From contig OZ017752.1 in NCBI GenBank assembly GCA_963969365.1, positions 186,001-250,000 of the forward strand: DNA of 64,000 nt, given 5' to 3'. Below, one piece after another: positions 1 through 64,000 of this stretch (the first letter of the stretch is position 1; the number at the start of each line of letters is the position of its first letter). The notes under the pieces were generated by a model. That model ran no database searches and was not told the DNA's origin. It saw nothing but the letters and a program-made list of their open reading frames with translations. The stretch is from Asterochloris sp. CNOR1. Its lineage: Eukaryota; Chlorophyta; Trebouxiophyceae; Trebouxiales; Trebouxiaceae. Both the position numbers and the translations under genes were made by a program.

Positions 1-323
1 TGTTTCTTGCATGCTTCTGGACCACACGGCAGCCCTCATCCTGGTCTTGTGTCAAGCACGCATCTCTGGAGACGCAAAGCCACACGCAGCACACAAGTCC
101 TTCTCCAATGCGCATGTTCAAGCCCTGCTCAAGCCACTAACTGGCTTGCACTGACAGCTGAGGCAAAGACAATACTGCACACAACAATCACTCCTGGCAG
201 CAGGCAAGTTTTGCATTTGAGGCCCACCAGAGACCACCTACAATGTGACATGCACTGCATGTGCCATTGCAGAGGGGTACCACAGGTGCACTGCTGATGT
301 TTGTGGGCTGCAGGCATGCTCAC
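1..323. other. window edge, no gene supported
   Basis: I see no convincing coding exon here. The stretch lies downstream of the minus-strand exon that ends at 324 and is probably intron or 3' sequence of that gene, which would continue beyond the left edge of the window. Confidence 0.4.
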
Positions 324-682
324 CTGTAACACGTGCCAGCCCCTGCTCCAGCCGCGGGGTGGCCCACCTCAGCGCCCGGTCTACCCGCAGCACCTCTGCT
401 GTGCCCCAGATGACGTTCTCCACCAGGGTGGTGTATGCCACCAGCAGGGACTCCCGCAGGTAGGCCACAATCTTCTGGCGGAAGCCAAAGAGGGTGAGAA
501 TGGGGGCCTGGGCCGCGGCTGGCAGGATGTTCCAGGGGTTGCTGAGCTGGCTGGAGGCTGAATCGTCCTTCTGGCCAGAGTCCAAATTCTGCTGGCTGGC
601 CTCTGACCTGCCATGGTCTCTGGTGCGCTTGCTGCTGTTCAGGCCGCTGAGGGAGCGGTGCCTCTGGAGTAGGTAGCACTGC
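324..682 (-). CDS. internal exon of an unidentified minus-strand gene
   Basis: On the minus strand an open frame runs from a plausible acceptor (CAG at 683-685) to a good donor (GTGAGC, 318-323 read on the minus strand). Its first half is hydrophilic and low in complexity (Ser, Gln, Lys, Asp). The second half has a conserved-looking, partly amphipathic stretch that includes LFGFRQKIVAYLRESLLVAY and TTLVENVIWGTAEVLRVDRA. The rest of the gene lies to the left of the window or was not found. I do not recognise the family; a membrane-associated helical segment is possible. Codon structure and a clean donor make it more likely real than chance, but the acceptor is a guess. Confidence 0.45.
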
Positions 683-1753
683 CTGTGGAGGCGCTGTGTG
701 TGGTTGGGGTGCGGTGCGCTGGCCGCCAGTGTCAGGTGGCACTGCAGCCTGTTTGCAGGCTGCCTGTACAATGCAGTGCAGGGCCAGAGGCGCTGGGCCT
801 GGGTGCAAGGCCCTGCAGCCTGCACCTGTCTGGCGTGGCTGCCCCAGGCTGCCATGCTAACTGTGCTGCAGCCTGCAGGCATGATGCCCGTTGACAAGTT
901 TCTGACACAATGTTGATCGGCGGCAGCTAGAAGCTGTGCAATCAGAGAGAGGGCTGCCTGGGCAGTGGCCTCTGCGATGAATATGCCAAAATGGGCAGTG
1001 CTGCTGTGACAATCATGTACACGCCACTGTCTCATCATCACCTGGAGATTGCCTACAAGAGGAGATCAGCCTTGCTGCCAGATGCTGGCAGGGCCGGGTC
1101 AGCGTCATCCAGCTAGAAACTGCTGGTCTGGGGCCATCGAAGTGCCTGTCCAGACACAGAGATGCATGCAGGGAGAGTCCATACCGCAGATCGATAGCAT
1201 TGTCAACTTCCTTCTTTCCAAAGCAACACCCACAGCACAGTCATAACAATTCGAATCACATCAGTACACAGCAGAGTCTGAGCACCATAAGCTTCCTCAA
1301 TTGTAAAAGTGTTGGCTGTGAAAGCAATAATGGTCCACTCTTGTAACGACTGATCTCACAGTCCTGAATAAGCAGCGTCGCGGAGCTGAGAGGGCCGATT
1401 ACCACCTGAACCTCTCGATAAGCAGTGCCATGCAGCTCCTGTTGGGTAGGCAGCATACTTGGTGTGCTCACAGCAGAGTGCTGGACTGCCTGCAGCATCC
1501 TGTGCCAGGTCCACCCTTGTGTGCCTCGCGTAGCCTTGTTTGTGGCTGTGGCATGTACAAGCCAAGGTTTGACATTCCATATGATGCACTTTGGCAGCCA
1601 AGGGCACCTGTCAGCAGCACCTCGTCCCTGCAGGCCCAATCACGCCCTCAGGAAAGCGTCTCGCCATCACAGCGCAGACTCAGGACTCAAAGGTGATTGC
1701 TACGCACCAGGCAGGTTGTGGGTCCATCACTGAAACAATGCCATGCTGTACAG
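683..1753. other. no gene recognised
   Basis: Short open frames on both strands show no family resemblance and no consistent splice framework. The 5' exon(s) of the ATPase gene that follows must lie in or before this stretch, because its first recognised exon at 1754 begins at a splice acceptor, but I could not pick them out. Confidence 0.35.
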
Positions 1754-3825
1754 GTTGTCGATGGCAGGCCCTTTTCTGACAGGGAAGTGGAGCAGGCCCG
1801 ATTGCTTAAGCAGCTCAGGGAGACCCCAGACAACATGCTGCTTGTGCTGGGCTCTCTCAGCAGTGGCAAAACCCTGCTGCTTCGCAAGGTCCTGCTGAGC
1901 GGCAAGCTCGACACCCCGGTGTCATGGTTCAGCGGCCGTGAGCAGAAGCTGTCAGATGCCAGTGTGATGGCTGAGGCCCTTTCCCGCGAGCTTGTCGCCC
2001 AGCTCAGCGCCTTGGAAAGGTTTGGAGAGGGGCTGATGCAGACAGCCAAGACATTGGTCCAGACCAAGTTGGGCATTGACATCGAGTTGCTTGATGGCAA
2101 TGAGACCATTAAGCTGTTGCCTGCAGCTCTGGCAGCATCAACAACACCCACTTCATCTGCCATAAACATGCTGATTGGTGGCTTTGAGACTTTGCTGGAT
2201 ATAAGGGAGGCAGCCTCTGGGCCGCCGCCAGTCATCTGCATTGATGAGGTTCATGTGCTGATGGACTGGTTTGAAGGTGACAGAGCGCTGCAGACTGATC
2301 TCGATGCTCTGCTGAGGCTCTTTGTCCAGGCGGGATGATTTGCTTGCTGCATTGCTTTTGCTGTGATGTGCATATACTTGTGTGGACACCTGTGCTCTAA
2401 GCAGATCACGAAGGTGAAACAGCGGGCCCATGTCATTTTCGTCACCTCCGAGTACAGCTTTCTGACCTGGCTGCAATATAGTGAGCCTTCAAAACCTGTC
2501 CTCAACAGCCTTGTTCATGCTGCAGCTCACCCTCTCGTCTCATGCAGAGGTGAAGGTCGGCCTTATCACCACAGAGGTCATTGGGGACTTCCCTAAGCCA
2601 GAGACATGCGAGTTCTTCTAGGGTCTTCTGAGCAGCAACCGAGAAATCACTGACTCGGAGTGGACCAGCGTCTTTGGGGTGCGTCACAGGCTGCTCCCTC
2701 CTGTCATCTGGGTTGGCGCAAACATTGTTGGAGCTGGTGCCTACTGCTGCATTGCAGGTCTGTGGAGGCAACGCTGGCTTGCTGACGACCACCGCCCGGT
2801 TGATCAGAAGCAATGGCGATGTGAAAGAAGGTTGGTCACTTGTGCTGGCTGTGCCTCATGTCCAGCACTATGCTAGATATGCTGACATGATCCCCCATCT
2901 GTGTCACAGCTCTGCAGGTGGTCTGGCGCCAGCCCTGCATGGCGGGGAAGTCTGGCCTTGCGGAGAACCGTTTGTGGAGGTCAGAGCAGTATCGCACTAT
3001 GCTGCGGCTCATTTGTGAGTCTGACCATGCAGCAGTCATTGTTACAGATGCACACCGGGAACTCACACCAGACGGCGAGCAGGCTGTGCAGGCCATGGTG
3101 AAGGCCGACTTGTCGGCCAACAGGCCGGCATCAGGTAAGCAAGTTGCCACTTGATGCTGGTGCCTGCCCTGCTGCAGCACAAAGGGAAGAGCCCTCCACC
3201 AAAGTTGAGCCTTCCTTGCGCTGCAGCATGGGCAAGAGACATTCCATTGGAAGCCTTTGGCCCAGAGGTGGAGGCCGTGCTTACTGCACCCTCAGCCACA
3301 AATTTGTATTGCATGCGCCGCCTGCAGAGGCGCGGTGCCTTGAAGGTAAGCGAGTGATGATGGTGGTGTGAGTGGCAGGTGCACATGGTGGCACACAGTG
3401 CTTGTTGCCATTGACTGAGTGATGTATGGTTGTAAGAGGCCCTCAGCCTGAGGCCACAGTATGTTGTGACTGCACCCTCAGCCACAAACTTGTCCAGCAT
3501 GTTTTCGCACAAGGATTGCTCCCTTTGGGCAGGCACGAGGTGAAAGCTTGCAATGGTAGAGTGCTAAGGCTGCTGACTATTCTGAGGCTCCTCACTCATT
3601 GCAGGTGCTGCTGATGCTGTCTGCTTATTGTTTGCAGGCTGCACCCAAGTCTTGGAGGAGCAGATTGAGAATGTGGGTGGCGAGACTACTAGGGGGAAAG
3701 CAAGAATGAAGGTGCTGAGCAACACCAAGCCAGAGGGTTGGGAGGTTGAGCTTGCATACCTGCGTGAACAGGACAGGCAGCTCCGTGAGAAGGAGCTCCT
3801 GCTGCTGCGCAAGTCAGACACTTGA
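1754..3825 (+). pseudogene. P-loop ATPase, archaeal-ATPase-like, with an in-frame TAG
   Basis: Exons that read in phase: 1754-2329, 2405-2480, 2548-2678, 2758-2830, 2910-3134, 3227-3345. A last exon, 3638-3825, is Glu/Lys-rich, coiled-coil-like and ends in TGA, but its join to exon 6 is not in phase. Exon 1 has Walker A (GSLSSGKT) and Walker B (VICIDEVHVL). Later exons have a sensor-like strand (AHVIFVTSEYSFL) and a CGGNAGLL motif, the layout of STAND/archaeal-type ATPases found in families in some algal genomes. Two oddities: TAG at 2619-2621 interrupts otherwise good coding in exon 3, and exon 1 ends at a weak GC donor (CAG|GCGGGA). The start is not identified. A decayed copy of the end of exon 6 lies at about 3440-3500. 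It is probably a recent pseudogene. An effector-like (Crinkler-type) NTPase is a possible relative, which is inference only. Confidence 0.6.
3440..3500 (+). repeat. decayed copy of ATPase exon 6 end
   Basis: The stretch TGCACCCTCAGCCACAAA followed by a TTGT and a downstream GCATG occurs both in exon 6 (near 3285-3320) and here, about 180 bases downstream in the next intron. The copy has lost its reading frame. It fits the window-wide pattern of exon edges copied into the adjacent intron. Confidence 0.6.
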
Positions 3826-4117
3826 GTGCAATCAGTGTGCTGGTCCAACAATGAGTGTTTCATGCTGCCTGTCAAGTCCTGTAGCCTCACATACAGTGTG
3901 TGGCTTAGCTTGTGAGTGCCTGTTAACCCACGGCCACCTGTCTTAGCAGCCAAGACAGGCTATGGCAGATGTCAGTGTTGCTTGCAATGTATGTGCCTAC
4001 AGCTTCCATCTATAATTGCATTTCGGTTTGACTTTGACTCCTTCTCACTCTTAGGTCAGCGATCCCAGTCGGCTGCTCAAAGGCCCTCACTTAGCACGTT
4101 GCTCCATCTCCAGCAGC

Positions 4118-7100
4118 ATGACCGTCAAGCGGAGGAATCACGGCCGCAACAAAGCCCCTAACGCCAGAGGGAGGGTCCGGCGGGTGCGATGCGAGGCGAG
4201 CGGTGAGAGCATCTGGGCGGCCCCATCCGGGCATGCAGCTGCCTAGACGCATTGTTCCTGCCGGGGCGATGTTGTTTGCCATGTCAGCACCCGGCTGTCT
4301 CGCCTAGCATGCACAGCTGCATGCTGGCCCCCGGGCTGCAGGCAGGTCTGTCACATCAGTGCTGCCCATGATGCTGGACATCTTGCATGACGCCTCAGGC
4401 CCAGACCCACATGCCCATCTCCCCTGCAGGGGTGCTGGTCCCCAAGGACAAGGCTATCAAGCGCTTCATTGTGAGTTGTGCCGGCCTTCGACTGTGGGCA
4501 TGCTTCGGCTTCTGCCTCCTTCACATGCACAGCCATCACCCCGCCTGAGCAGCAGCAATTGAGTTTGCACTGTGTCCAAGTCTATGAAGGGTTGTGGAGA
4601 CAGCTTGCAGCGGCAGCTAGCATAGGTGTGTCTGAACTGATGGCTGCTGCCCTGTAGGTGCGCAATATGGTGAGCTGAGATCCTGCCTCAGGGCTGCAAA
4701 GCCACTGTGCTGGACAGTCTGCCCGGTCAGGATACGGGCACCAGTGCTGCAACTTTAACCCGTCAGCAGACTCACATGCAGCTGCTTAAGCGATGTCAGC
4801 ACAGCCTGCGTCTGCCCTGGCAAAGCACCACTTCCTGAGCTCCACAGCCGGTGCCTGTGTCTTCTGTGCTTGCCACGCTGACCTACTAGGGCTCTGCTGG
4901 CTTATGGGCTGCAACCTTACACCTTGAATTCCTGGCACCCACACATGCTGCAGTGCAGGAGGACGCCTGACATCCTGCTGAGCAGAATTTTGCAATGTCA
5001 GATTTTCCAGCCCAGAGCCACGACAGGTGGTGCTGCCCTGCAGGTGGATGCCTCGGCCATTCGTGACCTGCAAGACGCTTCCCAGATCGAGGGCTATGCT
5101 CTGCCTAAGCTGTACAGGTCAGCGGGGAAGGGCGCAGCTTTTGTGCAGAATGCACGTCATGTCTGTTCAGCCCACTTCAGGGCTGGTGCACCAGGGCTGA
5201 GCGGGGACATCATGCATGTGCAGCGGACATTGGCAGCCTGCTTGAGAGGCATGGTTCTGCAAGCAGTAGAGGCACAGCTTGACTCTTCCTGGACACCTGG
5301 CCAGTGCATGCCTGGTGTTGAGCTCTGGCCACACCGCGTCAGCCTCCAGAATCCTGCTCTTTCTGAAACACCAGCCCAACTGTGGGCAGCTGCAGCTCTT
5401 GGGTGCAGTGAGCTCGTAGCATGTTGCCAAGGTGGCAGTGCATGTTGCTAAGGCTGAAGCATGCACAAAGACTCTGACCAGGGCAGGCCCTGCTCAGCAC
5501 ACATGCTGCCTGTGCATCACAGCTTGCCCCAAATGCATTGCCCCCTCGGCACTGAGGGCCTGCCTCTTGTCTGAGGACATCATGTCTTCGATCTTGTCAG
5601 GCAGCCCAGCTACCACCGCCCTTGCCCTGCCTGTGCCTGACTGCTGGGCTCTGCTTCACTCTGTCGGTGCCTCTCTTCTGTGTGACACCCGGTCCACCAG
5701 CGCCCTTGTCCCACACCCTGCCTGTGCCTGCCTGCATGGGAGCACTCCCCTCTGGACATGCTTCCCTTCTTGTGTAGAAACCTTTGCCTGGAATGCCGCC
5801 TGTGCCTGGCTGCGGAAAAGTGGACAACTTTGTGACAACCTTTCCTTCTAGACACCCATGGATCACACGCCCTTGCCTAAGACCCTGCATATGCTTGACT
5901 GCAGAAAGATTTACTACTGCGTGAGCGCGGCCATCCACTCCAAGGTGTGCCCCACCCTCTCCGAGGCGTACCCTGAGACAGTGCCACACCTGGTCATGCC
6001 TGATGATCATCCTCTGGATGGTCCGCACTGGCACCCCTGCCCTCACACATGCGTGCCCAGCCTGCATGATGCACTTGACACTGTCAATCGGAGTCAGGGC
6101 GCCTCCACCAACACCTGGCAGCCCCATGCTGCCAGCCCTCCTGGCAAGTGCCTTCCCATCTGCAGCCATGGCCTCAGCCTTGACCTGGCCAGGGCGTCTC
6201 TCCGCAACCCAGCAGTGACCCACCAAACCTCTGCTGCTCCTCTGCACAATCCCGCCAGCCGCACAACCACTGGCACTGCCCTGTGGCACCCATGCATCAG
6301 CCTGCAGGGGGTGAGCATGCAATGCTGAGGGCAAGCTGCGGGTTGGGGGGTGGGGCCCACAGCTGTGCCCCGCTCTCCAGCTGCGCGTCCTCAGCGCACT
6401 TCCATGTCCACCCCCTGCAGCTGCTATATGGGTGGGCCCCGCCCTGCCCATTGTCTGCACCCATCCCTGCTTGAACCCTGCGCACACCCGCTTTCACAGC
6501 ACACCGCCATGGCAAGCAGTGCGCCGCAGCGTGCCACATCAGGGTTGAGCCTCATATATGAGGGTACCAGGGGCACCAGGTGAGCACCAGGTCGGGTGTG
6601 TTTGCAGAGCCTTGGGACCCCAGCATCAGCAGTCAGACTGCCAAGCAGCAATATCCAGTGTGGTGCACAGAGGCTGCAACCCCCCTCTCATGCAACCACC
6701 AGTGCTCTGTAGCGTGGCACGTCAACAGCAGCTGATTAAATTGGAAGGCAGGCGCCCTTGCTGGCAGGTTGATTGGCACTAGACGCAACCTATTTGATGT
6801 CATCAGCATGTCACACCACCAAATGGAGGGCAGGCTGCCAGACTTTGCAACCACCCCTTCATAGCACCTGCAGGGCTCTGCAGCATGTCACGTCCCTGGC
6901 AGCTGGGGGCCTTCATGTAGCCTGTCCTGACACCCTAGGCATGCCTGCCTGACACTCTAGGCACATGCCTGCCCCTGCAGGTGGTGCGGGTGCGCAGCAA
7001 GACTGCGCGGCGCAACCGGGACCCCCCACCCCGGCCCCCGCCCCGGGAGAGGGCTCCGCGGGACGACGCTCCCGGCAGGGACCAGCCTGCGGGCGACGGC

Positions 7101-9086
7101 GGCTTCGGTGCCGGCGGCGGGGGCGGCGGCGGCTTCCCCAGCAGCTTTGGCGGGCCCAGCGCAGGCTTCCGGTCCAGCACCGCTCCGGCAGGTGGGCTGC
7201 AGCTGCACTGCTCTCAGCTGAGGTTGGGGCAGCACTGGGTGGCGACCATTTGGGCGCCTTTGGTACTGGGGGCAGGAGCCAAAGCGGCTTCCCCAGCAGC
7301 TGTGGCGGGCCCAGCGCAGGGTCGGTCCAAGCATCTGGTCAAGCACCATACTAACAGGTGGACTGCAGCTGCACTGCTTCCAGCTGAGGTTGGGGCAGGA
7401 GTGGGTGGCAGCCATGTGGGGCTGCCAAGCAGCAGTGGTGGACCCAGCATAAGGGTGGGCTTGAGCACCTCCATCCAGCGCTGCGTAGCGTATACTGCGG
7501 CAGGTGGGCTGCGGCTGCACTGCTCTCAGGTGAGGTTGGACCAGGAGCAGGTGGCCGTCGAGGCAGCTCTGGTGCTGGGGCCAGGGGCTGTAACGGCTTC
7601 CCCAGCAGCTGTGGAGGGCCCAGCGCAGGCTTCTGGTCCAGTACTGTTCTAGCAGGTGGGCTGCGGCTGCACTGCTCTCAGCTGAGGTCGGGGGTCGGTC
7701 GTGTGGGTAGCTCAGCTTTTGTGCCAGCAGATGGGCTGCAGCCACGTGTTGCACTTTGGCCAGTCAGACTATTTCAAAGGATGGAAAGTGACGGCGATGA
7801 TAACAGTAGAGTCTGCCTCTACTTCTCAGTCGCTTTCGCCTGCCATATTTGTGAAACTGGTTGACTGGCCGGCAGGGACATATGCCTCTATATCAGGAAA
7901 GCTGGCCCCGGGCAATCGGGGCCACCACTGGCTGTGCATGTGCATCAGCGTTGAGAGCTGCAGGTGCAACGTTCTGCACTGCTGTGGCGGGTCCAGCCCT
8001 TGGCTTGGGGGTTTTGGCACCAGCACCAGACCAGCAGCTGGGCTGCTTCGGGGCCAGGGGCTGTGGGGGCTCCACTAAGGGGCCAACATCCACAGGCAGA
8101 TGGGCTGCTGCAGCTGCCCTGCTTGGGCGGGCCCAGCCCATGTATGTGAGTCTTTGGGGGCTGGCATGAGCAGGTGGGCTCCTTCAGGGGCAAGGGCTGT
8201 GGGATTCGGTAGGGGCATGGGGCCAGCAACACTTCGGTAGGTGGGCTGCAGCAATGCCATTGCTCTCAGGGCCGGGGTCTGAGTCAGATGCAGGTGCAAG
8301 GCCTACAGACGCACCAGGGGGAGTGAAGCTGCGTGAGACTGCCCAAGTGCTCTGTGTCTAGGGCAGTGTCAAGCTGTGGGGCGCTGGGCCTAGCACACTA
8401 CAGGAGCATGCCCACAGATGAGCTGCAAGGCGGCCTCTCTTCAAACATGCTGCGCTTATCTGCCTGACCAACGTGGTTGGCTCGGGCTGGCCCACTGCTG
8501 TATGGTCAGCAGACAGCGCCCTTCATGCTTGTGCCTCGCCAGCGCACCAGCAGTCATTGTGTGTCCTGACAAGGCATCCTCTTGCCCTGCTTTGCACACC
8601 TGCACCAATGTACCTGCACTGGCCAGCACCCTTGCTGCTCGTCCAGCAGCTTTGCACCTCAATTGACATTCGCCAAGCTGTACGCTGTCTCTACTTGAGA
8701 AAAGCGCATGCTGCAGCCATTGTACTCAAATGCCTGCCTGTGTTCTTCATTGCTCCAAGTGCCTGCCTGCAGCTGCACCTGCAATTGACTGGGACAGGGT
8801 GGCAACCCCGGCACCTCAGACGGGTGAGCTGCTGAAATTATGTAGAATCTCAGCCAGGAATCTCTGACGCAGTCAAGAATGCTTTTGCTTGAGCATGGCT
8901 GGGTGCTTGTGCATTCACTGCTGTGTGACGTCTGCCCACAAGTGTTCTTCTGCGCCTGCCTTGCTCCTGTACAGCAATGCATGTGCTGTGGCCACCGACG
9001 AAGAATTTGTGCTGAGGCCACCCTTGAAACGAGGCCTACCTCCTGCAGGCGGCGGCGCAGCAGCTGCCGGGAGTGGCTGGGATTGA
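4118..9086 (+). CDS. RPS26: 40S ribosomal protein eS26
   Basis: Seven exons join in phase to 166 residues: 4118-4202, 4430-4470, 4658-4669 (12 nt), 5044-5117, 5905-5944, 6981-7191, 9049-9086 (TGA). The start gives MTVKRRNHGRNK, matching the family N-terminus. Also conserved are VPKDKAIKRF, ASAIRDLQDAS, YALPKLYRKIYYCVSAAIHS and VVRVRSKTARRNR. eS26 sits at the mRNA exit of the small ribosomal subunit. After the conserved core comes a Pro/Arg then Gly-rich tail ending GSGWD, longer than the roughly 115 residues of animal eS26. The animal zinc site has four Cys; here two remain (Cys25, Cys76) and the partners are Ser28 and Ala79. Intron 6 (7192-9048) is filled with copies of the end of exon 6 and its donor. 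Exon 7 was chosen because it is in phase and gives a Gly/Ala-rich tail, so it is less certain than exons 1-6. Confidence 0.9.
5620..5830 (+). repeat. degenerate repeat before RPS26 exon 5
   Basis: The phrase GCCTGTGCCTG(A/C/G) recurs near 5628, 5720 and 5800, with spacing of about 80-90 bases. It resembles the sequence TGCTTGACTGCAG that forms the real exon 5 acceptor at 5892-5904. It may be another acceptor-side duplication, but similarity is low. Confidence 0.35.
7192..8300 (+). repeat. tandem degenerate copies of RPS26 exon 6 end and donor
   Basis: Units of about 145-165 bases begin with (G)CAGGTGGGCTGC near 7190, 7357, 7500 and 7652, with weaker ones near 8030, 8170 and 8240. Several units also carry GGCTTCCCCAGCAGCT followed by GGCGGGCCCAGCGCAG or close variants, at 7287 and 7597, which is the coding end of exon 6 (7131-7165). 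Each unit therefore repeats exon end, donor and early intron. No unit keeps the full reading frame with confidence. Confidence 0.8.
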
Positions 9087-10524
9087 CTGACAGCACCCCC
9101 ACACCTACAACCTGGCGTCTGCCCACCCAGCTCCAGATCTGCTACCTGCATGAACAAGTGCACAAACATCACCCCTGTCAGCTAAAGACCAGCAGTAGCT
9201 TGTGCTGAGTCTGGCGCCCAGTAGTACAATGCCTGGATGCAGACAAATCATATACTGCTAAGATGCTTGACTTAGCACAGGAGTTGATAGAGCTTGAACT
9301 GGAAGCAGAGGAAAGGGCCCGAGCAAGTATATGCTATCATCGATTGGAAAGACCTGAATATGTATGGATGCCAAGCCTGCTCATTGCCAGCATCTGCATA
9401 TCTGCAGTATGGTAAGCACATCTTTGTCCATTCCTTTCGCAAACGCACAGGCAGATGGATGCAGGACAAGCACTTTCGTAAATTCTCCCATGTAGGATCA
9501 AGCAATGCCTGTGTGGCTCTGATGTAGGAAAAGCGGTTGACAGTGCAGCAGCAATGTGAACTCCCCTTGTATCTGATGCTGATGAAAGGGTCTAGCAGGA
9601 TTCCAGAATATGCTGTTTGCTCCAGCAGCAGAGAATTTTGCCTCAGGCAATCTAACAAGGGCGCCATGCATCTTGCATGAGAGACTAAAATTGGCATACT
9701 TGTGGCCTCAGAACAGCAAAATGCCTGAGCAGACATGATTGGAAGTGCTGCTGGAAAGGGTCTTCTCAGCACAGGCTGAAAGTGCTTGGCAACATCATTG
9801 GCCCCTGCCACTTCGAAGGCAGCACTTAAAGTAAGGTTGACTTCATTTTCAGAGACTCACAGTAGGGCATGAGGCCACCGTGCCTTTGTATGGGAGCCAA
9901 TGAGCTCTAACACAAGATGACTCTTGTCACTGCCAGTATATTGTACCGCCCCACTTGCACCAGACAGATTGTACCTTGCCTGACCCTGGCGACAACAGCT
10001 AGGCACTGCAGATTGTTGCACACAGCACATGCCTGCAGGTCGGTCAAGATCATGCCACACCTGGGGAGCCGTCCAGGGAAGTGCCTCGCGTTGAGGGAGG
10101 GCTCACCCTTGGGCTTCTCGGCCCCAGTCTGGACTTGACGTTGACCTGCAGCAGGCGCCAGACGTCAGCTGTACCTTGAGTACCCAGGACATGCAGGCCA
10201 GCCACAGAATAAAGTTCCATGGGGCACGAGTGGTCATGCCCACCGCTGCTGGCACCTCAGCCTGCCAAACACAGCATGTACCTGAAGGCCGGTTTGCAAG
10301 AAGGCCCCACACCTGTGGGGCCGCTCAAGGAGGTGCCTGGCTCTGACTGCGCATCAGTCTTGCGCGTCTTGGCCGCTCGAGTCTGCATGACGTTTTCCCC
10401 TGCAGCAACTGCTGAGCGTCAACAATCATGCAAGCATCCAGGCAATGCAAGCGCCATGCCAGCCGCAATGTAGGGTATCAGTAGGGTATTAGTGGGCATG
10501 AGATGGTAGTCCACATGCACTCAC
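9087..10524. other. no gene recognised
   Basis: Open frames here are short, and none has a family signature or a coherent set of splice sites. The part from about 9290 to 9850 is less GC-rich than its surroundings. I see no RNA gene and no mobile-element termini. Confidence 0.4.
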
Positions 10525-10749
10525 CTCCGGTGGCTTCGTGCCTCAGCGTGTATCGTGCTTTCTGGTCTGCTGTGCACTTGAGCTTTATGCCCAGGCGCAG
10601 ATTTGGAATGCAGCTCGAGCCCGCGACACCATAGGGAACGATGCCGACATCAATTCTGCCACTGTAGCTTGCACCATCAATGAGCACCGACAGGTCCCCA
10701 CTGAAGTCGCCACGTGGAGAGTGCAGGTCTACCACTTCAAACCAGGTAG
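10525..10749 (-). CDS. orphan exon, possibly PD-(D/E)XK nuclease-like
   Basis: A 225-base minus-strand exon runs from an acceptor (ATCAG before 10749) to a strong donor (GTGAGT, 10519-10524 on the minus strand). It encodes a well-formed stretch with WFEVVDLHSPRGDFSGDLSV, SYSGRIDVGIVPYG and LRLGIKLKC. Beta strands with a conserved Asp followed later by a strand ending in (E)xK are the pattern of PD-(D/E)XK nucleases. Here the second acidic position appears to be Lys (IKLK), which would argue for an inactive copy. No neighbouring exons of the same gene were identified with confidence; a short one near 11130-11220 (EMKQLTLHSKDLESIA) is possible. The nuclease reading is inference. That it is an exon is fairly likely. 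Confidence 0.4.
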
Positions 10750-13663
10750 CTGATTGATTGCTATCCTGGCCTTCTGCAAGTTTTCCTGCAGCGAGCAGGA
10801 GCACCACCCTGTCAAAGCTGAAACACTGGGACAAGCTGCAACATGCTTTCAGCAGTTCAAGCCTTCAGATCCCACCAGGAGAGGCCTGAACAGCTTACCG
10901 CCGGATACTTGGCATATGGGCCTGTGGCCTCTGCTTTGCCCGGGAAGTCTGCCAGATCAAAACCCTCCACATGCATGAACTCTGAGGGCACCTCTGGCAG
11001 CTTGTAGTGCACTTAGCCTCTGACCTCATCGATGCCAAGGTAATCAAGTATCTGCAGACAGATTGGCTGAGTGTTTTGTTCAACATTCCTGGTTGTGATA
11101 AAAGTCATGCTTGCCCCGCACCTGCCCAGCGTCCTCACTTCCGACATTCGACATGGCTATGGACTCCAAATCCTTCGAGTGCAGGGTGAGCTGCTTCATC
11201 TCTTGATGGAGGGTATCTCTCGGGTCAGCCTTGAAACCCGCAAATGAAGCTCTGACTTTCTCTCCACTGAGCTGGCCCACACCTGCACCACAGTGATTGC
11301 TACCGTGGAAGGGGACACTGATCGATCCATTAGGCAGGCTACGCCACACCCTGCACCAGCAGCTTGCTTCAGCAGCAAGTGTGGCAGCTCCACAGCCACA
11401 AGAAGAAGCATGTTCTGGAACACCTGAGGCATGAAGAACAGGTTGCCTGGCCAGCAAGCTGAGTCTCACGTCGTGCAAAGCAGACTTTGAGTGAAAAGCT
11501 AACAGTTGACTAGCTGAACAGCATGACAGTCTCAGGCCCTGGGTTCTGCACCTTGTGGTCAGCCAAGGCAATAAGGCAATAAGGCAAAAGGGCAACCACC
11601 TGGACACCCCAGACAGCCCCCACGCAAGACACGCTGCCTGCTGAAGCCTACTCAATGCATGGGCGACAGATTATGGCGTGGCAGGACCTCCGCAGTTGCA
11701 ACACCCTGACAGCCCTGACGCACAGGGTCACGTCCAAATGCTGCTGCCCACTCAGCAGGCGGCCCATTGCCCTCATTTCTGCTGATGCAGAGAAGCTCAG
11801 CAGGTAGAGCACGCATCTCAGTTTGACACCCGCGCTCACGGTGATGAAATGGCCTTCCCTAACAGTGCCCCACATAAGGCATGCTGCCTGCTGTCACGCA
11901 TCAGGGACGGCAGCTCTTGGCCACCCACCTGGGCCAGCTGTGAGGGCAGCTGCGTTGAACTTGCGCAGGAGCGCAGTAATCAGGACAGGAGGGAGTGGAG
12001 GTGGCTCTTCCAGCGCGGCCACATCTGCCAACTTCAGCAGTTCCAGCGACCTGAGCCCCTTGTCCAGCAGCCTCTGGAGGTCTACATCTGGAGGTCTACA
12101 TCATCGAACCCGAGAAGATGGTTGTCTGCCAGCCCCTGCTCTGCCAATAGCCAACGCAGCTCAGCAGGAGTTCTTGCCCTCCTTATCATCTGCAGCATGT
12201 ATTCCAAGTGCCTGCACGTGCAGTGACCTGGGTTCAAGACTGCTAAAACGCACGCTGGTGACTACAGAGAGTCCCAAGGACGAGCAGCCAGTCAACAGAG
12301 CAGTCAGGAAGCACCTGACTGCAGTGACGCACAGCAGAGATGTTCTGAGGTGAGCAGGCTGCAATTCGTTTCTCAGATTGACTCTTTTACGACTTTGCCT
12401 GAGAAAGGGCGACTCATGACAATGCTGAGTTCTTAGAAGTCGGGGCAATGCCTTCGCAAAGAAGGGGCATGCCTTTGACATCAGCCTTTGACATCAGCAC
12501 AATTGGTGCTGCAGTGGCTCATCAGAATGGCTGCACCTGGATTGAGTCACTCAGTGCAGCAGCCAACAGAGGCCCCTTGACATCAGCAGGCTTATTATGG
12601 GTGAGTGCAGCTAAGTCGCAGTTGTGTGCAAGTGGGCAATCTGGCGGGGAGACACAAGCAGACTTCATCTGGCCCTACAGCACTGCTACACTGTGGCCTG
12701 CAAGTGTGCAAAAAAGCCTGCTAGCAGAGCGGATGTGGCAATGCTGACTTTGGGCCAAGACGCAAGCGTCACGGTTCACCGGCACAAGGCAGCAGCAGTG
12801 TTGTGAAACGGCTTGAAAGATCAACTGGTCTCTGTGCCGCTGGTGGCCAGACTCATAGGAGTCAATGAGAGGGCAACAACAAACTCTGGAGCACGTCTCT
12901 CTCTTGCAGCTCTGTGTCCCTGCCTCAGTATGAACCCCTGGCTCACCCCATCCTTTACATTGCCGCAACACCTCCTCAACACACAGAACACCTGCCTTAT
13001 CTGGGTGTTACAGACAGCAATGCCCAGCAGCTCATTCGAACAGTTAGGGTGGCTGTATTTGCTGAAGGGGCTGCATTTACAAGGTTCAGCAGAGAGCTTT
13101 CTTCTCAATACAGCAGCTTTACTGAATTCAAACTGGCAACATTTGTCTTGTCATTTGCTTGCGATGCGGCGCTGCTGCATGAAGCTCTTCTGCATAGGTC
13201 ACACATGAACACAACAGCATGCTGCGGAGGTCGGTGACCTAAGGTCACAGCCAATGCCACAAGCCAATTGCAGAAGATAACTATATATAAGATGCCTTGG
13301 CTGCCACCTCACAGGGCTATTCACAGGGTACAAACAGCTTTGGGCCAGCTTGAGAATTGCTGTGGCTAGCTCATACAAACAGGGAAACTGGAACTTGCAT
13401 GGGCAAGCGCTGCACGAAAGCTGGTCATAAAAGGCGCAAACCAAACTGAAGAGCTATGGAGGATGCTGAGTGGAAAAGATGCTGGGCCCCACACAGATAC
13501 AACTGCTGAAAGCCGCAACATTGGGCTCCAGGCGGGCCATTGCATGCCCCTCTTGCGCCTCTGCAAGCTGAGTAGCAGGTTGAGCAAAGCCAAGCAGGCA
13601 GAGCTTGCCCTGTTTGGTGCATCAACAGAGGGACAGCTGGGGTCACGGCAGGTGCAGCAGAGA
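10750..13663. other. no supported gene
   Basis: Both strands have only short open frames. A plus-strand frame at 12914-13237 and a minus-strand frame at 11080-11655 are long enough to notice but have no family resemblance or matching splice sites. Upstream exons of the orphan exon at 10525-10749 may lie here. Confidence 0.35.
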
Positions 13664-16600
13664 CTAGGCCTGCTTTGCCCCTGTCTTGGGTGTCCCATAG
13701 TAGGGGCGGCTGGGGTCCAAGCAGTGCAGCACCAGCGGGAGCTGGTGGTTCTCCCTGCAGACAAGCAGTGTTTTGGCATTCACCTTGCTGCAGTGCTGCC
13801 GGCTGGTGGTTGGGTGGGGACATGCCCTACTTTGCTGATTCAGTCGTTGTCTTGCTGTGTTGCTCATATGCTTCATGTTGCATGGTGGCTTGGTGCAGCC
13901 CAGTAACTGCAGCAGGCTCTGTGCAGGGAGCGGTGGCAAAGCTGCACTGCACAAGCTAGTTGCAGCACCATCCCCATCCTGGACAGACTGTGCTGGCGCA
14001 GAATAGTCCAAGCCTCCCAAAGGCCAGAAGGCAAAGAGAGCTGACGTTTAAAAACGAGCCACTACCAACCCTTTTGAGATCTGCGGCCGCACTCACATTC
14101 CCCAGATGTCCCATTTGTCTGCGTACTTGGATGCATCCACCTCCTTCAGAACACCACCATGATAGTACTCTCCTGCAGCGGGCCAGCAATGTGTGTTCTG
14201 CCACATCCTCAAGCAGTCAGCACACCTACTACAGTTGATATTTCTGATGATCAAGCAGCGCCATCACATGTACCTTCCTCCAGGCACCTGTCAGCTGCCA
14301 CAGGCATTAGCGCCACTGCAGCTGAGCAGGCTTCAGCAGCAATATTGATGCTGTACTTGTGGGGACCCACCAACAAAGTCTTTTGGGGGGGAGGGGGGGG
14401 GAACCCTATTGAACTTGAACCACAGGACGATCCAGATGATTGTTGTGATGTCTGCCAAGAACCCAGAGCCACGTGGCACCTGTACTCAGCCACAGGTAGC
14501 ATGTACGATCAGGCTCTCCTGGCTGCGCATTTCAGGTCTGCTTCTGCTGTGCAGAAACAGCAGTGCTAGTTGAAGCACGCACAACCGTTGAACAGAGCTG
14601 CATGTGCTGTTTAGCTCAGCAGGCACTCTCAATCAGATGGCTATAATCCTGCGCAGCGCTGCGCTGCTTGGCAACCTCAAATGACTCCAGCAGTACCCCG
14701 ATGTGAGCCTCAAGCTTGCCAGTCCATTGATGCTGATGCAGTGTCAAAGGAGTGCCCGTACCTGCGCCACAAGGCTGCACCTGCGGTGGCCACATTATCG
14801 ATGCTGATGCAGTGTCCAGGCAGTGGCCACACTTGAGCCGTGAGGGTGCCATCAACCAGCCATACCATTGGGACTGATGCAGTGTCACTGCAATTGCCTC
14901 ACCTCAGGCACCAGATCCCCTTTGTTGACAATCCGCACCATGCTGAGCCCTGGGGCCTTTTGCATGTCTGTGAAGGCCTCAGAGTACAGCTGGTTCCCCA
15001 CCCTGGGCGCCTCAAAGGTGCAGGCCCGGATAGGGATGGGCTCACTGCCATAGGGATTCTTGAGGGAGTCAGTTGGCCACGCCATTGGGAGGTCTCCAGG
15101 GCCCATGGGGAGGTCTCCAGGGCGGTTGCAGAAGCTGCAAGCAGTGGTTCCATACTTGTATGCTTGCATAGCTCATGAAGCTGTTGTGATACTGCTTATG
15201 CTCATCTTGAGGGAACGCAAACTCTCAAGGTGAGCTGGGAGTGTGCCCTGCCAGCAATACAGCCCATGCATGCAATGCATTAGCACAGAGGTTGCTGTGT
15301 CATGACATGCTGTGCTGAAAGGCTGCGACAACTGCAGGTCATCACGGATGCTACCTGCTCCATAGATCGAAGGCGCTCAGAGATGCCATAGCTCCGCCAA
15401 GGCTGTGGCCTGTGGTAGTGATGGTCCTGATCTGCAGGCAGCAACAATCAGTCAAATCGACTGATCAGCAGCCAGGTCAGCTGCACTACAGGCCTGGCTG
15501 CTGGCCTCTTGTCTGCATTCGAAGCAGGTTCAACACATGATTGCAGCCAGACCAGCTCAGCAGTGCCCAGTACCCAGGGCTGTCTCACCTCCCCAGGATA
15601 CTTGGCCAGTAGCTTGCGGACAGCACATTGCACCTGCCCCTGCATCCAGGGCAGAGTTGCTGTGTCAGCTCCCTTCCTCAACTTTCAAATCAGATGGGTG
15701 GGGTGGAGCCAGCCTCAGTGCTCCACAAAGCCTGAGGCTACTCTGATTCAACTTTAGCCTGCAGAGCACACTGCCAGCCATCTGCTCTGTTGCAGGGACA
15801 GATGGGCACAGCCTGATCTTCACAGTTGACTTATTTTATATGGTATTTGGCTGAGTGTCATTCTTGCTGCCTGCTGCTGCTGACAAGTGCAGCTTTGCTA
15901 GATTGGGCTGCGGACCCAGATGTAGCTCCAAGTGCTGGCAGCCTGAGCTGACATTGGGCCAGATTGCCTCTGAATCCTGAGCAAGCAGTCATAACATGAG
16001 CAGCCCTTACTACCTGGTGCGTCAGCTGACAACAGCGTTGCAAGAGCAAGCAGTGCAGCTGCCTTTGGTCCATCAGGCAGCAGCATGGCTTGGCCTCTAG
16101 GCAGAAGAGCTGCAGACACAGGTGCTCAGGCAGAGGCCCAACCAGAAACCATCAGCTGCAAGGCCAAGGTGGCCATCACAAATACAGACCTGGACGCTGA
16201 GCGTGCTCCCGGGGGTCTCATCAAATGCCCGGTACAGCAGGCTGAATCCTGCAGACACGATGATGGGCCAGGCTCGCATGCAACATCTGCCATGACCAAT
16301 GGCTCCATGCAGATGTGCCCTCTGTGCAGTTGGGGTTGCAAAGCAGGGCAGGCAGGGTCCCAAAATTATGCTTGCACAGCTCCTGGGCTGCTGTTTCTGT
16401 GCACCAGGCTTGCAGCACTACGTCTGCGTTGGGGTGATGACCAGGCTGACTCCCTTGATTTCAGGCACTCGCACCTTTGTGCACCTGCAAAACAGGGGAT
16501 GACCTCATGAGTTGCTTGGTAAAGGCCCCTGACTACATGCTCATACTTGCAAAGGTTGTGTGCCTGACTGACCTGGTACCTGTGATGACTCCCTTTTCCT

Positions 16601-19600
16601 TTAGCAACTACCTGATCCTCTCTGATGCCCCAATCCTGCAGCAGGTGAGCACCCATTGTTTCCTTGCACATGCACTGCTGGCCCCAGCACTGCTCCAACT
16701 CACTCCTGCTCCCTGCGAACATATAACTGACTGTAGCTTGTCAAAAGCACTTGATCTGTGCACGGGCATCATTGTGCATGCCAGCTGCAGCCATGGCCAG
16801 CTCAGCCAAGCGCCATGACTGCATGGCTTGGCTTACAAGAAGCACAGTGCATGCCAGCCTCTGCATAGCCAGCCCAGCTGTCATGTTGCATGTCCAAGCT
16901 GCTTGACTCGTGCAATTGCTTTGCCCTTGTCCTGGTCAGCTCAGCCAACCAGCTTTGGTACAGTCAAAAACAATAACTTGGCTTGTGGAAGCACTGCGTA
17001 AGCCAGCCTGAGCGCCGGCCAGCTCAGCGCCAGACAGCTCAGCCAAGCAGCAGGTGCGGAGCTGCTAACCATGTGCACCAGCACGATGCATGGCGCAGCA
17101 GCATGTTGCAACTGCTTGGCTCCAGAGAAGCACAACACATGCCAGCCTCAGTGATGCTACCTACAGCCGCACACCAGCCCCAAAGCATGCATGCAGGCCT
17201 TAGGTAAGGGCAGCAGTAGGGGACAACCCTCAATGCCACTGATTCTGCAAGCGCCCACACAGCAGGCAGGCCTGTGTACCACATGCCCTCGACATGCAGC
17301 AGAGGGCGATGGCTCTGAGGACAGTCAGGTACGTAAAGCTTGAGACTGGGCTGCTCAAGAATGACTGCCAACGACTGCTCGTAACAGGCCATTCATGAAT
17401 GCACCTTAGCTGGCTGACAGTGTCGCAGCAAAGGCAGTGCATGCAGCGGTAGTGCAAACATGATGACGCACGCCACTTGTCCGCTTGATGGCTTGCTCAC
17501 CGTGAGACTCGCAGTGATGTCAGTCTCCCATTCGCTGCTGGCCTGCAGGTGGCTCCACACAGCTGTCAAGCTCCGACGTGGTGACTGTGCAGATGAGAAA
17601 GCTGACTGCCAGATACTGTCTGACATGCCTGTCAAGCGGTGTCATTGACAAGAGCCTGGCACATGCCAGCTGGCTCACTCAGGGTGAAGCGGCAGCTCGT
17701 CGAGATGTGCATGCAAACACAGAGGTGGCCCCAGCAGATTGTGCACTCTAGCAAGGAGATCGGAGCCAGATGCCCTTCTCCTGACGGCCTTAGACTCTGG
17801 CTCCTGAGCATGCCTGCGGGCACTCGCCTGTGTTCCCCTCCAAGCCACCACAAGATCTCTCTTCTTGTCCTTCGGCTCAGATACCCCCACATAGCCTGTC
17901 AGTCAGGTAAGGCACCAATTGGGTTGAAGGAAACAGGCCTGAGACAGCTCGGGAGTGACACCTGGGTTTGGGAGCTCTGCTTCCTTGTTCACATGCGGGA
18001 TGTGTAGCGCAAAGAGGCAAAGACAGCCCATGACAAGAACAGGCGAGTCTGTTCTGAGTGGCAGGCAGAGACAAGAAGCATGACCAGCGACTGCATCACC
18101 CGGATGGCTCTCACCTATCCAGTTGCTCCTCTCCACAGAATTTCCCTTGAAGACATGCGTAGCCAACCACGATCTGCAAGCAAAGAGACACAGGTGGAGC
18201 AGAGCTGCAGCTGAGGTGTCATCCTCAGTACAGCTGGCACCCAGTAAATGGACTGCACTTCTAAGGTCAAACTGGAGCTGATGCAGCAGTACCGCTTCTA
18301 GTATCTTCCTACTCCAGCAGCTCTTGTCAATTTCACAGGGCAAACCTGCACTGCACTACGTCCCACTGCTTCTCACAGACAAGTACAGACTGTGCTGGTT
18401 CTTCACCCATAGGGCCAAGTGATACAGACTCCCCTGCATCTCTTGGCAGAGCTGCATGATGTATGGATGTGTAATGCACAACAAGGCTGGTACCCCTCTG
18501 AGATGAGTCCATTAACCTGTGCTGAACCTAAGGCGAATTTTGATAATCGCCACAGTGGTGCACCACAGTGAAGGGAAGCTTGATACATACACACCCCAGG
18601 ACCCCTGATCATTGCTCCTGTGCCCCTGACACATGAGTCAAAGCTAGACCAAACCTCAGACAGGTCTGTGTAGCTCTCACCTGAACCCCCTGCGACCCAA
18701 CCACCTGCGAAGGGCCTTAAGTGGATGCAAGACAGCGTAAAAGAAAGATTGCTGCTGCACTGGTCCGTCTTTCCATCCAGAAGTGGCAGTTATGTAGTAC
18801 ACATCTGAGTCGTCGTCTACGATCTGGTAGTTGAGGGTACGGGCCAGCGACTCCTTAGGGACGGTGCACTGCAGGGGTGAGCATGCTACCTGTCAGTTGA
18901 GGTGTCGGGACCGTCTGGCATATGAGCAGATGTGCACTGCAGGGCACACAAGCTAAGTGGGCCCTGCGCCAACAAATGGTGGAGCAGAGTGCAAGCTGGC
19001 GACCAAACGGGAGTCCCCACCAGACTAACGCAGCTGCCTCCAGCAGGCGGTGAACTGCCAAGCCCTTCCCCTTAGCTCACAGGGTCTTCCAAACCGTGCA
19101 GATGGATGATACTCAAGCGTGCAGGGCAAGGTGCCAGGCCAATCGCCCTCCTCGCTACTCACATACGCAGAAGGGTGGTCAGGGTCGTCCTTGTTGGGGG
19201 GGGGAGCGTTCTTGTCTGGGTTGTAAGGGCGCCACTGGGGCCCCAGCAGCTTGGAGGGGGTCAGTCTCCAGCGCCGCTCCTGGTTGGTCCTGGGGTCCAC
19301 GTGAGGGTTCTTACCAGCTGCAGGGCAAGATGACTGATACTTGAGACTGCGTCTCACAGTCCTTGAGCACTCAACATGTTACAGCGCTGCTCCAGCACAG
19401 GTGATGAGGTGTGCCCCGTGTGGTGCAGGTCACACGGAGAGTTTGTCGACCCCTGTCTCAGTGGCTTAGGCAGCAGCCCTGGACAAAGCCTGCAAGGGCA
19501 GCAGCTATGCCAGCATCCATGCCAATCTGGAGCACCCTGATGCACTGTAGAGTCCCCTCTGCCAACAGTGAGCTGCTCTGATGTCGCTCAGGTTGCAGGA

Positions 19601-20134
19601 GTGGTGGGCCATGCAGCACCAGCAATCTACTCTGCTGCTGGCACCAGGCTGTGCAGTCACTGGGCAGCTCATGCAGGGTGCTTGTTGAATGCAGCAGGCG
19701 TGCTGTCCCTGGACAGCGAGTGCTGGCTGATGCTGGCACGGGACCAGCTGTGGAGCTCAGGCTGGAAGCTTGGCCCCTGGCCGGGGCGGGCACACTGTGG
19801 CCACTGACACTTGGCATTATGTGACTAAGTCGGTAGACGGGCAGGCTGCCTCAGACAGCAAGCTCAGGGGCGGACAAGCTTCCATGTCTCAGCATCAAGA
19901 ATGGTGTCGAGAGCAGAGAGCAGCCCACTCAGGCACAGCCCCACTGCAGGTCCCCTTGCACAGCATTGTGCACAGCTAAGCTGCAGCGGCCTGACAGTCC
20001 ATGATTGCTGCACTGTTTCTCACTTCAGAGTTCCAGGCAGCATCTCAGCACTCACAGTAAAAGTTGTCATATGTTGTCTGGCAGAGGTCGCCGTACATGC
20101 AGAGGACGTCGACGTTGTCCACAGGGATCTCATT
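13664..20134 (-). CDS. class 3 lipase (alpha/beta hydrolase, PLA1/DAD1-like)
   Basis: Minus-strand exons in order: 20056-20134, 19163-19317, 18681-18868, 18115-18173, 17828-17895, 17501-17542, about 16190-16248, 15589-15633, 15355-15431, 14903 to about 15058, 14097-14172, 13664-13754 (TAG). Family marks are KKRDLVVAWRGTQ, VSAGFSLLYRAF, the nucleophile elbow TTGHSLGGAMASLSAF (Ser), FEAPRVGNQ, VNKGDLVPEV (Asp) and the C-terminal ENHQLPLVLHCLD (His). The catalytic Ser-Asp-His triad is therefore complete. Exons 1-6 and the last two join in phase. Three joins are unresolved (between 17501 and 16248, at about 15058, and 14903 to 14172), so short exons are missing. The N-terminus lies upstream; an open minus-strand stretch at 20706-20950 with an Arg-rich, transit-peptide-like segment and a good donor is a candidate. 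The intron after 17828 starts with GC (CAG|GCGAGT). These enzymes hydrolyse acyl esters of galactolipids, phospholipids or triacylglycerol; the substrate cannot be read here. Confidence 0.85.
14616..14896. repeat. short dispersed repeat in lipase intron
   Basis: The phrase CTGATGCAGTGTC occurs three times on the plus strand (about 14733, 14803, 14874), spaced about 70 bases apart, inside a lipase intron just beyond the donor of the 14903-15058 exon. Its origin is unclear. Confidence 0.45.
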
Positions 20135-21164
20135 CTGCGGAGCACAGGGATGGCAGCTCAGTGAAGGCCTTTCAGTCTGTGTTGGCCCAGCCTGCAGGGC
20201 AGAGGGACGAAAAACAGCCGGGGCTCTGCTGGCATCCTGCAATATGTGGTGGCCTGAAGACAGGGTAGAGGGAGGTTTCAGCTGTCAGAATGGAGCACAC
20301 AGCTAGCACATGCCGCTGACCATGTTGAGCAGGTGCTGCACGGGTATGCAGCATCGCTTGGCATTGAGGGCTCAGTCAAGACCTGCAGTCCTTCACGGCC
20401 TGTCACCTAGAATTGAGCGCAGGGTGACGAGCTGAAGTCTGCAGCAATCAGAACGTTTGTGGTTGGCCTGTTGTGGCTGGCTAAGGCCGCCAGACACAAG
20501 AGCTGGAGCAGGCACACAGCATCTGTGCAGATGTGACATGCGAGGGGGGGGAAGAAGGAGTTTGTCATGTGTGACATGGCAGTGGCTGTTTGGGAAGCCT
20601 TCCTGTACAAGCTGGCTCTGCTACAGTGAGGTGTCAAGCTGCTGGATCAGGTCCAGGAAAGCACATGTCCTGTGCCATGCTGTGCCGGCAGAGTACTGTG
20701 CTCACCTTGCCCACAATGCTTCCTCCTACATCATGTGCTGATTGCATCTTTGGCTGCGTTGCAGCAACTTGGGCTGTGATGATGAGCCTTCTGCGTCTGG
20801 CAGCAGGAGTGGGTCTAGCTGGGGCAAGCACACCACAGCAGATCAATGTAGATCTTGGCAATGAGGAAGGCAGCAACCCCTGCAGCCCACACGGGGACTT
20901 CTCGTCAAGCTGAAGGTGGAAGTTGTATTTGCACAACGAGCCAGTTTCATGTGACAACCTTGCTGTGCATTATCTGCTGAAGGGACAGATCTGTGTTGCT
21001 CCCCAAGAGTCTACGCTCTAGATAAGAGCCTGCAACTCGACCTAGGTCTGACCGCGTGAAGAGACTGAAAATCTGATGAGGGGATGCAGTACTTCATAAT
21101 TTTTCCGTGTGATCAACAGTTCTCCGAGACAAAGGGGGCCTTAATTTCTGAGGTACTGCCTGTG
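20135..21164. other. intergenic, lipase 5' region
   Basis: This lies between the first recognised lipase exon and the stop of the UNR-like gene, both on the minus strand. It should hold the lipase start and promoter. The only coding-like piece is 20706-20950 on the minus strand (ARPTPAARRRRLIITAQV, then a donor AAG|GTGAGC), which could be the lipase leader exon, but it has no in-frame ATG upstream within the open stretch. Confidence 0.4.
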
Positions 21165-24100
21165 TCAATTGGTATCACCCGGAATGAAAGCTGAGGCCAA
21201 AGGGTTCAGACTACTTGACTTCCGCAACAGCTGCACAGGCTGTGCGGTCTCCGCTGCGATAGCCGAGCCTGCCTCCACCGTAGCAGAGGACGGCCCATCA
21301 GCGGTGGCCGCTGTGTCTGGAGCAGCATGGAGGCCTGGGGACGCGGCTGTGCTGCGCGGGCCTTGCCTATCCTGAGCGGTTCGCTTGTTGCGCTTCCCTT
21401 TCTCTTTATTGGTGGTCTGGCCTCTGGGCTGAAGCTGCTGCTGATTTCGAACACCTGCCTGACTATCAGACTTAGCCCCGTTGGCACTCACTGCCTGGCC
21501 TGCAGTCACAGAAGAGTACATGGCTATGTTGAAAGACACAGTGGCGGTGCCTCCAGCAAGCGGCATGCATGAAGCACAGCGGTGAGGCGCCATGACCAGT
21601 CAAACAGCTGCAGGCAGCAAAGTGGGTAAAGCTTGCCACAGCAAACATTACAGCACCAGAGCTACTCCTGGCTAGTACTAAGCCAACACACAATCCGCAC
21701 TTCGGCACGCAGCAAAGCTTCAATAAGCATCCAAGCTCCTCTTTGCTCACCCACTAGTCACCTGGCCTGAACAGAGCCAGTAGCCGGCATGTGAGACGCA
21801 CTTCTGATGCCAGCATCCAGCGGCCTGACCATCACAGCACAGAGACGCGCTGCCCAGCTGGCCCCTGTTGTTCCTGCTCAACCATCTCAGGCTGTGGTCG
21901 CTGGGCGGACAGTATGGTGACGCTGCTTATGCCAGCATTCTAATCCGGTCCCCCCGCCCAACTCTCTGACAACACAGCACCGGCCAACCTGAGCCACCCT
22001 CCATTCCAGCTCCCTTGTCCAGCTCTGCCTCAGGCTCTGGCAGCAAGAGTGCTTCTCTGAACCCTGCCTTGCACACCATATGCCAGCATGTAGCCACCTC
22101 ATTCCACAGCCTGCTCAACTACCTGACTACCACAGCACAGGCCGACAGTTATGATCCTCCTCCCCAGCTTCCTCGTCGAGCTCTGCCTCTTTGCAACCCA
22201 GGCTCAGGTCATGGGGGTGGCAATCTGCCAGCCCATGTCTGGCACACCACATGCCAGCCACCTGGATCAGCCTCACGCCCACTTCAACATCAGCAGCAGA
22301 GGCTGACCTGACTCATCCTCCTCCCCAGCTCTCTCGTCAAGCTCTGCCGCATCCGTCTCAGGCTCTGGTGGCGGGGGCGGCAGCATGGCCGCCCGGTTGC
22401 CGGGCTGCAGCTCCGCTGTGAAGCCCTTGGTGCCGTCGGGACCACGAGCGATGCGCACCTTGAAGTTTGCCTTGGCGCCAGCATTCTGCACCAGCCACAG
22501 GCAAGGTTTCAGGGTCTTGGGCAAATGCTGGGGGAGGTTGTGTCACGTCGCAGCAGCCTGATTCCCCAGGACATCAAGGTATTGCCTAGCGTGAATACTG
22601 CCATGACCTGCTCAGTGTTGCCACATGGGTGGGCTTGACAGCACGGATTGATGCCCCCACCCTCAGCTCACGCAGCACTATGCTACACATGCTCATGCAG
22701 CACTATGCTACACATGTCGACTTGGAACAGCAGCTGGTGGGCAGATTTGGAGGCAGGTACAGTAGGTGAAACGTCCTGCGTCACACAGGTGCAGGACATA
22801 GGCACAGAGGCAAGACAGCCACCAATGGCTCCACTGGCCAACTGATGAGCAAGACCCAGATCGCATGCCTTGCCCACCTGCTGACTCCCAACAAACTTCA
22901 TGGGGTTAGGGTTTTTGTCCTCAAAGTCTGGGACAATACCATCCCCCTCCTGCACAGCGAGCAGTCAGGTATGAAGTCTGGAGCTCAAGTGCGTTTGCCC
23001 TCAGGCTGAAGGCATGAGAGCACACTGGTGCAACAGAGGCCCAGGCAGAGGGCAAGTACTTCGCTGAAGAGCCCCGCACCTGGAGGTAGATACACAGCAA
23101 GCGGCTATGAGCTGGTCCCCTCTACCAGCAAGTGCCCCCTCCCCCTCCACCTCAGACAAACACACATGCAAAGATGAGCACGGAGGCAGGTCTCGTCCGG
23201 TGTCACATTTGTGCTGTGGAAACCTCCATCAACAGCTGGCCCCTTCGCCTCAAAGACCTGTCCCACTCTGAGAGTCACAGAGCAATACATTAAGGGCCCA
23301 CTCTGACAAGCTTCATGCCGCAAGCGTACTCCTCCTTGTTGCTGCACACTGGCACACGGGCAGGTCCTGCCCGAAGCAGATGTTTGCTGTGTCAAGTGCC
23401 TCCACCAAATTGCTGCTGGCCCCTCCACCTCAACCAGTCCACATCCAGAAGATGCAGAAGCAGTTGTGCCGGAGGCAGACGTGCTGAGCTAAGCCTGACC
23501 ACCAACACCCAGCCCTTTCACCTCAAGTGACCCCACATCTGAGCTGGCACTCATCAAGGCACACCTTAATGAGCTCTATTTTGCGGGCACGCTTCTCCTT
23601 GGAGCCGCGGTCCTCCACGACCACAAAGGACACCTCGTCACTCAGGCGAACTGTGAGCCCCTTTTGCAGCTGCAGGCAGATGAGGACATCAGACAACCAG
23701 ATCATGGCCAATGAGAGTGCATTTGTAGCTCTCAATGAAGGTTCAGCCCTTGTGCAGGCCGGCAGGCTGTCAGATGGCTGTAGATGGCCAAGCCAAAGAT
23801 GACTGTGCGCAATGAACCAGGCCGCTTCGCAGCAGCAGGGAAATGGTCCAGCAGGCCATCAGCCGTCTGCAGCTGAGAGTGCATGAGTGCAGCTTGCAGG
23901 GACCCTTTTTCACCTGCAGGGAGACAACCAAGCAGGCACCAATGTCTCTGCCCATGTGGTAACAGCAGCACAGGGTACTCCCGGCAGGGCTGGCAGCTTT
24001 CCCACTCCAGGTGTGTTGGCCGGCAGGCAGATCTCGAAGTCTGTGCACAGATGCCACCCAGTGTGCACAAGCCCTGGCAGCTCATGCCTGCAGGGAGTAA

Positions 24101-27100
24101 GCTGCCCACCTCCCTGCAAACCAATCTGCATTCTGCATGGGCCAAGCAGCTCACGTCTGTGGGATTGAACCGGATGCGCTGCATGCCCTCACGGGCCTCC
24201 TTCACATAGGGCTGGTTGGGGGTGTACTCCACCAGCCCAAAGCTCTCCTGCAGGACTGCCACCAGCCCGTGGTGGGGCTGGGGCGCTACCTGCACTGCCT
24301 TCCTGCCTGCAGCACAGGCCAGGGAGCCTAGCTGCGATACTCCAGCATGCTTCAACAATTCAAATTTGGCTGGAGCAGGGTGACACCCCTGCAGGGGCTG
24401 GGGAGTCATCTGCACTGCCTGAATGCCTGAATTCAACATGCCAGCATGCTTCAAATGTATTTCTGTTCAATTTATTCACTTGCTGCAGCAGGTTGACACT
24501 CCTGCTGGGCCTGGGGCGGCGCCTGCACCGCCTTCCTGCCTACAGGGCAGACTGGGGCAGACAGCGCTGAGCTACATGCGTTTGACAAATGGACTGCAAA
24601 AAGCTGCAGAAGACTGCCACCAGCCCATGCTGGGGCTGGGAGGCCGCCTGCACAGCCTGCCTGCTTGCAACGCAAACCAGACAGGGACTGACTGGAGAAT
24701 GCAGGCTGAACGCCTCAAACCTCCTGCTGCATCAAGCAACCTCAGCACATGCTGATGGCAGCTTACCGCAGCAGGGAGACCAGCCCTCGGAGCCGACAAG
24801 CCCAAAGCTAGACTCTAAATAATGCTGAGTGCCACACCTCCCCTCACGATGCAAGTAAAGTTACATGATGAAGCCTTGATAACCCGACCTTGCCTGTGCG
24901 CACCTGCATGCTTGGCAGCCGCTGCATCGCTCTTCTCGGCTGCCTTGGCTGTTGCCAGGTGGGTCGATATCCGGAAGGTCACGCCGTCACCGAGGCAGGG
25001 GCTCAGCCCGCGCTCCTGCATGGCACAGGTTCCGTCATCACTGCTGCAGCAGGAGTCCCCAGCCCAGCATCTACTCTTCATGATAGCAGAGCCACTGCGC
25101 AGGACGCCCCACCAAAGCCTTACAGCAGCTGGAGAAGCAGAGAACACACCTGCAACATTGGTGGAGCCAGGACAATGATGAGCAAAGGAGTGATTACATA
25201 TTTCCCAGACAGGTGGGCATGCCTTCAGGTCTGGCAGGCATCACATCATGAAACAGAACAGCCACATGCCCCCGCACAATTGCTCAGATTGTCCTGGTCT
25301 GCATGAGACCACAAGCAGGACACATGCCTGTGCGGCACAGGCCCATGCTCAAGTCAGGCAGTCCATGAATCACCTGCTGCTCCTCCAAGCAGCATGATGT
25401 ACACACAGCACACCTTCAGATCCCCCAGCCCATAGGGAATGAGCTGCTCCTCTCCCTCGCCATCCTGGTAACTCAGCACCCCGCTGGTGGGCAGCTGGTT
25501 GTAGCCCCGCGGGGGCAGGGCAGCGTCCTTCACAGTGCCTTCCAGGGTTTCCTCTGAAACCACATCAAACACCGCTGAGCCTGATGCCACCTTGCGTACC
25601 CTGCAGGAGCACACGAACGCCTCAGAAACCCTTTGCCCTGCTGCTGGCTGCTCCAAGAGCAGCTGCAACAGCGCTGGCCGAGGGGCCACTTCATGGAGCC
25701 TGCCTGCATTGCATTGACCATCCCTTGAAACCTCGAGCAAAAGTGAAGAAAAGCCGACCCAAAGGCCGCCCTGTGAGCTGAGTGAGGTGGCCTCCTGCTT
25801 GTTGGTGCATCGACACAGCGAGAAACATCGAATGGCGCTGCAGTGTGTGTCGACATTCAGCCATCAAGCACCTGGCAGGTCAACGCAAGGACAGGCAGCA
25901 CTGCACCATATCTGCCACCAAAGCGACATGTGTTGATGCCCAGAACAGTGCAAAGCAAGCACACGCTTAAAGGGCAGCAGGTGCCTGTCAGCAGCCCCTC
26001 ACCTGACGGCACTCTGACATGCCCTGCAATGCCTTCAGACGCTTCCCCTGACTCCTACCCTCCAACGAGCAGGATGCCACCTCACTTTGCACCACAAAGT
26101 GACCCCAGGGGCAATACTGTTCAACATGTCACAGAAGTGTTGATGCGACAGATCACAGAGGTGTCTCACCTGACAGCCCTCAGGCAGTGTCCATTGGGTT
26201 CCTGGGTAACTGCAAATGTCACAACAGCCCTGAATTGCAGCTCCTCTGCTGGCCTGGCCGCCCAGAAGCGAAACCAGAGCACAGCTCAGGGGCAGCGCCT
26301 GTTGGCAGCCCTCACCTGACAGCATTCAGGCGGTGCCCCTTGGGTTCCCGTGTCATGGCAAACTCCACATCGTCCCCTGGCTGCAGCTCCTCTGCCGGCG
26401 TGGCGCACTGGGAGAAGTGGAAGAACAGCTCCCCCGGGCGCTCCACGCAGCGCAAGAAGCCGAAGGCCTGCCGCATGCTGCTGACCTGCAACAGGGGTGT
26501 GGTAAATTAGTCAGAGGGAGTTACAGGTGATGCCTTCAGGACATGCAAGGTCTGTCTGAAGGGCTCAAAGGCCTGCTGCGTGCTCCTCACTGCAGCTGGG
26601 CGGTGCAAGTCATGAGACATGATACCTGAGAGTCAGTGGACAGAAGTGTCAGAACAGAGTGTCTGACTTGACTGGCAGGGCACATATGCCAATAGGCTTG
26701 CCAGATCTTGCTGAGCGGCAGGCAGGGAGTGTGCTGCAGCCAGAGGGTCACATGTCTAGCGCCATCGGGGGCAGAGGACAGCGAAATGGGCGAGGGCCTC
26801 GCCTATATAGGCTGCTGAGCTTCAGACAGGAATGTTGGGTTGTTTTTGCAAGGAGATATGTGTACAGATGAGCATGCAGGCCGCAGAATGGCTGCCATCT
26901 GGAGTTACCATTGCTGCCTGTTGCAGTGCAGCCCACCTTGCAGTCACCTCTGCTCAACAATTGATCAACACAGGCTACAACGCTGGCAGGGGCTCCACAG
27001 CTGTCGTCAAATGTTTTTGGAGGTGACAGCAAGGGGGCACAGATCACACCTGGCCGAGCTCAAGTTTGGCCTCCTGTTGAACCTGGGCCCGCAACTTGAC

Positions 27101-30100
27101 CGAGGTCGCCTTCAAGGCACCAGTCTCTGGCTGCTGTCCCCAGAGGAACTCCACCTCAGCTCCCTGCTGGAGCTCGTCATCCCCCTCCACCTGCAGCTCA
27201 TGGCAGCAAGGTGACAAAGGCTGGCAGGAGTTGTTCATTGAGTGTCTGTAGCCACCACTGTACAGCCAAGCAGTGTTGGCTGTTCTGACTTGCTTTGCTG
27301 TGCAGGCAGTACAAGGTTAACTGTCTTGAGAAACCTTAACGCTGCACTTTCAACACCCTTCAAAGCTGATTGAAGATATCCACAAGCTGGGTTTGATTTC
27401 CTGCCCAGTGAGCTGCAGAGATGCCTGCCTCCCCTTTCAATGCTTGACCAGAGGGCAGAACGCCAGCTATGGCACCGGCGCAAGTGTGAGGGAGACCCCA
27501 GCACTACGCAGGCAGTTGCCTGGCACACTACCGAGTAGAGACGCGGTGCATCTCCAGAGTTTTGCAGAGCGTGGCATGGTGCAAGCAACTGCGCCATGTG
27601 ATCAAGAAGGAAGGCAGGCAGCAGAGGGACTCTGTGCAGTCAACACATGTGCAGCCCCCCACATGCAGGTCTTTCTGGCAACGGCTGCGGTGCCCTGGCT
27701 TGCAAGCAATGCAGGCAGACCTGCAGCAGTGTATACACAAAATAAGCTGTGTGACAGATGCCCTGCCTTGCGGCCCGCACGGCAACATAAGCTCCATGGA
27801 TTTGCAGCTAACCCCGGGGAGGCTGCAGAGGGTGACACAAAGCCCTGGCATCAGCGCCCTGCACAGGGCTGGTGCAGGCCTCACCTGCGCAGCTCCAAAT
27901 GAGACGTGGAGTGTGTCGCGCCCCTCCTGGAAGGAAAGAATACCATCCTGTGTCCCAGCTGCAGCATCTGCTGAGGCAGCCTGCACGATCCGGCCGACGC
28001 TGCTCCCTGCACAGGCGGCGCATGAGCTGTTGATCTCCATCCAGGCAAAGCTGACAGGCGAGACTAGGTACGCGACAAGCAATCATGCAGGCAACCTGCT
28101 CTTGGTGCCGAGTACTGCGTTGCATATGATGCCTTCAGGAGTCCTGGGGCAAGGGGCACACAGAGGAGGCTTTAGCAGCCAGCAGGCAAGCAGTAGCGTA
28201 TGCCACAGCAACAGTACAAAGCAAGACCACCAGCCCACCAGGGCATGCTTCCCAGATGCTGGCTGTCTCTGCTGTATGCATCAAATGCAATGCACTGTGC
28301 TTCATGTAAGCTGGCATGGTGTGGTCTATGCGTGGTGCTCGCAGGCTGTGGACGACACCCAACAAGTGCACTGTAGGTCCCTTCGGTCCATTTCATTGCA
28401 GCCTGTAGCCAGTGCTGGACATGACCTCCAGCTTGCACCTGAGGCTCAGAGACTGTGTCTGACACCACACAAGTGTGCTGAAGGATTCCTCAGTCTACAT
28501 ACGTCACGCCCTTCATGCCCTGTTGACCAGTGTCAGAGCTGTCCTCCAGCTCGGCACCTGAGGCTGGACCCTGTCACCCCAGCAGCACACACTTCAGGCC
28601 AGTTGGTTGTAGACGCCCAAGGCCAAGAACTGCTACAGGGCCACTTCTCACCTCCCTGCATCTTCAGGCGGCTGGGGTCAAACTGCTTCATCATGACCTG
28701 CAGCTTGGAAGCCCGGTCTGCATTGTCGTAGGGGTCGGGCGCCATCTGGAAGGACACCTCTGCATTCAGTGCCAGCAGCTGCTGCTGCCCTGCTGCCACA
28801 TCATTGAACCTGAAGTAGATGCGCTCCCCTGGGCGCTCTGCCGGCCTGTAGTGCAGGGGTCAACAATCTTTCAGAAATTATCAATACTAGCCTTGAGACT
28901 CACGAGGTGTGACAACTGTTGGACTGCAAGACAGTTCACAGTGCTCACTTTGCATGTTCTCTGGAGAACACGCACGTGCACCCTGCTTGACTGCTGTGTG
29001 GTCTGCTGCAATAATGGTGCATGGGCAACAAACATGGAGGACGAGTCCCCCTTCAGTGACAGTAGCATCTCCCTGCCAGCCTGCAGAGCACTGCAGGGAG
29101 GCCCCAGAGTGTTGTCACTTTTATTTTTTGGGTCCAGTCATCTGCATGATGTTCAAGTGCGTCTCTGATAAAGGCCCCAGATGGCTGGCTCTCTACTGAC
29201 CATGCAGGCTGCCTGAGACCATGTGCAGCATCAACCCAGCATCTGATCCCAGTGAGCACATCGTAACAAGTGTCTGTTAGCAAACAAAACTGCAACATCG
29301 GTGGGCCTGCTGCCAGCAAGCTGTTGCCAAGGCCCGTCAGGTCATGAGTGTGGATGAACATGAGACGCCCAGCCCACCTGACAAAGCCAAATCCATCCTT
29401 CAGCGTCACCACACACCCCAACAGGCGCAGTGTCTCTGGCCGGGCAGCCCTCCGCTGCAGGCGCACATTCAGCGCAACCAGGTCACCTGTTGCCGTCTGC
29501 TGGGCAAGGTCAAACTGCACATGAAATTCTCAGTCAGGTCATAAGCAGAGATGAGGAGAAGAGGGCCCCTACTTCACCAATTGTCTGCCGGGCCAGCCTG
29601 CTCTGCACAGGCACACAGCAATGCTCAGCAAGATCCACAAGCACGCAAAGGGCGCACTGCTGCAGGTGCATGTTCGTGTCATCAGTCCCCCTGTCGCCGT
29701 CTGCTGACCAGAGACAGCCTGCATGGGCACTTGATGTGGTCAATCACAATGCCAAGTATGAACAGAGGCCGAACTGCCTCGCTTCTTTTGCTGGTAAGCC
29801 AGGTCAGTCTGCACAAGCACTTGAAAATGCTCAGCATGAGCCAAAAGCAGGTGAGAGGCTGATCAGCGGCGCCATGATTCTTCTATTGTCTGTTGCGCCA
29901 GTGTATACCTCTGCTGTCAATCTTCAAGACTTGCTCGTGCAGGACCATGGCAGGTAGGGACAGCAGTGCTGTTGGTCTGTGCCAATTTGCCTGTGCTGGC
30001 AGTCACCCGCTCCACAGCTGCTTAGGGTGCGACGTTTGCCCTCGCAAGTGCACTTCAGAGGTGGTGCTGGGAAAACCCACCAGTGCCAAGATGCCTTCAG

Positions 30101-33100
30101 AAGCCAGTGACCTTGGACGGACTCAAGCAGCAGCCCACCTTGACGCGGTCGCCCACAGACAGGCGGCCTGCCGAGGGGTGCACCTCGCTCCCATCAAAGC
30201 CTGCGTTCTGCTCCTCCCCAGGCGTTCCTGCTCCTGCCCCAGCCACAGCAGCAGAGGTGGTGGGCTCGGCCGCCTCTGCAGGTTCGGGACAGGGAAGCTG
30301 TCAGCATCTCCATCTCAAAGTACAGCGCTGCCATGAGTTCAGGCTCCAACCCCTAAAACTTGGACTACATGCAGCACCAGAGCTGCCATGTCAAGAATCT
30401 CCTGCATCTGCAGCGTTGGTAAGGCACAGGCTCTTGCCAATGCACCCTCGCACCCTGAGCTTGGTGTAACGCAACCATCTAGCGACCTCTGGCTGTATAA
30501 AACCTCAAATGGGTCAAGTGGTGAGGGTCATACTGGAACCAGTGCATCACAAAGACCCAAACATCAGCAAAGTCTTTCACAGCCCGCATGCTCCTGATTC
30601 ACCTCCTGGTTCGGGGGAAGCTGCTCCGTCAGGCTGAAAGCTGACACCGTTCTGCTGACTGCTGGAGGCGCCATCCTGTGCTCCACTGGGCCTCACAAAA
30701 CTGATCTTGCCCCCATAGCCTTCCTGCAGGTAGGAGATTGTAGTTTTGACCTCTGCAGCGCGGATGGATCTTGGGCATAGTCCTGATTTCATACCTTCCT
30801 GCTGTATGTTGCACAGAAGTTGCATAGGCACCTGAGAACGATGATCCGCACCCATTTGGCTCACACAGTGACCTGTATACAAGATGACACGACTGTCCTG
30901 TGCTGCATGCCGCATACAGATCTGCCAGGCACTCCAAGTCTTGCTGGAAGCATCTCCCTGCAATTCAAATCAAACACGGCACGCTTTGCGAGCTGCCCTG
31001 TACACACTCCCTTCAAGGCTCTGCAGGCTCTGCTGCCCGTTACACAAAGCTGCACCAGAGCACACCTGAGCTGCTGCTGCTGCTGCTGCCTGCTGAGCTT
31101 GTGCGAACCAGTACACAGTAAGCACACCTCCAGCAGAACTGGGGCCAGCTTTTGTGTACACGAGCTGCCAGGAAGCAAGCAACAGATCAGCAAGGACCGC
31201 ATCCCCACCAGCTGTTGTCTGCCACAGGGTTCACAAGCAATCATCGTCTAGCAGCTGCCGCTGGTGCTCCCTCAGCCCTGCACAGCAGTGCGTCAATGCC
31301 TGTCTCAGAGCATCCCTGAGGTATTGTCCTGAACCCAGGCCCCACATGGCCGCTCCACCCCTTCCCAGACACTCCCCCTACAAAGTTGCAGAGACCAGGG
31401 GCTGACCTGCGGCCGCCGCTGCTGCCCGCTCAGCTCCCGCACGACGACGCCGCTCAGCCCATCCTGGAGGACGGCCAGGCCCCGCGACGTGCCCCGCGGC
31501 ACAGCCCTGACCCAGACCCCCACCACCTTGCGGGGGTCCTGCTGGGAGGGGCCCACCTCAAACTCCACCTCTGACCCCGTGGCCAGCAGCGTCAGCAGGG
31601 ACTCCTTGCCTGCAGGGTGGAACAGTGGTCTGTTTGAAGTCCATGATTTGCCGCTGATGTGGTGCTAAATCAGAGCCAGCAGGGGGTTCAGAGGACTGAA
31701 CTCCCACCTCTGACCCAGTGGTCAGCAGTGTCAGCAGGGACTCCCTGCCTGCATGGAGAAACAGTTGTTGATTTAGACGTTTCAGCAGGGACTCCCTGCC
31801 TGCATGGAGGAGCAGTTGTTTGCTTGGAGGTGTCAGCAGGGACTCCTTGCCTGCATGGAGGAACAGTGGTCTCTTTAGAGGTGTCAGCAGGGACTCCTTG
31901 CCTGCATTGAGGAGTAGTGGTCTGTTTGAGGGCAATGAAATTTGTGGCCGATGGGTTGCTGGAGCAGAGCCAGCAGGGGGTTCAGAGGACTGAACTGCTG
32001 TGCTTCCTGGTTGCGATGGTGCTGACGACCAACCTGTGAATCCTGAGTGACCCCAAGCATGCATGCATCGCAGCCAGACGCCAGAGTTCAAGACAGGGTG
32101 CTGGCTGCAGCGGGAGGTGGTTGGGGCTGACATGCACAAAGCAGGAGCACAGGGGATGGAAGCCTCTCCGCTGGTGGTGGGGCCACAGCACACCCCATTC
32201 AGATTAGCTGCAGAGCACTTCTGAGAGCCCCCTCTCATGCGAGTAGGAGAGTGCAGGCTGAGCAGGTCCCCAGGGTCAACCTGCCTGGCCACCTGCTGAC
32301 AGGCATCTGCAGGGGCATGGCATTCAGTGCACTACCCAGGCCTCAGCAGCGCATCTGCCGCTTGGCCTCATCCCAAGCAGGCTCTCAGTCTGGCTGCAGA
32401 GCGCTGCAACGATGGAACAGCGGCAGGCACAATGTCCCGTTCAAGGCGTGCTGATGTCATTTGATGCAGTCCGCGGCAACTCACCCCAGTCGGGCTTTCT
32501 GTCCAGCTGCAGAGCACTGCGGTGGAAGAAAATGTGCTCCTGCCTGCCGGGCGCCCTGTACACAAAGTGAGATGAACATGAGTGGGCAGACTGCTCATGA
32601 AAGGTGGCAGGCACCCTTTGCAGAGGGCCTTGGGTCAAGCTGGCTGTGCGAGAGACCGTGGGTGGGCTGATGTGATGCAGCAGCTCATGTGGCCAGCTTG
32701 TCTTGGGAGTGCACCTAGCCTTGGGACAGCGCCTGTTGCAGTTTGATGAGTGAGACAAGCAAGATCACTGCTGTCAGCAAACTGGTGAGACCACTGGTAC
32801 AAAGGAAGTGATGAACAGAAGCAGTAGGTGGCCAGTTGGGCTGTCAAGTGCCACACACCTGAGAAACGCAAATGACTCCTTGACCGCCGCTACCAGCCCA
32901 TATTGATGCCCTTCAGGAGCCTGCTGCATCTGGTGGGGCTGAGGAAACTGCTGATGTTGCTGCTGTGAAGGGTGTTGCTGCCTTGCAGGGGACTCCTGCT
33001 GAGACAGGCCTGGAGGAGCGCTCTGCTCTGTGGGGGACTTGTGCCCATGGGCAGGGGTGTAGCTCTCTGGGTGCTGCGGCTGAGTGTCAGGGGAGGCCAG

Positions 33101-33223
33101 CCACGAACTGGCAGCACCAGATCTGTCACGCATGCCCCTCCCTGTGGCCTGGTACTTGTTCCTGCGACCCCTGCCCTGGCCATGCTGATGAGGCTGCTGA
33201 GGCTGCTGAGGCTGGTGCTCCAT
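21165..33223 (-). CDS. CSDE1: UNR/CSDE1-like multi-cold-shock-domain protein
   Basis: Seventeen minus-strand exons join in phase to 922 residues: 32859-33223, 32485-32555, 31407-31609, 30603-30723, 30139-30275, 29378-29514, 28652-28845, 27885-28006, 27083-27190, 26316-26485, 25414-25600, 24904-25015, 24155-24306, 23565-23669, 22878-22949, 22308-22485, 21165-21499 (TGA). The N-terminus is Gln/His/Gly-rich (about 1-108). Cold-shock domains follow, beginning near residues 110 (YGLVAAVKESFAFLR), 225, 330 (VVTLKDGFGFVR), 410, 487 (MRQAFGFLRCVERPGELFFH), 545 and 655 (GLVAVLQESFGLVEYTP); those at 225, 410 and 545 are diverged. A SUZ-C motif (RGPDGTKGF, about 766-774) and a PAM2-like motif (SLNPLASAFIP, 908-918) close the protein. 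UNR proteins bind single-stranded mRNA and control translation and decay; PAM2 binds the MLLE domain of poly(A)-binding protein. The start is the first ATG in frame. It is head to head with BCKDHB. Confidence 0.88.
21960..22230 (-). repeat. copies of UNR-like exon 16 end in intron 16
   Basis: Near 22160-22225 the plus strand reads CCTCCTCCCCAGCTTCCTCG then TCGAGCTCTGCC and later CAGGCTCAGG. This closely matches the donor-side end of exon 16 (22315-22380). A shorter match lies near 22015-22050 (CAGCTCTGCCTCAGGCTCTGG). Both lie downstream of the exon in gene direction, so they are donor-side copies. Confidence 0.65.
24370..24670 (-). repeat. three decayed copies of UNR-like exon 13 start and acceptor
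   Basis: Exon 13 starts with a Cys/Ala-rich acceptor then GRKAVQVAPQPHHG. In the intron before it, the minus strand reads similarly three more times, near 24380-24440 (IQAVQMTPQPLQG), 24490-24555 (GRKAVQAPPQAQQ) and 24600-24670 (AGRLCRRPPSPSMGWWQS in a shifted frame). Each copy includes the CAG-type acceptor or its remnant. Confidence 0.75.
25985..26275 (-). repeat. decayed copy of UNR-like exon 10 end and donor
   Basis: Positions 26165-26275 match 26313-26415 (the donor-side half of exon 10) over about 100 bases with mismatches. Shared landmarks on the plus strand are CTCACCTGACAGC, CAGGC(A/G)GTG, TTGGGTTCC and GCAGCTCCTCTGC. A third, weaker match begins near 25990 (CCCCTCACCTGACGGC). The copies have lost the reading frame. 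Confidence 0.8.
31640..31930 (-). repeat. in-frame array of UNR-like exon 3 start and acceptor
   Basis: Exon 3 begins after CTGCAG with GGCAAGGAGTCCCTGCTGA. In the intron before it, CATGCAG or equivalent plus GCA(A/G)GGAGTCCCTGCTGA recurs about four times (near 31745, 31797, 31846 and 31898 on the minus strand) at spacing of about 51 bases, a multiple of three. The whole array is open in one minus-strand frame, reading repeatedly as (L)HAG(K/R)ESLL. Each unit has its own potential splice acceptor. Confidence 0.85.
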
Positions 33224-33476
33224 ATTCACCAATGGGACGTCTCTCAATGCCTCCTGATCCCGTTGGCAAGAGGGAAATCAGACCCCGCCCCGTTTAGATG
33301 CCCAGCAAAAGGGATGAGCCTCCAAACAGCTTGGAAGGACTGGTCACCCAGGTCACCAAGCCTACCTGATCTGGAGGCCAGATGCCTCCAAGTCAGCAGC
33401 GAGCTCATGCTGTCTCGATCATCACAATGATCATCATGCGGTCTCCGGGGCTGCCTTGACCACCTATTCGGGCAAC
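33224..33476. promoter_or_regulatory. shared promoter region, UNR-like gene and BCKDHB
   Basis: Only 253 bases separate the ATG of the minus-strand UNR-like gene (33223) from that of BCKDHB (33477), so both 5' UTRs and promoters must fit here. No TATA box or other recognised element is evident. The proposal of a bidirectional promoter rests on spacing alone. Confidence 0.5.
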
Positions 33477-36400
33477 ATGCTTGGCCATGCCGGGAAGGCT
33501 TTGAGGAGGCACGGGCAACACTCATGGCTTTGCTTGGCAGCAATGCACTCAGCCATGCAGGCAGCAGCTGTTAAGCCGGACCCAGAGATCAATCTGTGCC
33601 AGGCTGTGAACGATGCCTTGGCCATTGCCTTGGATAAAGATCCAAAGTGGGTCTTGCCAGGTGTTTAGCAATGCATGGGTCTAACAAAGACCAGCGCAGT
33701 CGAAGCATTGACAACTGGACAACTAGTGAGCTCTCTGAACTGCAGAGCTCTGGTCTTTGGCGAGGATGTGGCCTTTGGTGGGGTCTTCAGATGCACAGCA
33801 GGCCTGCTGACTCGGTTTGGCAAAGCTCGCGTGTTCAATACCCCGCTCTCCGAGCAGGCAAGCCCCTCTGCAGGTCCGGCATTTCTGGTGTGAAGGCTTG
33901 AACAGGTGCTGCTCTGCTCAAGCCCCCCGTCTCAGCTGACTCGAGCTAGTGTTGTGTTCTGTTGACGTCTGGCATCATCTCATCACCAGCCTCCCTGGTT
34001 GGCCTACTCCTTTCTGCACCAGGATGCTTTTGCACCATCTCCGCATGCTTACTACACCCTCTCAGCTTGCTATCAGGGCACCACCTCAATCTGTTTCATG
34101 GGAATGGAATGTGATTGTGCTCATGTGGTGCTTTTGTTGGAAGCAGCCACCTGCGCTAAGGCTGTGTGGGCCATGTTGCCATTACTGCCATGTTTGAGTA
34201 CACTGCAGAGCTCTCTGACGGCAGGCACCCATCACCATGCTGACATGTTGCGACTATGCTGCAGGGCATTGTGGGCTTTGGCATTGGGGCAGCTGCCAAT
34301 GGGTACACCCCAATTGCAGAGATCCAGTTTGCAGACTACATCCACCCCTCGTTTGACCAGTTTGTGAATGAAGCATCCAAGTACCGCTACCGCAGCGGCA
34401 ATGAGTTCGACTGCGGGGGCCTCACCGTGAGGGCGCCCTATGGTAAGCTGCAGCCCAGGCTCTGCCTCCAGGTACCATGAGCTTGCCCTGTGCAGCAGCA
34501 GTGGGTGGCCTTCGACCTTGACTCTGCCAAAAGGTACGAGGCAAGTGTCGCTGCACCCTTGTGAGCATCTCTGGCTGAGAGGCCGTCTGCTGAGTGTGAG
34601 AGCCGCCCCACTGCCCTCCTTGCATGCAGCTTTGCTCTGCCTATGCCTTCTGGCGGGCTCCGTGGGGCCCTGCTGTGCGGGTCTGTGTCTTGCGGTGAGG
34701 CACAGGGCTGCCCTGCTTCAGACCTGAGCATGTCTGCAGTGAGATCACTCTGAGGACCACCCAGTGGTCAGCTCGGGCTGCCATGCAGTGAAGCTGCAGC
34801 AAAGCTTTTGCACCTGGTGACCGCAGAGACACTGTGCCATCTCTGCAATCTGGATGTATGCGGGACACCGCTTAACATCACAAAGGAAGGCTGCATGCCA
34901 CACTTCATTGGCATAACAAGGCGCCTCTGCTGGTAGCACAGCCCCATGAGCCCCCTGCTGCAGGCGCGGTTGGCCACGGCGGCCACTACCACAGCCAGAG
35001 CCCCGAGGCCTTCTTCTGCCACGTGCCGGGGATCAAGGTGGTCATCCCCAGCCGGCCCAGGGACGCCAAGGGCCTGCTGCTGGCAGCCATTCGCGACCCT
35101 GACCCTGTCGTCTTCTTTGAGCCTAAGATGATGTGAGCACCCGCCTGGTGGGACGAGGCCTGGCTGCTACAGTGTGGGGTGTGCTGCTGCAGCACATGCC
35201 ATGTGATCATCCCCAGCAGGCCTAGAAAACCTCTGGGGCTGCTGCTTGCAGCCAGTCAGGACCCTTGGGACTATTGTCGTGATCAGGCCCCAGGCTGTTG
35301 TGAGCAACACCCTGATTGCATTTGCTGCTGCTAGCACCATATTGCTTGGAGCTGTGAATCACCACTACTACCCTTGTGGGGCATGCTGCTGCTGCTCATG
35401 CCACGAAGTGTCCCCAGCAGGCCTGGACAAACCTCTGGGGCTGCTGCCGGCAGCCAGTCAGGACCCTTCAAACTGTCTTCTGCGGGCACAATATGTTTGT
35501 GAGCATCTGCCCAATGGCACCTGCTGCTGCTAGCACCGTCCTGCTTGGAGCTTTGAGCAGTCACCACTTGCTTAGTGAGGAGCCCGTGCAAGCTGAGCAC
35601 CATGCCTGCGGCAACACGGCAGGCTAAGCACCACCCGGACCTTTTTGGTACTGCTGTGTGTCAGATGGCTTTGATAATTCCCAGGCCTCAAATTAAACCC
35701 TTGCTGGGCCACGCACCTCTGGTAACCTCAGGGCTTAACCTGAGTTTGGTGTGTGGCGACAACCACCTTGGTTCTAACCAGTATGAGCAAACAGCTGAAC
35801 TCATCTCACCTGCAAGTACCAGACAGCTGTGGGCCCTGACTCTGTACTGCCAAATACCCAGTGAGAGTACATGCAGGCCTGCACACGACAAGGTCTGGGA
35901 TGGTTGTCACCACCAATCACAGCCATTCGGCACTGACTTTCCCTGATGAGGTTTGGCCAGCCTACGGTGGAGCTTGAGTGACACAGGGGCCCTGTTTTGG
36001 GTGCCACCAGGCCTGAGCTCAAATGTGCATGCAGGTACCGCACAGCTGTGGAGGCTGTGCCAGAGGAGGACTTCACAGTGCCCATTGGAGAGGCCAGCAT
36101 TGTGCGGGAGGGCAGCGACATCACGCTGGTGGCCTGGGGTCAGCAGGTGCCAGTGCTGGAGCAGGCGGTGAGCTGGGAATGTGAAGGGCCCATGCTGTCC
36201 TGCTTCTGGCAGCAACAGCTTCAGGATGGCCCTTGGCCGGCATGTGGCAATGCTAAAGCAGGCGATGAGCTAGGGTTTCAAGCTCAGTCTTAGCTGATGC
36301 TTGCAGCTTGGTATCAAGGTGGCCTGGGAACAGCAGGTGGCAGTGCTAAAAGAGACAATGAGCTGGTACATCGGCCATATTGTGCCTGGGATGCAATTCT

Positions 36401-38162
36401 GTGAAATGGCGGCTTCTATTTGCGGGCTGGTCTGAGGTCAGCAGGCGGCAGTGCCGGAGAAGACAGCAAGCTGGGGGCCAGTGCCACTGTGACGCTGCTG
36501 TGCTCAGCAACGCAGCTCTGCTGGGCTTGGGGGCCAGATGGCAGTGCTTTTTCTCGAGCAGGCGACGAGCTGCTCCTGCCAAGATTATTGAAGGTTTGCC
36601 GCTGGCAATCAAAGTCATCATCAATGGCCTGGTGGCAGCAGATGGCGGTGCGGGAGCAGTTTGTAAGCTGGGGGATGATGCATCTGTGAATGCCGCTCTC
36701 AGCAACACTGCGGCGGTGAGTGGGGTTGCTTGCCTGCATTGTCTGTGTCACTGCTGCTGACAGCCAGATTGAGGTTTACGCCACAAAGCAGCAGGCGCCT
36801 GCGAGTCCTCTTCTTGTGCGCAAGAGATAGGGACACATTGGTCGTAGCCCAGCAGCAGCTTTGTGATGGGGTTCAGATACATGGCCCAGAGGCAGCAGGT
36901 GCAAAGACTACCTGGGACCCACTCCATCAGGCACCAGGGCTATGTCTGGCTGAAGCCTGCAACAGCCTCATCTGAGAGCCCTGTGGGCACAGATGCAGGG
37001 TGCGCCTACATTGCTGCTGTGCATGAGGCCACATGTGTCAGGCTTGCTCGGACCCAGAAGGGGGTCCATGCTTCACTCCAATCTGGCCCTGAGCGGCGCA
37101 TCTAACAACCTGACGTTATGTAGTGCCACCAACCATTGAGTCAGAGCTGCAGCTGTGCCATCGCATGGACAGCATCAGTTGTGCTGGGGCAGGTGCACCA
37201 GCTGAGCTGCTGCCAGGCCTGACCCAAGTCTGCGTCAGTGAACGCTGCTCTGCTAGTTGCCCAATGGCTCTCGAACATTTCAGGAACATTTCACAGCTCA
37301 GCATGCGTGAGGCCATGCCACCCAGCAGGCACATGCTGCCGTCTAGCATGCTCAAGGCCACCGCTCTGCCAGCACCTACAGGTCAGGACGCTGCTCTGGG
37401 CCTCTGCAGTGTCACGCGTGACCGACAGCGCTCCCTGTGCCGCAGGCCAGAACGTGTGAGGACGATCTTGGCATCTCCTGTGAGGTCATTGACCTGCGTA
37501 CCTTGGTCCCCTGGGACTTGCCAAGAGTTGGTGAGGAGCCATCCGGCATGCTGCAGGCATTTTGCTGGACCGTGCCTTAGGCAAGGCACTCTGACGGAGA
37601 CCTGCTGCATGCACACTGCTGGCCCTGCTGCTGGTGACTTGCTGAGGTGAGCTACTGTGCATCTAGCTGGCTATGTGGACAGGACTGGCCCTCAGCTGCC
37701 CTTGAATGAATTAACACTCATGCAAGGGATTGCCAGGTAGGGCCACTCAACACCCTTGCACAAACCTAGCATGAGACGCAGTGCTTGCACAATACATATC
37801 ATGTCCTGCATTCAGTCTGCTTGCAGCTGCATGTCGCTGAGCTGCTGACACCCTTGCACACCACACCAGTGGCCACATGTGTCAACAAAAGCAGCGTCAG
37901 ATAAGCGCCCAAGTGACCCCTGACTGCAGAGGCGTCGGTGAATAAGACTGGGCGCTTGCTAGTGAGCCATGAGGCGCCTGTGACTGGTGGCTTTGCAGCT
38001 GAGGTCATGACCCAAATTACCAACAGGTGCTTCTCCCGACTGGAGTCCCCTCCTGTGCGGGTATGTGGATATGACACACCGTTTCCCCTTATTTATGAGC
38101 CTGTATACCTGCCCACCGCCGCTCGCATTGTCGACGCCGTCAAGCAGTCTTGTGAATACTAA
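33477..38162 (+). CDS. BCKDHB: branched-chain 2-oxoacid dehydrogenase E1 beta subunit
   Basis: Seven exons join in phase to 359 residues: 33477-33646, 33746-33857, 34265-34442, 34964-35132, 36035-36167, 37446-37530, 37930-38162 (TAA). The protein matches mitochondrial E1 beta along its length: [37 protein letters not shown], the His-rich [51 protein letters not shown] and [14 protein letters not shown]. With E1 alpha it forms the thiamine-diphosphate enzyme that decarboxylates the oxoacids of Leu, Ile and Val in the mitochondrion. The leader [20 protein letters not shown] is basic and fits a mitochondrial presequence. The intron after 33857 has a GC donor (CAG|GCAAGC). Introns 4 and 5 carry decayed copies of exons 4 and 5. 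The spacing between exons 5 and 6 agrees residue for residue with the human protein, which supports the chain. Confidence 0.95.
35205..35490 (+). repeat. two decayed copies of BCKDHB exon 4
   Basis: Exon 4 contains GTCATCCCCAGCCGGCCCAG then GGCCTGCTGCTGGCAGCCAT. Close relatives occur at about 35208-35285 (ATCATCCCCAGCAGGCCTAG, CTGCTGCTTGCAGCCAGTCA) and 35405-35480 (GTGTCCCCAGCAGGCCTGG, CTGCTGCCGGCAGCCAGTCA). Both lie in intron 4, downstream of the source exon, about 200 bases apart, with frames lost. Confidence 0.8.
36195..36685 (+). repeat. about five decayed copies of BCKDHB exon 5 end and donor
   Basis: Exon 5 ends GCCTGGGGTCAGCAGGTGCC, AGTGCTGGAGCAGGCG and then GTGAGCTGGG. In intron 5 the same phrase recurs, decayed, near 36235-36275, 36318-36365, 36430-36475, 36530-36575 and 36625-36675, at spacing of about 95-105 bases. 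The donor position has changed to ATGAGCT, AAGCTGG, CGAGCTG or TAAGCTG in the different copies. Confidence 0.8.
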
Positions 38163-38586
38163 GCGTGCTAACACGCTGGCTCTGCTTCCCCACACCAGCT
38201 TCTGAATGACCCTGAGATGTGTACCACCCAAAGACAAGAGGCAAAGTTGGAAAAGGCCTCCCTGCTTCAACACTGCAGCACGAGAGACTGCGCATGCCGT
38301 CAGTCGCCCCACTGATGGGCAATGCTGTATGCAGCCGCCTGGCTGTGGAGTGCATGGCTATGTGCTAGCCAGGGTGCTGCACTTCATGAAGTGCCTTTGT
38401 GAAGTGCCTTGATCCCCTCTACATGAGGCAGGATGACGCCTCTGCCACCACTGCACCCTCAGTCATTGTGCCACAGCAAGCTCCACAGCCCCTCCTGTTC
38501 AGCCTTGTGTACAACAACAGCACTCGGCCGCTGGTAGAGCCTGCCTGCCTATGCATCTTGACAGGCCGCTGATGGTACACGCTGTG
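38163..38586. other. BCKDHB 3' flank
   Basis: Just after the stop is an inverted repeat, AGCGTG-CTAA-CACGCT (38162-38177), which could form a 6-base-pair hairpin with a 4-base loop. No gene is seen in the rest. A polyadenylation signal could not be assigned. Confidence 0.4.
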
Positions 38587-38943
38587 TCATGCACCTTCAA
38601 TTTGTGCTGATAGAAACCGCTTGTGATAGTGCATTGCACCATGAAAAGCCCTGTGTACAGACGCACCAGCTTGCCTCAACAAACCAAGGGCATCTCCCAT
38701 TTGCGGTGCGAGCGGAAGCCTGTCAAGCATCATGTCAAGGTCAGGTCTGAAGGACTGCTCATCAAGCGAGTGCCAGGATGTAGGCGCTGCGCACCGTACT
38801 GCAGCCGCTTTGGGGCCTCCGGCGGGGGGCCTGCATCTCTTGAGATCCTGGTCAGCACTCTGCTGCCCACGCCCACTTCTGCGGAGCTTGAGTACAGGTG
38901 CTCCCATGCACAGGGCACTGGTTCTCCTGTAGGGGCGCGGCAC
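38587..38943 (-). CDS. weak coding candidate, unknown
   Basis: A 118-codon open frame on the minus strand begins with Arg- and Pro-rich sequence and continues with a stretch that looks protein-like (FRPDLDMMLDRLPLAPQMGD, then ALGLLRQAGASVHRAF). No family is recognised, no splice framework was found, and chance is a real alternative in this GC-rich DNA. Confidence 0.2.
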   Translation of the reverse strand: MPRPYRRTSALCMGAPVLKLRRSGRGQQSADQDLKRCRPPAGGPKAAAVRCAAPTSWHSLDEQSFRPDLDMMLDRLPLAPQMGDALGLLRQAGASVHRAFHGAMHYHKRFLSAQIEGA

Positions 38944-39289
38944 CCTGAGCAGCAGTGAGGGCTGGGCAGCAGTGCAGGAAGGCAGGTAAGGCAGGCCTGC
39001 TCTGCTGCCAGTCTGCTCCCAAGGAGCTCGACTTGCTGGCCGGGAACTGCAGCTGATGGTATCCTGCAGCCATGTAGCAGGACTACATCTCTGATAGCCG
39101 CTGGGCTACACAGCCCTTCATGTGCACACAGCGGGAACAGGCGTCGTCACAAGACCGCTCTTCTCGCTCACCTTCTCATGCAAACCAGCCCTGCATGGGG
39201 GTGGCCACCCCTGGCTGCCACAATGGGCGCCCTGGTTACCCACCTGCCAGACTGACAGAGAGCCCTGCGCCCGGCTAGCACCTGATTGC

Positions 39290-39530
39290 CACGCTAGACA
39301 CCTGCCAGAGCTTGAGCTGCTACAGGGCTGCGCCAGCCCTAGTGAGATGGACACCTGCCAGAGCTGCCACTGGGCGGCGCCAGCCTGAGTGCCAGAGCTG
39401 CGATTGGGCAGCGCAAGCCTGAGTGAGACAGACACCTGGCAGAGCTGTTACTGGGCTGCGCCAGCCTGAATAAGATAGACACCTGCCAGAGCTGCTACTG
39501 GGCTGCGCCAGTCTGAGTGGCTGGGGACGA
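39290..39530 (+). repeat. minisatellite-like tandem repeat
   Basis: About four degenerate units of 45-55 bases contain ACACCTG(C/G)CAGAGCTG followed by ACTGGGC(T/G)GCGCCAG and CTGAGTGAGA. Units begin near 39298, 39350, 39432 and 39478. The array lies in sequence without a supported gene, so I cannot tell whether it too derives from an exon edge. Confidence 0.75.
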
Positions 39531-39769
39531 AGATGCCTTCCAGGGACAGGCTGCTCTCTGGTTTGGGGGTCCAAATGCGTGCAGGCCCGCACCTGCAGGA
39601 GGCAGCAGGGAAGGTGTGGGACGCCAGACAGCAGCCTGGATCTTGATGAGTTAGCCATGATTTGTTATCAGCTGAGTTTGGATGACTACTGCAATCAGGC
39701 TGTCAGGGCCTGCAGAGGGGCCTCCCAGCTGGCACTGCCAGCTGCTGTACATGTTTTTGCTCTGTTCAT

Positions 39770-40740
39770 CTAGCCTGAGGTGCCACATGGGCAGAGCGCG
39801 CGCTGCACTGGGGGGTGTGGACTTGCAATGCGCCTTGCATGGGAACTGACTCTGCATGATGCAACATGCATGTGCTTCAAGGGAGTGAGGGCCACAGCTG
39901 GGCCAGCAAACAGCCCATGTGATGATTCAGGGCGGCACGCAGCTGGTGGTGCCACCTGAGCAGAGTGCAGAGGTGTAGACTTGCAATGCTCCATGCATAC
40001 GAAGTCTCTGCAGAATGCAACATGCAGGTGCTCCAGTGTATTGAGAGGCACAGCAGGGCCAGCAGCCGGCCCATGTGATGATCCAGGGCAGCACGCTCTG
40101 CAGACTCCTCTGGCACCCCGCGAGGCAGGGGCGCAGTCGCTGCACTGGAAGCGCCTCCCAGCCTGCTGCAGTGGCCACGCTGTGTTCCTGGCGCGGGCAG
40201 GTCTCCAGCAGCATCTGTCTGGGGAGTGGCGTGGCAGAGCAGCCTGTAGACAGGCCTGCTGCCAGCACTTGCCGCTGTGCTCACGTCAAGCAGGCTTTGC
40301 AAAGATGGGTCAGGCAGCCGAGTCTACCGCTGCTTCCACTTCAAGGCATCATGTGGCCATGCAGGCCAGCACGAGCTTGCTGCCACTGATACTTTGCAAA
40401 AGCATCTGCCATTCCCACATTTGCCTTTTGTGCAGACGAGCCAATCTGCCACAGGCCACTCACCTGAGCCCCGGGGGCGCCTGGCCAACATTGTGACCCT
40501 CTGCCCTGGCAGCACTCGAGTCTCCCACATGCAGCGCAGATAGGCAGGGGCACCACAGAGCCTGATGCACTGGAGACAGCTGCGTGCTGGAGGAATGTGC
40601 CTCCTTGAGACACTGCTTGAGGTCGCTGGCTGCCTTGGGTGGTTCTGGGGTGTCAGAGTCAAACCCATGGGTACTCAGAAGCAACAAACGCTGCAGGAGA
40701 GAGTGGCGCCAAACCCAATACAATTGTGACACCTCATCAC
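39770..40740 (-). CDS. possible minus-strand exons of an unknown gene
   Basis: Two stretches look coding on the minus strand. About 40470-40545 (YLRCMWETRVLPGQRVTMLA) ends at a strong donor, CAG|GTGAGT. About 40050-40165 (CSDCAPASRGVPEESAERAA, then LDHHMGRLLA) follows it. A Ser/Pro-rich frame at 40560-40730 precedes them. A second, decayed copy of the LDHHMGRLLA segment lies at about 39905-39960 (LNHHMGCLLAQ). I do not recognise the family and could not join the pieces. Confidence 0.3.
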
Positions 40741-40879
40741 GCTGCTACTATGCCCAGCATCGCCAGAATGCTGGGGGCTGGATGATCAGACACAATATGA
40801 GCACGCCATGCAACATTGTCGGCCAAGAAGGCAAAAGGAATGTTTTGACTCTAAGTGCCGCTGTGTTCTTCAGCAGACA

Positions 40880-42049
40880 ATGGCCTTCCAGGTGGACTGT
40901 GCTGATGACAACAGCTGGCAGAAGGAAAGGTCCCTGGTCATCCTATCTAATGGTCGGGGCACCATGACTGGGCTCTCAAGGATTATGCTACCTGCTGCAG
41001 GACATCCTGCAGACACCAGGCACCCTGCATGTTGTAGAGGTCTACCAGGTGAGGCCCCTCCTAGGATATCGCGAAGTAGAATCCACGTCTCAAGCATGAT
41101 GTTGCCGCCTGCAGGCCTGGTGCGGCCCTTGCAAAGCCAGTGTGTCCACATTGAAAAGGCGGGTCCTTCTGACTGGCTATTGCATGGGTGCCAGGGTTCA
41201 CAGCAGCTGCCGCGTCAACTGAGCCTCTTTCTGAGGTGCAGGCTGTTCTTTGACCTAGGCGACCGGCCTCTCAAGATGTGGACTGCCAACTGCAACAAGA
41301 TATCAGCTCTGTCAAAGTTTCGTGGGCGGTGCGAGCCCGCCTTCCTTTTCATCAAGGTAGGCTTGCCACCTGCTCCTAGGCTCTTGGGTGCAGCTGTTGA
41401 ATCAGCCCTGAATACCTGTCTGCGGAGGTGAACCTGCCACGTGGTTTTGGTGGATGGGTGCCAGTGACATCTGACGGGGGTTGGCACTTGCTTCTGTACA
41501 TGCAGGTGGACATGCCATTGGCTGCTCAGCAGCTTGATAGTGCAGCCATTGCAGCTACTTGGGCAAGTCACATGCTGAACACACCCCAGTGCAGCCACTG
41601 CAAGTTGGGCATGCTACCTGCTGACACACCTCAGTGCAGCACATGCAGTAGCTGATCGGGCATGCCACATGCTGATCCCACCCCAGTGCAGCCATTGCAG
41701 CTAATCAGGCACGCCACCTGCTAAGCACACCCCAGTGCAGCACCTGCAGAGGCTTGGGCACGCCACCTGATGCCCGGCGCAGGTCCACCAGCTTCAGCTG
41801 CTTGAAAGGGTGCTGCACGAGCCGCTTCTGACCTTGCAGGTGCATCGCTGACTGCTGCCACAACTGCGATAGCCTGCACATGAGATGTGCATGCCCATGG
41901 CCAGGCATGCCAATGGTGGATTGCCCTTGTCACACACTCAGCTGCATGCCCTGCAGGATGGCCAGACGGTGCAGACGATCCAGGGAGTGCAGGTCCCAGG
42001 CCTGACCACCAATGTTGAAAAGCTGTCCCTGGTGACCGCCAAAGCATGA
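40880..42049 (+). CDS. single-domain thioredoxin, TXNDC/dynein LC3-like
   Basis: Exons: about 40880-40929, 41001-41048, 41115-41158, 41242-41356, 41957-42049 (TGA), giving about 116 residues. Exons 2-5 join in phase: TPGTLHVVEVYQ, the active site AWCGPCK, MWTANCNKISALSKFRG, CEPAFLFIK, then a cis-Pro-like and final strand region (DGQTVQTIQGVQVP). The order and the phrase (R/K)CEP.FLF resemble the thioredoxin domain of TXNDC3/6 (NME8/9) and the outer-arm dynein thioredoxins of algae, which act in flagella; that assignment is inference. The CxxC is intact, so redox activity is expected. The join of exon 1 to exon 2 does not keep frame, so the N-terminus is uncertain. Intron 3 begins with GC (AAAG|GCGGGT). 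The last exon overlaps a duplicated segment shared with the end of BCAT. Confidence 0.75.
41555..41760 (+). repeat. tandem repeat in thioredoxin intron 4
   Basis: About four units of 45-60 bases contain CACCCCAGTGCAGC, then (A/C)(C/T)TGCAG and GGCA(C/T)GCCAC(A/C)TGCT. Each has a TGCAG that could serve as an acceptor. I could not match the unit to a coding exon. Confidence 0.7.
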
Positions 42050-42445
42050 TGCGCCATCAGCAGCTTGCAGCCAGCTCAGCCCTGTAGCCAGGTTATATGT
42101 TTGACCGCATGATGAGCACCCTGGATAGGAGTTCAAGAGTGGATGCAGGGGTGCTTGCTACACTTCCTCAGCTGTGCAGAGCTGTTGAGAGAGCTTGACA
42201 TAGTCACTTGGCGCTGCCTTGTCATGCCAAAGCTTGTCTTCTCGCCCGCACTGCTGGATGCTTGTGAATGCATCCTTCAACCTCAAGGCAACCTCACCTA
42301 CAAAGCACAAGGGCCATAGAGAGGACTTGGCAACCCAAACAAGCAATCAGTCAAGAGTGCAGGGCTGCGATATTTTATTTTACACGACTGAATCTGCAGG
42401 AGCGCCCCAAGGCTGACACATCTGTGGCAGCAGGTCGCATTTGTG
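42015..42445. repeat. direct repeat, left copy: thioredoxin end intact, BCAT end decayed
   Basis: This matches 43395-43835 over some 430 bases. Shared landmarks are CCAAAGCAT(G/C)ATGCGC, AGCTTGCAGCCAGCTCAGCC, GCATGATGAGCACC, TTCAAGAGTGGATGCAG, CTGGATGCTTGTGA and CACCTACAAAGCACAAGGG. In this copy the plus-strand thioredoxin exon 5 and its stop (42047-42049) are intact. The minus-strand BCAT last exon is decayed (TSIQQCGREDK, then out of frame). Confidence 0.85.
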
Positions 42446-43394
42446 GATGTCGTCGCCAAACAACAGAATAAGCTGCAACAGAGAAGAGTTGGCGATACCT
42501 TGGGTGGAGCTGACGGACACGACCTTGCAGATGGATCAGGTAGTGAGCACAGCACATGCCTGTCAGAATCAGGATGTTGCAGTCAGCTTCAGAGCAGATT
42601 ACGAGGAGAGCCAAAATGCAGCTGAAGCAGTCAGGGAGGCGCAGCTCAGCTTCTTGGCTGAGGAGCCGATGCTGCAGCTTGCTCACAGCGTCCTGAGTAT
42701 GGCACTGCAGCCAACTAGCCACAAGGAGGACCCTAGCAATGGTGACGCAAACACCTGGAGCGAGGCATTTGCCAGGAACAAGCGCTTCCAAATGGCAATG
42801 ACATCTTTCTGTAAAGGCAGCCAGTGCACTCACACTCTACACACACGAATTTGACAATTGAGGCGTGTGCCTTCTGTGCGTTGTTTGCCACTGTAGCCAC
42901 TTGATTGCTGTGCCACGAATCAGAGTTTGCTTAACCGCCATCCGTCTCTGCAGGTCAACTTCACAACGGGGAGCTCCCACTCAGATGGGAATACTTGGTA
43001 TGCAGAGCTGAAATGATGGTACGTGGAGGGGTACTGACAAAATTCCTCTGCTGGGAACACCCCATGCAGTGTTGGGTTGCAGAGCAAGCTGTAGAGATCA
43101 GGCGCTTTGGTGAGAAGTATGATAACATGTAAGTCTGTTGGATTTCCCAAATGACGCTGTGTGAGATGAGTGTCGAGCGAGGGTTGGATTGATACAGGGC
43201 ATGGCAGGTCAGTGCGCTGACAGCTTGCATCACGGAGTCGGAGCAGGTTACTTACTGCAATTTGATGTCCTGGGGATCAGATGCATGATGATGCTCAGAT
43301 GCAGCCTCTATACAAGCTGCAGACTCAGCATCTGATAACATTCACCCTCGGACAGGATGAGCCCTGCGTCCAAGCCTCAGAAGTGCCGACACTT
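42446..43394. other. spacer between the direct repeats
   Basis: A plus-strand open frame at 42441-42854 contains a Glu/Ala-rich helical-looking stretch (AEAVREAQLSFLAEEPMLQL). It has no known family, no clear start and no polished splice context, so I do not call it a gene. The rest shows nothing. Confidence 0.3.
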
Positions 43395-43835
43395 TTAAAA
43401 GCCGTCCCTGGTGGCTGCCAAAGCATCATGCGCAATTAACAGCTTGCAGCCAGCTCAGCCCTGCAGCAAGCTTTTATCTGACAGCATGATGAGCACCTCT
43501 GATGAGGGGGACTTCAAGAGTGGATGCAGCAGCGCTTGCTACATCTCTCTGCAGAGAGTTTGAGACATCTTGACATGATCACTTTGCACTGCCCTCTTTG
43601 ACAGGAACCACCCAGCCAAACTTGTCCTCTCGCTTGCCCTGCTGGATGCTTGTGAGTGCATCGTACAGCTTCATGGCAACCTCACCTACAAAGCACAAGG
43701 GGCAACAGTGAGGATCAGGACTTAGCAAACTGACAAGGGGTCAGTCAAGGGTGCAGGGCTGCGATGGGTTGATTTACATTGCTGCTTCCAAAGGAGCGCT
43801 GCCAGGCTGACAGATTGCGGTAGCAGGTCGAAAGC
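43395..43835. repeat. direct repeat, right copy: BCAT end intact, thioredoxin end decayed
   Basis: This is the partner of 42015-42445. Here the BCAT last exon (43579-43685, minus strand) is intact and in phase. The thioredoxin-derived portion (43395-43430, AAAAGCCGTCCCTGGTGGCT) has lost its stop and frame. Confidence 0.85.
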
Positions 43836-46800
43836 AGCCTCTGACTGAGTCTGCCTGCAATGCATCCTTCTTGTCTCAGCCACAGCTCAAGAGCCTTCCT
43901 CTGGCCCAGACAAGCTGCTCACCGCCTGCGCCTGGCTTCCCGAACACCTTCTTGGTGCCCTTATATGTCAGGCTGCCCACAGGGCTCAGCACGACAGCGG
44001 TGCCTGTGGTGAACACCTCGTCTGCCTGCATTGCATCCTCAATGGTGATGGGCGCTTCCTCTGCTGTGAAGCCCAGGTCCCGAGCCAGCTCTAGGACAGA
44101 CTTGCGGGTCACGCCAGGCAGAATGGTGCCCTGCAGAGACAGGGAGCAGACCGAGTCATGTAATTTGGGCGCAGATGGAAGAGACACCGGGGCTGCAGTG
44201 AAGGGCTGAGGCTGCTGGTTTGGCGCAGTACGTGCCCTGCAGGAACTTTGCCAAAGATGGCAAGAATGGTATATGCAGCAAAGTGGCTCCTGCACATGCT
44301 TGCAGGTCACATTTGGCAGCATGGTGCCCTATAGGGACCGATTGCCGAAACAGTCAAAACAGATTATGCAAGCCACCAGAGGTCTTGGCGCCAAGACTGT
44401 GAACTACAGGTTGAATATAAGCTTCAGGTCTGCCTGTCAGTCATACTGGGCAGATCGGTGCTTTGCAGGGATATGGGCAGGTCTGTCAGGCTCATGCATC
44501 ATGATGCAGAGTGCTCTAGGACCGACATACAAGCTGGTACCCTGCAGGCATCAGAGAGTGGCCACAACTGGGCAGAAGGTGCTGGAGTTCTTGCTCCTCC
44601 TGATGCAAAAGAATGTAGATGCAAGCTCTGATGTCTGCTGGCCTCGATACACCCCTATGTTCCGGCTGTCAAAAGTCCCCAAGCCCCTAAAGTTCAGCCC
44701 TGGCCTATACCCAGAGGAGGGCCCTGTGCCACTTATGCTCCACCTTGAGTGGGCCATGTCCTCCTCAGGAAACCAGGGCTGAAGCTGGTGTGGGTAGGTG
44801 ATTGCAATCACACCCAGACACATTGATGAGCAGCCATAATGTGCACACAGCAGCCACCCCTGCAACACTGCACCAGGCACTTACAACTGGCAGACAGCGC
44901 CCACTCATGCTAAGAGTGTGCAGCATAGATGCTGCAGCTGTCCTTCGTCATGGTTAGCAGTGATTCCTGTAAATGCAGAGAGGGCCAGTGTACACGCTGA
45001 ACGCCCTTCTGCACAGATTGCATGGCCCTGCCTGAGCCAAAGCCATATGAGGTCTGACTGGCTTACTAGGACGTGGGCTGCAATGGGCATGAGGGCATGC
45101 AAAGGGCCAGCCACACCTGAAGTGTGGGTGTCTTAACGGTGTTCCCCTTGACAGTAAAGATGTTGCATGACGACACCTCCTCCAGGTAGGTGTCTGACTT
45201 GGCGTCCAGGTACACCACATCTGCATAGCCCTCCTTCTTGGCTGCCAGCTGGCAGTTGAGCACCTGCATGAGGGGGCAGCAGCACACTTCAGGCAGTGGA
45301 CACAGCATCTACATGGCGCTCCTCTTTGGCTGCCAGCTGGCAGTTCAGCACCTGCACATGAAGCAGGCTGCGGATGCTGCAGGGCCGAGTCATGAAGCGA
45401 GGCACATTATGAAGCATGGAACGGGTCTGCATAGCACTGCCTCAAAGCAATCTGCTTTGCAGGCCAAGCAGGGTTGCGGCACTGCCACACCGGGGCAGCC
45501 TGTGTATAAGGGCTGACTGGACACAGCTGCCCCACTGACGTAGGCAACTGCACTGCAGCACCACATTGCAGGCCGCCCAAGCAGGGTGTTGCGGGACCAA
45601 TCCAATGGCGGTCGTGCATTGCACCGACATCAAAGGTTCTCATGCACTGCCTTGATTTCAAGGCTTGAAAATGTGAACTGACCAATGGTGCAGCTTGGCG
45701 AGGCAGCCTGCATCTGGTTCACCGCAGTCAGCCCTGCCCAAGCACTCACTGGTGAGCGGTTGCCAGCTGCCTTGGTACCGCAAGGGCCAATGTGTCAGAC
45801 CACCCAGCCCAAGCACTCACCGGCGAGTAGTTGCCAGCTGCCTTGGTGCCTCCCATCCCGCCAGGGGCCGCCCTGTGGAAGCGCTCCTCCACCACCAGGT
45901 CTATGGGGGTGAGCTGCCCTCCCTGCAGGCAGCAGGACTCTATGTGACACCAGATCTTTCACTACCAGGGCAATGGATGTGAGCTGCCCTCCCTGCAGGC
46001 AGCAATGCCCTATGTGACACCTGAGTCCTCCACCACCAGGTCTATGGGGGTGAGCTGCCCTCCCTGCAGGCAGCAAGACCCTATGTGACACCAGAGTCTT
46101 TCACTACCGGGGCAATGGATGTGAGCTGCCCTCCCTGCAGGCAGCAGGGCCCTGTGTGACACCAAAATGATCTCCTGTGCATTGTGAAGGTGAAAACACA
46201 GGAGCCTACCAGACATTAGAGAGATTCCCGCTGTGTGTGCAGGCGAGGGGCCTGGCAGTGACCAGCTGAGAGACTGCCCAGGCTTTAATGTGAGCCCCTT
46301 GCGACTCGGTCCAGTGGCATGGTCAAGCTGCCCTCCATGCCAGCAACGTGACACTGGACAAGTGCCTAGCACGCTGCAGTGCACCTCCAGCCTAGAGACG
46401 CAGCACCGATGCAGCGGCATGGTCAGCAGCAAATGAGTCCTGCAGCCCTCCTGCAGGCAGCAGGGCCCTGCATGAGAGTACAGTACGCCACAGCGGCAGC
46501 TCAAGCCTGTTGATCGATGCCGCATGCAGGAGAATTTTCCGCCGATGCTGGCGGTACCCTTTAGGAACCCTGGCACGCAGCGACAACAAGACCTTGCTTG
46601 CAATCTCTGGCCTGCCTCAACGCTTGAAATGCCTGGCACCAGCTCTGGTGGAGGAGCTCTGCCATTCTCTAACTTTCACGGGCAGCACATTGCTGGCTCC
46701 TGATTTTGTCCCAGCATGCTCCTGCCTACCTTGAAATAGGCTCCGACAGCAGCTGCGTACACGGCAAAAGTGTAGCTGGGTGCTGGGCCCAGCCCTAAGA

Positions 46801-48600
46801 TGGCGCCTGACCCCATGAGGAGGGGCCTGATGTAGAGCGACCCGCGGCCGTGGGGGGGGACATAGTCTGCGTTGGAGGCCACCAGCTCTTGCACAGCAGC
46901 CAGGAAGAGGTCCTCTGGTGGGGGCGGCATGCTGAGGCGCGCTGCCCCCGCCTGCATACGCGCGGCGTTCTGGTCTGGCCTGCAAGGCAGTAAGTGGGAG
47001 TTGGAATTGTACTAGCTGTGTGGGTAGAAGGGGAGGATGCCGAGGCACGCTGCACCCACTGCAATCTGAGCGGCTTCCTGGTCCAGTCTGCAGAAACACA
47101 ACTGAGATGGCTGCGAGAAGACGTGGGGACGCTCAGGCAGGGGATGTTGGAGAGCAGCTGAGGCAGACAGGCCAGCATCCTGGACGATGATGCTTGGGCA
47201 GTTCACAAATTTGCTGGTTCTGGCCCAGCTGCAGCGCTGCCAACTCCTTGGCTCTCAGCACTCGCCCCAAAGCTGTGACCTACCTGAAAAGCACAATCGT
47301 GCCCTGAGGGGTCCGCTGCGCCTTCATGCCCTCAAAGATGGACTGCCCATAATTGAGGACCTGCACAGTCAGTAACAGGATTGTTGAAGAGGTGCATTTC
47401 AGGTGGGGGACACGCAGCATTTAGCCAGCGCGGATGGCGTGTGGAAAAGCGGCCTGCAGGCAGCGGACTGTTAGCAAGCATCTGACCCAGCAAGCAGTTG
47501 TAGGGACAAGGCAGCCTTGGCCCACATGCAGTGCATCGACAGGCCTCCTGCTTGAGACTCTGAGACAGGCCATCTGCTCACCTGCGCGCTGGGCATCATC
47601 TGGAGGGGGCCGTAGGGTTTAATGTTACCTAGCCAGCCTGCCTGGGGTGACCACTCCGCCACATACATGTTCTGCACATGGCACAGGGAGCTCTCACGAC
47701 CAGCAGCACAAAAGTAGGCTATGTGGTGCTCAGAAGAAGAAACCCTGAATTAGTGCAGTCCCACAATTGCAGAGGGTTCTGCCTATGGGACTGGCTGCAC
47801 CAACAAGCGAATCAGTGGTGGGTTTTTGAGGAGTCAGGAGACAGCAGAGCTGTGAGCGCATTGGAGCAGCCATTGGGGGTGGGCACACAAAAGTCCAGGG
47901 ACAACAGATCAGGTCCTTTCAGATCCGCCTGGATGTGCACGGACTTTGGCCCAGTCCGCCACATGCCTTCAGGCACAGACCAACAACTTACTGGTGCAAC
48001 ATGGTCGAGCCCGAAGCCAAGTGAGTCCCAAGTGATGTTTTTCTGACGCCTGCAGGCATGTGCCAATCCTGAGCAGTGACAAGAACCCTGCTGCTAAGAT
48101 TGGTGCTGCGCATGCAGCTGCCACGCTTGCAGCAGGGGCGCTGCATGTTGCAGCTGGTGCTGCTGCAGCGCAAGACGGCAGACCATGGCCCTGCTTTGCA
48201 CTGGTCTATGAAGAGGCATGCGAGAAGTTGCTCGTTGTCATGGCCAGAGTCATGCTGCCAAGCCATCGCAAAGATGTGCCCCGCTGCAGAGGTATGCTTA
48301 GGGTCTGTGCAAGGTCTCGGACAGGACTGATGCAGCCCCATGCAACAGCACAGAGCCCAGGTGACTGGTGGTAGTCTGCTTCCTGCATTTACTGGCTGGC
48401 TAACACCGGTGGTGAAGTGCGACCAAGGTGACTCACGTGTCTGGCGTCTGCTGCTGGGCCTCTGCAATGGCAGCCTGCGCCTCAAATGCTGTGCAGTACT
48501 GGCGGTGGCGCAGGGGCCCGCAGGAGGCCGTCTGCAGCCTGTGCAACCTGCACAACCTGCAGGCATTGGCAGGTGCCTCAGAAGCTGCATGCGAGGGCAT
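43579..48600 (-). CDS. BCAT: branched-chain amino acid aminotransferase
   Basis: Nine exons join in phase to 400 residues: 48437-48600, 47992-48049, 47582-47671, 47284-47360, 46730-46979, 45821-45922, 45117-45263, 43923-44130, 43579-43685 (TGA). Class IV PLP-aminotransferase marks are LGFGLDHVAP, MYVAEWSPQAGW, VLNYGQSIFEGMKAQRTPQG, RPLLMGSGAILGLGPAPSYT, GGTKAAGNYSP (Lys240 should bind PLP), SSCNIFTVKGN, GTILPGVTRKSV and EDKFGWVVPV. It interconverts Leu, Ile and Val with their 2-oxoacids. About 60 residues precede the conserved core. They are Arg- and Cys-rich and start MPSHAASEAPANACRLCRLH, which suggests an organelle leader; plastid and mitochondrion cannot be told apart. Its oxoacid products are substrates of the enzyme containing the BCKDHB subunit encoded nearby. 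At least three of its introns hold copies of the next exon's start. Confidence 0.95.
45318..45358 (-). repeat. copy of BCAT exon 7 start and acceptor
   Basis: On the minus strand, CATGTGCAG then GTGCTGAACTGCCAGCTGGC, AGCCAAAGAGGAG repeats the start of the real exon (45263 downward: CATGCAG, GTGCTCAACTGCCAGCTGGC, AGCCAAGAAGGAG). It lies about 90 bases upstream and keeps a usable acceptor and about 12 codons before diverging. Confidence 0.85.
45935..46160 (-). repeat. tandem copies of BCAT exon 6 start and acceptor
   Basis: The exon begins after CTGCCTGCAG with GGAGGGCAGCTCACCCCCAT and AGACCTGGTGGTGGAGGA. The intron before it carries three more copies at spacing of about 70 bases (near 45995, 46067 and 46139). 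They alternate between AGACCTGGTGGTGGAGGA and TTGCCC(C/T)GGTAGTGAAAGA versions. A further remnant lies near 46445-46470. Each keeps CTGCCTGCAG as a potential acceptor. Confidence 0.85.
47010..47095 (-). repeat. decayed copy of BCAT exon 5 start and acceptor
   Basis: The real exon starts (R)PDQNAARMQAGAARLSMPPP. Upstream on the minus strand, after TTTCTGCAG, lies (R)LDQEAAQIAVGAACLGILPF in the same frame relation to the acceptor. About 70 bases match with substitutions. Confidence 0.8.
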
Positions 48601-49992
48601 CTCACATAATGTGCTGAGAGCAGAATCTCAGGTGCTTACCCCGAGACAAACCTGCTGCCACTGCTGCTCAGCTGACCATCAAGCAACCTGCACATTGCAT
48701 CAGATGATTTGTAACATTTCAGCCTGCATGGCAGGTGCAAAAACCAACAGGAGAGGGGCTGACCGATGCCTGGTGCCTGCTGTCAAACGGCTTTGGAGAT
48801 GCATCTGCAACGTCCTCAGCATAAGCCGCAATGGCAGGGCTGGCAATCAGTCAAAGCAGCCTCAAATCCTGTTCAGCAGAAGGTATAGCCTCTACGGTGG
48901 CCTGAAGCAGCAGTCAGCTGATGATTACAGAACCAGCAGTCAGCTGATGACAGGTAGGCACACGAAGGTCATGATTTCCACTCTGCAGGGGTGGACGTTG
49001 GGCGTTGTCTTCCCCAAAGACACGGCTGACACATATGATCTGAAATGCCTGGCTGCTCACTAGTTGATGCATGCTAAGTGGCGGGAGGCAGTACCTTCCT
49101 GGTGCACTTCCATGTCAATGTGGCACCCCTTGGATTGGTGGCCAAGCCTTCTGCTGGACTCTTGAGAGGTTTGCTCTGCCAAAATTTTCACTGATCACGC
49201 CAGCTGGTGGCAGCCATCTGCTGGTTGCTGGTTCTTAATGTTCATGACATGTGATTAATTGGACTGTCTGCAGCTGTGGCAGGTCTTCAGGGAGCAATAC
49301 ACCTGACAAAGTAACATTGCTGACCTGCTAAGACCAAAGCGCCAGTGTTGACTAGCTGCTAGCTACGCTTCAGAGGCATTGGTGAAAGAGTGCAGCAAGT
49401 TGTGCCCAACGCTTGACCATCACTGTCCAGGACCCTCGACTGCAAAGCTGCTGCAGCTGCAGGCATTGAAGACCTTGTTGGCAACCAGAGCCTGGGCTTA
49501 GACAGGGATGGAAGAGTCTGCCCACAGCCATGGCGCCATCACCTACTCGGTCTGCACCTGGTTGGCTGGCGACACCCACTTTCAAGACCCTTCTACCCCA
49601 AACTGGAATTTGAAAGCCACACCTTGGCCCTTGTCATTCAATCCACAGAGAAATTTGAGGTCACCACGAAATGCACAGTGACGGCGCAAGCCACTACAGC
49701 ATCTGGCTATGGCAAACGAAATCTTGAGTGCTTGAGAGGTGCTGGCGCCTGGTCAAACAATCTGCAGGCGCAAGAGCGACTGAATTTCTATAAGATTGAG
49801 TTATGCCTGAGGGTGGCTTGAACAGCCTGTTGGAGGCTGAGGTGGTGTACCAAATGGTGACCAGCATGAACAGCATTGCTTCCTGCAGTGAAGGCGCCTC
49901 TCATCCTTTCAGCGTGTGGCAGTCAGCATTGACCAAAGCATTCTTCCAAAACTGTTTGCTGTGAGCAAAGTTGAGGCAGGGTGTCCAGGCTC
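48601..49992. other. BCAT upstream region, no supported gene
   Basis: This must contain the BCAT promoter and the 3' end of the SDR39U1-like gene. A plus-strand frame at 49624-49821 (KFEVTTKCTVTAQATTASGY) looks somewhat protein-like and ends in TGA, and a fragment near 49090-49170 (VHFHVNVAPLGLVAKP) could belong with it. They may be remnants of a gene, but no family or start is evident. Confidence 0.35.
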
Positions 49993-50124
49993 TCAACCCT
50001 GAAGAATGCTGTGAAGGGCATCGTCCACTTGCTGATACTGAAAGGGGAACCCAGCTTCTTGCGCTCTGGTTGGTAGCACTCGCTGCCCATCCAAGACGAC
50101 AGATGCGCCCTCTCCAAGCAGCGT
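49993..50124 (-). CDS. duplicate terminal exon of the SDR39U1-like gene
   Basis: After an acceptor (CCCCCAG) the minus strand encodes 43 residues and a TGA, closely similar to the 45-residue terminal exon at 50225-50362. Both contain [16 protein letters not shown] and (Q/R)YQQVD(D/K)AL. Reading phase at the acceptor is the same (phase 0), and no frameshift or stop breaks it. It could be an alternative last exon giving a second protein C-terminus, or a young unused duplicate. Differences cluster at ordinary substitution positions (for example PTRAQEAGFPF against [11 protein letters not shown]), which argues that it was constrained for some time. Confidence 0.6.
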   Translation of the reverse strand, partial: TLLGEGASVVLDGQRVLPTRAQEAGFPFQYQQVDDALHSILQG

Positions 50125-50224
50125 CTGGGGGCAGGGAACATCATCAAATCAGCACTCTATCAATTCAACGGCTTGCGCCTATGTCTGGGCCAGGTAAGAC
50201 TCCAAGACAGAGGATCCTGCGGTT

Positions 50225-53200
50225 TCACTGTCCAGCAAAACCCAGGCTGCGCAAGGCCTTGTCCACTTGTTGGTATCTAAAGCTGAAGCCCTCTGCCTGC
50301 GCCCGGGCTGGCAGCACTCGCTGCCCGTCCAGCACGACAGACGCCCCCTCCCCAAGAATGGACTGTAGCATGCAGTGCAGGCAGGCTGTCATGTCAGAGC
50401 TGAGCAGTGCAGGCAGCAGGCTGGCGGCGCCAGGCAGTATGCTGGTGGCTTCAGGCTGGGCGCAACTGCAGGAACATTGTGCAGAGCAACGCCGCCTGGG
50501 CGTGATGCTCGGCACAGTTGAAGTTGACAAACCACCCACTGTAGCACAGTAGCGTGCTCAATCAAAGTCATGCCAGCTGCCATCAAGCCTCCCGGGTGGC
50601 AAGCAGGCAGGACGTGGCACTTGCCTTCACTGAGCAACTTCCAAGCTGCTAATCACTAAGCACCCAACGCACCCAATGCTACAGTTATGTGAGGGCCCTG
50701 CACTGGGCTGCGAGGCGCTCCTGTCATCAAGCAACCCAGGTACAAACATGGCCAGCTGACACTAGCAGCACGAACAGGCCACACCCCTCTTCAAAGGATC
50801 CAGCAAGACATGCTGCCATGCCCAGGCATGCAGTCACCTGGAGGGCAGAGTCCTGGACATCACAAGGCAGACCCACAGGCAAAGGCCACCCTTTTCACAG
50901 GATTTACAAAGACACGGGCACTCACCTGCAGGGCAAACTCCGGCACAGGCAGCCAGGAGGGGCGTCCTAGCACACTTCCCAGGGAGGAGCATAGCTCTGC
51001 CATGCGCACAGGATTTGGCGCTGTTGCGTTGTAGACACCAGAGTAGGCGCTGTTCTGCAGGGCCTCGACGTAGAAGCTGACCAAGTCGTCCCTGGCAGCA
51101 GCAGCGTTGGGCTGGGAGCTGTGCATAGGTGGCGTGGCTCATGTGTGAAGCAGGCCTGGTAATGCAGCTGCTCCCTGGCCTTTCCAGGGGCAGTGCTGCC
51201 ATGAGCAGAGATGACGTAATTCTAGCAGGGCAACAAGCATCAGCCAGTGGCCTGCTGCTCCTGTTTGCCTCAGGGCCAGATTGCGTCATGGCGGGAGTTC
51301 AAGCCTGTTACGTCGAGCAGGAAGCCCCACTGGTGGCTCAGGAGGCACCAGGGTGCCGGTAGCAGTTGATGCATGGTCACTCTGAACCCATCGGAAAGTG
51401 GCAGCTGCCTACCTGTGGATCCAGGACATCCACTGCTGCCCACTGCCCAGGGGCCCCCCAGCAAAGATCTGGAAGACAGGGGTCATCTTGGCCATAGCCC
51501 CGCCCTCCTTGGCCAGCACAATGCCTGTGCGCACCTGCATGGGCAGGACACCTCAGGCAGGCAACAGCAGATGAGGTCAGAATCTTCTCTCTTCAGAGAG
51601 TGATACGAGGCCTCCCCGCGGATCTGCATGTGGGCAGCAGCCAAGATCCTGCAGGCAGAGCAGGGTGATTGGAGTCAGCAGTACAGCAGTGGGCGGTGTC
51701 AGCTGAGTGCTTGGTGTGATACCGCTCTGTGCTTAAGAGGGTGTCGGATGGCTGGCGAGGTAGCTTGCCGATGAGGTTTAGCTAGGCAGTGATAATGTTG
51801 GGACAGCTGAACTCCCTTAGCACCCCTAGCGTCATTGTGACTGCAGCATGAGCTGATACCTGCTTACAGCTGCAGCCTGCTGTGCACAGTGGATGCCTCA
51901 AGGCCCCTGCGACTGCAGACTCACCACGACAACCCTGTCGATCTGTGCTCCCTGCGCTGCAGCTTCCCACTCCCGGCAGACCTCTGCCAGGTAGTCGTTG
52001 CCGCTGTTGCTGCCCTCGTTGAAGGTCTGGCTCAGGCTGCTGCCGTAGAAGCCCACCGCAGAAGCTGAGCACAGGACTTTGGGGCGCTCCCCCTGAGGCA
52101 GGGAGTTGATGACCTCCTGCAGCGTGACAAATTAACTCAAGACAGACTCCAGCAGACAGTACAGCCTGCGCACAGGCACTCACAAGCTCTGACTCTTGAT
52201 GCTTTGTCCAGGCAACAGGCAGAGCTGCATAGGGTGCTGCGCATTCTCTGATTGCAGCCATGCCGCAGCGTGACAGAGCGCAGTTATCATGTGTGTCAAT
52301 GCTTTGCAGGAGAGATCTTGGGTCCAATCGTGACAAAGCTGTCAAGCTGTGCTCTTGACTCACCACTAGCTGCTGGGTGAGGCCCACGCGGGAGCGCTTG
52401 ATCTCACGCTTCAGCCCCTCCGACCAGCGCGTCGAGATGGGCTCACCTGCAGGCACCAGCAGGCCAAAGGAATGTTCCACACTTGCACGGGACACCTCAT
52501 TGCTGCGAGGCACATGCCTGCTGTGACACCAGCTGTTGCCCCAAAAGAGATGGACACTGCACAAAGCTGCATATGCAGGCCAACCTGCATGCTGCGATAA
52601 TTTGGCTTAGCCTGCTACAGCAGGCGCATCAGCTTACAAAGCTGCAATGCAAACAGCTGAGCATGGCCAGGCACAGCCTCAGCGTCACAGCTCTGGGTGC
52701 GCTGCTGTCAAGCAAGGTTGACAGCCCAGGGACCACAGCACTAGATTGTTTGCATTGCATATGCAGCTAAGCCTCATTGACCAGGCACAATCCCAGCGAC
52801 TCACAGCACCAGGTGAGATGCTCACCAGCCAGGTTGATGACCCCATCGGAGCCCTTCAGGGCATCTGCCATCCGTGAGAAGGGGTAGAACTCAACCCGAG
52901 GGTACTGCAGCTTGTTGCGGGCCTTGTCGGGGTTGCGGCTTAGCACGCGCACGGCGTTGCCCTGGGAAGCCAGCTTTGCCACCAGGCGGCTGCCTACAAG
53001 ACCTGTGGCCCCTGCAGTGGCATGAGGTACGGTGGTCACAAGGTCAGGGCAGAGAGTGGCATGGAGCCTGGTACTAATGAGGGGAGGGCAGAGGACACCA
53101 TGTTTCAAGTCAGCAGCCCTGTTTGGCAGTGACATCAGATAGTGCAGAGTACTAGTTTCTGCAGCACTGCCACGGCAGGGGCCGCCCTACAGGGATTCTA

Positions 53201-53953
53201 AGGGCTGCTGTCGGCACCAGCCTGGGACGAAGGCTGCAGAGTCAAACGGTAAGGCAGTAAACAGCCAAGCAGCTGCCCGCCAGGCCAGATGCACCTGCAA
53301 CGCCCAGCATAGACTGCTTTGTGTAAAAGCCAATGCTGGGAGTGCTGTTGTAAACAATGCTCACTGAACGACCACCAGGGGGCTGCACCTGCACTGACAT
53401 TACACTGCAGTCAGGGCTGCTCCAGCCGCCAGCAACTGGACACTGCATTCTAAAGGTTCAGGCAGATGTGTACATTGCCCAGACACCTACAGAGGCAGGC
53501 CCACAGGCACCTCAGCACTGCTGCTAGCAGCAGAAGAGGACACAGCCATGGGCCAGTGGTCCCTCAGCGGAGGCTGGGACATGTGTTTTCCAGCCCAATG
53601 CAGTGGCATCTGGAAATGCTGAGCTGCACACGTTCTCAGTCAGGCCATGCCTGCACTAACTAAGGCATGGATAGCCTCTGGCAGCATGACCTCACCTCTG
53701 CGCAGCTACCTGAACTGCTGGCATCAGATGCGCAGACAACTGCTGATGCACAGCACATCATGCCAGCCCTCCCACCTGTCACTGTGATTGTCTGCTTCTC
53801 GCCATTGGCCTGTGCTCTGCATGGTGCTATACAGCTTTGCCGGCGCCTGCCTCCCTTTGTGCCAATCTGCCTGCCTATCAGCGTGCTCCTGGTGCTTCTG
53901 AGGTTGCTGGAGCCTAGTCTAGATGAAGAAGGGGACCTTGTGCGACGCGACAT
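50225..53953 (-). CDS. SDR39U1 / GIANT CHLOROPLAST 1-like epimerase
   Basis: Seven exons join in phase to 354 residues: 53776-53953, 52826-53011, 52364-52446, 51925-52116, 51413-51534, 50926-51091, 50225-50362 (TGA). The Rossmann motif [11 protein letters not shown] begins at residue 60. Then come [89 protein letters not shown] and a DUF1731-type C-terminus ([16 protein letters not shown]). The leader [20 protein letters not shown], followed by more Arg/Thr-rich sequence, is a typical plastid transit peptide. The plant relative GC1 (AtSulA) sits at the chloroplast envelope and affects plastid division; transferring that role here is inference. A second terminal exon lies downstream at 49993-50124. 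It is head to head with the Fic gene. Confidence 0.9.
53242..53300 (-). repeat. decayed copy of SDR39U1-like exon 2 start and acceptor
   Basis: In intron 1 the minus strand reads GTTGCAG, then codons for [11 protein letters not shown]. The real exon 2 reads CACTGCAG, then [14 protein letters not shown]. The copy keeps the acceptor and the frame for about 11 codons before a stop. Confidence 0.75.
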
Positions 53954-54281
53954 GGCATGGTAGCATGCCTGCGGGGACTGTGTCAGCACGATGTGAGCTC
54001 CCTGGGAGTTCTGGATCATGATGTGCATGATGTCGAGTGGTATCGAGACTCAATCATTTATCGAAATGGTTCTAATTCATTTATCAGGTCCATTTGGTCT
54101 CAGATCATAGGTCACAATGAATGCACAAAACCACCAGGGACGAGTCTATGCCAGGCACAACTCCGGCGCCATCTCAGTGTGGAAGTACAGGACTGCGTGC
54201 TTTATCCATAACATAGCAAGCTGTTCCAGTCCAGCCTGATTTCCAGTCGTTGCAGTGTGCTGATAGCTCCACGCAGCACTT
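53954..54281. promoter_or_regulatory. shared promoter region, SDR39U1-like and Fic genes
   Basis: 328 bases separate the two divergent ATGs (53953 minus, 54282 plus). The middle (54040-54115) is AT-rich compared with its surroundings, as expected for a promoter or nucleosome-depleted stretch. No specific motif is recognised. Confidence 0.45.
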
Positions 54282-56656
54282 ATGGAGCCACCCCAGCCTC
54301 CACCCGAGTCAGATGCAGACTCTGAGGCTGAATCTGCCCAGGAGGTCCCTGACAGCCTGCGCCAGTCTGAGTTCTGGCATGATGAGACCGTGGATGTCCA
54401 TACTCAGGGTGCACGCACTTGTTGCTCCTCTTGGTCCAAGATTTCTTGGGATGTGAAGCTTCCTGACTCAACTGCTTCATGGAGGTGCCTCATTGGTGAT
54501 TGGGACAAGCTTCAAGGATGCACTGGATTTCCAGGCCACAGAGACCCCTGCCTGGCACCAAGACCCCGATCTGCTGCCACCCTGCAGCCAAATGCTCAGC
54601 AATCTTCGGCTGTGGCTCGCTGAGTACAAGGCTGATGAGCAGAACTGTCACATTCAGAAGTTCATGGCGGCCTTCAGACGCTACATGGCTGCAGATTTCA
54701 TCTTTTACAACAACTCTGCAGAGGTGGGTCGAGGCCTGTTCAGAGGCATCAGGTGAAAAGCAACAGACACAGAGGCCAAGGTGTGGTGCTCATGTAGAGA
54801 CATCTGGTCAGCACCAAGAGGGTGGCAGGATCAGCATCTCTGCTGGTGGCCACCCTGGAGGTGCCAGCAGCACTTGCTGCTTTCACGACAACAGTGGCTT
54901 AGTGGTCACAGCTGATGAGGACGCTAAAATTTCACAGGCGAAGGATGCCGAAGCGCACTGCCACCATCAGCCCCAGTTCCTGGCATTGTGAAGCTTGCCA
55001 GCTGACGGCAGGCATTCATGCTGAATGACCAACTGTGCTGCTGTCTACGCCTGTGCAGGGGTTGGGGCCTGATCAAGTGTCCACCCAGCAGCTGCTCGAC
55101 AGCAGGACACTCGATCTGAGCGACGAAGCCAGGCGGCAAGTGCTGCAGATGTTCAGCGCTGTGGAGGGCTTGCACCAGCAGAGGGAGGCAGCTATTGCAG
55201 CAGGCAAACCCACTGGTGAGGAAATGGACTGATGACACCTCTTGCAGACAGAGCACGCCTTGTGCGGGTGCCTGTGCTCCCTTGAAGAGACATCACCCCA
55301 AGTCTTTCCGCATTTCAACACAATGTTTTGGGGTTTGCCATGACACACTGACGATGTCCTTGACTTGCAGCACAGCTGCAATGCCAGCTCTCCATGGATT
55401 GCTTCTGCACATCCAGACTGACAGACCTTTCAGCCAATGTGTGTCCTGTGCAGGTGGCTCTCGGTCCCCCAGGCATGGGATGCTGGGGAATACAGCTCTG
55501 TGTTCAGCAGCTGCAGTTACCCAATACCATGCTGTGCTGCAGCTGAGAGGGCATGGCTGGAGATTGACCAGATCCTCAGTGTGCACCGGAGGATGATGGA
55601 GGGTCTGGTGGCTCGGCCAGGTCTCCTGCGGGAGTCAGCAGTGGGGAGCACAGTACTCGGCGGCGGCAGGTGAGAATGGATTCACCAACTGCTTTGGAGG
55701 GCTCCAGCATGTGACAACTGTGACCTTACATGAGCTGCAAGCCCTCCAATGATGATGTGACACTGTGGTGCATGTCTGTGCACAAAGTGCAGCAAGGCCC
55801 CTGTCAGGGACAATGCTTGGCAGTGCACCAGCTGTGCTACAGCAGAAACGTGGTGTCTACCTGCTGGCATTCAATGCACATGGACAGCCCCCAAAGGAAG
55901 TTTTGGGTGACGACTGCTCTGCAGGTTCTGGTTCGACCCACCTCACCTGCTCAAGTCCAGTGTTCACCTGTGCATTGACACCTACCAGGCTTTGCTGGCG
56001 CAAATCGAGGAGCAAGGCAACGACCTGGCTTTGTACTTCAACCTTGCTGCCTGGTTGATGCTACACATGGTAAGCGCGCATGCTGTGCCAGAAACTGCGT
56101 CATGCCGCGCACAAGGCGCAGTTGCAAGGAAGCTGTTGCAGAGGGTTTGTGTTGTTGTCGCTTCAGCTTGCAAAATGCTCTGCATACTGTTGTTTTGAAG
56201 TCCGTTATGCAGCCCTCTTGTAGGTGACGCTTCATCCCTTCGATGACGGGAATGGCTGACTCTGCCGCCTGCTGGCCGACCATGTGCTGTCCGCGGTCTT
56301 CCCTTTCCCCATACCAGCCCTGCTTGATGACTCACAGCGGCGACAGGAGGTGTGTGTGGAGGCACTCATGAACGCCCGTGACCTCTCAGACCCCATGTTG
56401 ACCAGAACGAAGCCGCCCTGTGACTATGCAGCCCTGCTCATCGAGTGTGCCTGGCTCTGCTGGCAGGAGGCATGGCAGGAGCTGAAGAGGTGAATATATT
56501 GTGTTGGGCAGACAACCATGTGCAGCAGTGTGACTGGATATGATGCTCTGGTCTTGTCTGCTGCTCAAGCTCCTTTTGCATTGCAGGTGGAAGGAGCTAG
56601 GGCATCTGCGTGGTAAGCTGTTTGGTAACAAGTTTGACCATCAACGGTACTTGTAG
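54282..56656 (+). pseudogene. Fic-domain protein with TGA at the catalytic-motif Arg
   Basis: Seven exons join in phase: 54282-54408, 54485-54723, 55059-55215, 55543-55669, 55925-56069, 56224-56489, 56587-56656 (TAG), 376 codons. The N-terminal 40 residues are acidic and Pro-rich. A helix with NNSAEG (118-123) lies where class II Fic proteins carry their inhibitory (S/T)xxxE(G/N) motif. The Fic core follows: ILSVHRRMMEGL, RPGLLRES, FDPPHLL, then HPFDDGNG at 269-276. The next codon, which is Arg in HxFx(D/E)GNGR, is TGA (56257-56259); CGA to TGA is a single CpG transition. LCRLLADHVL and about 90 further residues continue in frame. Fic enzymes transfer AMP or related groups to protein hydroxyls. 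After the terminal TAG the same frame stays protein-like (LEDIKLSPEEQEYEKYAI), so that TAG may be a second nonsense change. It is a recent pseudogene, a null allele, a readthrough gene or a sequencing error. Confidence 0.75.
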
Positions 56657-57394
56657 CTGGAAGACATCAAATTGTCTCCAGAAGAGCAAGAGTATGAGAA
56701 ATATGCAATTCGCAAGTGCATTCAGGAGAGGCAAGCGTTGAGCAAGCATCTGCAGTGTACAACAGAGAGCTTTGAAGTCCCCTTGACCCATGGCACTCAT
56801 TGCTTGGTGTATCTGAGGCATGGCCACAGCCAAACATGAATGTCTCAACCCTGTTTCGTGGTGCATTAATGTTCACAATCAATGTGTGCATCGCTTGAAT
56901 GTGTGTGTACACAGCTGTGTGGATAAGGGAGTGACCTCCTCATGGGGCAGGCATGGTGGCTCTACCAGAAATTGAACAATCTAGAGTGCTTCTGAGGCTG
57001 CATCAGTTGTTACACATGACACTACCATGTCTGGTGTGTACATGAGCAGCAGAATTTGGCAGAGCAAACAACTTGTGAAGCCACAATTCTCAAACAATGT
57101 TTTGCTGTCAGCTCAGATAGTTTGCACACGCATTGCAATGGACTGCGTTGCAGAGGCCAAGCATCAGTCACAAAGTGTTACACGATCAGTGTACAGCATG
57201 TGCAAATTGAGAGGAGATGTGAATGTTCATGAGAAAAGCAGTTCAAAACAACAGCAGAGGTCATTGCACAGCTATTTATCAGCTGAGGCAACTGTGCTGC
57301 TGTAGCCACCAGAGGTCTTCTCCCCTCCCAGGGTGCTGCATGTAGACATCCCAGGTTCAGTAAATCCAATCTGGAGCTGTCGATTGCACATCAC
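56657..57394. other. Fic gene 3' flank
   Basis: The first 100 bases keep the Fic reading frame open beyond the TAG with Glu/Lys-rich, helix-like sequence. After that I see no coding signal. The sequence is more AT-rich than the gene regions. Confidence 0.4.
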
Positions 57395-58152
57395 TTAAAG
57401 ATCAAACAAAGCTTGCCTGCCAAGCTTGAGGCGCTCCTCCGTAGTCAGATCTTCATAGGACTTCTGAAACTGCAATAAGGCAGCAACAAGGTGTGTCAGC
57501 CTGGCAGTGTAAGGTCATGCATGAAAAGATCAAGCAGGGGCCTTCCGCGTCTGGAGTGCCCTGCAGCACTCAAACCTGAATGCATGCCACCAAGGTCAGA
57601 GCTGCAGGTGTACTACAACACATATTTGATTGAGGTAGGCAATGCCAGACGCCCAAGCAATGCAAGACAGGTCAGACAAGCTATGAGGCTATCCACAAAT
57701 GCAGTGCACACATTACATAGTGTAGCTGGTGATGAGGCTCGTGGCCCACATCTATACTCTGATCACACATGCTACATGCAATGGTGAAGATGTTGTGTGA
57801 CATGACCATGTGCCAACATCATGCATGCACAGCTTTGGCTGCTAAGTCTGGCAATCTGTACCAGATCTGAAAGGGACACACAGAACACTGTTTGTGTCAG
57901 GCCATTGTGCAACCTTGTGAGACTTTGTGCACGCACAGATCAGCTAGGGCTGATCTGTGTGCCTAGCTGATCTGGGCACAGAGGCTAAGGCATGTACTGC
58001 ATGATGCTGAAAATGCTGGCTACCATTCACTTTCAGCAGCATGATGCTATGCAGGAATGCTTGTCTGCAAGCAAACTCACCAGCTCCTGGGCCAACTCCT
58101 GTTGCCTTTGCTCCTTTGATGATGTGTTGACCTTGACACCTGTCTCTGACAT
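57395..58152 (-). CDS. small hydrophilic protein, paralogue of the gene at 58419
   Basis: Two minus-strand exons, 58081-58152 and 57395-57469 (TAA), join in phase to 48 residues: MSETGVKVNTSSKEQRQQEL, then AQEL and FQKSYEDLTTEERLKLGRQA, LFDL. It is rich in Lys, Glu and Gln with no hydrophobic core. It clearly resembles the divergent neighbour at 58419 (KE.R....AQE..QK.Y.DL......R..G). Small charged proteins with a Y..L.......G pattern recall group 1 LEA-type stress proteins, but the match is loose. Another internal exon could exist in the 600-base intron. Codon structure, splice sites and the paralogue together make the gene likely. Confidence 0.6.
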
Positions 58153-58418
58153 GGTGAACCTGGATAGATTTTACAAAAGGGTTGATTGCTTGCAGCTCTG
58201 TGCTCAGGGCAGTGTAAGGAAGCTGTATAACTGGACTCTGAAACCCTGTCAGGGTTAGGGCTGAATATTGTTGGCATGCAGCCAAGTGGCAATGCATGCG
58301 GTACATTCCTTTAACCTCAAGGTGAGAAAGCAGCTGCTTTATCATCATAGAAGGTCATTGTGTGCTTGCACAGATTCTGTCAAGGGTGCAAACTTGATCA
58401 GTAGCAATCAACTCAATC
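58153..58418. promoter_or_regulatory. shared promoter region of the two small paralogous genes
   Basis: 266 bases separate the divergent ATGs at 58152 (minus) and 58419 (plus). No motif is recognised. The arrangement suggests an inverted duplication that brought two promoters together or one bidirectional promoter. Confidence 0.4.
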
Positions 58419-58792
58419 ATGAGCTCTGCCACAGACAAGCCCGTTGTGGAGCAGGACAAGGAGACCCGCAGGGACCAAGTGAGCTTGTGATGGTGCATAG
58501 GAATGCATTGCAGATCACATGTAAGAGGCTACATGCGCAGTGTTGACACTGCCCAAAGACCCAAGAGTCGCTGGAGCCATAGCCATGCACTGCTGGCTCA
58601 TCACGAGAGTGCAAAGACAACAAGCCTCTTCCTGGCCACACTTTGCCACATCCTGTACTGCAGCCCCTGCTGACTCAGCTGGTCTCATGAACTGCAGATT
58701 GCCCAGGAGATGTACCAAAAGGACTATGGTGACTTGGATGCTGCTGGGCGCCGCCGCGTTGGCAGTGTGCTTGGAGGCGAGGCCACCAACAC
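58419..58792 (+). CDS. small hydrophilic protein, LEA-like (3' end not found)
   Basis: Exon 1 (58419-58478) encodes MSSATDKPVVEQDKETRRDQ and ends at GTGAGC. Exon 2 (58698-58792), after CTGCAG, encodes IAQEMYQKDYGDLDAAGRRR then VGSVLGGEATN and ends at GTGAGT. They join in phase. At least one more exon must follow to the right, but I could not identify it. The protein is charged and Gly-rich at its end and resembles the minus-strand neighbour. The GYxxM.RKGG-like flavour of group 1 LEA proteins is suggestive but not diagnostic. Confidence 0.6.
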
Positions 58793-60470
58793 GTGAGTTG
58801 CATGTGCCATGTGGTGGGGTGGCAGTGTTCAGCTTGGCTGCAAGCTGGTAATCCAAGCGCTTGGATGCAGCAGGACCAGCACTGTCAGGCACGTCATTTT
58901 TTTGAGAGCCAGTTCAGCACCTGCTGACCCCGTGCCTGCATGCTGTACATAGAAGTCGTCAAAAAACTTGTCCTGCACTGCAGAGGTGGCTACACTGGCA
59001 CCAACACTGCTGCTGAAGATACAAACAAGTGACTTTGGGTTGTCGCCTTGACTAATGTACATCAATACTTTGTCAAGCCCATAAGACCCTGGACGATCAC
59101 ATTGCTGGGGACCATGAATGTTGTCAGGCTTAATGCTCATTCTTGGCACAAATGTAAGCATGGAGGTCAGGTGTTGAGCCGTAGGATGTGGATGCTGGAG
59201 AAGACAGCTGTGTGCACATGTACATGAGCAGACCCGCCAGTCAGAGCTTAGGCGGGCATGCAGAGCCATAGCAATGTGTGGCACAAACATGGCACCTTTG
59301 GGTGAAATAGTAGCCTTGTAAAAGGGCAAAAGTGGTGACACCATCAAAGACTGAACACCCCAACTTTGAAGCTGTGACCTGGTGTCTGCTGGCCCCATGG
59401 GCACAGCAAGCACTTCACCGGGAATCAAATCAACTGCTACATGGGTGGAATGTGTTGCAGCTTTCAATAATATAAACGAAAGCTCATGAGGGATTGTAAT
59501 CCAGGTTGCAGACCTGCAATCTATGCAGGCTTATGCTGTTTGGATTGTGTGACATGGTGTTGCAGGGCACGGCATACACCATGCATTGCAATGCAATACA
59601 ATTGTCTATTTACAATACAATGGCCACCTGATCTGCCTCTTCCTGAGAGTACCCTTTTTGCCAACTGCTGATCATGAGACATGCTGCGCCTGCCTTCGTC
59701 TGTATAAGGCCTGCTACCAGCCTCTAATGTAAGTCTGTGAACTGGCTGCAGATGCTGCAAAAGTGGATTGACTGCAGTCAGCTGTGCACAATATCGTCAC
59801 AATGTAGAGCTTATCATGAATAAGGCAGTCATTGGCATGGGCAGGGTTGCACTTGGCCCAGGCTAAAGACTTTCATGCTTTGTCATAGCAGCTTGCCATT
59901 GCCCAGCTGATGCTCCTTCAAGAACAGGCCGGGGTCAGGCAAAAATATATTGCTTGGAGTGCTTTCTCTGGTCCCACATCATGCATGACATTGCAGGGCC
60001 AGTGCATCACACGACACATACATGTGCCATGGCACTACCTATACACACACCGTGTCCACCTTGCTCCTTGAGGTCCGTACAGCTTTGCAAAGTCGCAGGT
60101 GTCGACCTGCTGGTGCAGAGACCCAGAGCAGTAGAGCATGGTCATATCAATTCAGGCCTCACAAAGGGCAGAGGGCAGTGATGACATTCTGCTCCACTTA
60201 GGCGCTCATAGTGGCCATGCAGCTGGCAGCAAGCGGGGCAGCTGTTTGAGGGTGACTTCAAAGCAGGCTGCACAGCAGGGCAAGTTGCATGTAGCAGCAA
60301 TGTCAGCAGCCTAATTGAGACGCACAACACCCTACAATGCAAAGGGCCAGCTTGCTGGGCGAGTCAGGGCTTGACTGGCCATTGATGACGTTGCTCAAAG
60401 TAGCCAACTGCTGGTTGGTGCCACCTTCAGGGCCTGAAGTTCAGGCTGTACTAAGCAGGTTTGCATAGCA
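58793..60470. other. no supported gene
   Basis: The last exon(s) of the 58419 gene should begin in the left part. A 212-codon minus-strand open frame at 58829-59467 has no family resemblance, no repeated structure and no splice support. The remainder (59470-60470) shows nothing beyond short frames. Confidence 0.35.
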
Positions 60471-60570
60471 TCAGTGGTCATTACACAGAGGCTTCAGGCG
60501 CCTCTGTATCACGTCCATTACCATTAACATAAGGACTGGTGCTGACCAGCCCAGCCAGATTTGATACTAA

Positions 60571-61270
60571 TCATGTAGGTGGCTGGGTTAGAGCCTTTGA
60601 TGACAGAACTGGATCAGAATATGTCCAATTGTACTCATACTCCCCAGTAGGGCGAGTCGACGCCGTCTGCAGCTCAGGTAGCCCAAGGAACATAGCTTCT
60701 TCTGTGACTGCAGTAACAGTGTCTGAACTAAGAGAAGCCGGCAGGCTGAAAGCCTTGGAATCCCTCTTGGCCCGAAGGTATTGCAAAACATACTTGAACA
60801 CCTGCATGCAGCATTGTGACTGCATGTCAACAGCCTGAATTCAGAGAAGCACACACACCTCCCTTCAGGGCCCAGCTCACCTCCCCATCCCTGTCCAGAA
60901 ACACTGCCCATCAGGCGTCTTGACCTTCTCCCAGTTGCCGCCAAAAAGGGCTGAGAAATAGCTTTCAGGCACCGCTTTCAGGGTGGCCAGGCTTGTTGTG
61001 TACTCCACACCTCCAAGATTGAGCCTGATGAAGCCCTGAGTGCTCTGTGCTGCTCTGTGGCGTATCGCAGCCTCCTCTGCTGCTTTTGGCCTCATCACCG
61101 CACCAGCTGTGCGTGCCTGGCAGCTTGTAGTGCTGCAATCTGCTGTTGCAGCCCCTTGAGCACATCGTCCTCCTCCAAGCTGCCTGTAGCCAGGACTCAC
61201 ATCTGAACTGAATGATGTGCAAAGATGCAGCTGCCTCTGTGCAGAAGGACATCAGCTGCACAGCCAATGC
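60571..61270 (-). pseudogene. KCTD-like BTB (T1) protein, copy A, frameshifted
   Basis: On the minus strand this shows a coiled-coil stretch (LQQQIAALQAARHAQL), a T1/BTB domain (FIRLNLGGVEYTTSLATLKA, VPESYFSALFGG) and a last exon 60571-60801 (VFKYVLQYLRAKRDSKAFSL, with MFLGLPELQTAS and a TGA). KCTD proteins assemble as oligomers and often serve as cullin-3 adaptors. Compared with copy B there are two 1-base insertions between the coiled coil and the BTB domain, and one base is missing in the PDG(G) run near 60915, so the BTB end (FWTGMGR) is out of frame with the next exon. The combination suggests a pseudogene, although homopolymer sequencing errors could explain single bases. Confidence 0.7.
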
Positions 61271-61834
61271 TCTGAGGGCTCACCCTGTGCGGTGGCAAGT
61301 CTTTTGGTGTGCTACTGGGTGACTCAGCTTCTTAGCTCCGGGGGTGGTGACTTAACGCCCGCCCAGGCCTGCAGACCTAAAACACTAAGGTCATCACTAT
61401 ATGTTGCAGACATGCCGAAGAATGCGTCCTGGCACACGCTGCTTGCAAGATGAGAGAGCATAGTCTGGTTCATGCACTGTATGAGCATTGCTTGCAGCAG
61501 GAGCAATCAGTCCCCAAACGTGGTCAGCTGTGATAAGCTCCAGCGGGAAGCGCAACATGATGGAGCTGAAACTCAGGCAGTCTGGGTCTGTGGCAGCGCT
61601 GCAGGCAATGAAGAAGGCCACAGCCAAGGGGCAGCTGTACATGACAGTCTGTAGAGGTCCACTGTGATTTTGGAATACCCATCGCATCGCTACTCAGTGC
61701 AGCCGCTATGGTCTTGGAACCACCATCGCACCGTTACTCATTACACAGAGGCTTCAGTCGCTTGCAGATGACACACAGTGACCTAAATCCACCAGTGCAA
61801 CTAAGATGGGCACTGAACAGCTCCCAGCCAGATT

Positions 61835-62570
61835 TCACTGCTGGCTTCGTGTCATAGCCGCTGTTTTCTTGTGCATCCAAGTTGTAGCTTTTGGAGTCGT
61901 ACACACACTTCCCAGTACGGCGCATGCGCATCGACGCCCTCTGCAGCTCTGGTAGCCCAAGGTACACAGCTTCGTCTGCAACTGCAGCAGCAGCGTCTGG
62001 ACTAAGAGAATCTGGCAGGGCTGAAAGCCTTGGAGCCCCTCCTGGCGCGGAGGTATTGCAAGATGTATTTGAACACCTGCATGCAGCATTGTGACAGTGG
62101 TGTGTCAGCAGCATGACTTCAAAAAAGCACATGCATCTCCTTCAGGGCCAGCGCACCTCTCCATCCCTGTCCAGAAACACTGCCCCATCAGGTGTGTTGA
62201 CCTGCTCCCAGTCGTTGCCAAACAGGGCTGGAAAGTAGCTCTCAGGTACCGCTGTCAAGGTGGCCAGGCTAATTGTGTACTCCACACCTCCGACGTTGAG
62301 CCTGATCAAGGCCTGAGTGTCAAGGCCTGAGTGCTCTGTGCTGCTCTGCGGCGAAGTGCAGCCTCCTCTGTTGCTTTGGCCTCATCACGAGCCAGCTGTG
62401 CCTGCCTGGCAGCTTGAAGCGCTGCAATCTGCCGCTGTAGCCCGCAGGGACACATCTTCCTCTTCCATGCTGAGCAGGCAGAAACCACTTAAAGATGAGT
62501 TGCTGGATTTCATCTGCCCCTGCAGATAAGGGCACCAGCTGCACAGCCAGGTTCTTGAAATCCAGATAGG
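61835..62570 (-). pseudogene. KCTD-like BTB protein, copy B, frameshifted
   Basis: This is a tandem copy of the gene at 60571-61270, offset by about 1,260 bases. It has a leader segment (LDFKNLAVQLVPLSAGADEI), a coiled coil (LQRQIAALQAARQAQLARDE), a BTB domain (IRLNVGGVEYTISLATLTAV, FLDRDGE) and a last exon (VFKYILQYLRARRGSKAFS). Lesions: a 14-base tandem duplication (TCAAGGCCTGAGTG twice, 62306-62333 on the plus strand) shifts the frame at the start of the BTB domain, and one extra C near 62022 shifts the last exon. The regions that are shifted here are partly intact in copy A and vice versa. The non-LTR element lies directly upstream of its 5' part. Confidence 0.7.
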
Positions 62571-62572
62571 TC

Positions 62573-64000
62573 ATGCGCAAAGTTAAAGGAAACCATGCAC
62601 CCACGCTCATGTTTCATGATGTGCCGCTGCTGCTCTTCGCAGACGATTTGGTGCTCATGAGCACGAGCACAAGTGAAGAAGGACTGCAACGATTGCTGAA
62701 TGCTTTACAGATATTCTGTGAAAACAGGCGGCTCAGGGTCAGTTTGGTCAAGACGGAAGTGGTGGTGTTTGAGACACAGCGCCAAGAATGCAGCACCTTC
62801 ACATACAGTGGGCACCCCCTGACGCGCTCGGATTCATTCAAGTACCTGGGCCTGTGGTTTGAAGCCACCAAGGAGGGCTTTGCCAAATCCCTTGGCGAGC
62901 ACCTGGAAGCTGCGCGTAAAACCATGAACAACATGCTCAGGCGCTGTGCACAGATCAGTTTGACGTGCCCGCGCCACATCTGCAAGTTGTTTGATGCCTT
63001 GGTGCTGCCCATATTGAGCTATGGCTGTGAGGTCTGGTTCTGGGACCACAGAGCAGGCACACAAGCCACAGCGCAGCTTGAGTCTCTGCATGCCCAATTT
63101 TTGCGCAGATTGCTTGGCATCCACTGCCACACACACAGTCTGATTGCACTTGCTGAGTTTGGCAGATATCCCCTGGCAGTGCATTGGCAGCGGCAAGTGG
63201 ACAGGTTCAGACAACGCATTTGGGACCTCAAGCCGAAGCTTCAGAAGGAGCCCCTGCTATGGGCTATGTATGACGGCGTCTGCTACCTGCCGCTGTACCG
63301 CGACCTCTCCTTGGCCCCCTTCTGTGCACTACAGGCACATGGCAGCGCAGAGACAGCCCCTGGCAAGGAACAGCATGAGCAGCGCTTCAGGGACTGCCAG
63401 GCCGCCACCGTGGCCACCTACATGCAGATGCGGGGTCCCAACACGGCCTATGCCATGCAGACATACCTGACCAGGATCAGAGGCTTCAGGCTACGCAGAG
63501 CCTATGCCAGCATCAGGTGCAGCAGCCACCAGCTGCGCGTACAGACTGGGCGATACCTATTGCCCCAGCTCAAGCGAGAGGACCGGACATGCCAAATCTG
63601 TGGGTCACCGAATGAGATTGAGGATGAAAGCCATATCCTGCTACACTGCCCAGGACTTGCAGACCTCCGGTCTGCTCACAGCCACCTGTTTGCGGAGCAG
63701 CAGCAGTCGTTGGCAACGCTGTTTGAACAACCACCAAGCCGAGTGGCCACATACATCAGGGCAGCACTGCTCCAGCACGCAAATATGCTGGGCATCACTG
63801 GGGGCACATCTGGGCCTAAATGAGGAACAGACACCCTGGGTGACCCCTCTATGTGCCGTGATGTGTCCCCAGCTCACCAGCTGCTGATTAGAGCCCCAAT
63901 TTCATAGCAATGCGCTAGACTCATCACATGATTGTCTTCCCCTAAGGTCCCCATGCTGAGTTGTTGCTTGGGGTGTGCCGCCTTGGAGCCTGGTGCCCTG
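62573..64000 (+). mobile_element. 3' part of a non-LTR retrotransposon (reverse transcriptase end)
   Basis: A 416-codon open frame (62573-63823) starts within the reverse transcriptase domain: VPLLLFADDLVLMSTST contains the catalytic (F/Y)ADD box. Next come the thumb region (FKYLGLWFE, LPILSYGCEVWFWDH) and a C-terminal zinc knuckle (C-x2-C-x10-H-x4-C, from CQICGSPNEIEDES). There is no RNase H or integrase, which fits LINE-type elements. The part upstream of FADD is absent and an in-frame TAG precedes the first Met, so the copy is 5'-truncated, as is usual for target-primed reverse transcription. The frame itself is intact, so insertion is probably recent. The 3' UTR and tail lie beyond 63823, and the end was not reached. 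Confidence 0.9.

What the first reader, a model, noticed from the sequence alone, without database searches (positions are those of the whole stretch)
3440..53300. Exon edges with their splice sites are repeatedly copied into adjoining introns across many genes
In the ATPase, RPS26, UNR-like, BCKDHB, BCAT and SDR39U1-like genes, segments made of an exon end, its splice site and some intron are tandemly copied one to five times into the flanking intron, usually at 50-165 base spacing. Acceptor-side copies lie upstream and donor-side copies downstream of the source exon. They show all stages of decay. This suggests introns here grow by recurrent tandem duplication across exon-intron junctions, leaving arrays of decoy splice sites. 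I know of single-exon duplications and introner elements, but not of a genome where this is so pervasive.
Basis: partly seen in the sequence, partly recalled or inferred. Interest (0 to 1): 0.88.

Follow-up and report, generated by a model that had tools for sequence, protein, structure and literature searches.

The report
Intron copies of neighbouring exon ends
In this lichen alga, many introns contain worn, same-direction copies of the end of the neighbouring exon with its splice signal, most simply left by local DNA duplication, so genes carry extra near-normal splice sites whose use can be tested directly.

Summary
The genome is Asterochloris: the spliced BCKDHB protein matches a JGI Astpho2 protein at 100%. 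In five genes modelled by protein homology, 20 of 92 exon edges (19 of 46 introns) have a copy at p<1e-3 in their own intron, against 0 of 92 inverted and 3 of 623 swapped controls. In 324 kb from four contigs, gene-finder models give 92 of 994 edges against 4 of 3976 swaps. One array has five copies.

The copies decay like non-coding DNA; their splice dinucleotides are neither detectably purged nor preserved (36 of 51 kept, background 64%).

One correction: random intron-body segments are duplicated about as often (26 of 346), so exon edges are not singled out. The simplest account is local direct, often tandem, duplication blind to gene structure, with coding constraint keeping the exon-proximal site in use. 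RPS26 (0 of 10 edges) and the ATPase copy do not support the junction claim.

No comparison genome or RNA data could be reached, so how unusual this is, and whether decoys are ever used, stay open.

The parts
33561..38159 (+). BCKDHB gene, 7 exons (33561-33646, 33746-33857, 34265-34442, 34964-35132, 36035-36167, 37446-37530, 37930-38159); the start 33561 is from the gene finder, the protein match begins at 33585
   Evidence: spliced alignment to human 1dtw; the spliced query is 100% identical over its whole length to JGI Astpho2 protein 9081
35207..35306 (+). copy 1 of the 3' part of BCKDHB exon 4 with its donor
   Evidence: p=2.5e-8, 70% identity, GTGAGCA intact
35411..35510 (+). copy 2 of the 3' part of BCKDHB exon 4 with its donor
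   Evidence: p=5.6e-7, 69% identity; the region is also a TRF array of period 202, found at one place in the genome
36208..36672 (+). array of five decayed copies of the BCKDHB exon 5 donor edge (36208-36274, 36318-36366, 36428-36475, 36524-36572, 36625-36672)
   Evidence: four copies read GCA and one GCG (both Ala) where the exon reads CCA (Pro); Trebouxia, Coccomyxa and Symbiochloris proteins have Ala there
43609..47357 (-). BCAT gene, conserved part (exons 47284-47357, 46730-46979, 45821-45922, 45117-45241, 43923-44130, 43609-43685; a 22-nt exon at 45491-45512 is doubtful)
   Evidence: spliced alignment to bacterial 4dqn; best database hits 76% (unnamed source) and 75% (Trebouxia) identical, no Astpho2 protein among the 120 of 157 listed
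45955..46146 (-). three copies of the acceptor edge of BCAT exon 45821-45922 (45955-46004, 46026-46075, 46097-46146), each with intact TGCAG
   Evidence: TRF 71-bp x 4 array at 45885-46164, found at one place in the genome
45738..45779 (-). copy of the donor edge of BCAT exon 45821-45922, GTGAGT intact
   Evidence: p=3.5e-10, spacing 71
47030..47092 (-). copy of the acceptor edge of BCAT exon 46730-46979
   Evidence: p=3e-7, spacing 108
45300..45341 (-). copy of the acceptor edge of BCAT exon 45117-45241
   Evidence: p=2.1e-8, spacing 88; place
44286..44338 (-). copy of the acceptor edge of BCAT exon 43923-44130
   Evidence: p=8.5e-6, spacing 198; place
31699..31913 (-). four copies of the acceptor edge of UNR-like exon 31407-31609 (31699-31756, 31782-31811, 31832-31862, 31883-31913)
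   Evidence: p 8e-7 to 6e-15; gene-finder exon; the predicted protein has a CSD domain
50830..50859 (-). weak copy of the donor edge of SDR39U1 exon 50926-51091
   Evidence: p=5.8e-4
50008..50118 (-). copy of the last mapped SDR39U1 exon (50243-50362), downstream of it
   Evidence: 76% identity over 111 bp
3469..3501 (+). copy of an inner part of the predicted ATPase exon 3227-3345 in the next intron; does not include the predicted junction
   Evidence: p=2.4e-7; gene-finder exon

Best explanation
Introns of this alga gain DNA by short (median spacing 142 bp) same-direction local duplications that take no notice of gene structure. When a duplicated segment runs from an exon into its intron, the extra copy lands inside the intron with part of the exon and its splice site. 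A duplication across a donor leaves the copy downstream, and one across an acceptor leaves it upstream. Only alleles in which the exon-proximal site is still spliced keep the protein intact, so those survive, and the copy becomes a decoy that drifts like other intron DNA. Because the exon is held by selection, exon-edge copies may stay recognisable longer than duplications wholly within introns, and so serve as fossils of intron growth. SHOWN: the copies, their direction, locality, statistical excess and non-coding decay. INFERRED: the molecular step (break repair with fill-in, or slippage), non-use of the decoys, and net intron growth.
For: Own-intron copies at 20/92 edges against 0/92 inverted and 3/623 swapped; 92/994 against 4/3976. 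Wrong-side hits are rare (13/868). Intron bodies are duplicated at a similar rate (26/346; windows). Two units searched in the whole genome were found at one place each (that search can miss common words). Mismatch by codon position is 18.6, 18.1 and 24.4%, and 61 of 67 gaps are not multiples of 3, as expected of a non-coding copy beside a constrained exon. Splice dinucleotides are kept at about the background rate (36/51 against 64%, p=0.38). Introns of 400-1000 bp carry copies more often than those under 250 bp (odds ratio 5.6). Five copies keep an Ala codon that three of eight relatives share and the exon has lost.
Against: 15 of 29 repeat loci are not adjacent but have a spacer over 30 bp, two of them at gene scale (1277 and 1388 bp), so later deletion or non-tandem local copying is needed. 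Density varies (C7 66 events in 242 introns, C2 3 in 48) without explanation. Introns over 1000 bp carry few copies (2 of 26), against a simple growth trend. In many old copies the match stops soon after the splice site, which fits faster decay of the intron part but could also mean that little intron was copied. The longer visibility of exon-edge copies is argued, not modelled.
Confidence: 0.82

Rival explanations
1. A process that copies exon ends specifically, for instance at nicks or RNA-DNA hybrids formed at splice sites during transcription, or through an RNA intermediate.
For: The core match crosses the junction in 59 of 92, and many old copies show exon plus splice site but little intron.
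Against: Intron-body segments are duplicated at a similar rate; junction and intron windows hit equally (9.0% and 8.5%). A tandem copy of exon sequence inside an intron must cross the junction anyway. 4 of 29 repeat loci lie in predicted intergenic DNA.
Confidence: 0.08
2. The decoys are functional: kept by selection as alternative or regulatory splice sites.
For: Intact decoys score close to real sites (donor median 4.6 against 6.7 for their own true sites; acceptor 5.6 against 7.2; other intronic GT -1.7 and AG -1.6). Slight excess of spacings divisible by 3 (38/92, p=0.067; 19/41 intact, p=0.057).
Against: Dinucleotides are kept no better than neighbouring pairs (p=0.38). Use would bring an in-frame stop in 28 of 41, and only 5 of 41 would be in frame without a stop. 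Mismatch and gap patterns are non-coding. The score comparison is conditioned on an intact GT or AG.
Confidence: 0.06
3. Introner-like or other mobile elements put similar sequence into many introns.
For: Repeated segments in many introns.
Against: Copies match their own neighbouring exon while swapped introns give background. Two units were found at one place each in the genome. Unit lengths vary (51, 71, 202 bp).
Confidence: 0.01
4. Chance, low complexity, gene-finder error or assembly artefact.
For: Repetitive composition; home-made gene finder; at least one predicted exon edge is itself a decoy.
Against: Shuffled, swapped, inverted and far-region controls; the rate is higher, not lower, in homology-based genes; copies diverged by up to about 30%, which assembly errors do not make.
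Confidence: 0.02

Closest known systems
[quoted passage not shown] review PMC3443670, passages seen; potato RdRp case PMC4974935, passages seen)
   Same: Tandem duplication inside genes creates extra splice sites; in the potato case an intron-exon stretch was duplicated, and a further 83-bp duplication lies within an intron.
   Different: There the duplication makes a new, used intron. Here existing introns hold the copies and the extra sites are not needed for the protein; the test for whole-intron duplicates gave a small, contaminated excess.
Small tandem duplications from break repair (CST/Pol alpha-primase, PMC8355091, passages seen; rice 'patch-mediated' duplications, Vaughn and Bennetzen 2014, paper not held, content recalled)
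   Same: Direct, local, short, tandem; [quoted passage not shown] Partially tandem ones in rice are recalled, not read.
   Different: Described as mutation events; not described, in the passages seen, as arrays of junction copies across a genome's introns. Spacing here is mostly over 100 bp.
Tandem exon duplication, as in mutually exclusive exons (PMC6071210, search listing only)
   Same: Exon sequence repeated next to its source with splice sites.
   Different: Here mostly one edge is copied, and the copy is non-coding and decayed; wrong-side hits are 13 of 868.
Introners (PMC9860276, search listing only)
   Same: Repeated sequence tied to introns.
   Different: Local, matched to their own exon, not shared between genes at more than background.
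Novel intron positions by sliding or duplication in Drosophila (PMC2891723, passages seen)
   Same: Duplicated junction motifs near introns.
   Different: Few cases (5 of 31 put down to duplication), not supported by remaining sequence similarity according to the authors.

Membership tests
Local direct (tandem) duplication | copies in the same orientation as the source | tested here: met
   direct 92/994 against inverted 2/994; intron windows 8.5% against 0.3%
Local direct (tandem) duplication | copy adjacent to its source | tested here: inconclusive
   13 of 29 adjacent within 5 bp, 1 at 6-30 bp, 15 beyond 30 bp
Local direct (tandem) duplication | copies local, not dispersed | tested here: met
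   two units searched in the whole genome, one place each; swapped introns at background
Break-repair tandem duplication (CST/Pol alpha fill-in, patch-mediated) | breakpoint signature (little or no microhomology) in recent events | tested here: inconclusive
   seven repeats printed and looked at by eye only; breakpoints not scored
[quoted passage not shown]
   scores >=22 in 6 of 497 introns against 4 of 1985 controls, >=28 in 3 against 0; at least one of the top cases is a gene-finder error; not a general feature of these introns
Introner elements | similar sequence in introns of many genes | tested here: not met
   swapped-intron controls at background; two units at one place each
Tandem (mutually exclusive) exons | copy keeps coding capacity | tested here: not met
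   mismatch nearly as high at codon positions 1 and 2 as at 3; 61 of 67 gaps not multiples of 3

The most novel reading that the evidence does not exclude
Introns of Asterochloris are largely built from repeated local copies of their own gene, with exon edges as the fossil record, and the spliceosome picks the exon-proximal site among near-equal decoys that lie on the intron side. Pairing of the nearest sites across the intron would favour the decoys, so splice sites would be chosen from the exon side in a unicellular alga with introns of about 300 bp (predicted median 303), where intron definition has been inferred for the green algae Volvox and Chlamydomonas (PMC4378016, passages seen).
Probability: 0.3. 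Interest if true: 0.82.

Novelty: new variant of a known kind. Interest (0 to 1): 0.64.

Why it matters
It offers an internal record of how introns lengthen: old local duplications fade, but those that caught an exon edge can still be recognised because the exon is conserved. It also supplies a natural experiment on splicing. In the 324-kb sample 41 decoys with intact GT or AG, 8 of them scoring as high as or higher than their own true site, sit 29-376 bp from the predicted site in use, and decoy dinucleotides as a group show no sign of selection. RNA data would say at once whether site choice is made from the exon side, how noisy it is, and whether noise limits intron growth. [quoted passage not shown]

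Tried and rejected
Unsupervised codon models drifted to non-coding composition and were dropped. Retraining the gene finder lowered recovery of curated exons from 16 to 13 of 18, so the first iteration was used; its splice-site matrices come from the same four genes, so that recovery is not independent. A first banded alignment was too permissive and its 'adjacent 28 of 29' is discarded (redone). The search for exon-born introns gave a small excess containing at least one false exon. Control genomes: viral contigs gave nothing; genome contigs gave 80 kept loci of 114, all with bacterial titles, not used. A 3-base bias of spacings is only suggestive. Regional density does not follow GC (rho 0.06, p=0.76) or mean intron length (rho 0.25, p=0.16) over 32 bins. 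Ten paper searches, of which I saw titles and abstract starts, showed no paper on arrays of exon-edge copies in introns; the library holds open-licence papers only.
Full report
WHERE THIS IS. The window is C7:186001-250000 of a 56.4-Mb, 21-contig genome. A BCKDHB protein spliced from the window is 100% identical over its whole length to JGI protein Astpho2/9081, and IleRS on the same contig aligns at 99.7% to Astpho2/9063. That makes it Asterochloris, the lichen alga of PMC6652019 (passages read: 56 Mb, about 9 introns per gene).

GENE MODELS. Four genes of the finding were mapped by spliced alignment to solved proteins: BCKDHB (1dtw), BCAT (4dqn), SDR39U1 (4b4o) and eS26 (7qix). IleRS, 25 exons, was mapped to the JGI protein. 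BCKDHB and IleRS agree with JGI models; the other three rest on distant proteins, and a 22-nt BCAT exon is doubtful. For scale I wrote a gene finder; the model kept recovers 16 of 18 internal exons of the four curated genes exactly and adds 5 within their spans, but its splice matrices were made from those genes. It gives 58 genes and 562 exons in 324 kb from C1, C2, C4 and C7, hence 504 introns, of which the 497 of at least 60 bp were tested. These are predictions and some exons are wrong.

THE OBSERVATION. Each exon edge (up to 70 bp of exon and 12 bp of intron) was aligned to its own intron. In a first test with 150 shuffles per intron, 9 of 44 edges reached p<0.01 and all nine matches crossed the junction. 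With p-values fitted on swapped introns, 20 of 92 edges in five genes pass 1e-3, in 19 of 46 introns; inverted edges 0 of 92, swapped introns 3 of 623. By gene: BCKDHB 2/12, BCAT 5/12, SDR39U1 1/10, RPS26 0/10, IleRS 12/48; one BCKDHB acceptor that passed does not pass here. In the larger set donors hit 45/497 and acceptors 47/497; inverted 1/497 and 1/497; swapped 4/3976; the wrong side of the exon 6/434 and 7/434. These lie in 81 introns and 27 of 57 genes with introns. Counting further copies at p<5e-3, the 92 edges have one copy in 59 cases, two in 25, three in 7 and four in 1. At a looser threshold BCKDHB exon 5 has five.

NOT ONLY EXON EDGES. Random 82-mers inside introns match elsewhere in the same intron at 26/346, not different from edges at 92/994 (p=0.38). 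In a scan of 12,760 windows of 60 bp against 600 bp on each side, direct repeats above the 0.1% null level are found in 8.5% of intron, 9.0% of junction, 4.8% of coding, 4.1% of predicted intergenic and 0.75% of mixed windows; inverted ones in 0.3, 0.09, 0.05, 0.17 and 0%. So duplication is general. An exon-edge copy drifts against a conserved master, while in an intron pair both sides drift. The edge copies should therefore be visible for longer; this is an argument, not a fitted model.

FOSSILS. In the BCKDHB exon 5 array four copies read GCA and one GCG (both Ala) at a codon where the exon reads CCA (Pro). Of nine proteins compared, only the Asterochloris one has Pro; Trebouxia, Coccomyxa and Symbiochloris have Ala, three have Leu and two Gly. 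The simplest reading is that the copies keep the older state; since they may descend from one another, this is one event, not five.

DECAY. In the 92 larger-set alignments, mismatches are 18.6, 18.1 and 24.4% at codon positions 1-3, and 61 of 67 gaps are not multiples of three: copies behave as non-coding beside a constrained exon. Where the splice dinucleotide lies at least 4 aligned bases from an alignment end, it is kept in 36 of 51, against 1390 of 2169 (64%) neighbouring pairs (p=0.38). Decoys are neither purged nor preserved at a level this sample could detect. Intact decoys score nearly like real sites (donor 4.6, n=20, against 6.7 for their own true sites; acceptor 5.6, n=21, against 7.2; other intronic GT -1.7, AG -1.6), and 8 of 41 equal or exceed their own true site. 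Using them would bring an in-frame stop in 28 of 41, and only 5 of 41 would be in frame without a stop.

MECHANISM. Direct orientation, locality (two units found at one place each; that search can miss common words) and variable unit length (51, 71, 202 bp) point to local duplication. A stricter scan for segments of local high identity at 12-1500 bp gave 60 segments at 29 loci: 13 touching a junction, 12 in introns, 4 intergenic. At 20,000-21,488 bp the control had such segments at 0 shifts in C1 and 5 in C7 (C2 and C4 not used as control). Of the 29 loci, 13 are adjacent within 5 bp, 1 at 6-30 bp and 15 have a longer spacer, two of these at gene scale. So either many tandem copies were later trimmed or some arose non-tandem. 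Break repair with fill-in gives short tandem duplications in mammalian cells (PMC8355091, passages); partially tandem duplications are recalled from rice (paper not held). Slippage is not excluded. Coding constraint explains the geometry: after a duplication across a donor only use of the first donor keeps the protein, and across an acceptor only the last.

INTRON GROWTH. Copies occur in 14 of 193 introns under 250 bp, 12 of 105 of 250-400, 53 of 173 of 400-1000 (p=6e-9 against the shortest class), but in only 2 of 26 over 1000 bp. Length enters the p-value, so this is not a search-space effect, but very long predicted introns may be mis-modelled. Density differs by region: C7 66 events in 242 introns, C1 15 in 154, C4 8 in 53, C2 3 in 48. 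In 60-bp windows it is 10.0, 4.6, 6.9 and 3.2%. All four segments exceed the null, though one 10-kb bin of C1 has none; the cause is unknown and the window lies in the densest segment.

SPLICING. Decoys lie on the intron side. If splice sites are paired across introns, as PMC4378016 infers for Volvox and Chlamydomonas from intron length (passages), nearer pairs should often win and decoys should be selected against. They appear not to be. That hints at choice from the exon side, or at other cues that mark true sites. No RNA data were reachable, so this stays a hypothesis. A slight excess of spacings divisible by three (38/92, p=0.067; 19/41 intact, p=0.057) would fit rare use of decoys, but is not significant.

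NOVELTY. Tandem duplication as a source of introns is established (PMC3443670, PMC4974935, PMC2891723; passages). I saw no report of exon-edge decoy arrays across a genome's introns in the listings of ten searches of open-licence papers. The Asterochloris paper has no occurrence of 'tandem' in its main text, and the Trebouxia A48 paper has 'intron' only in a reference title and no 'tandem'. Without a second genome I cannot say whether Asterochloris is special or the first place where this was looked for.

Noticed in passing
42015-42437 and 43394-43830: The region holding the last mapped BCAT exon is duplicated about 1.38 kb downstream of itself in the same direction, 78% identical; one of the two may be a pseudo-exon.
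   Followed up: partly
60571-62574: Tandem pair of BTB/POZ-like gene pieces on the minus strand, 85% identical over 412 bp, spacing 1277 bp; the one copy scanned (60880-61251) scored below Pfam's cut-off.
   Followed up: no
62570-63820: Long ORF with a reverse transcriptase domain (RVT_1), likely a retrotransposon at the window edge.
   Followed up: no
33857-33858: BCKDHB intron 2 has a GC-AG donor (GAGCAG|gcaagc), supported by the protein match.
   Followed up: partly
14888-15172: Class 3 lipase exon on the minus strand.
   Followed up: no
7079-7693: Direct repeats at spacings of 155, 312 and 464 bp over the 3' end of RPS26 and beyond; the coding end of RPS26 was not settled.
   Followed up: no
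L001-L026 and window: Local duplication density varies from 0 to 25% of 60-bp windows between 10-kb bins with no link to GC.
   Followed up: partly
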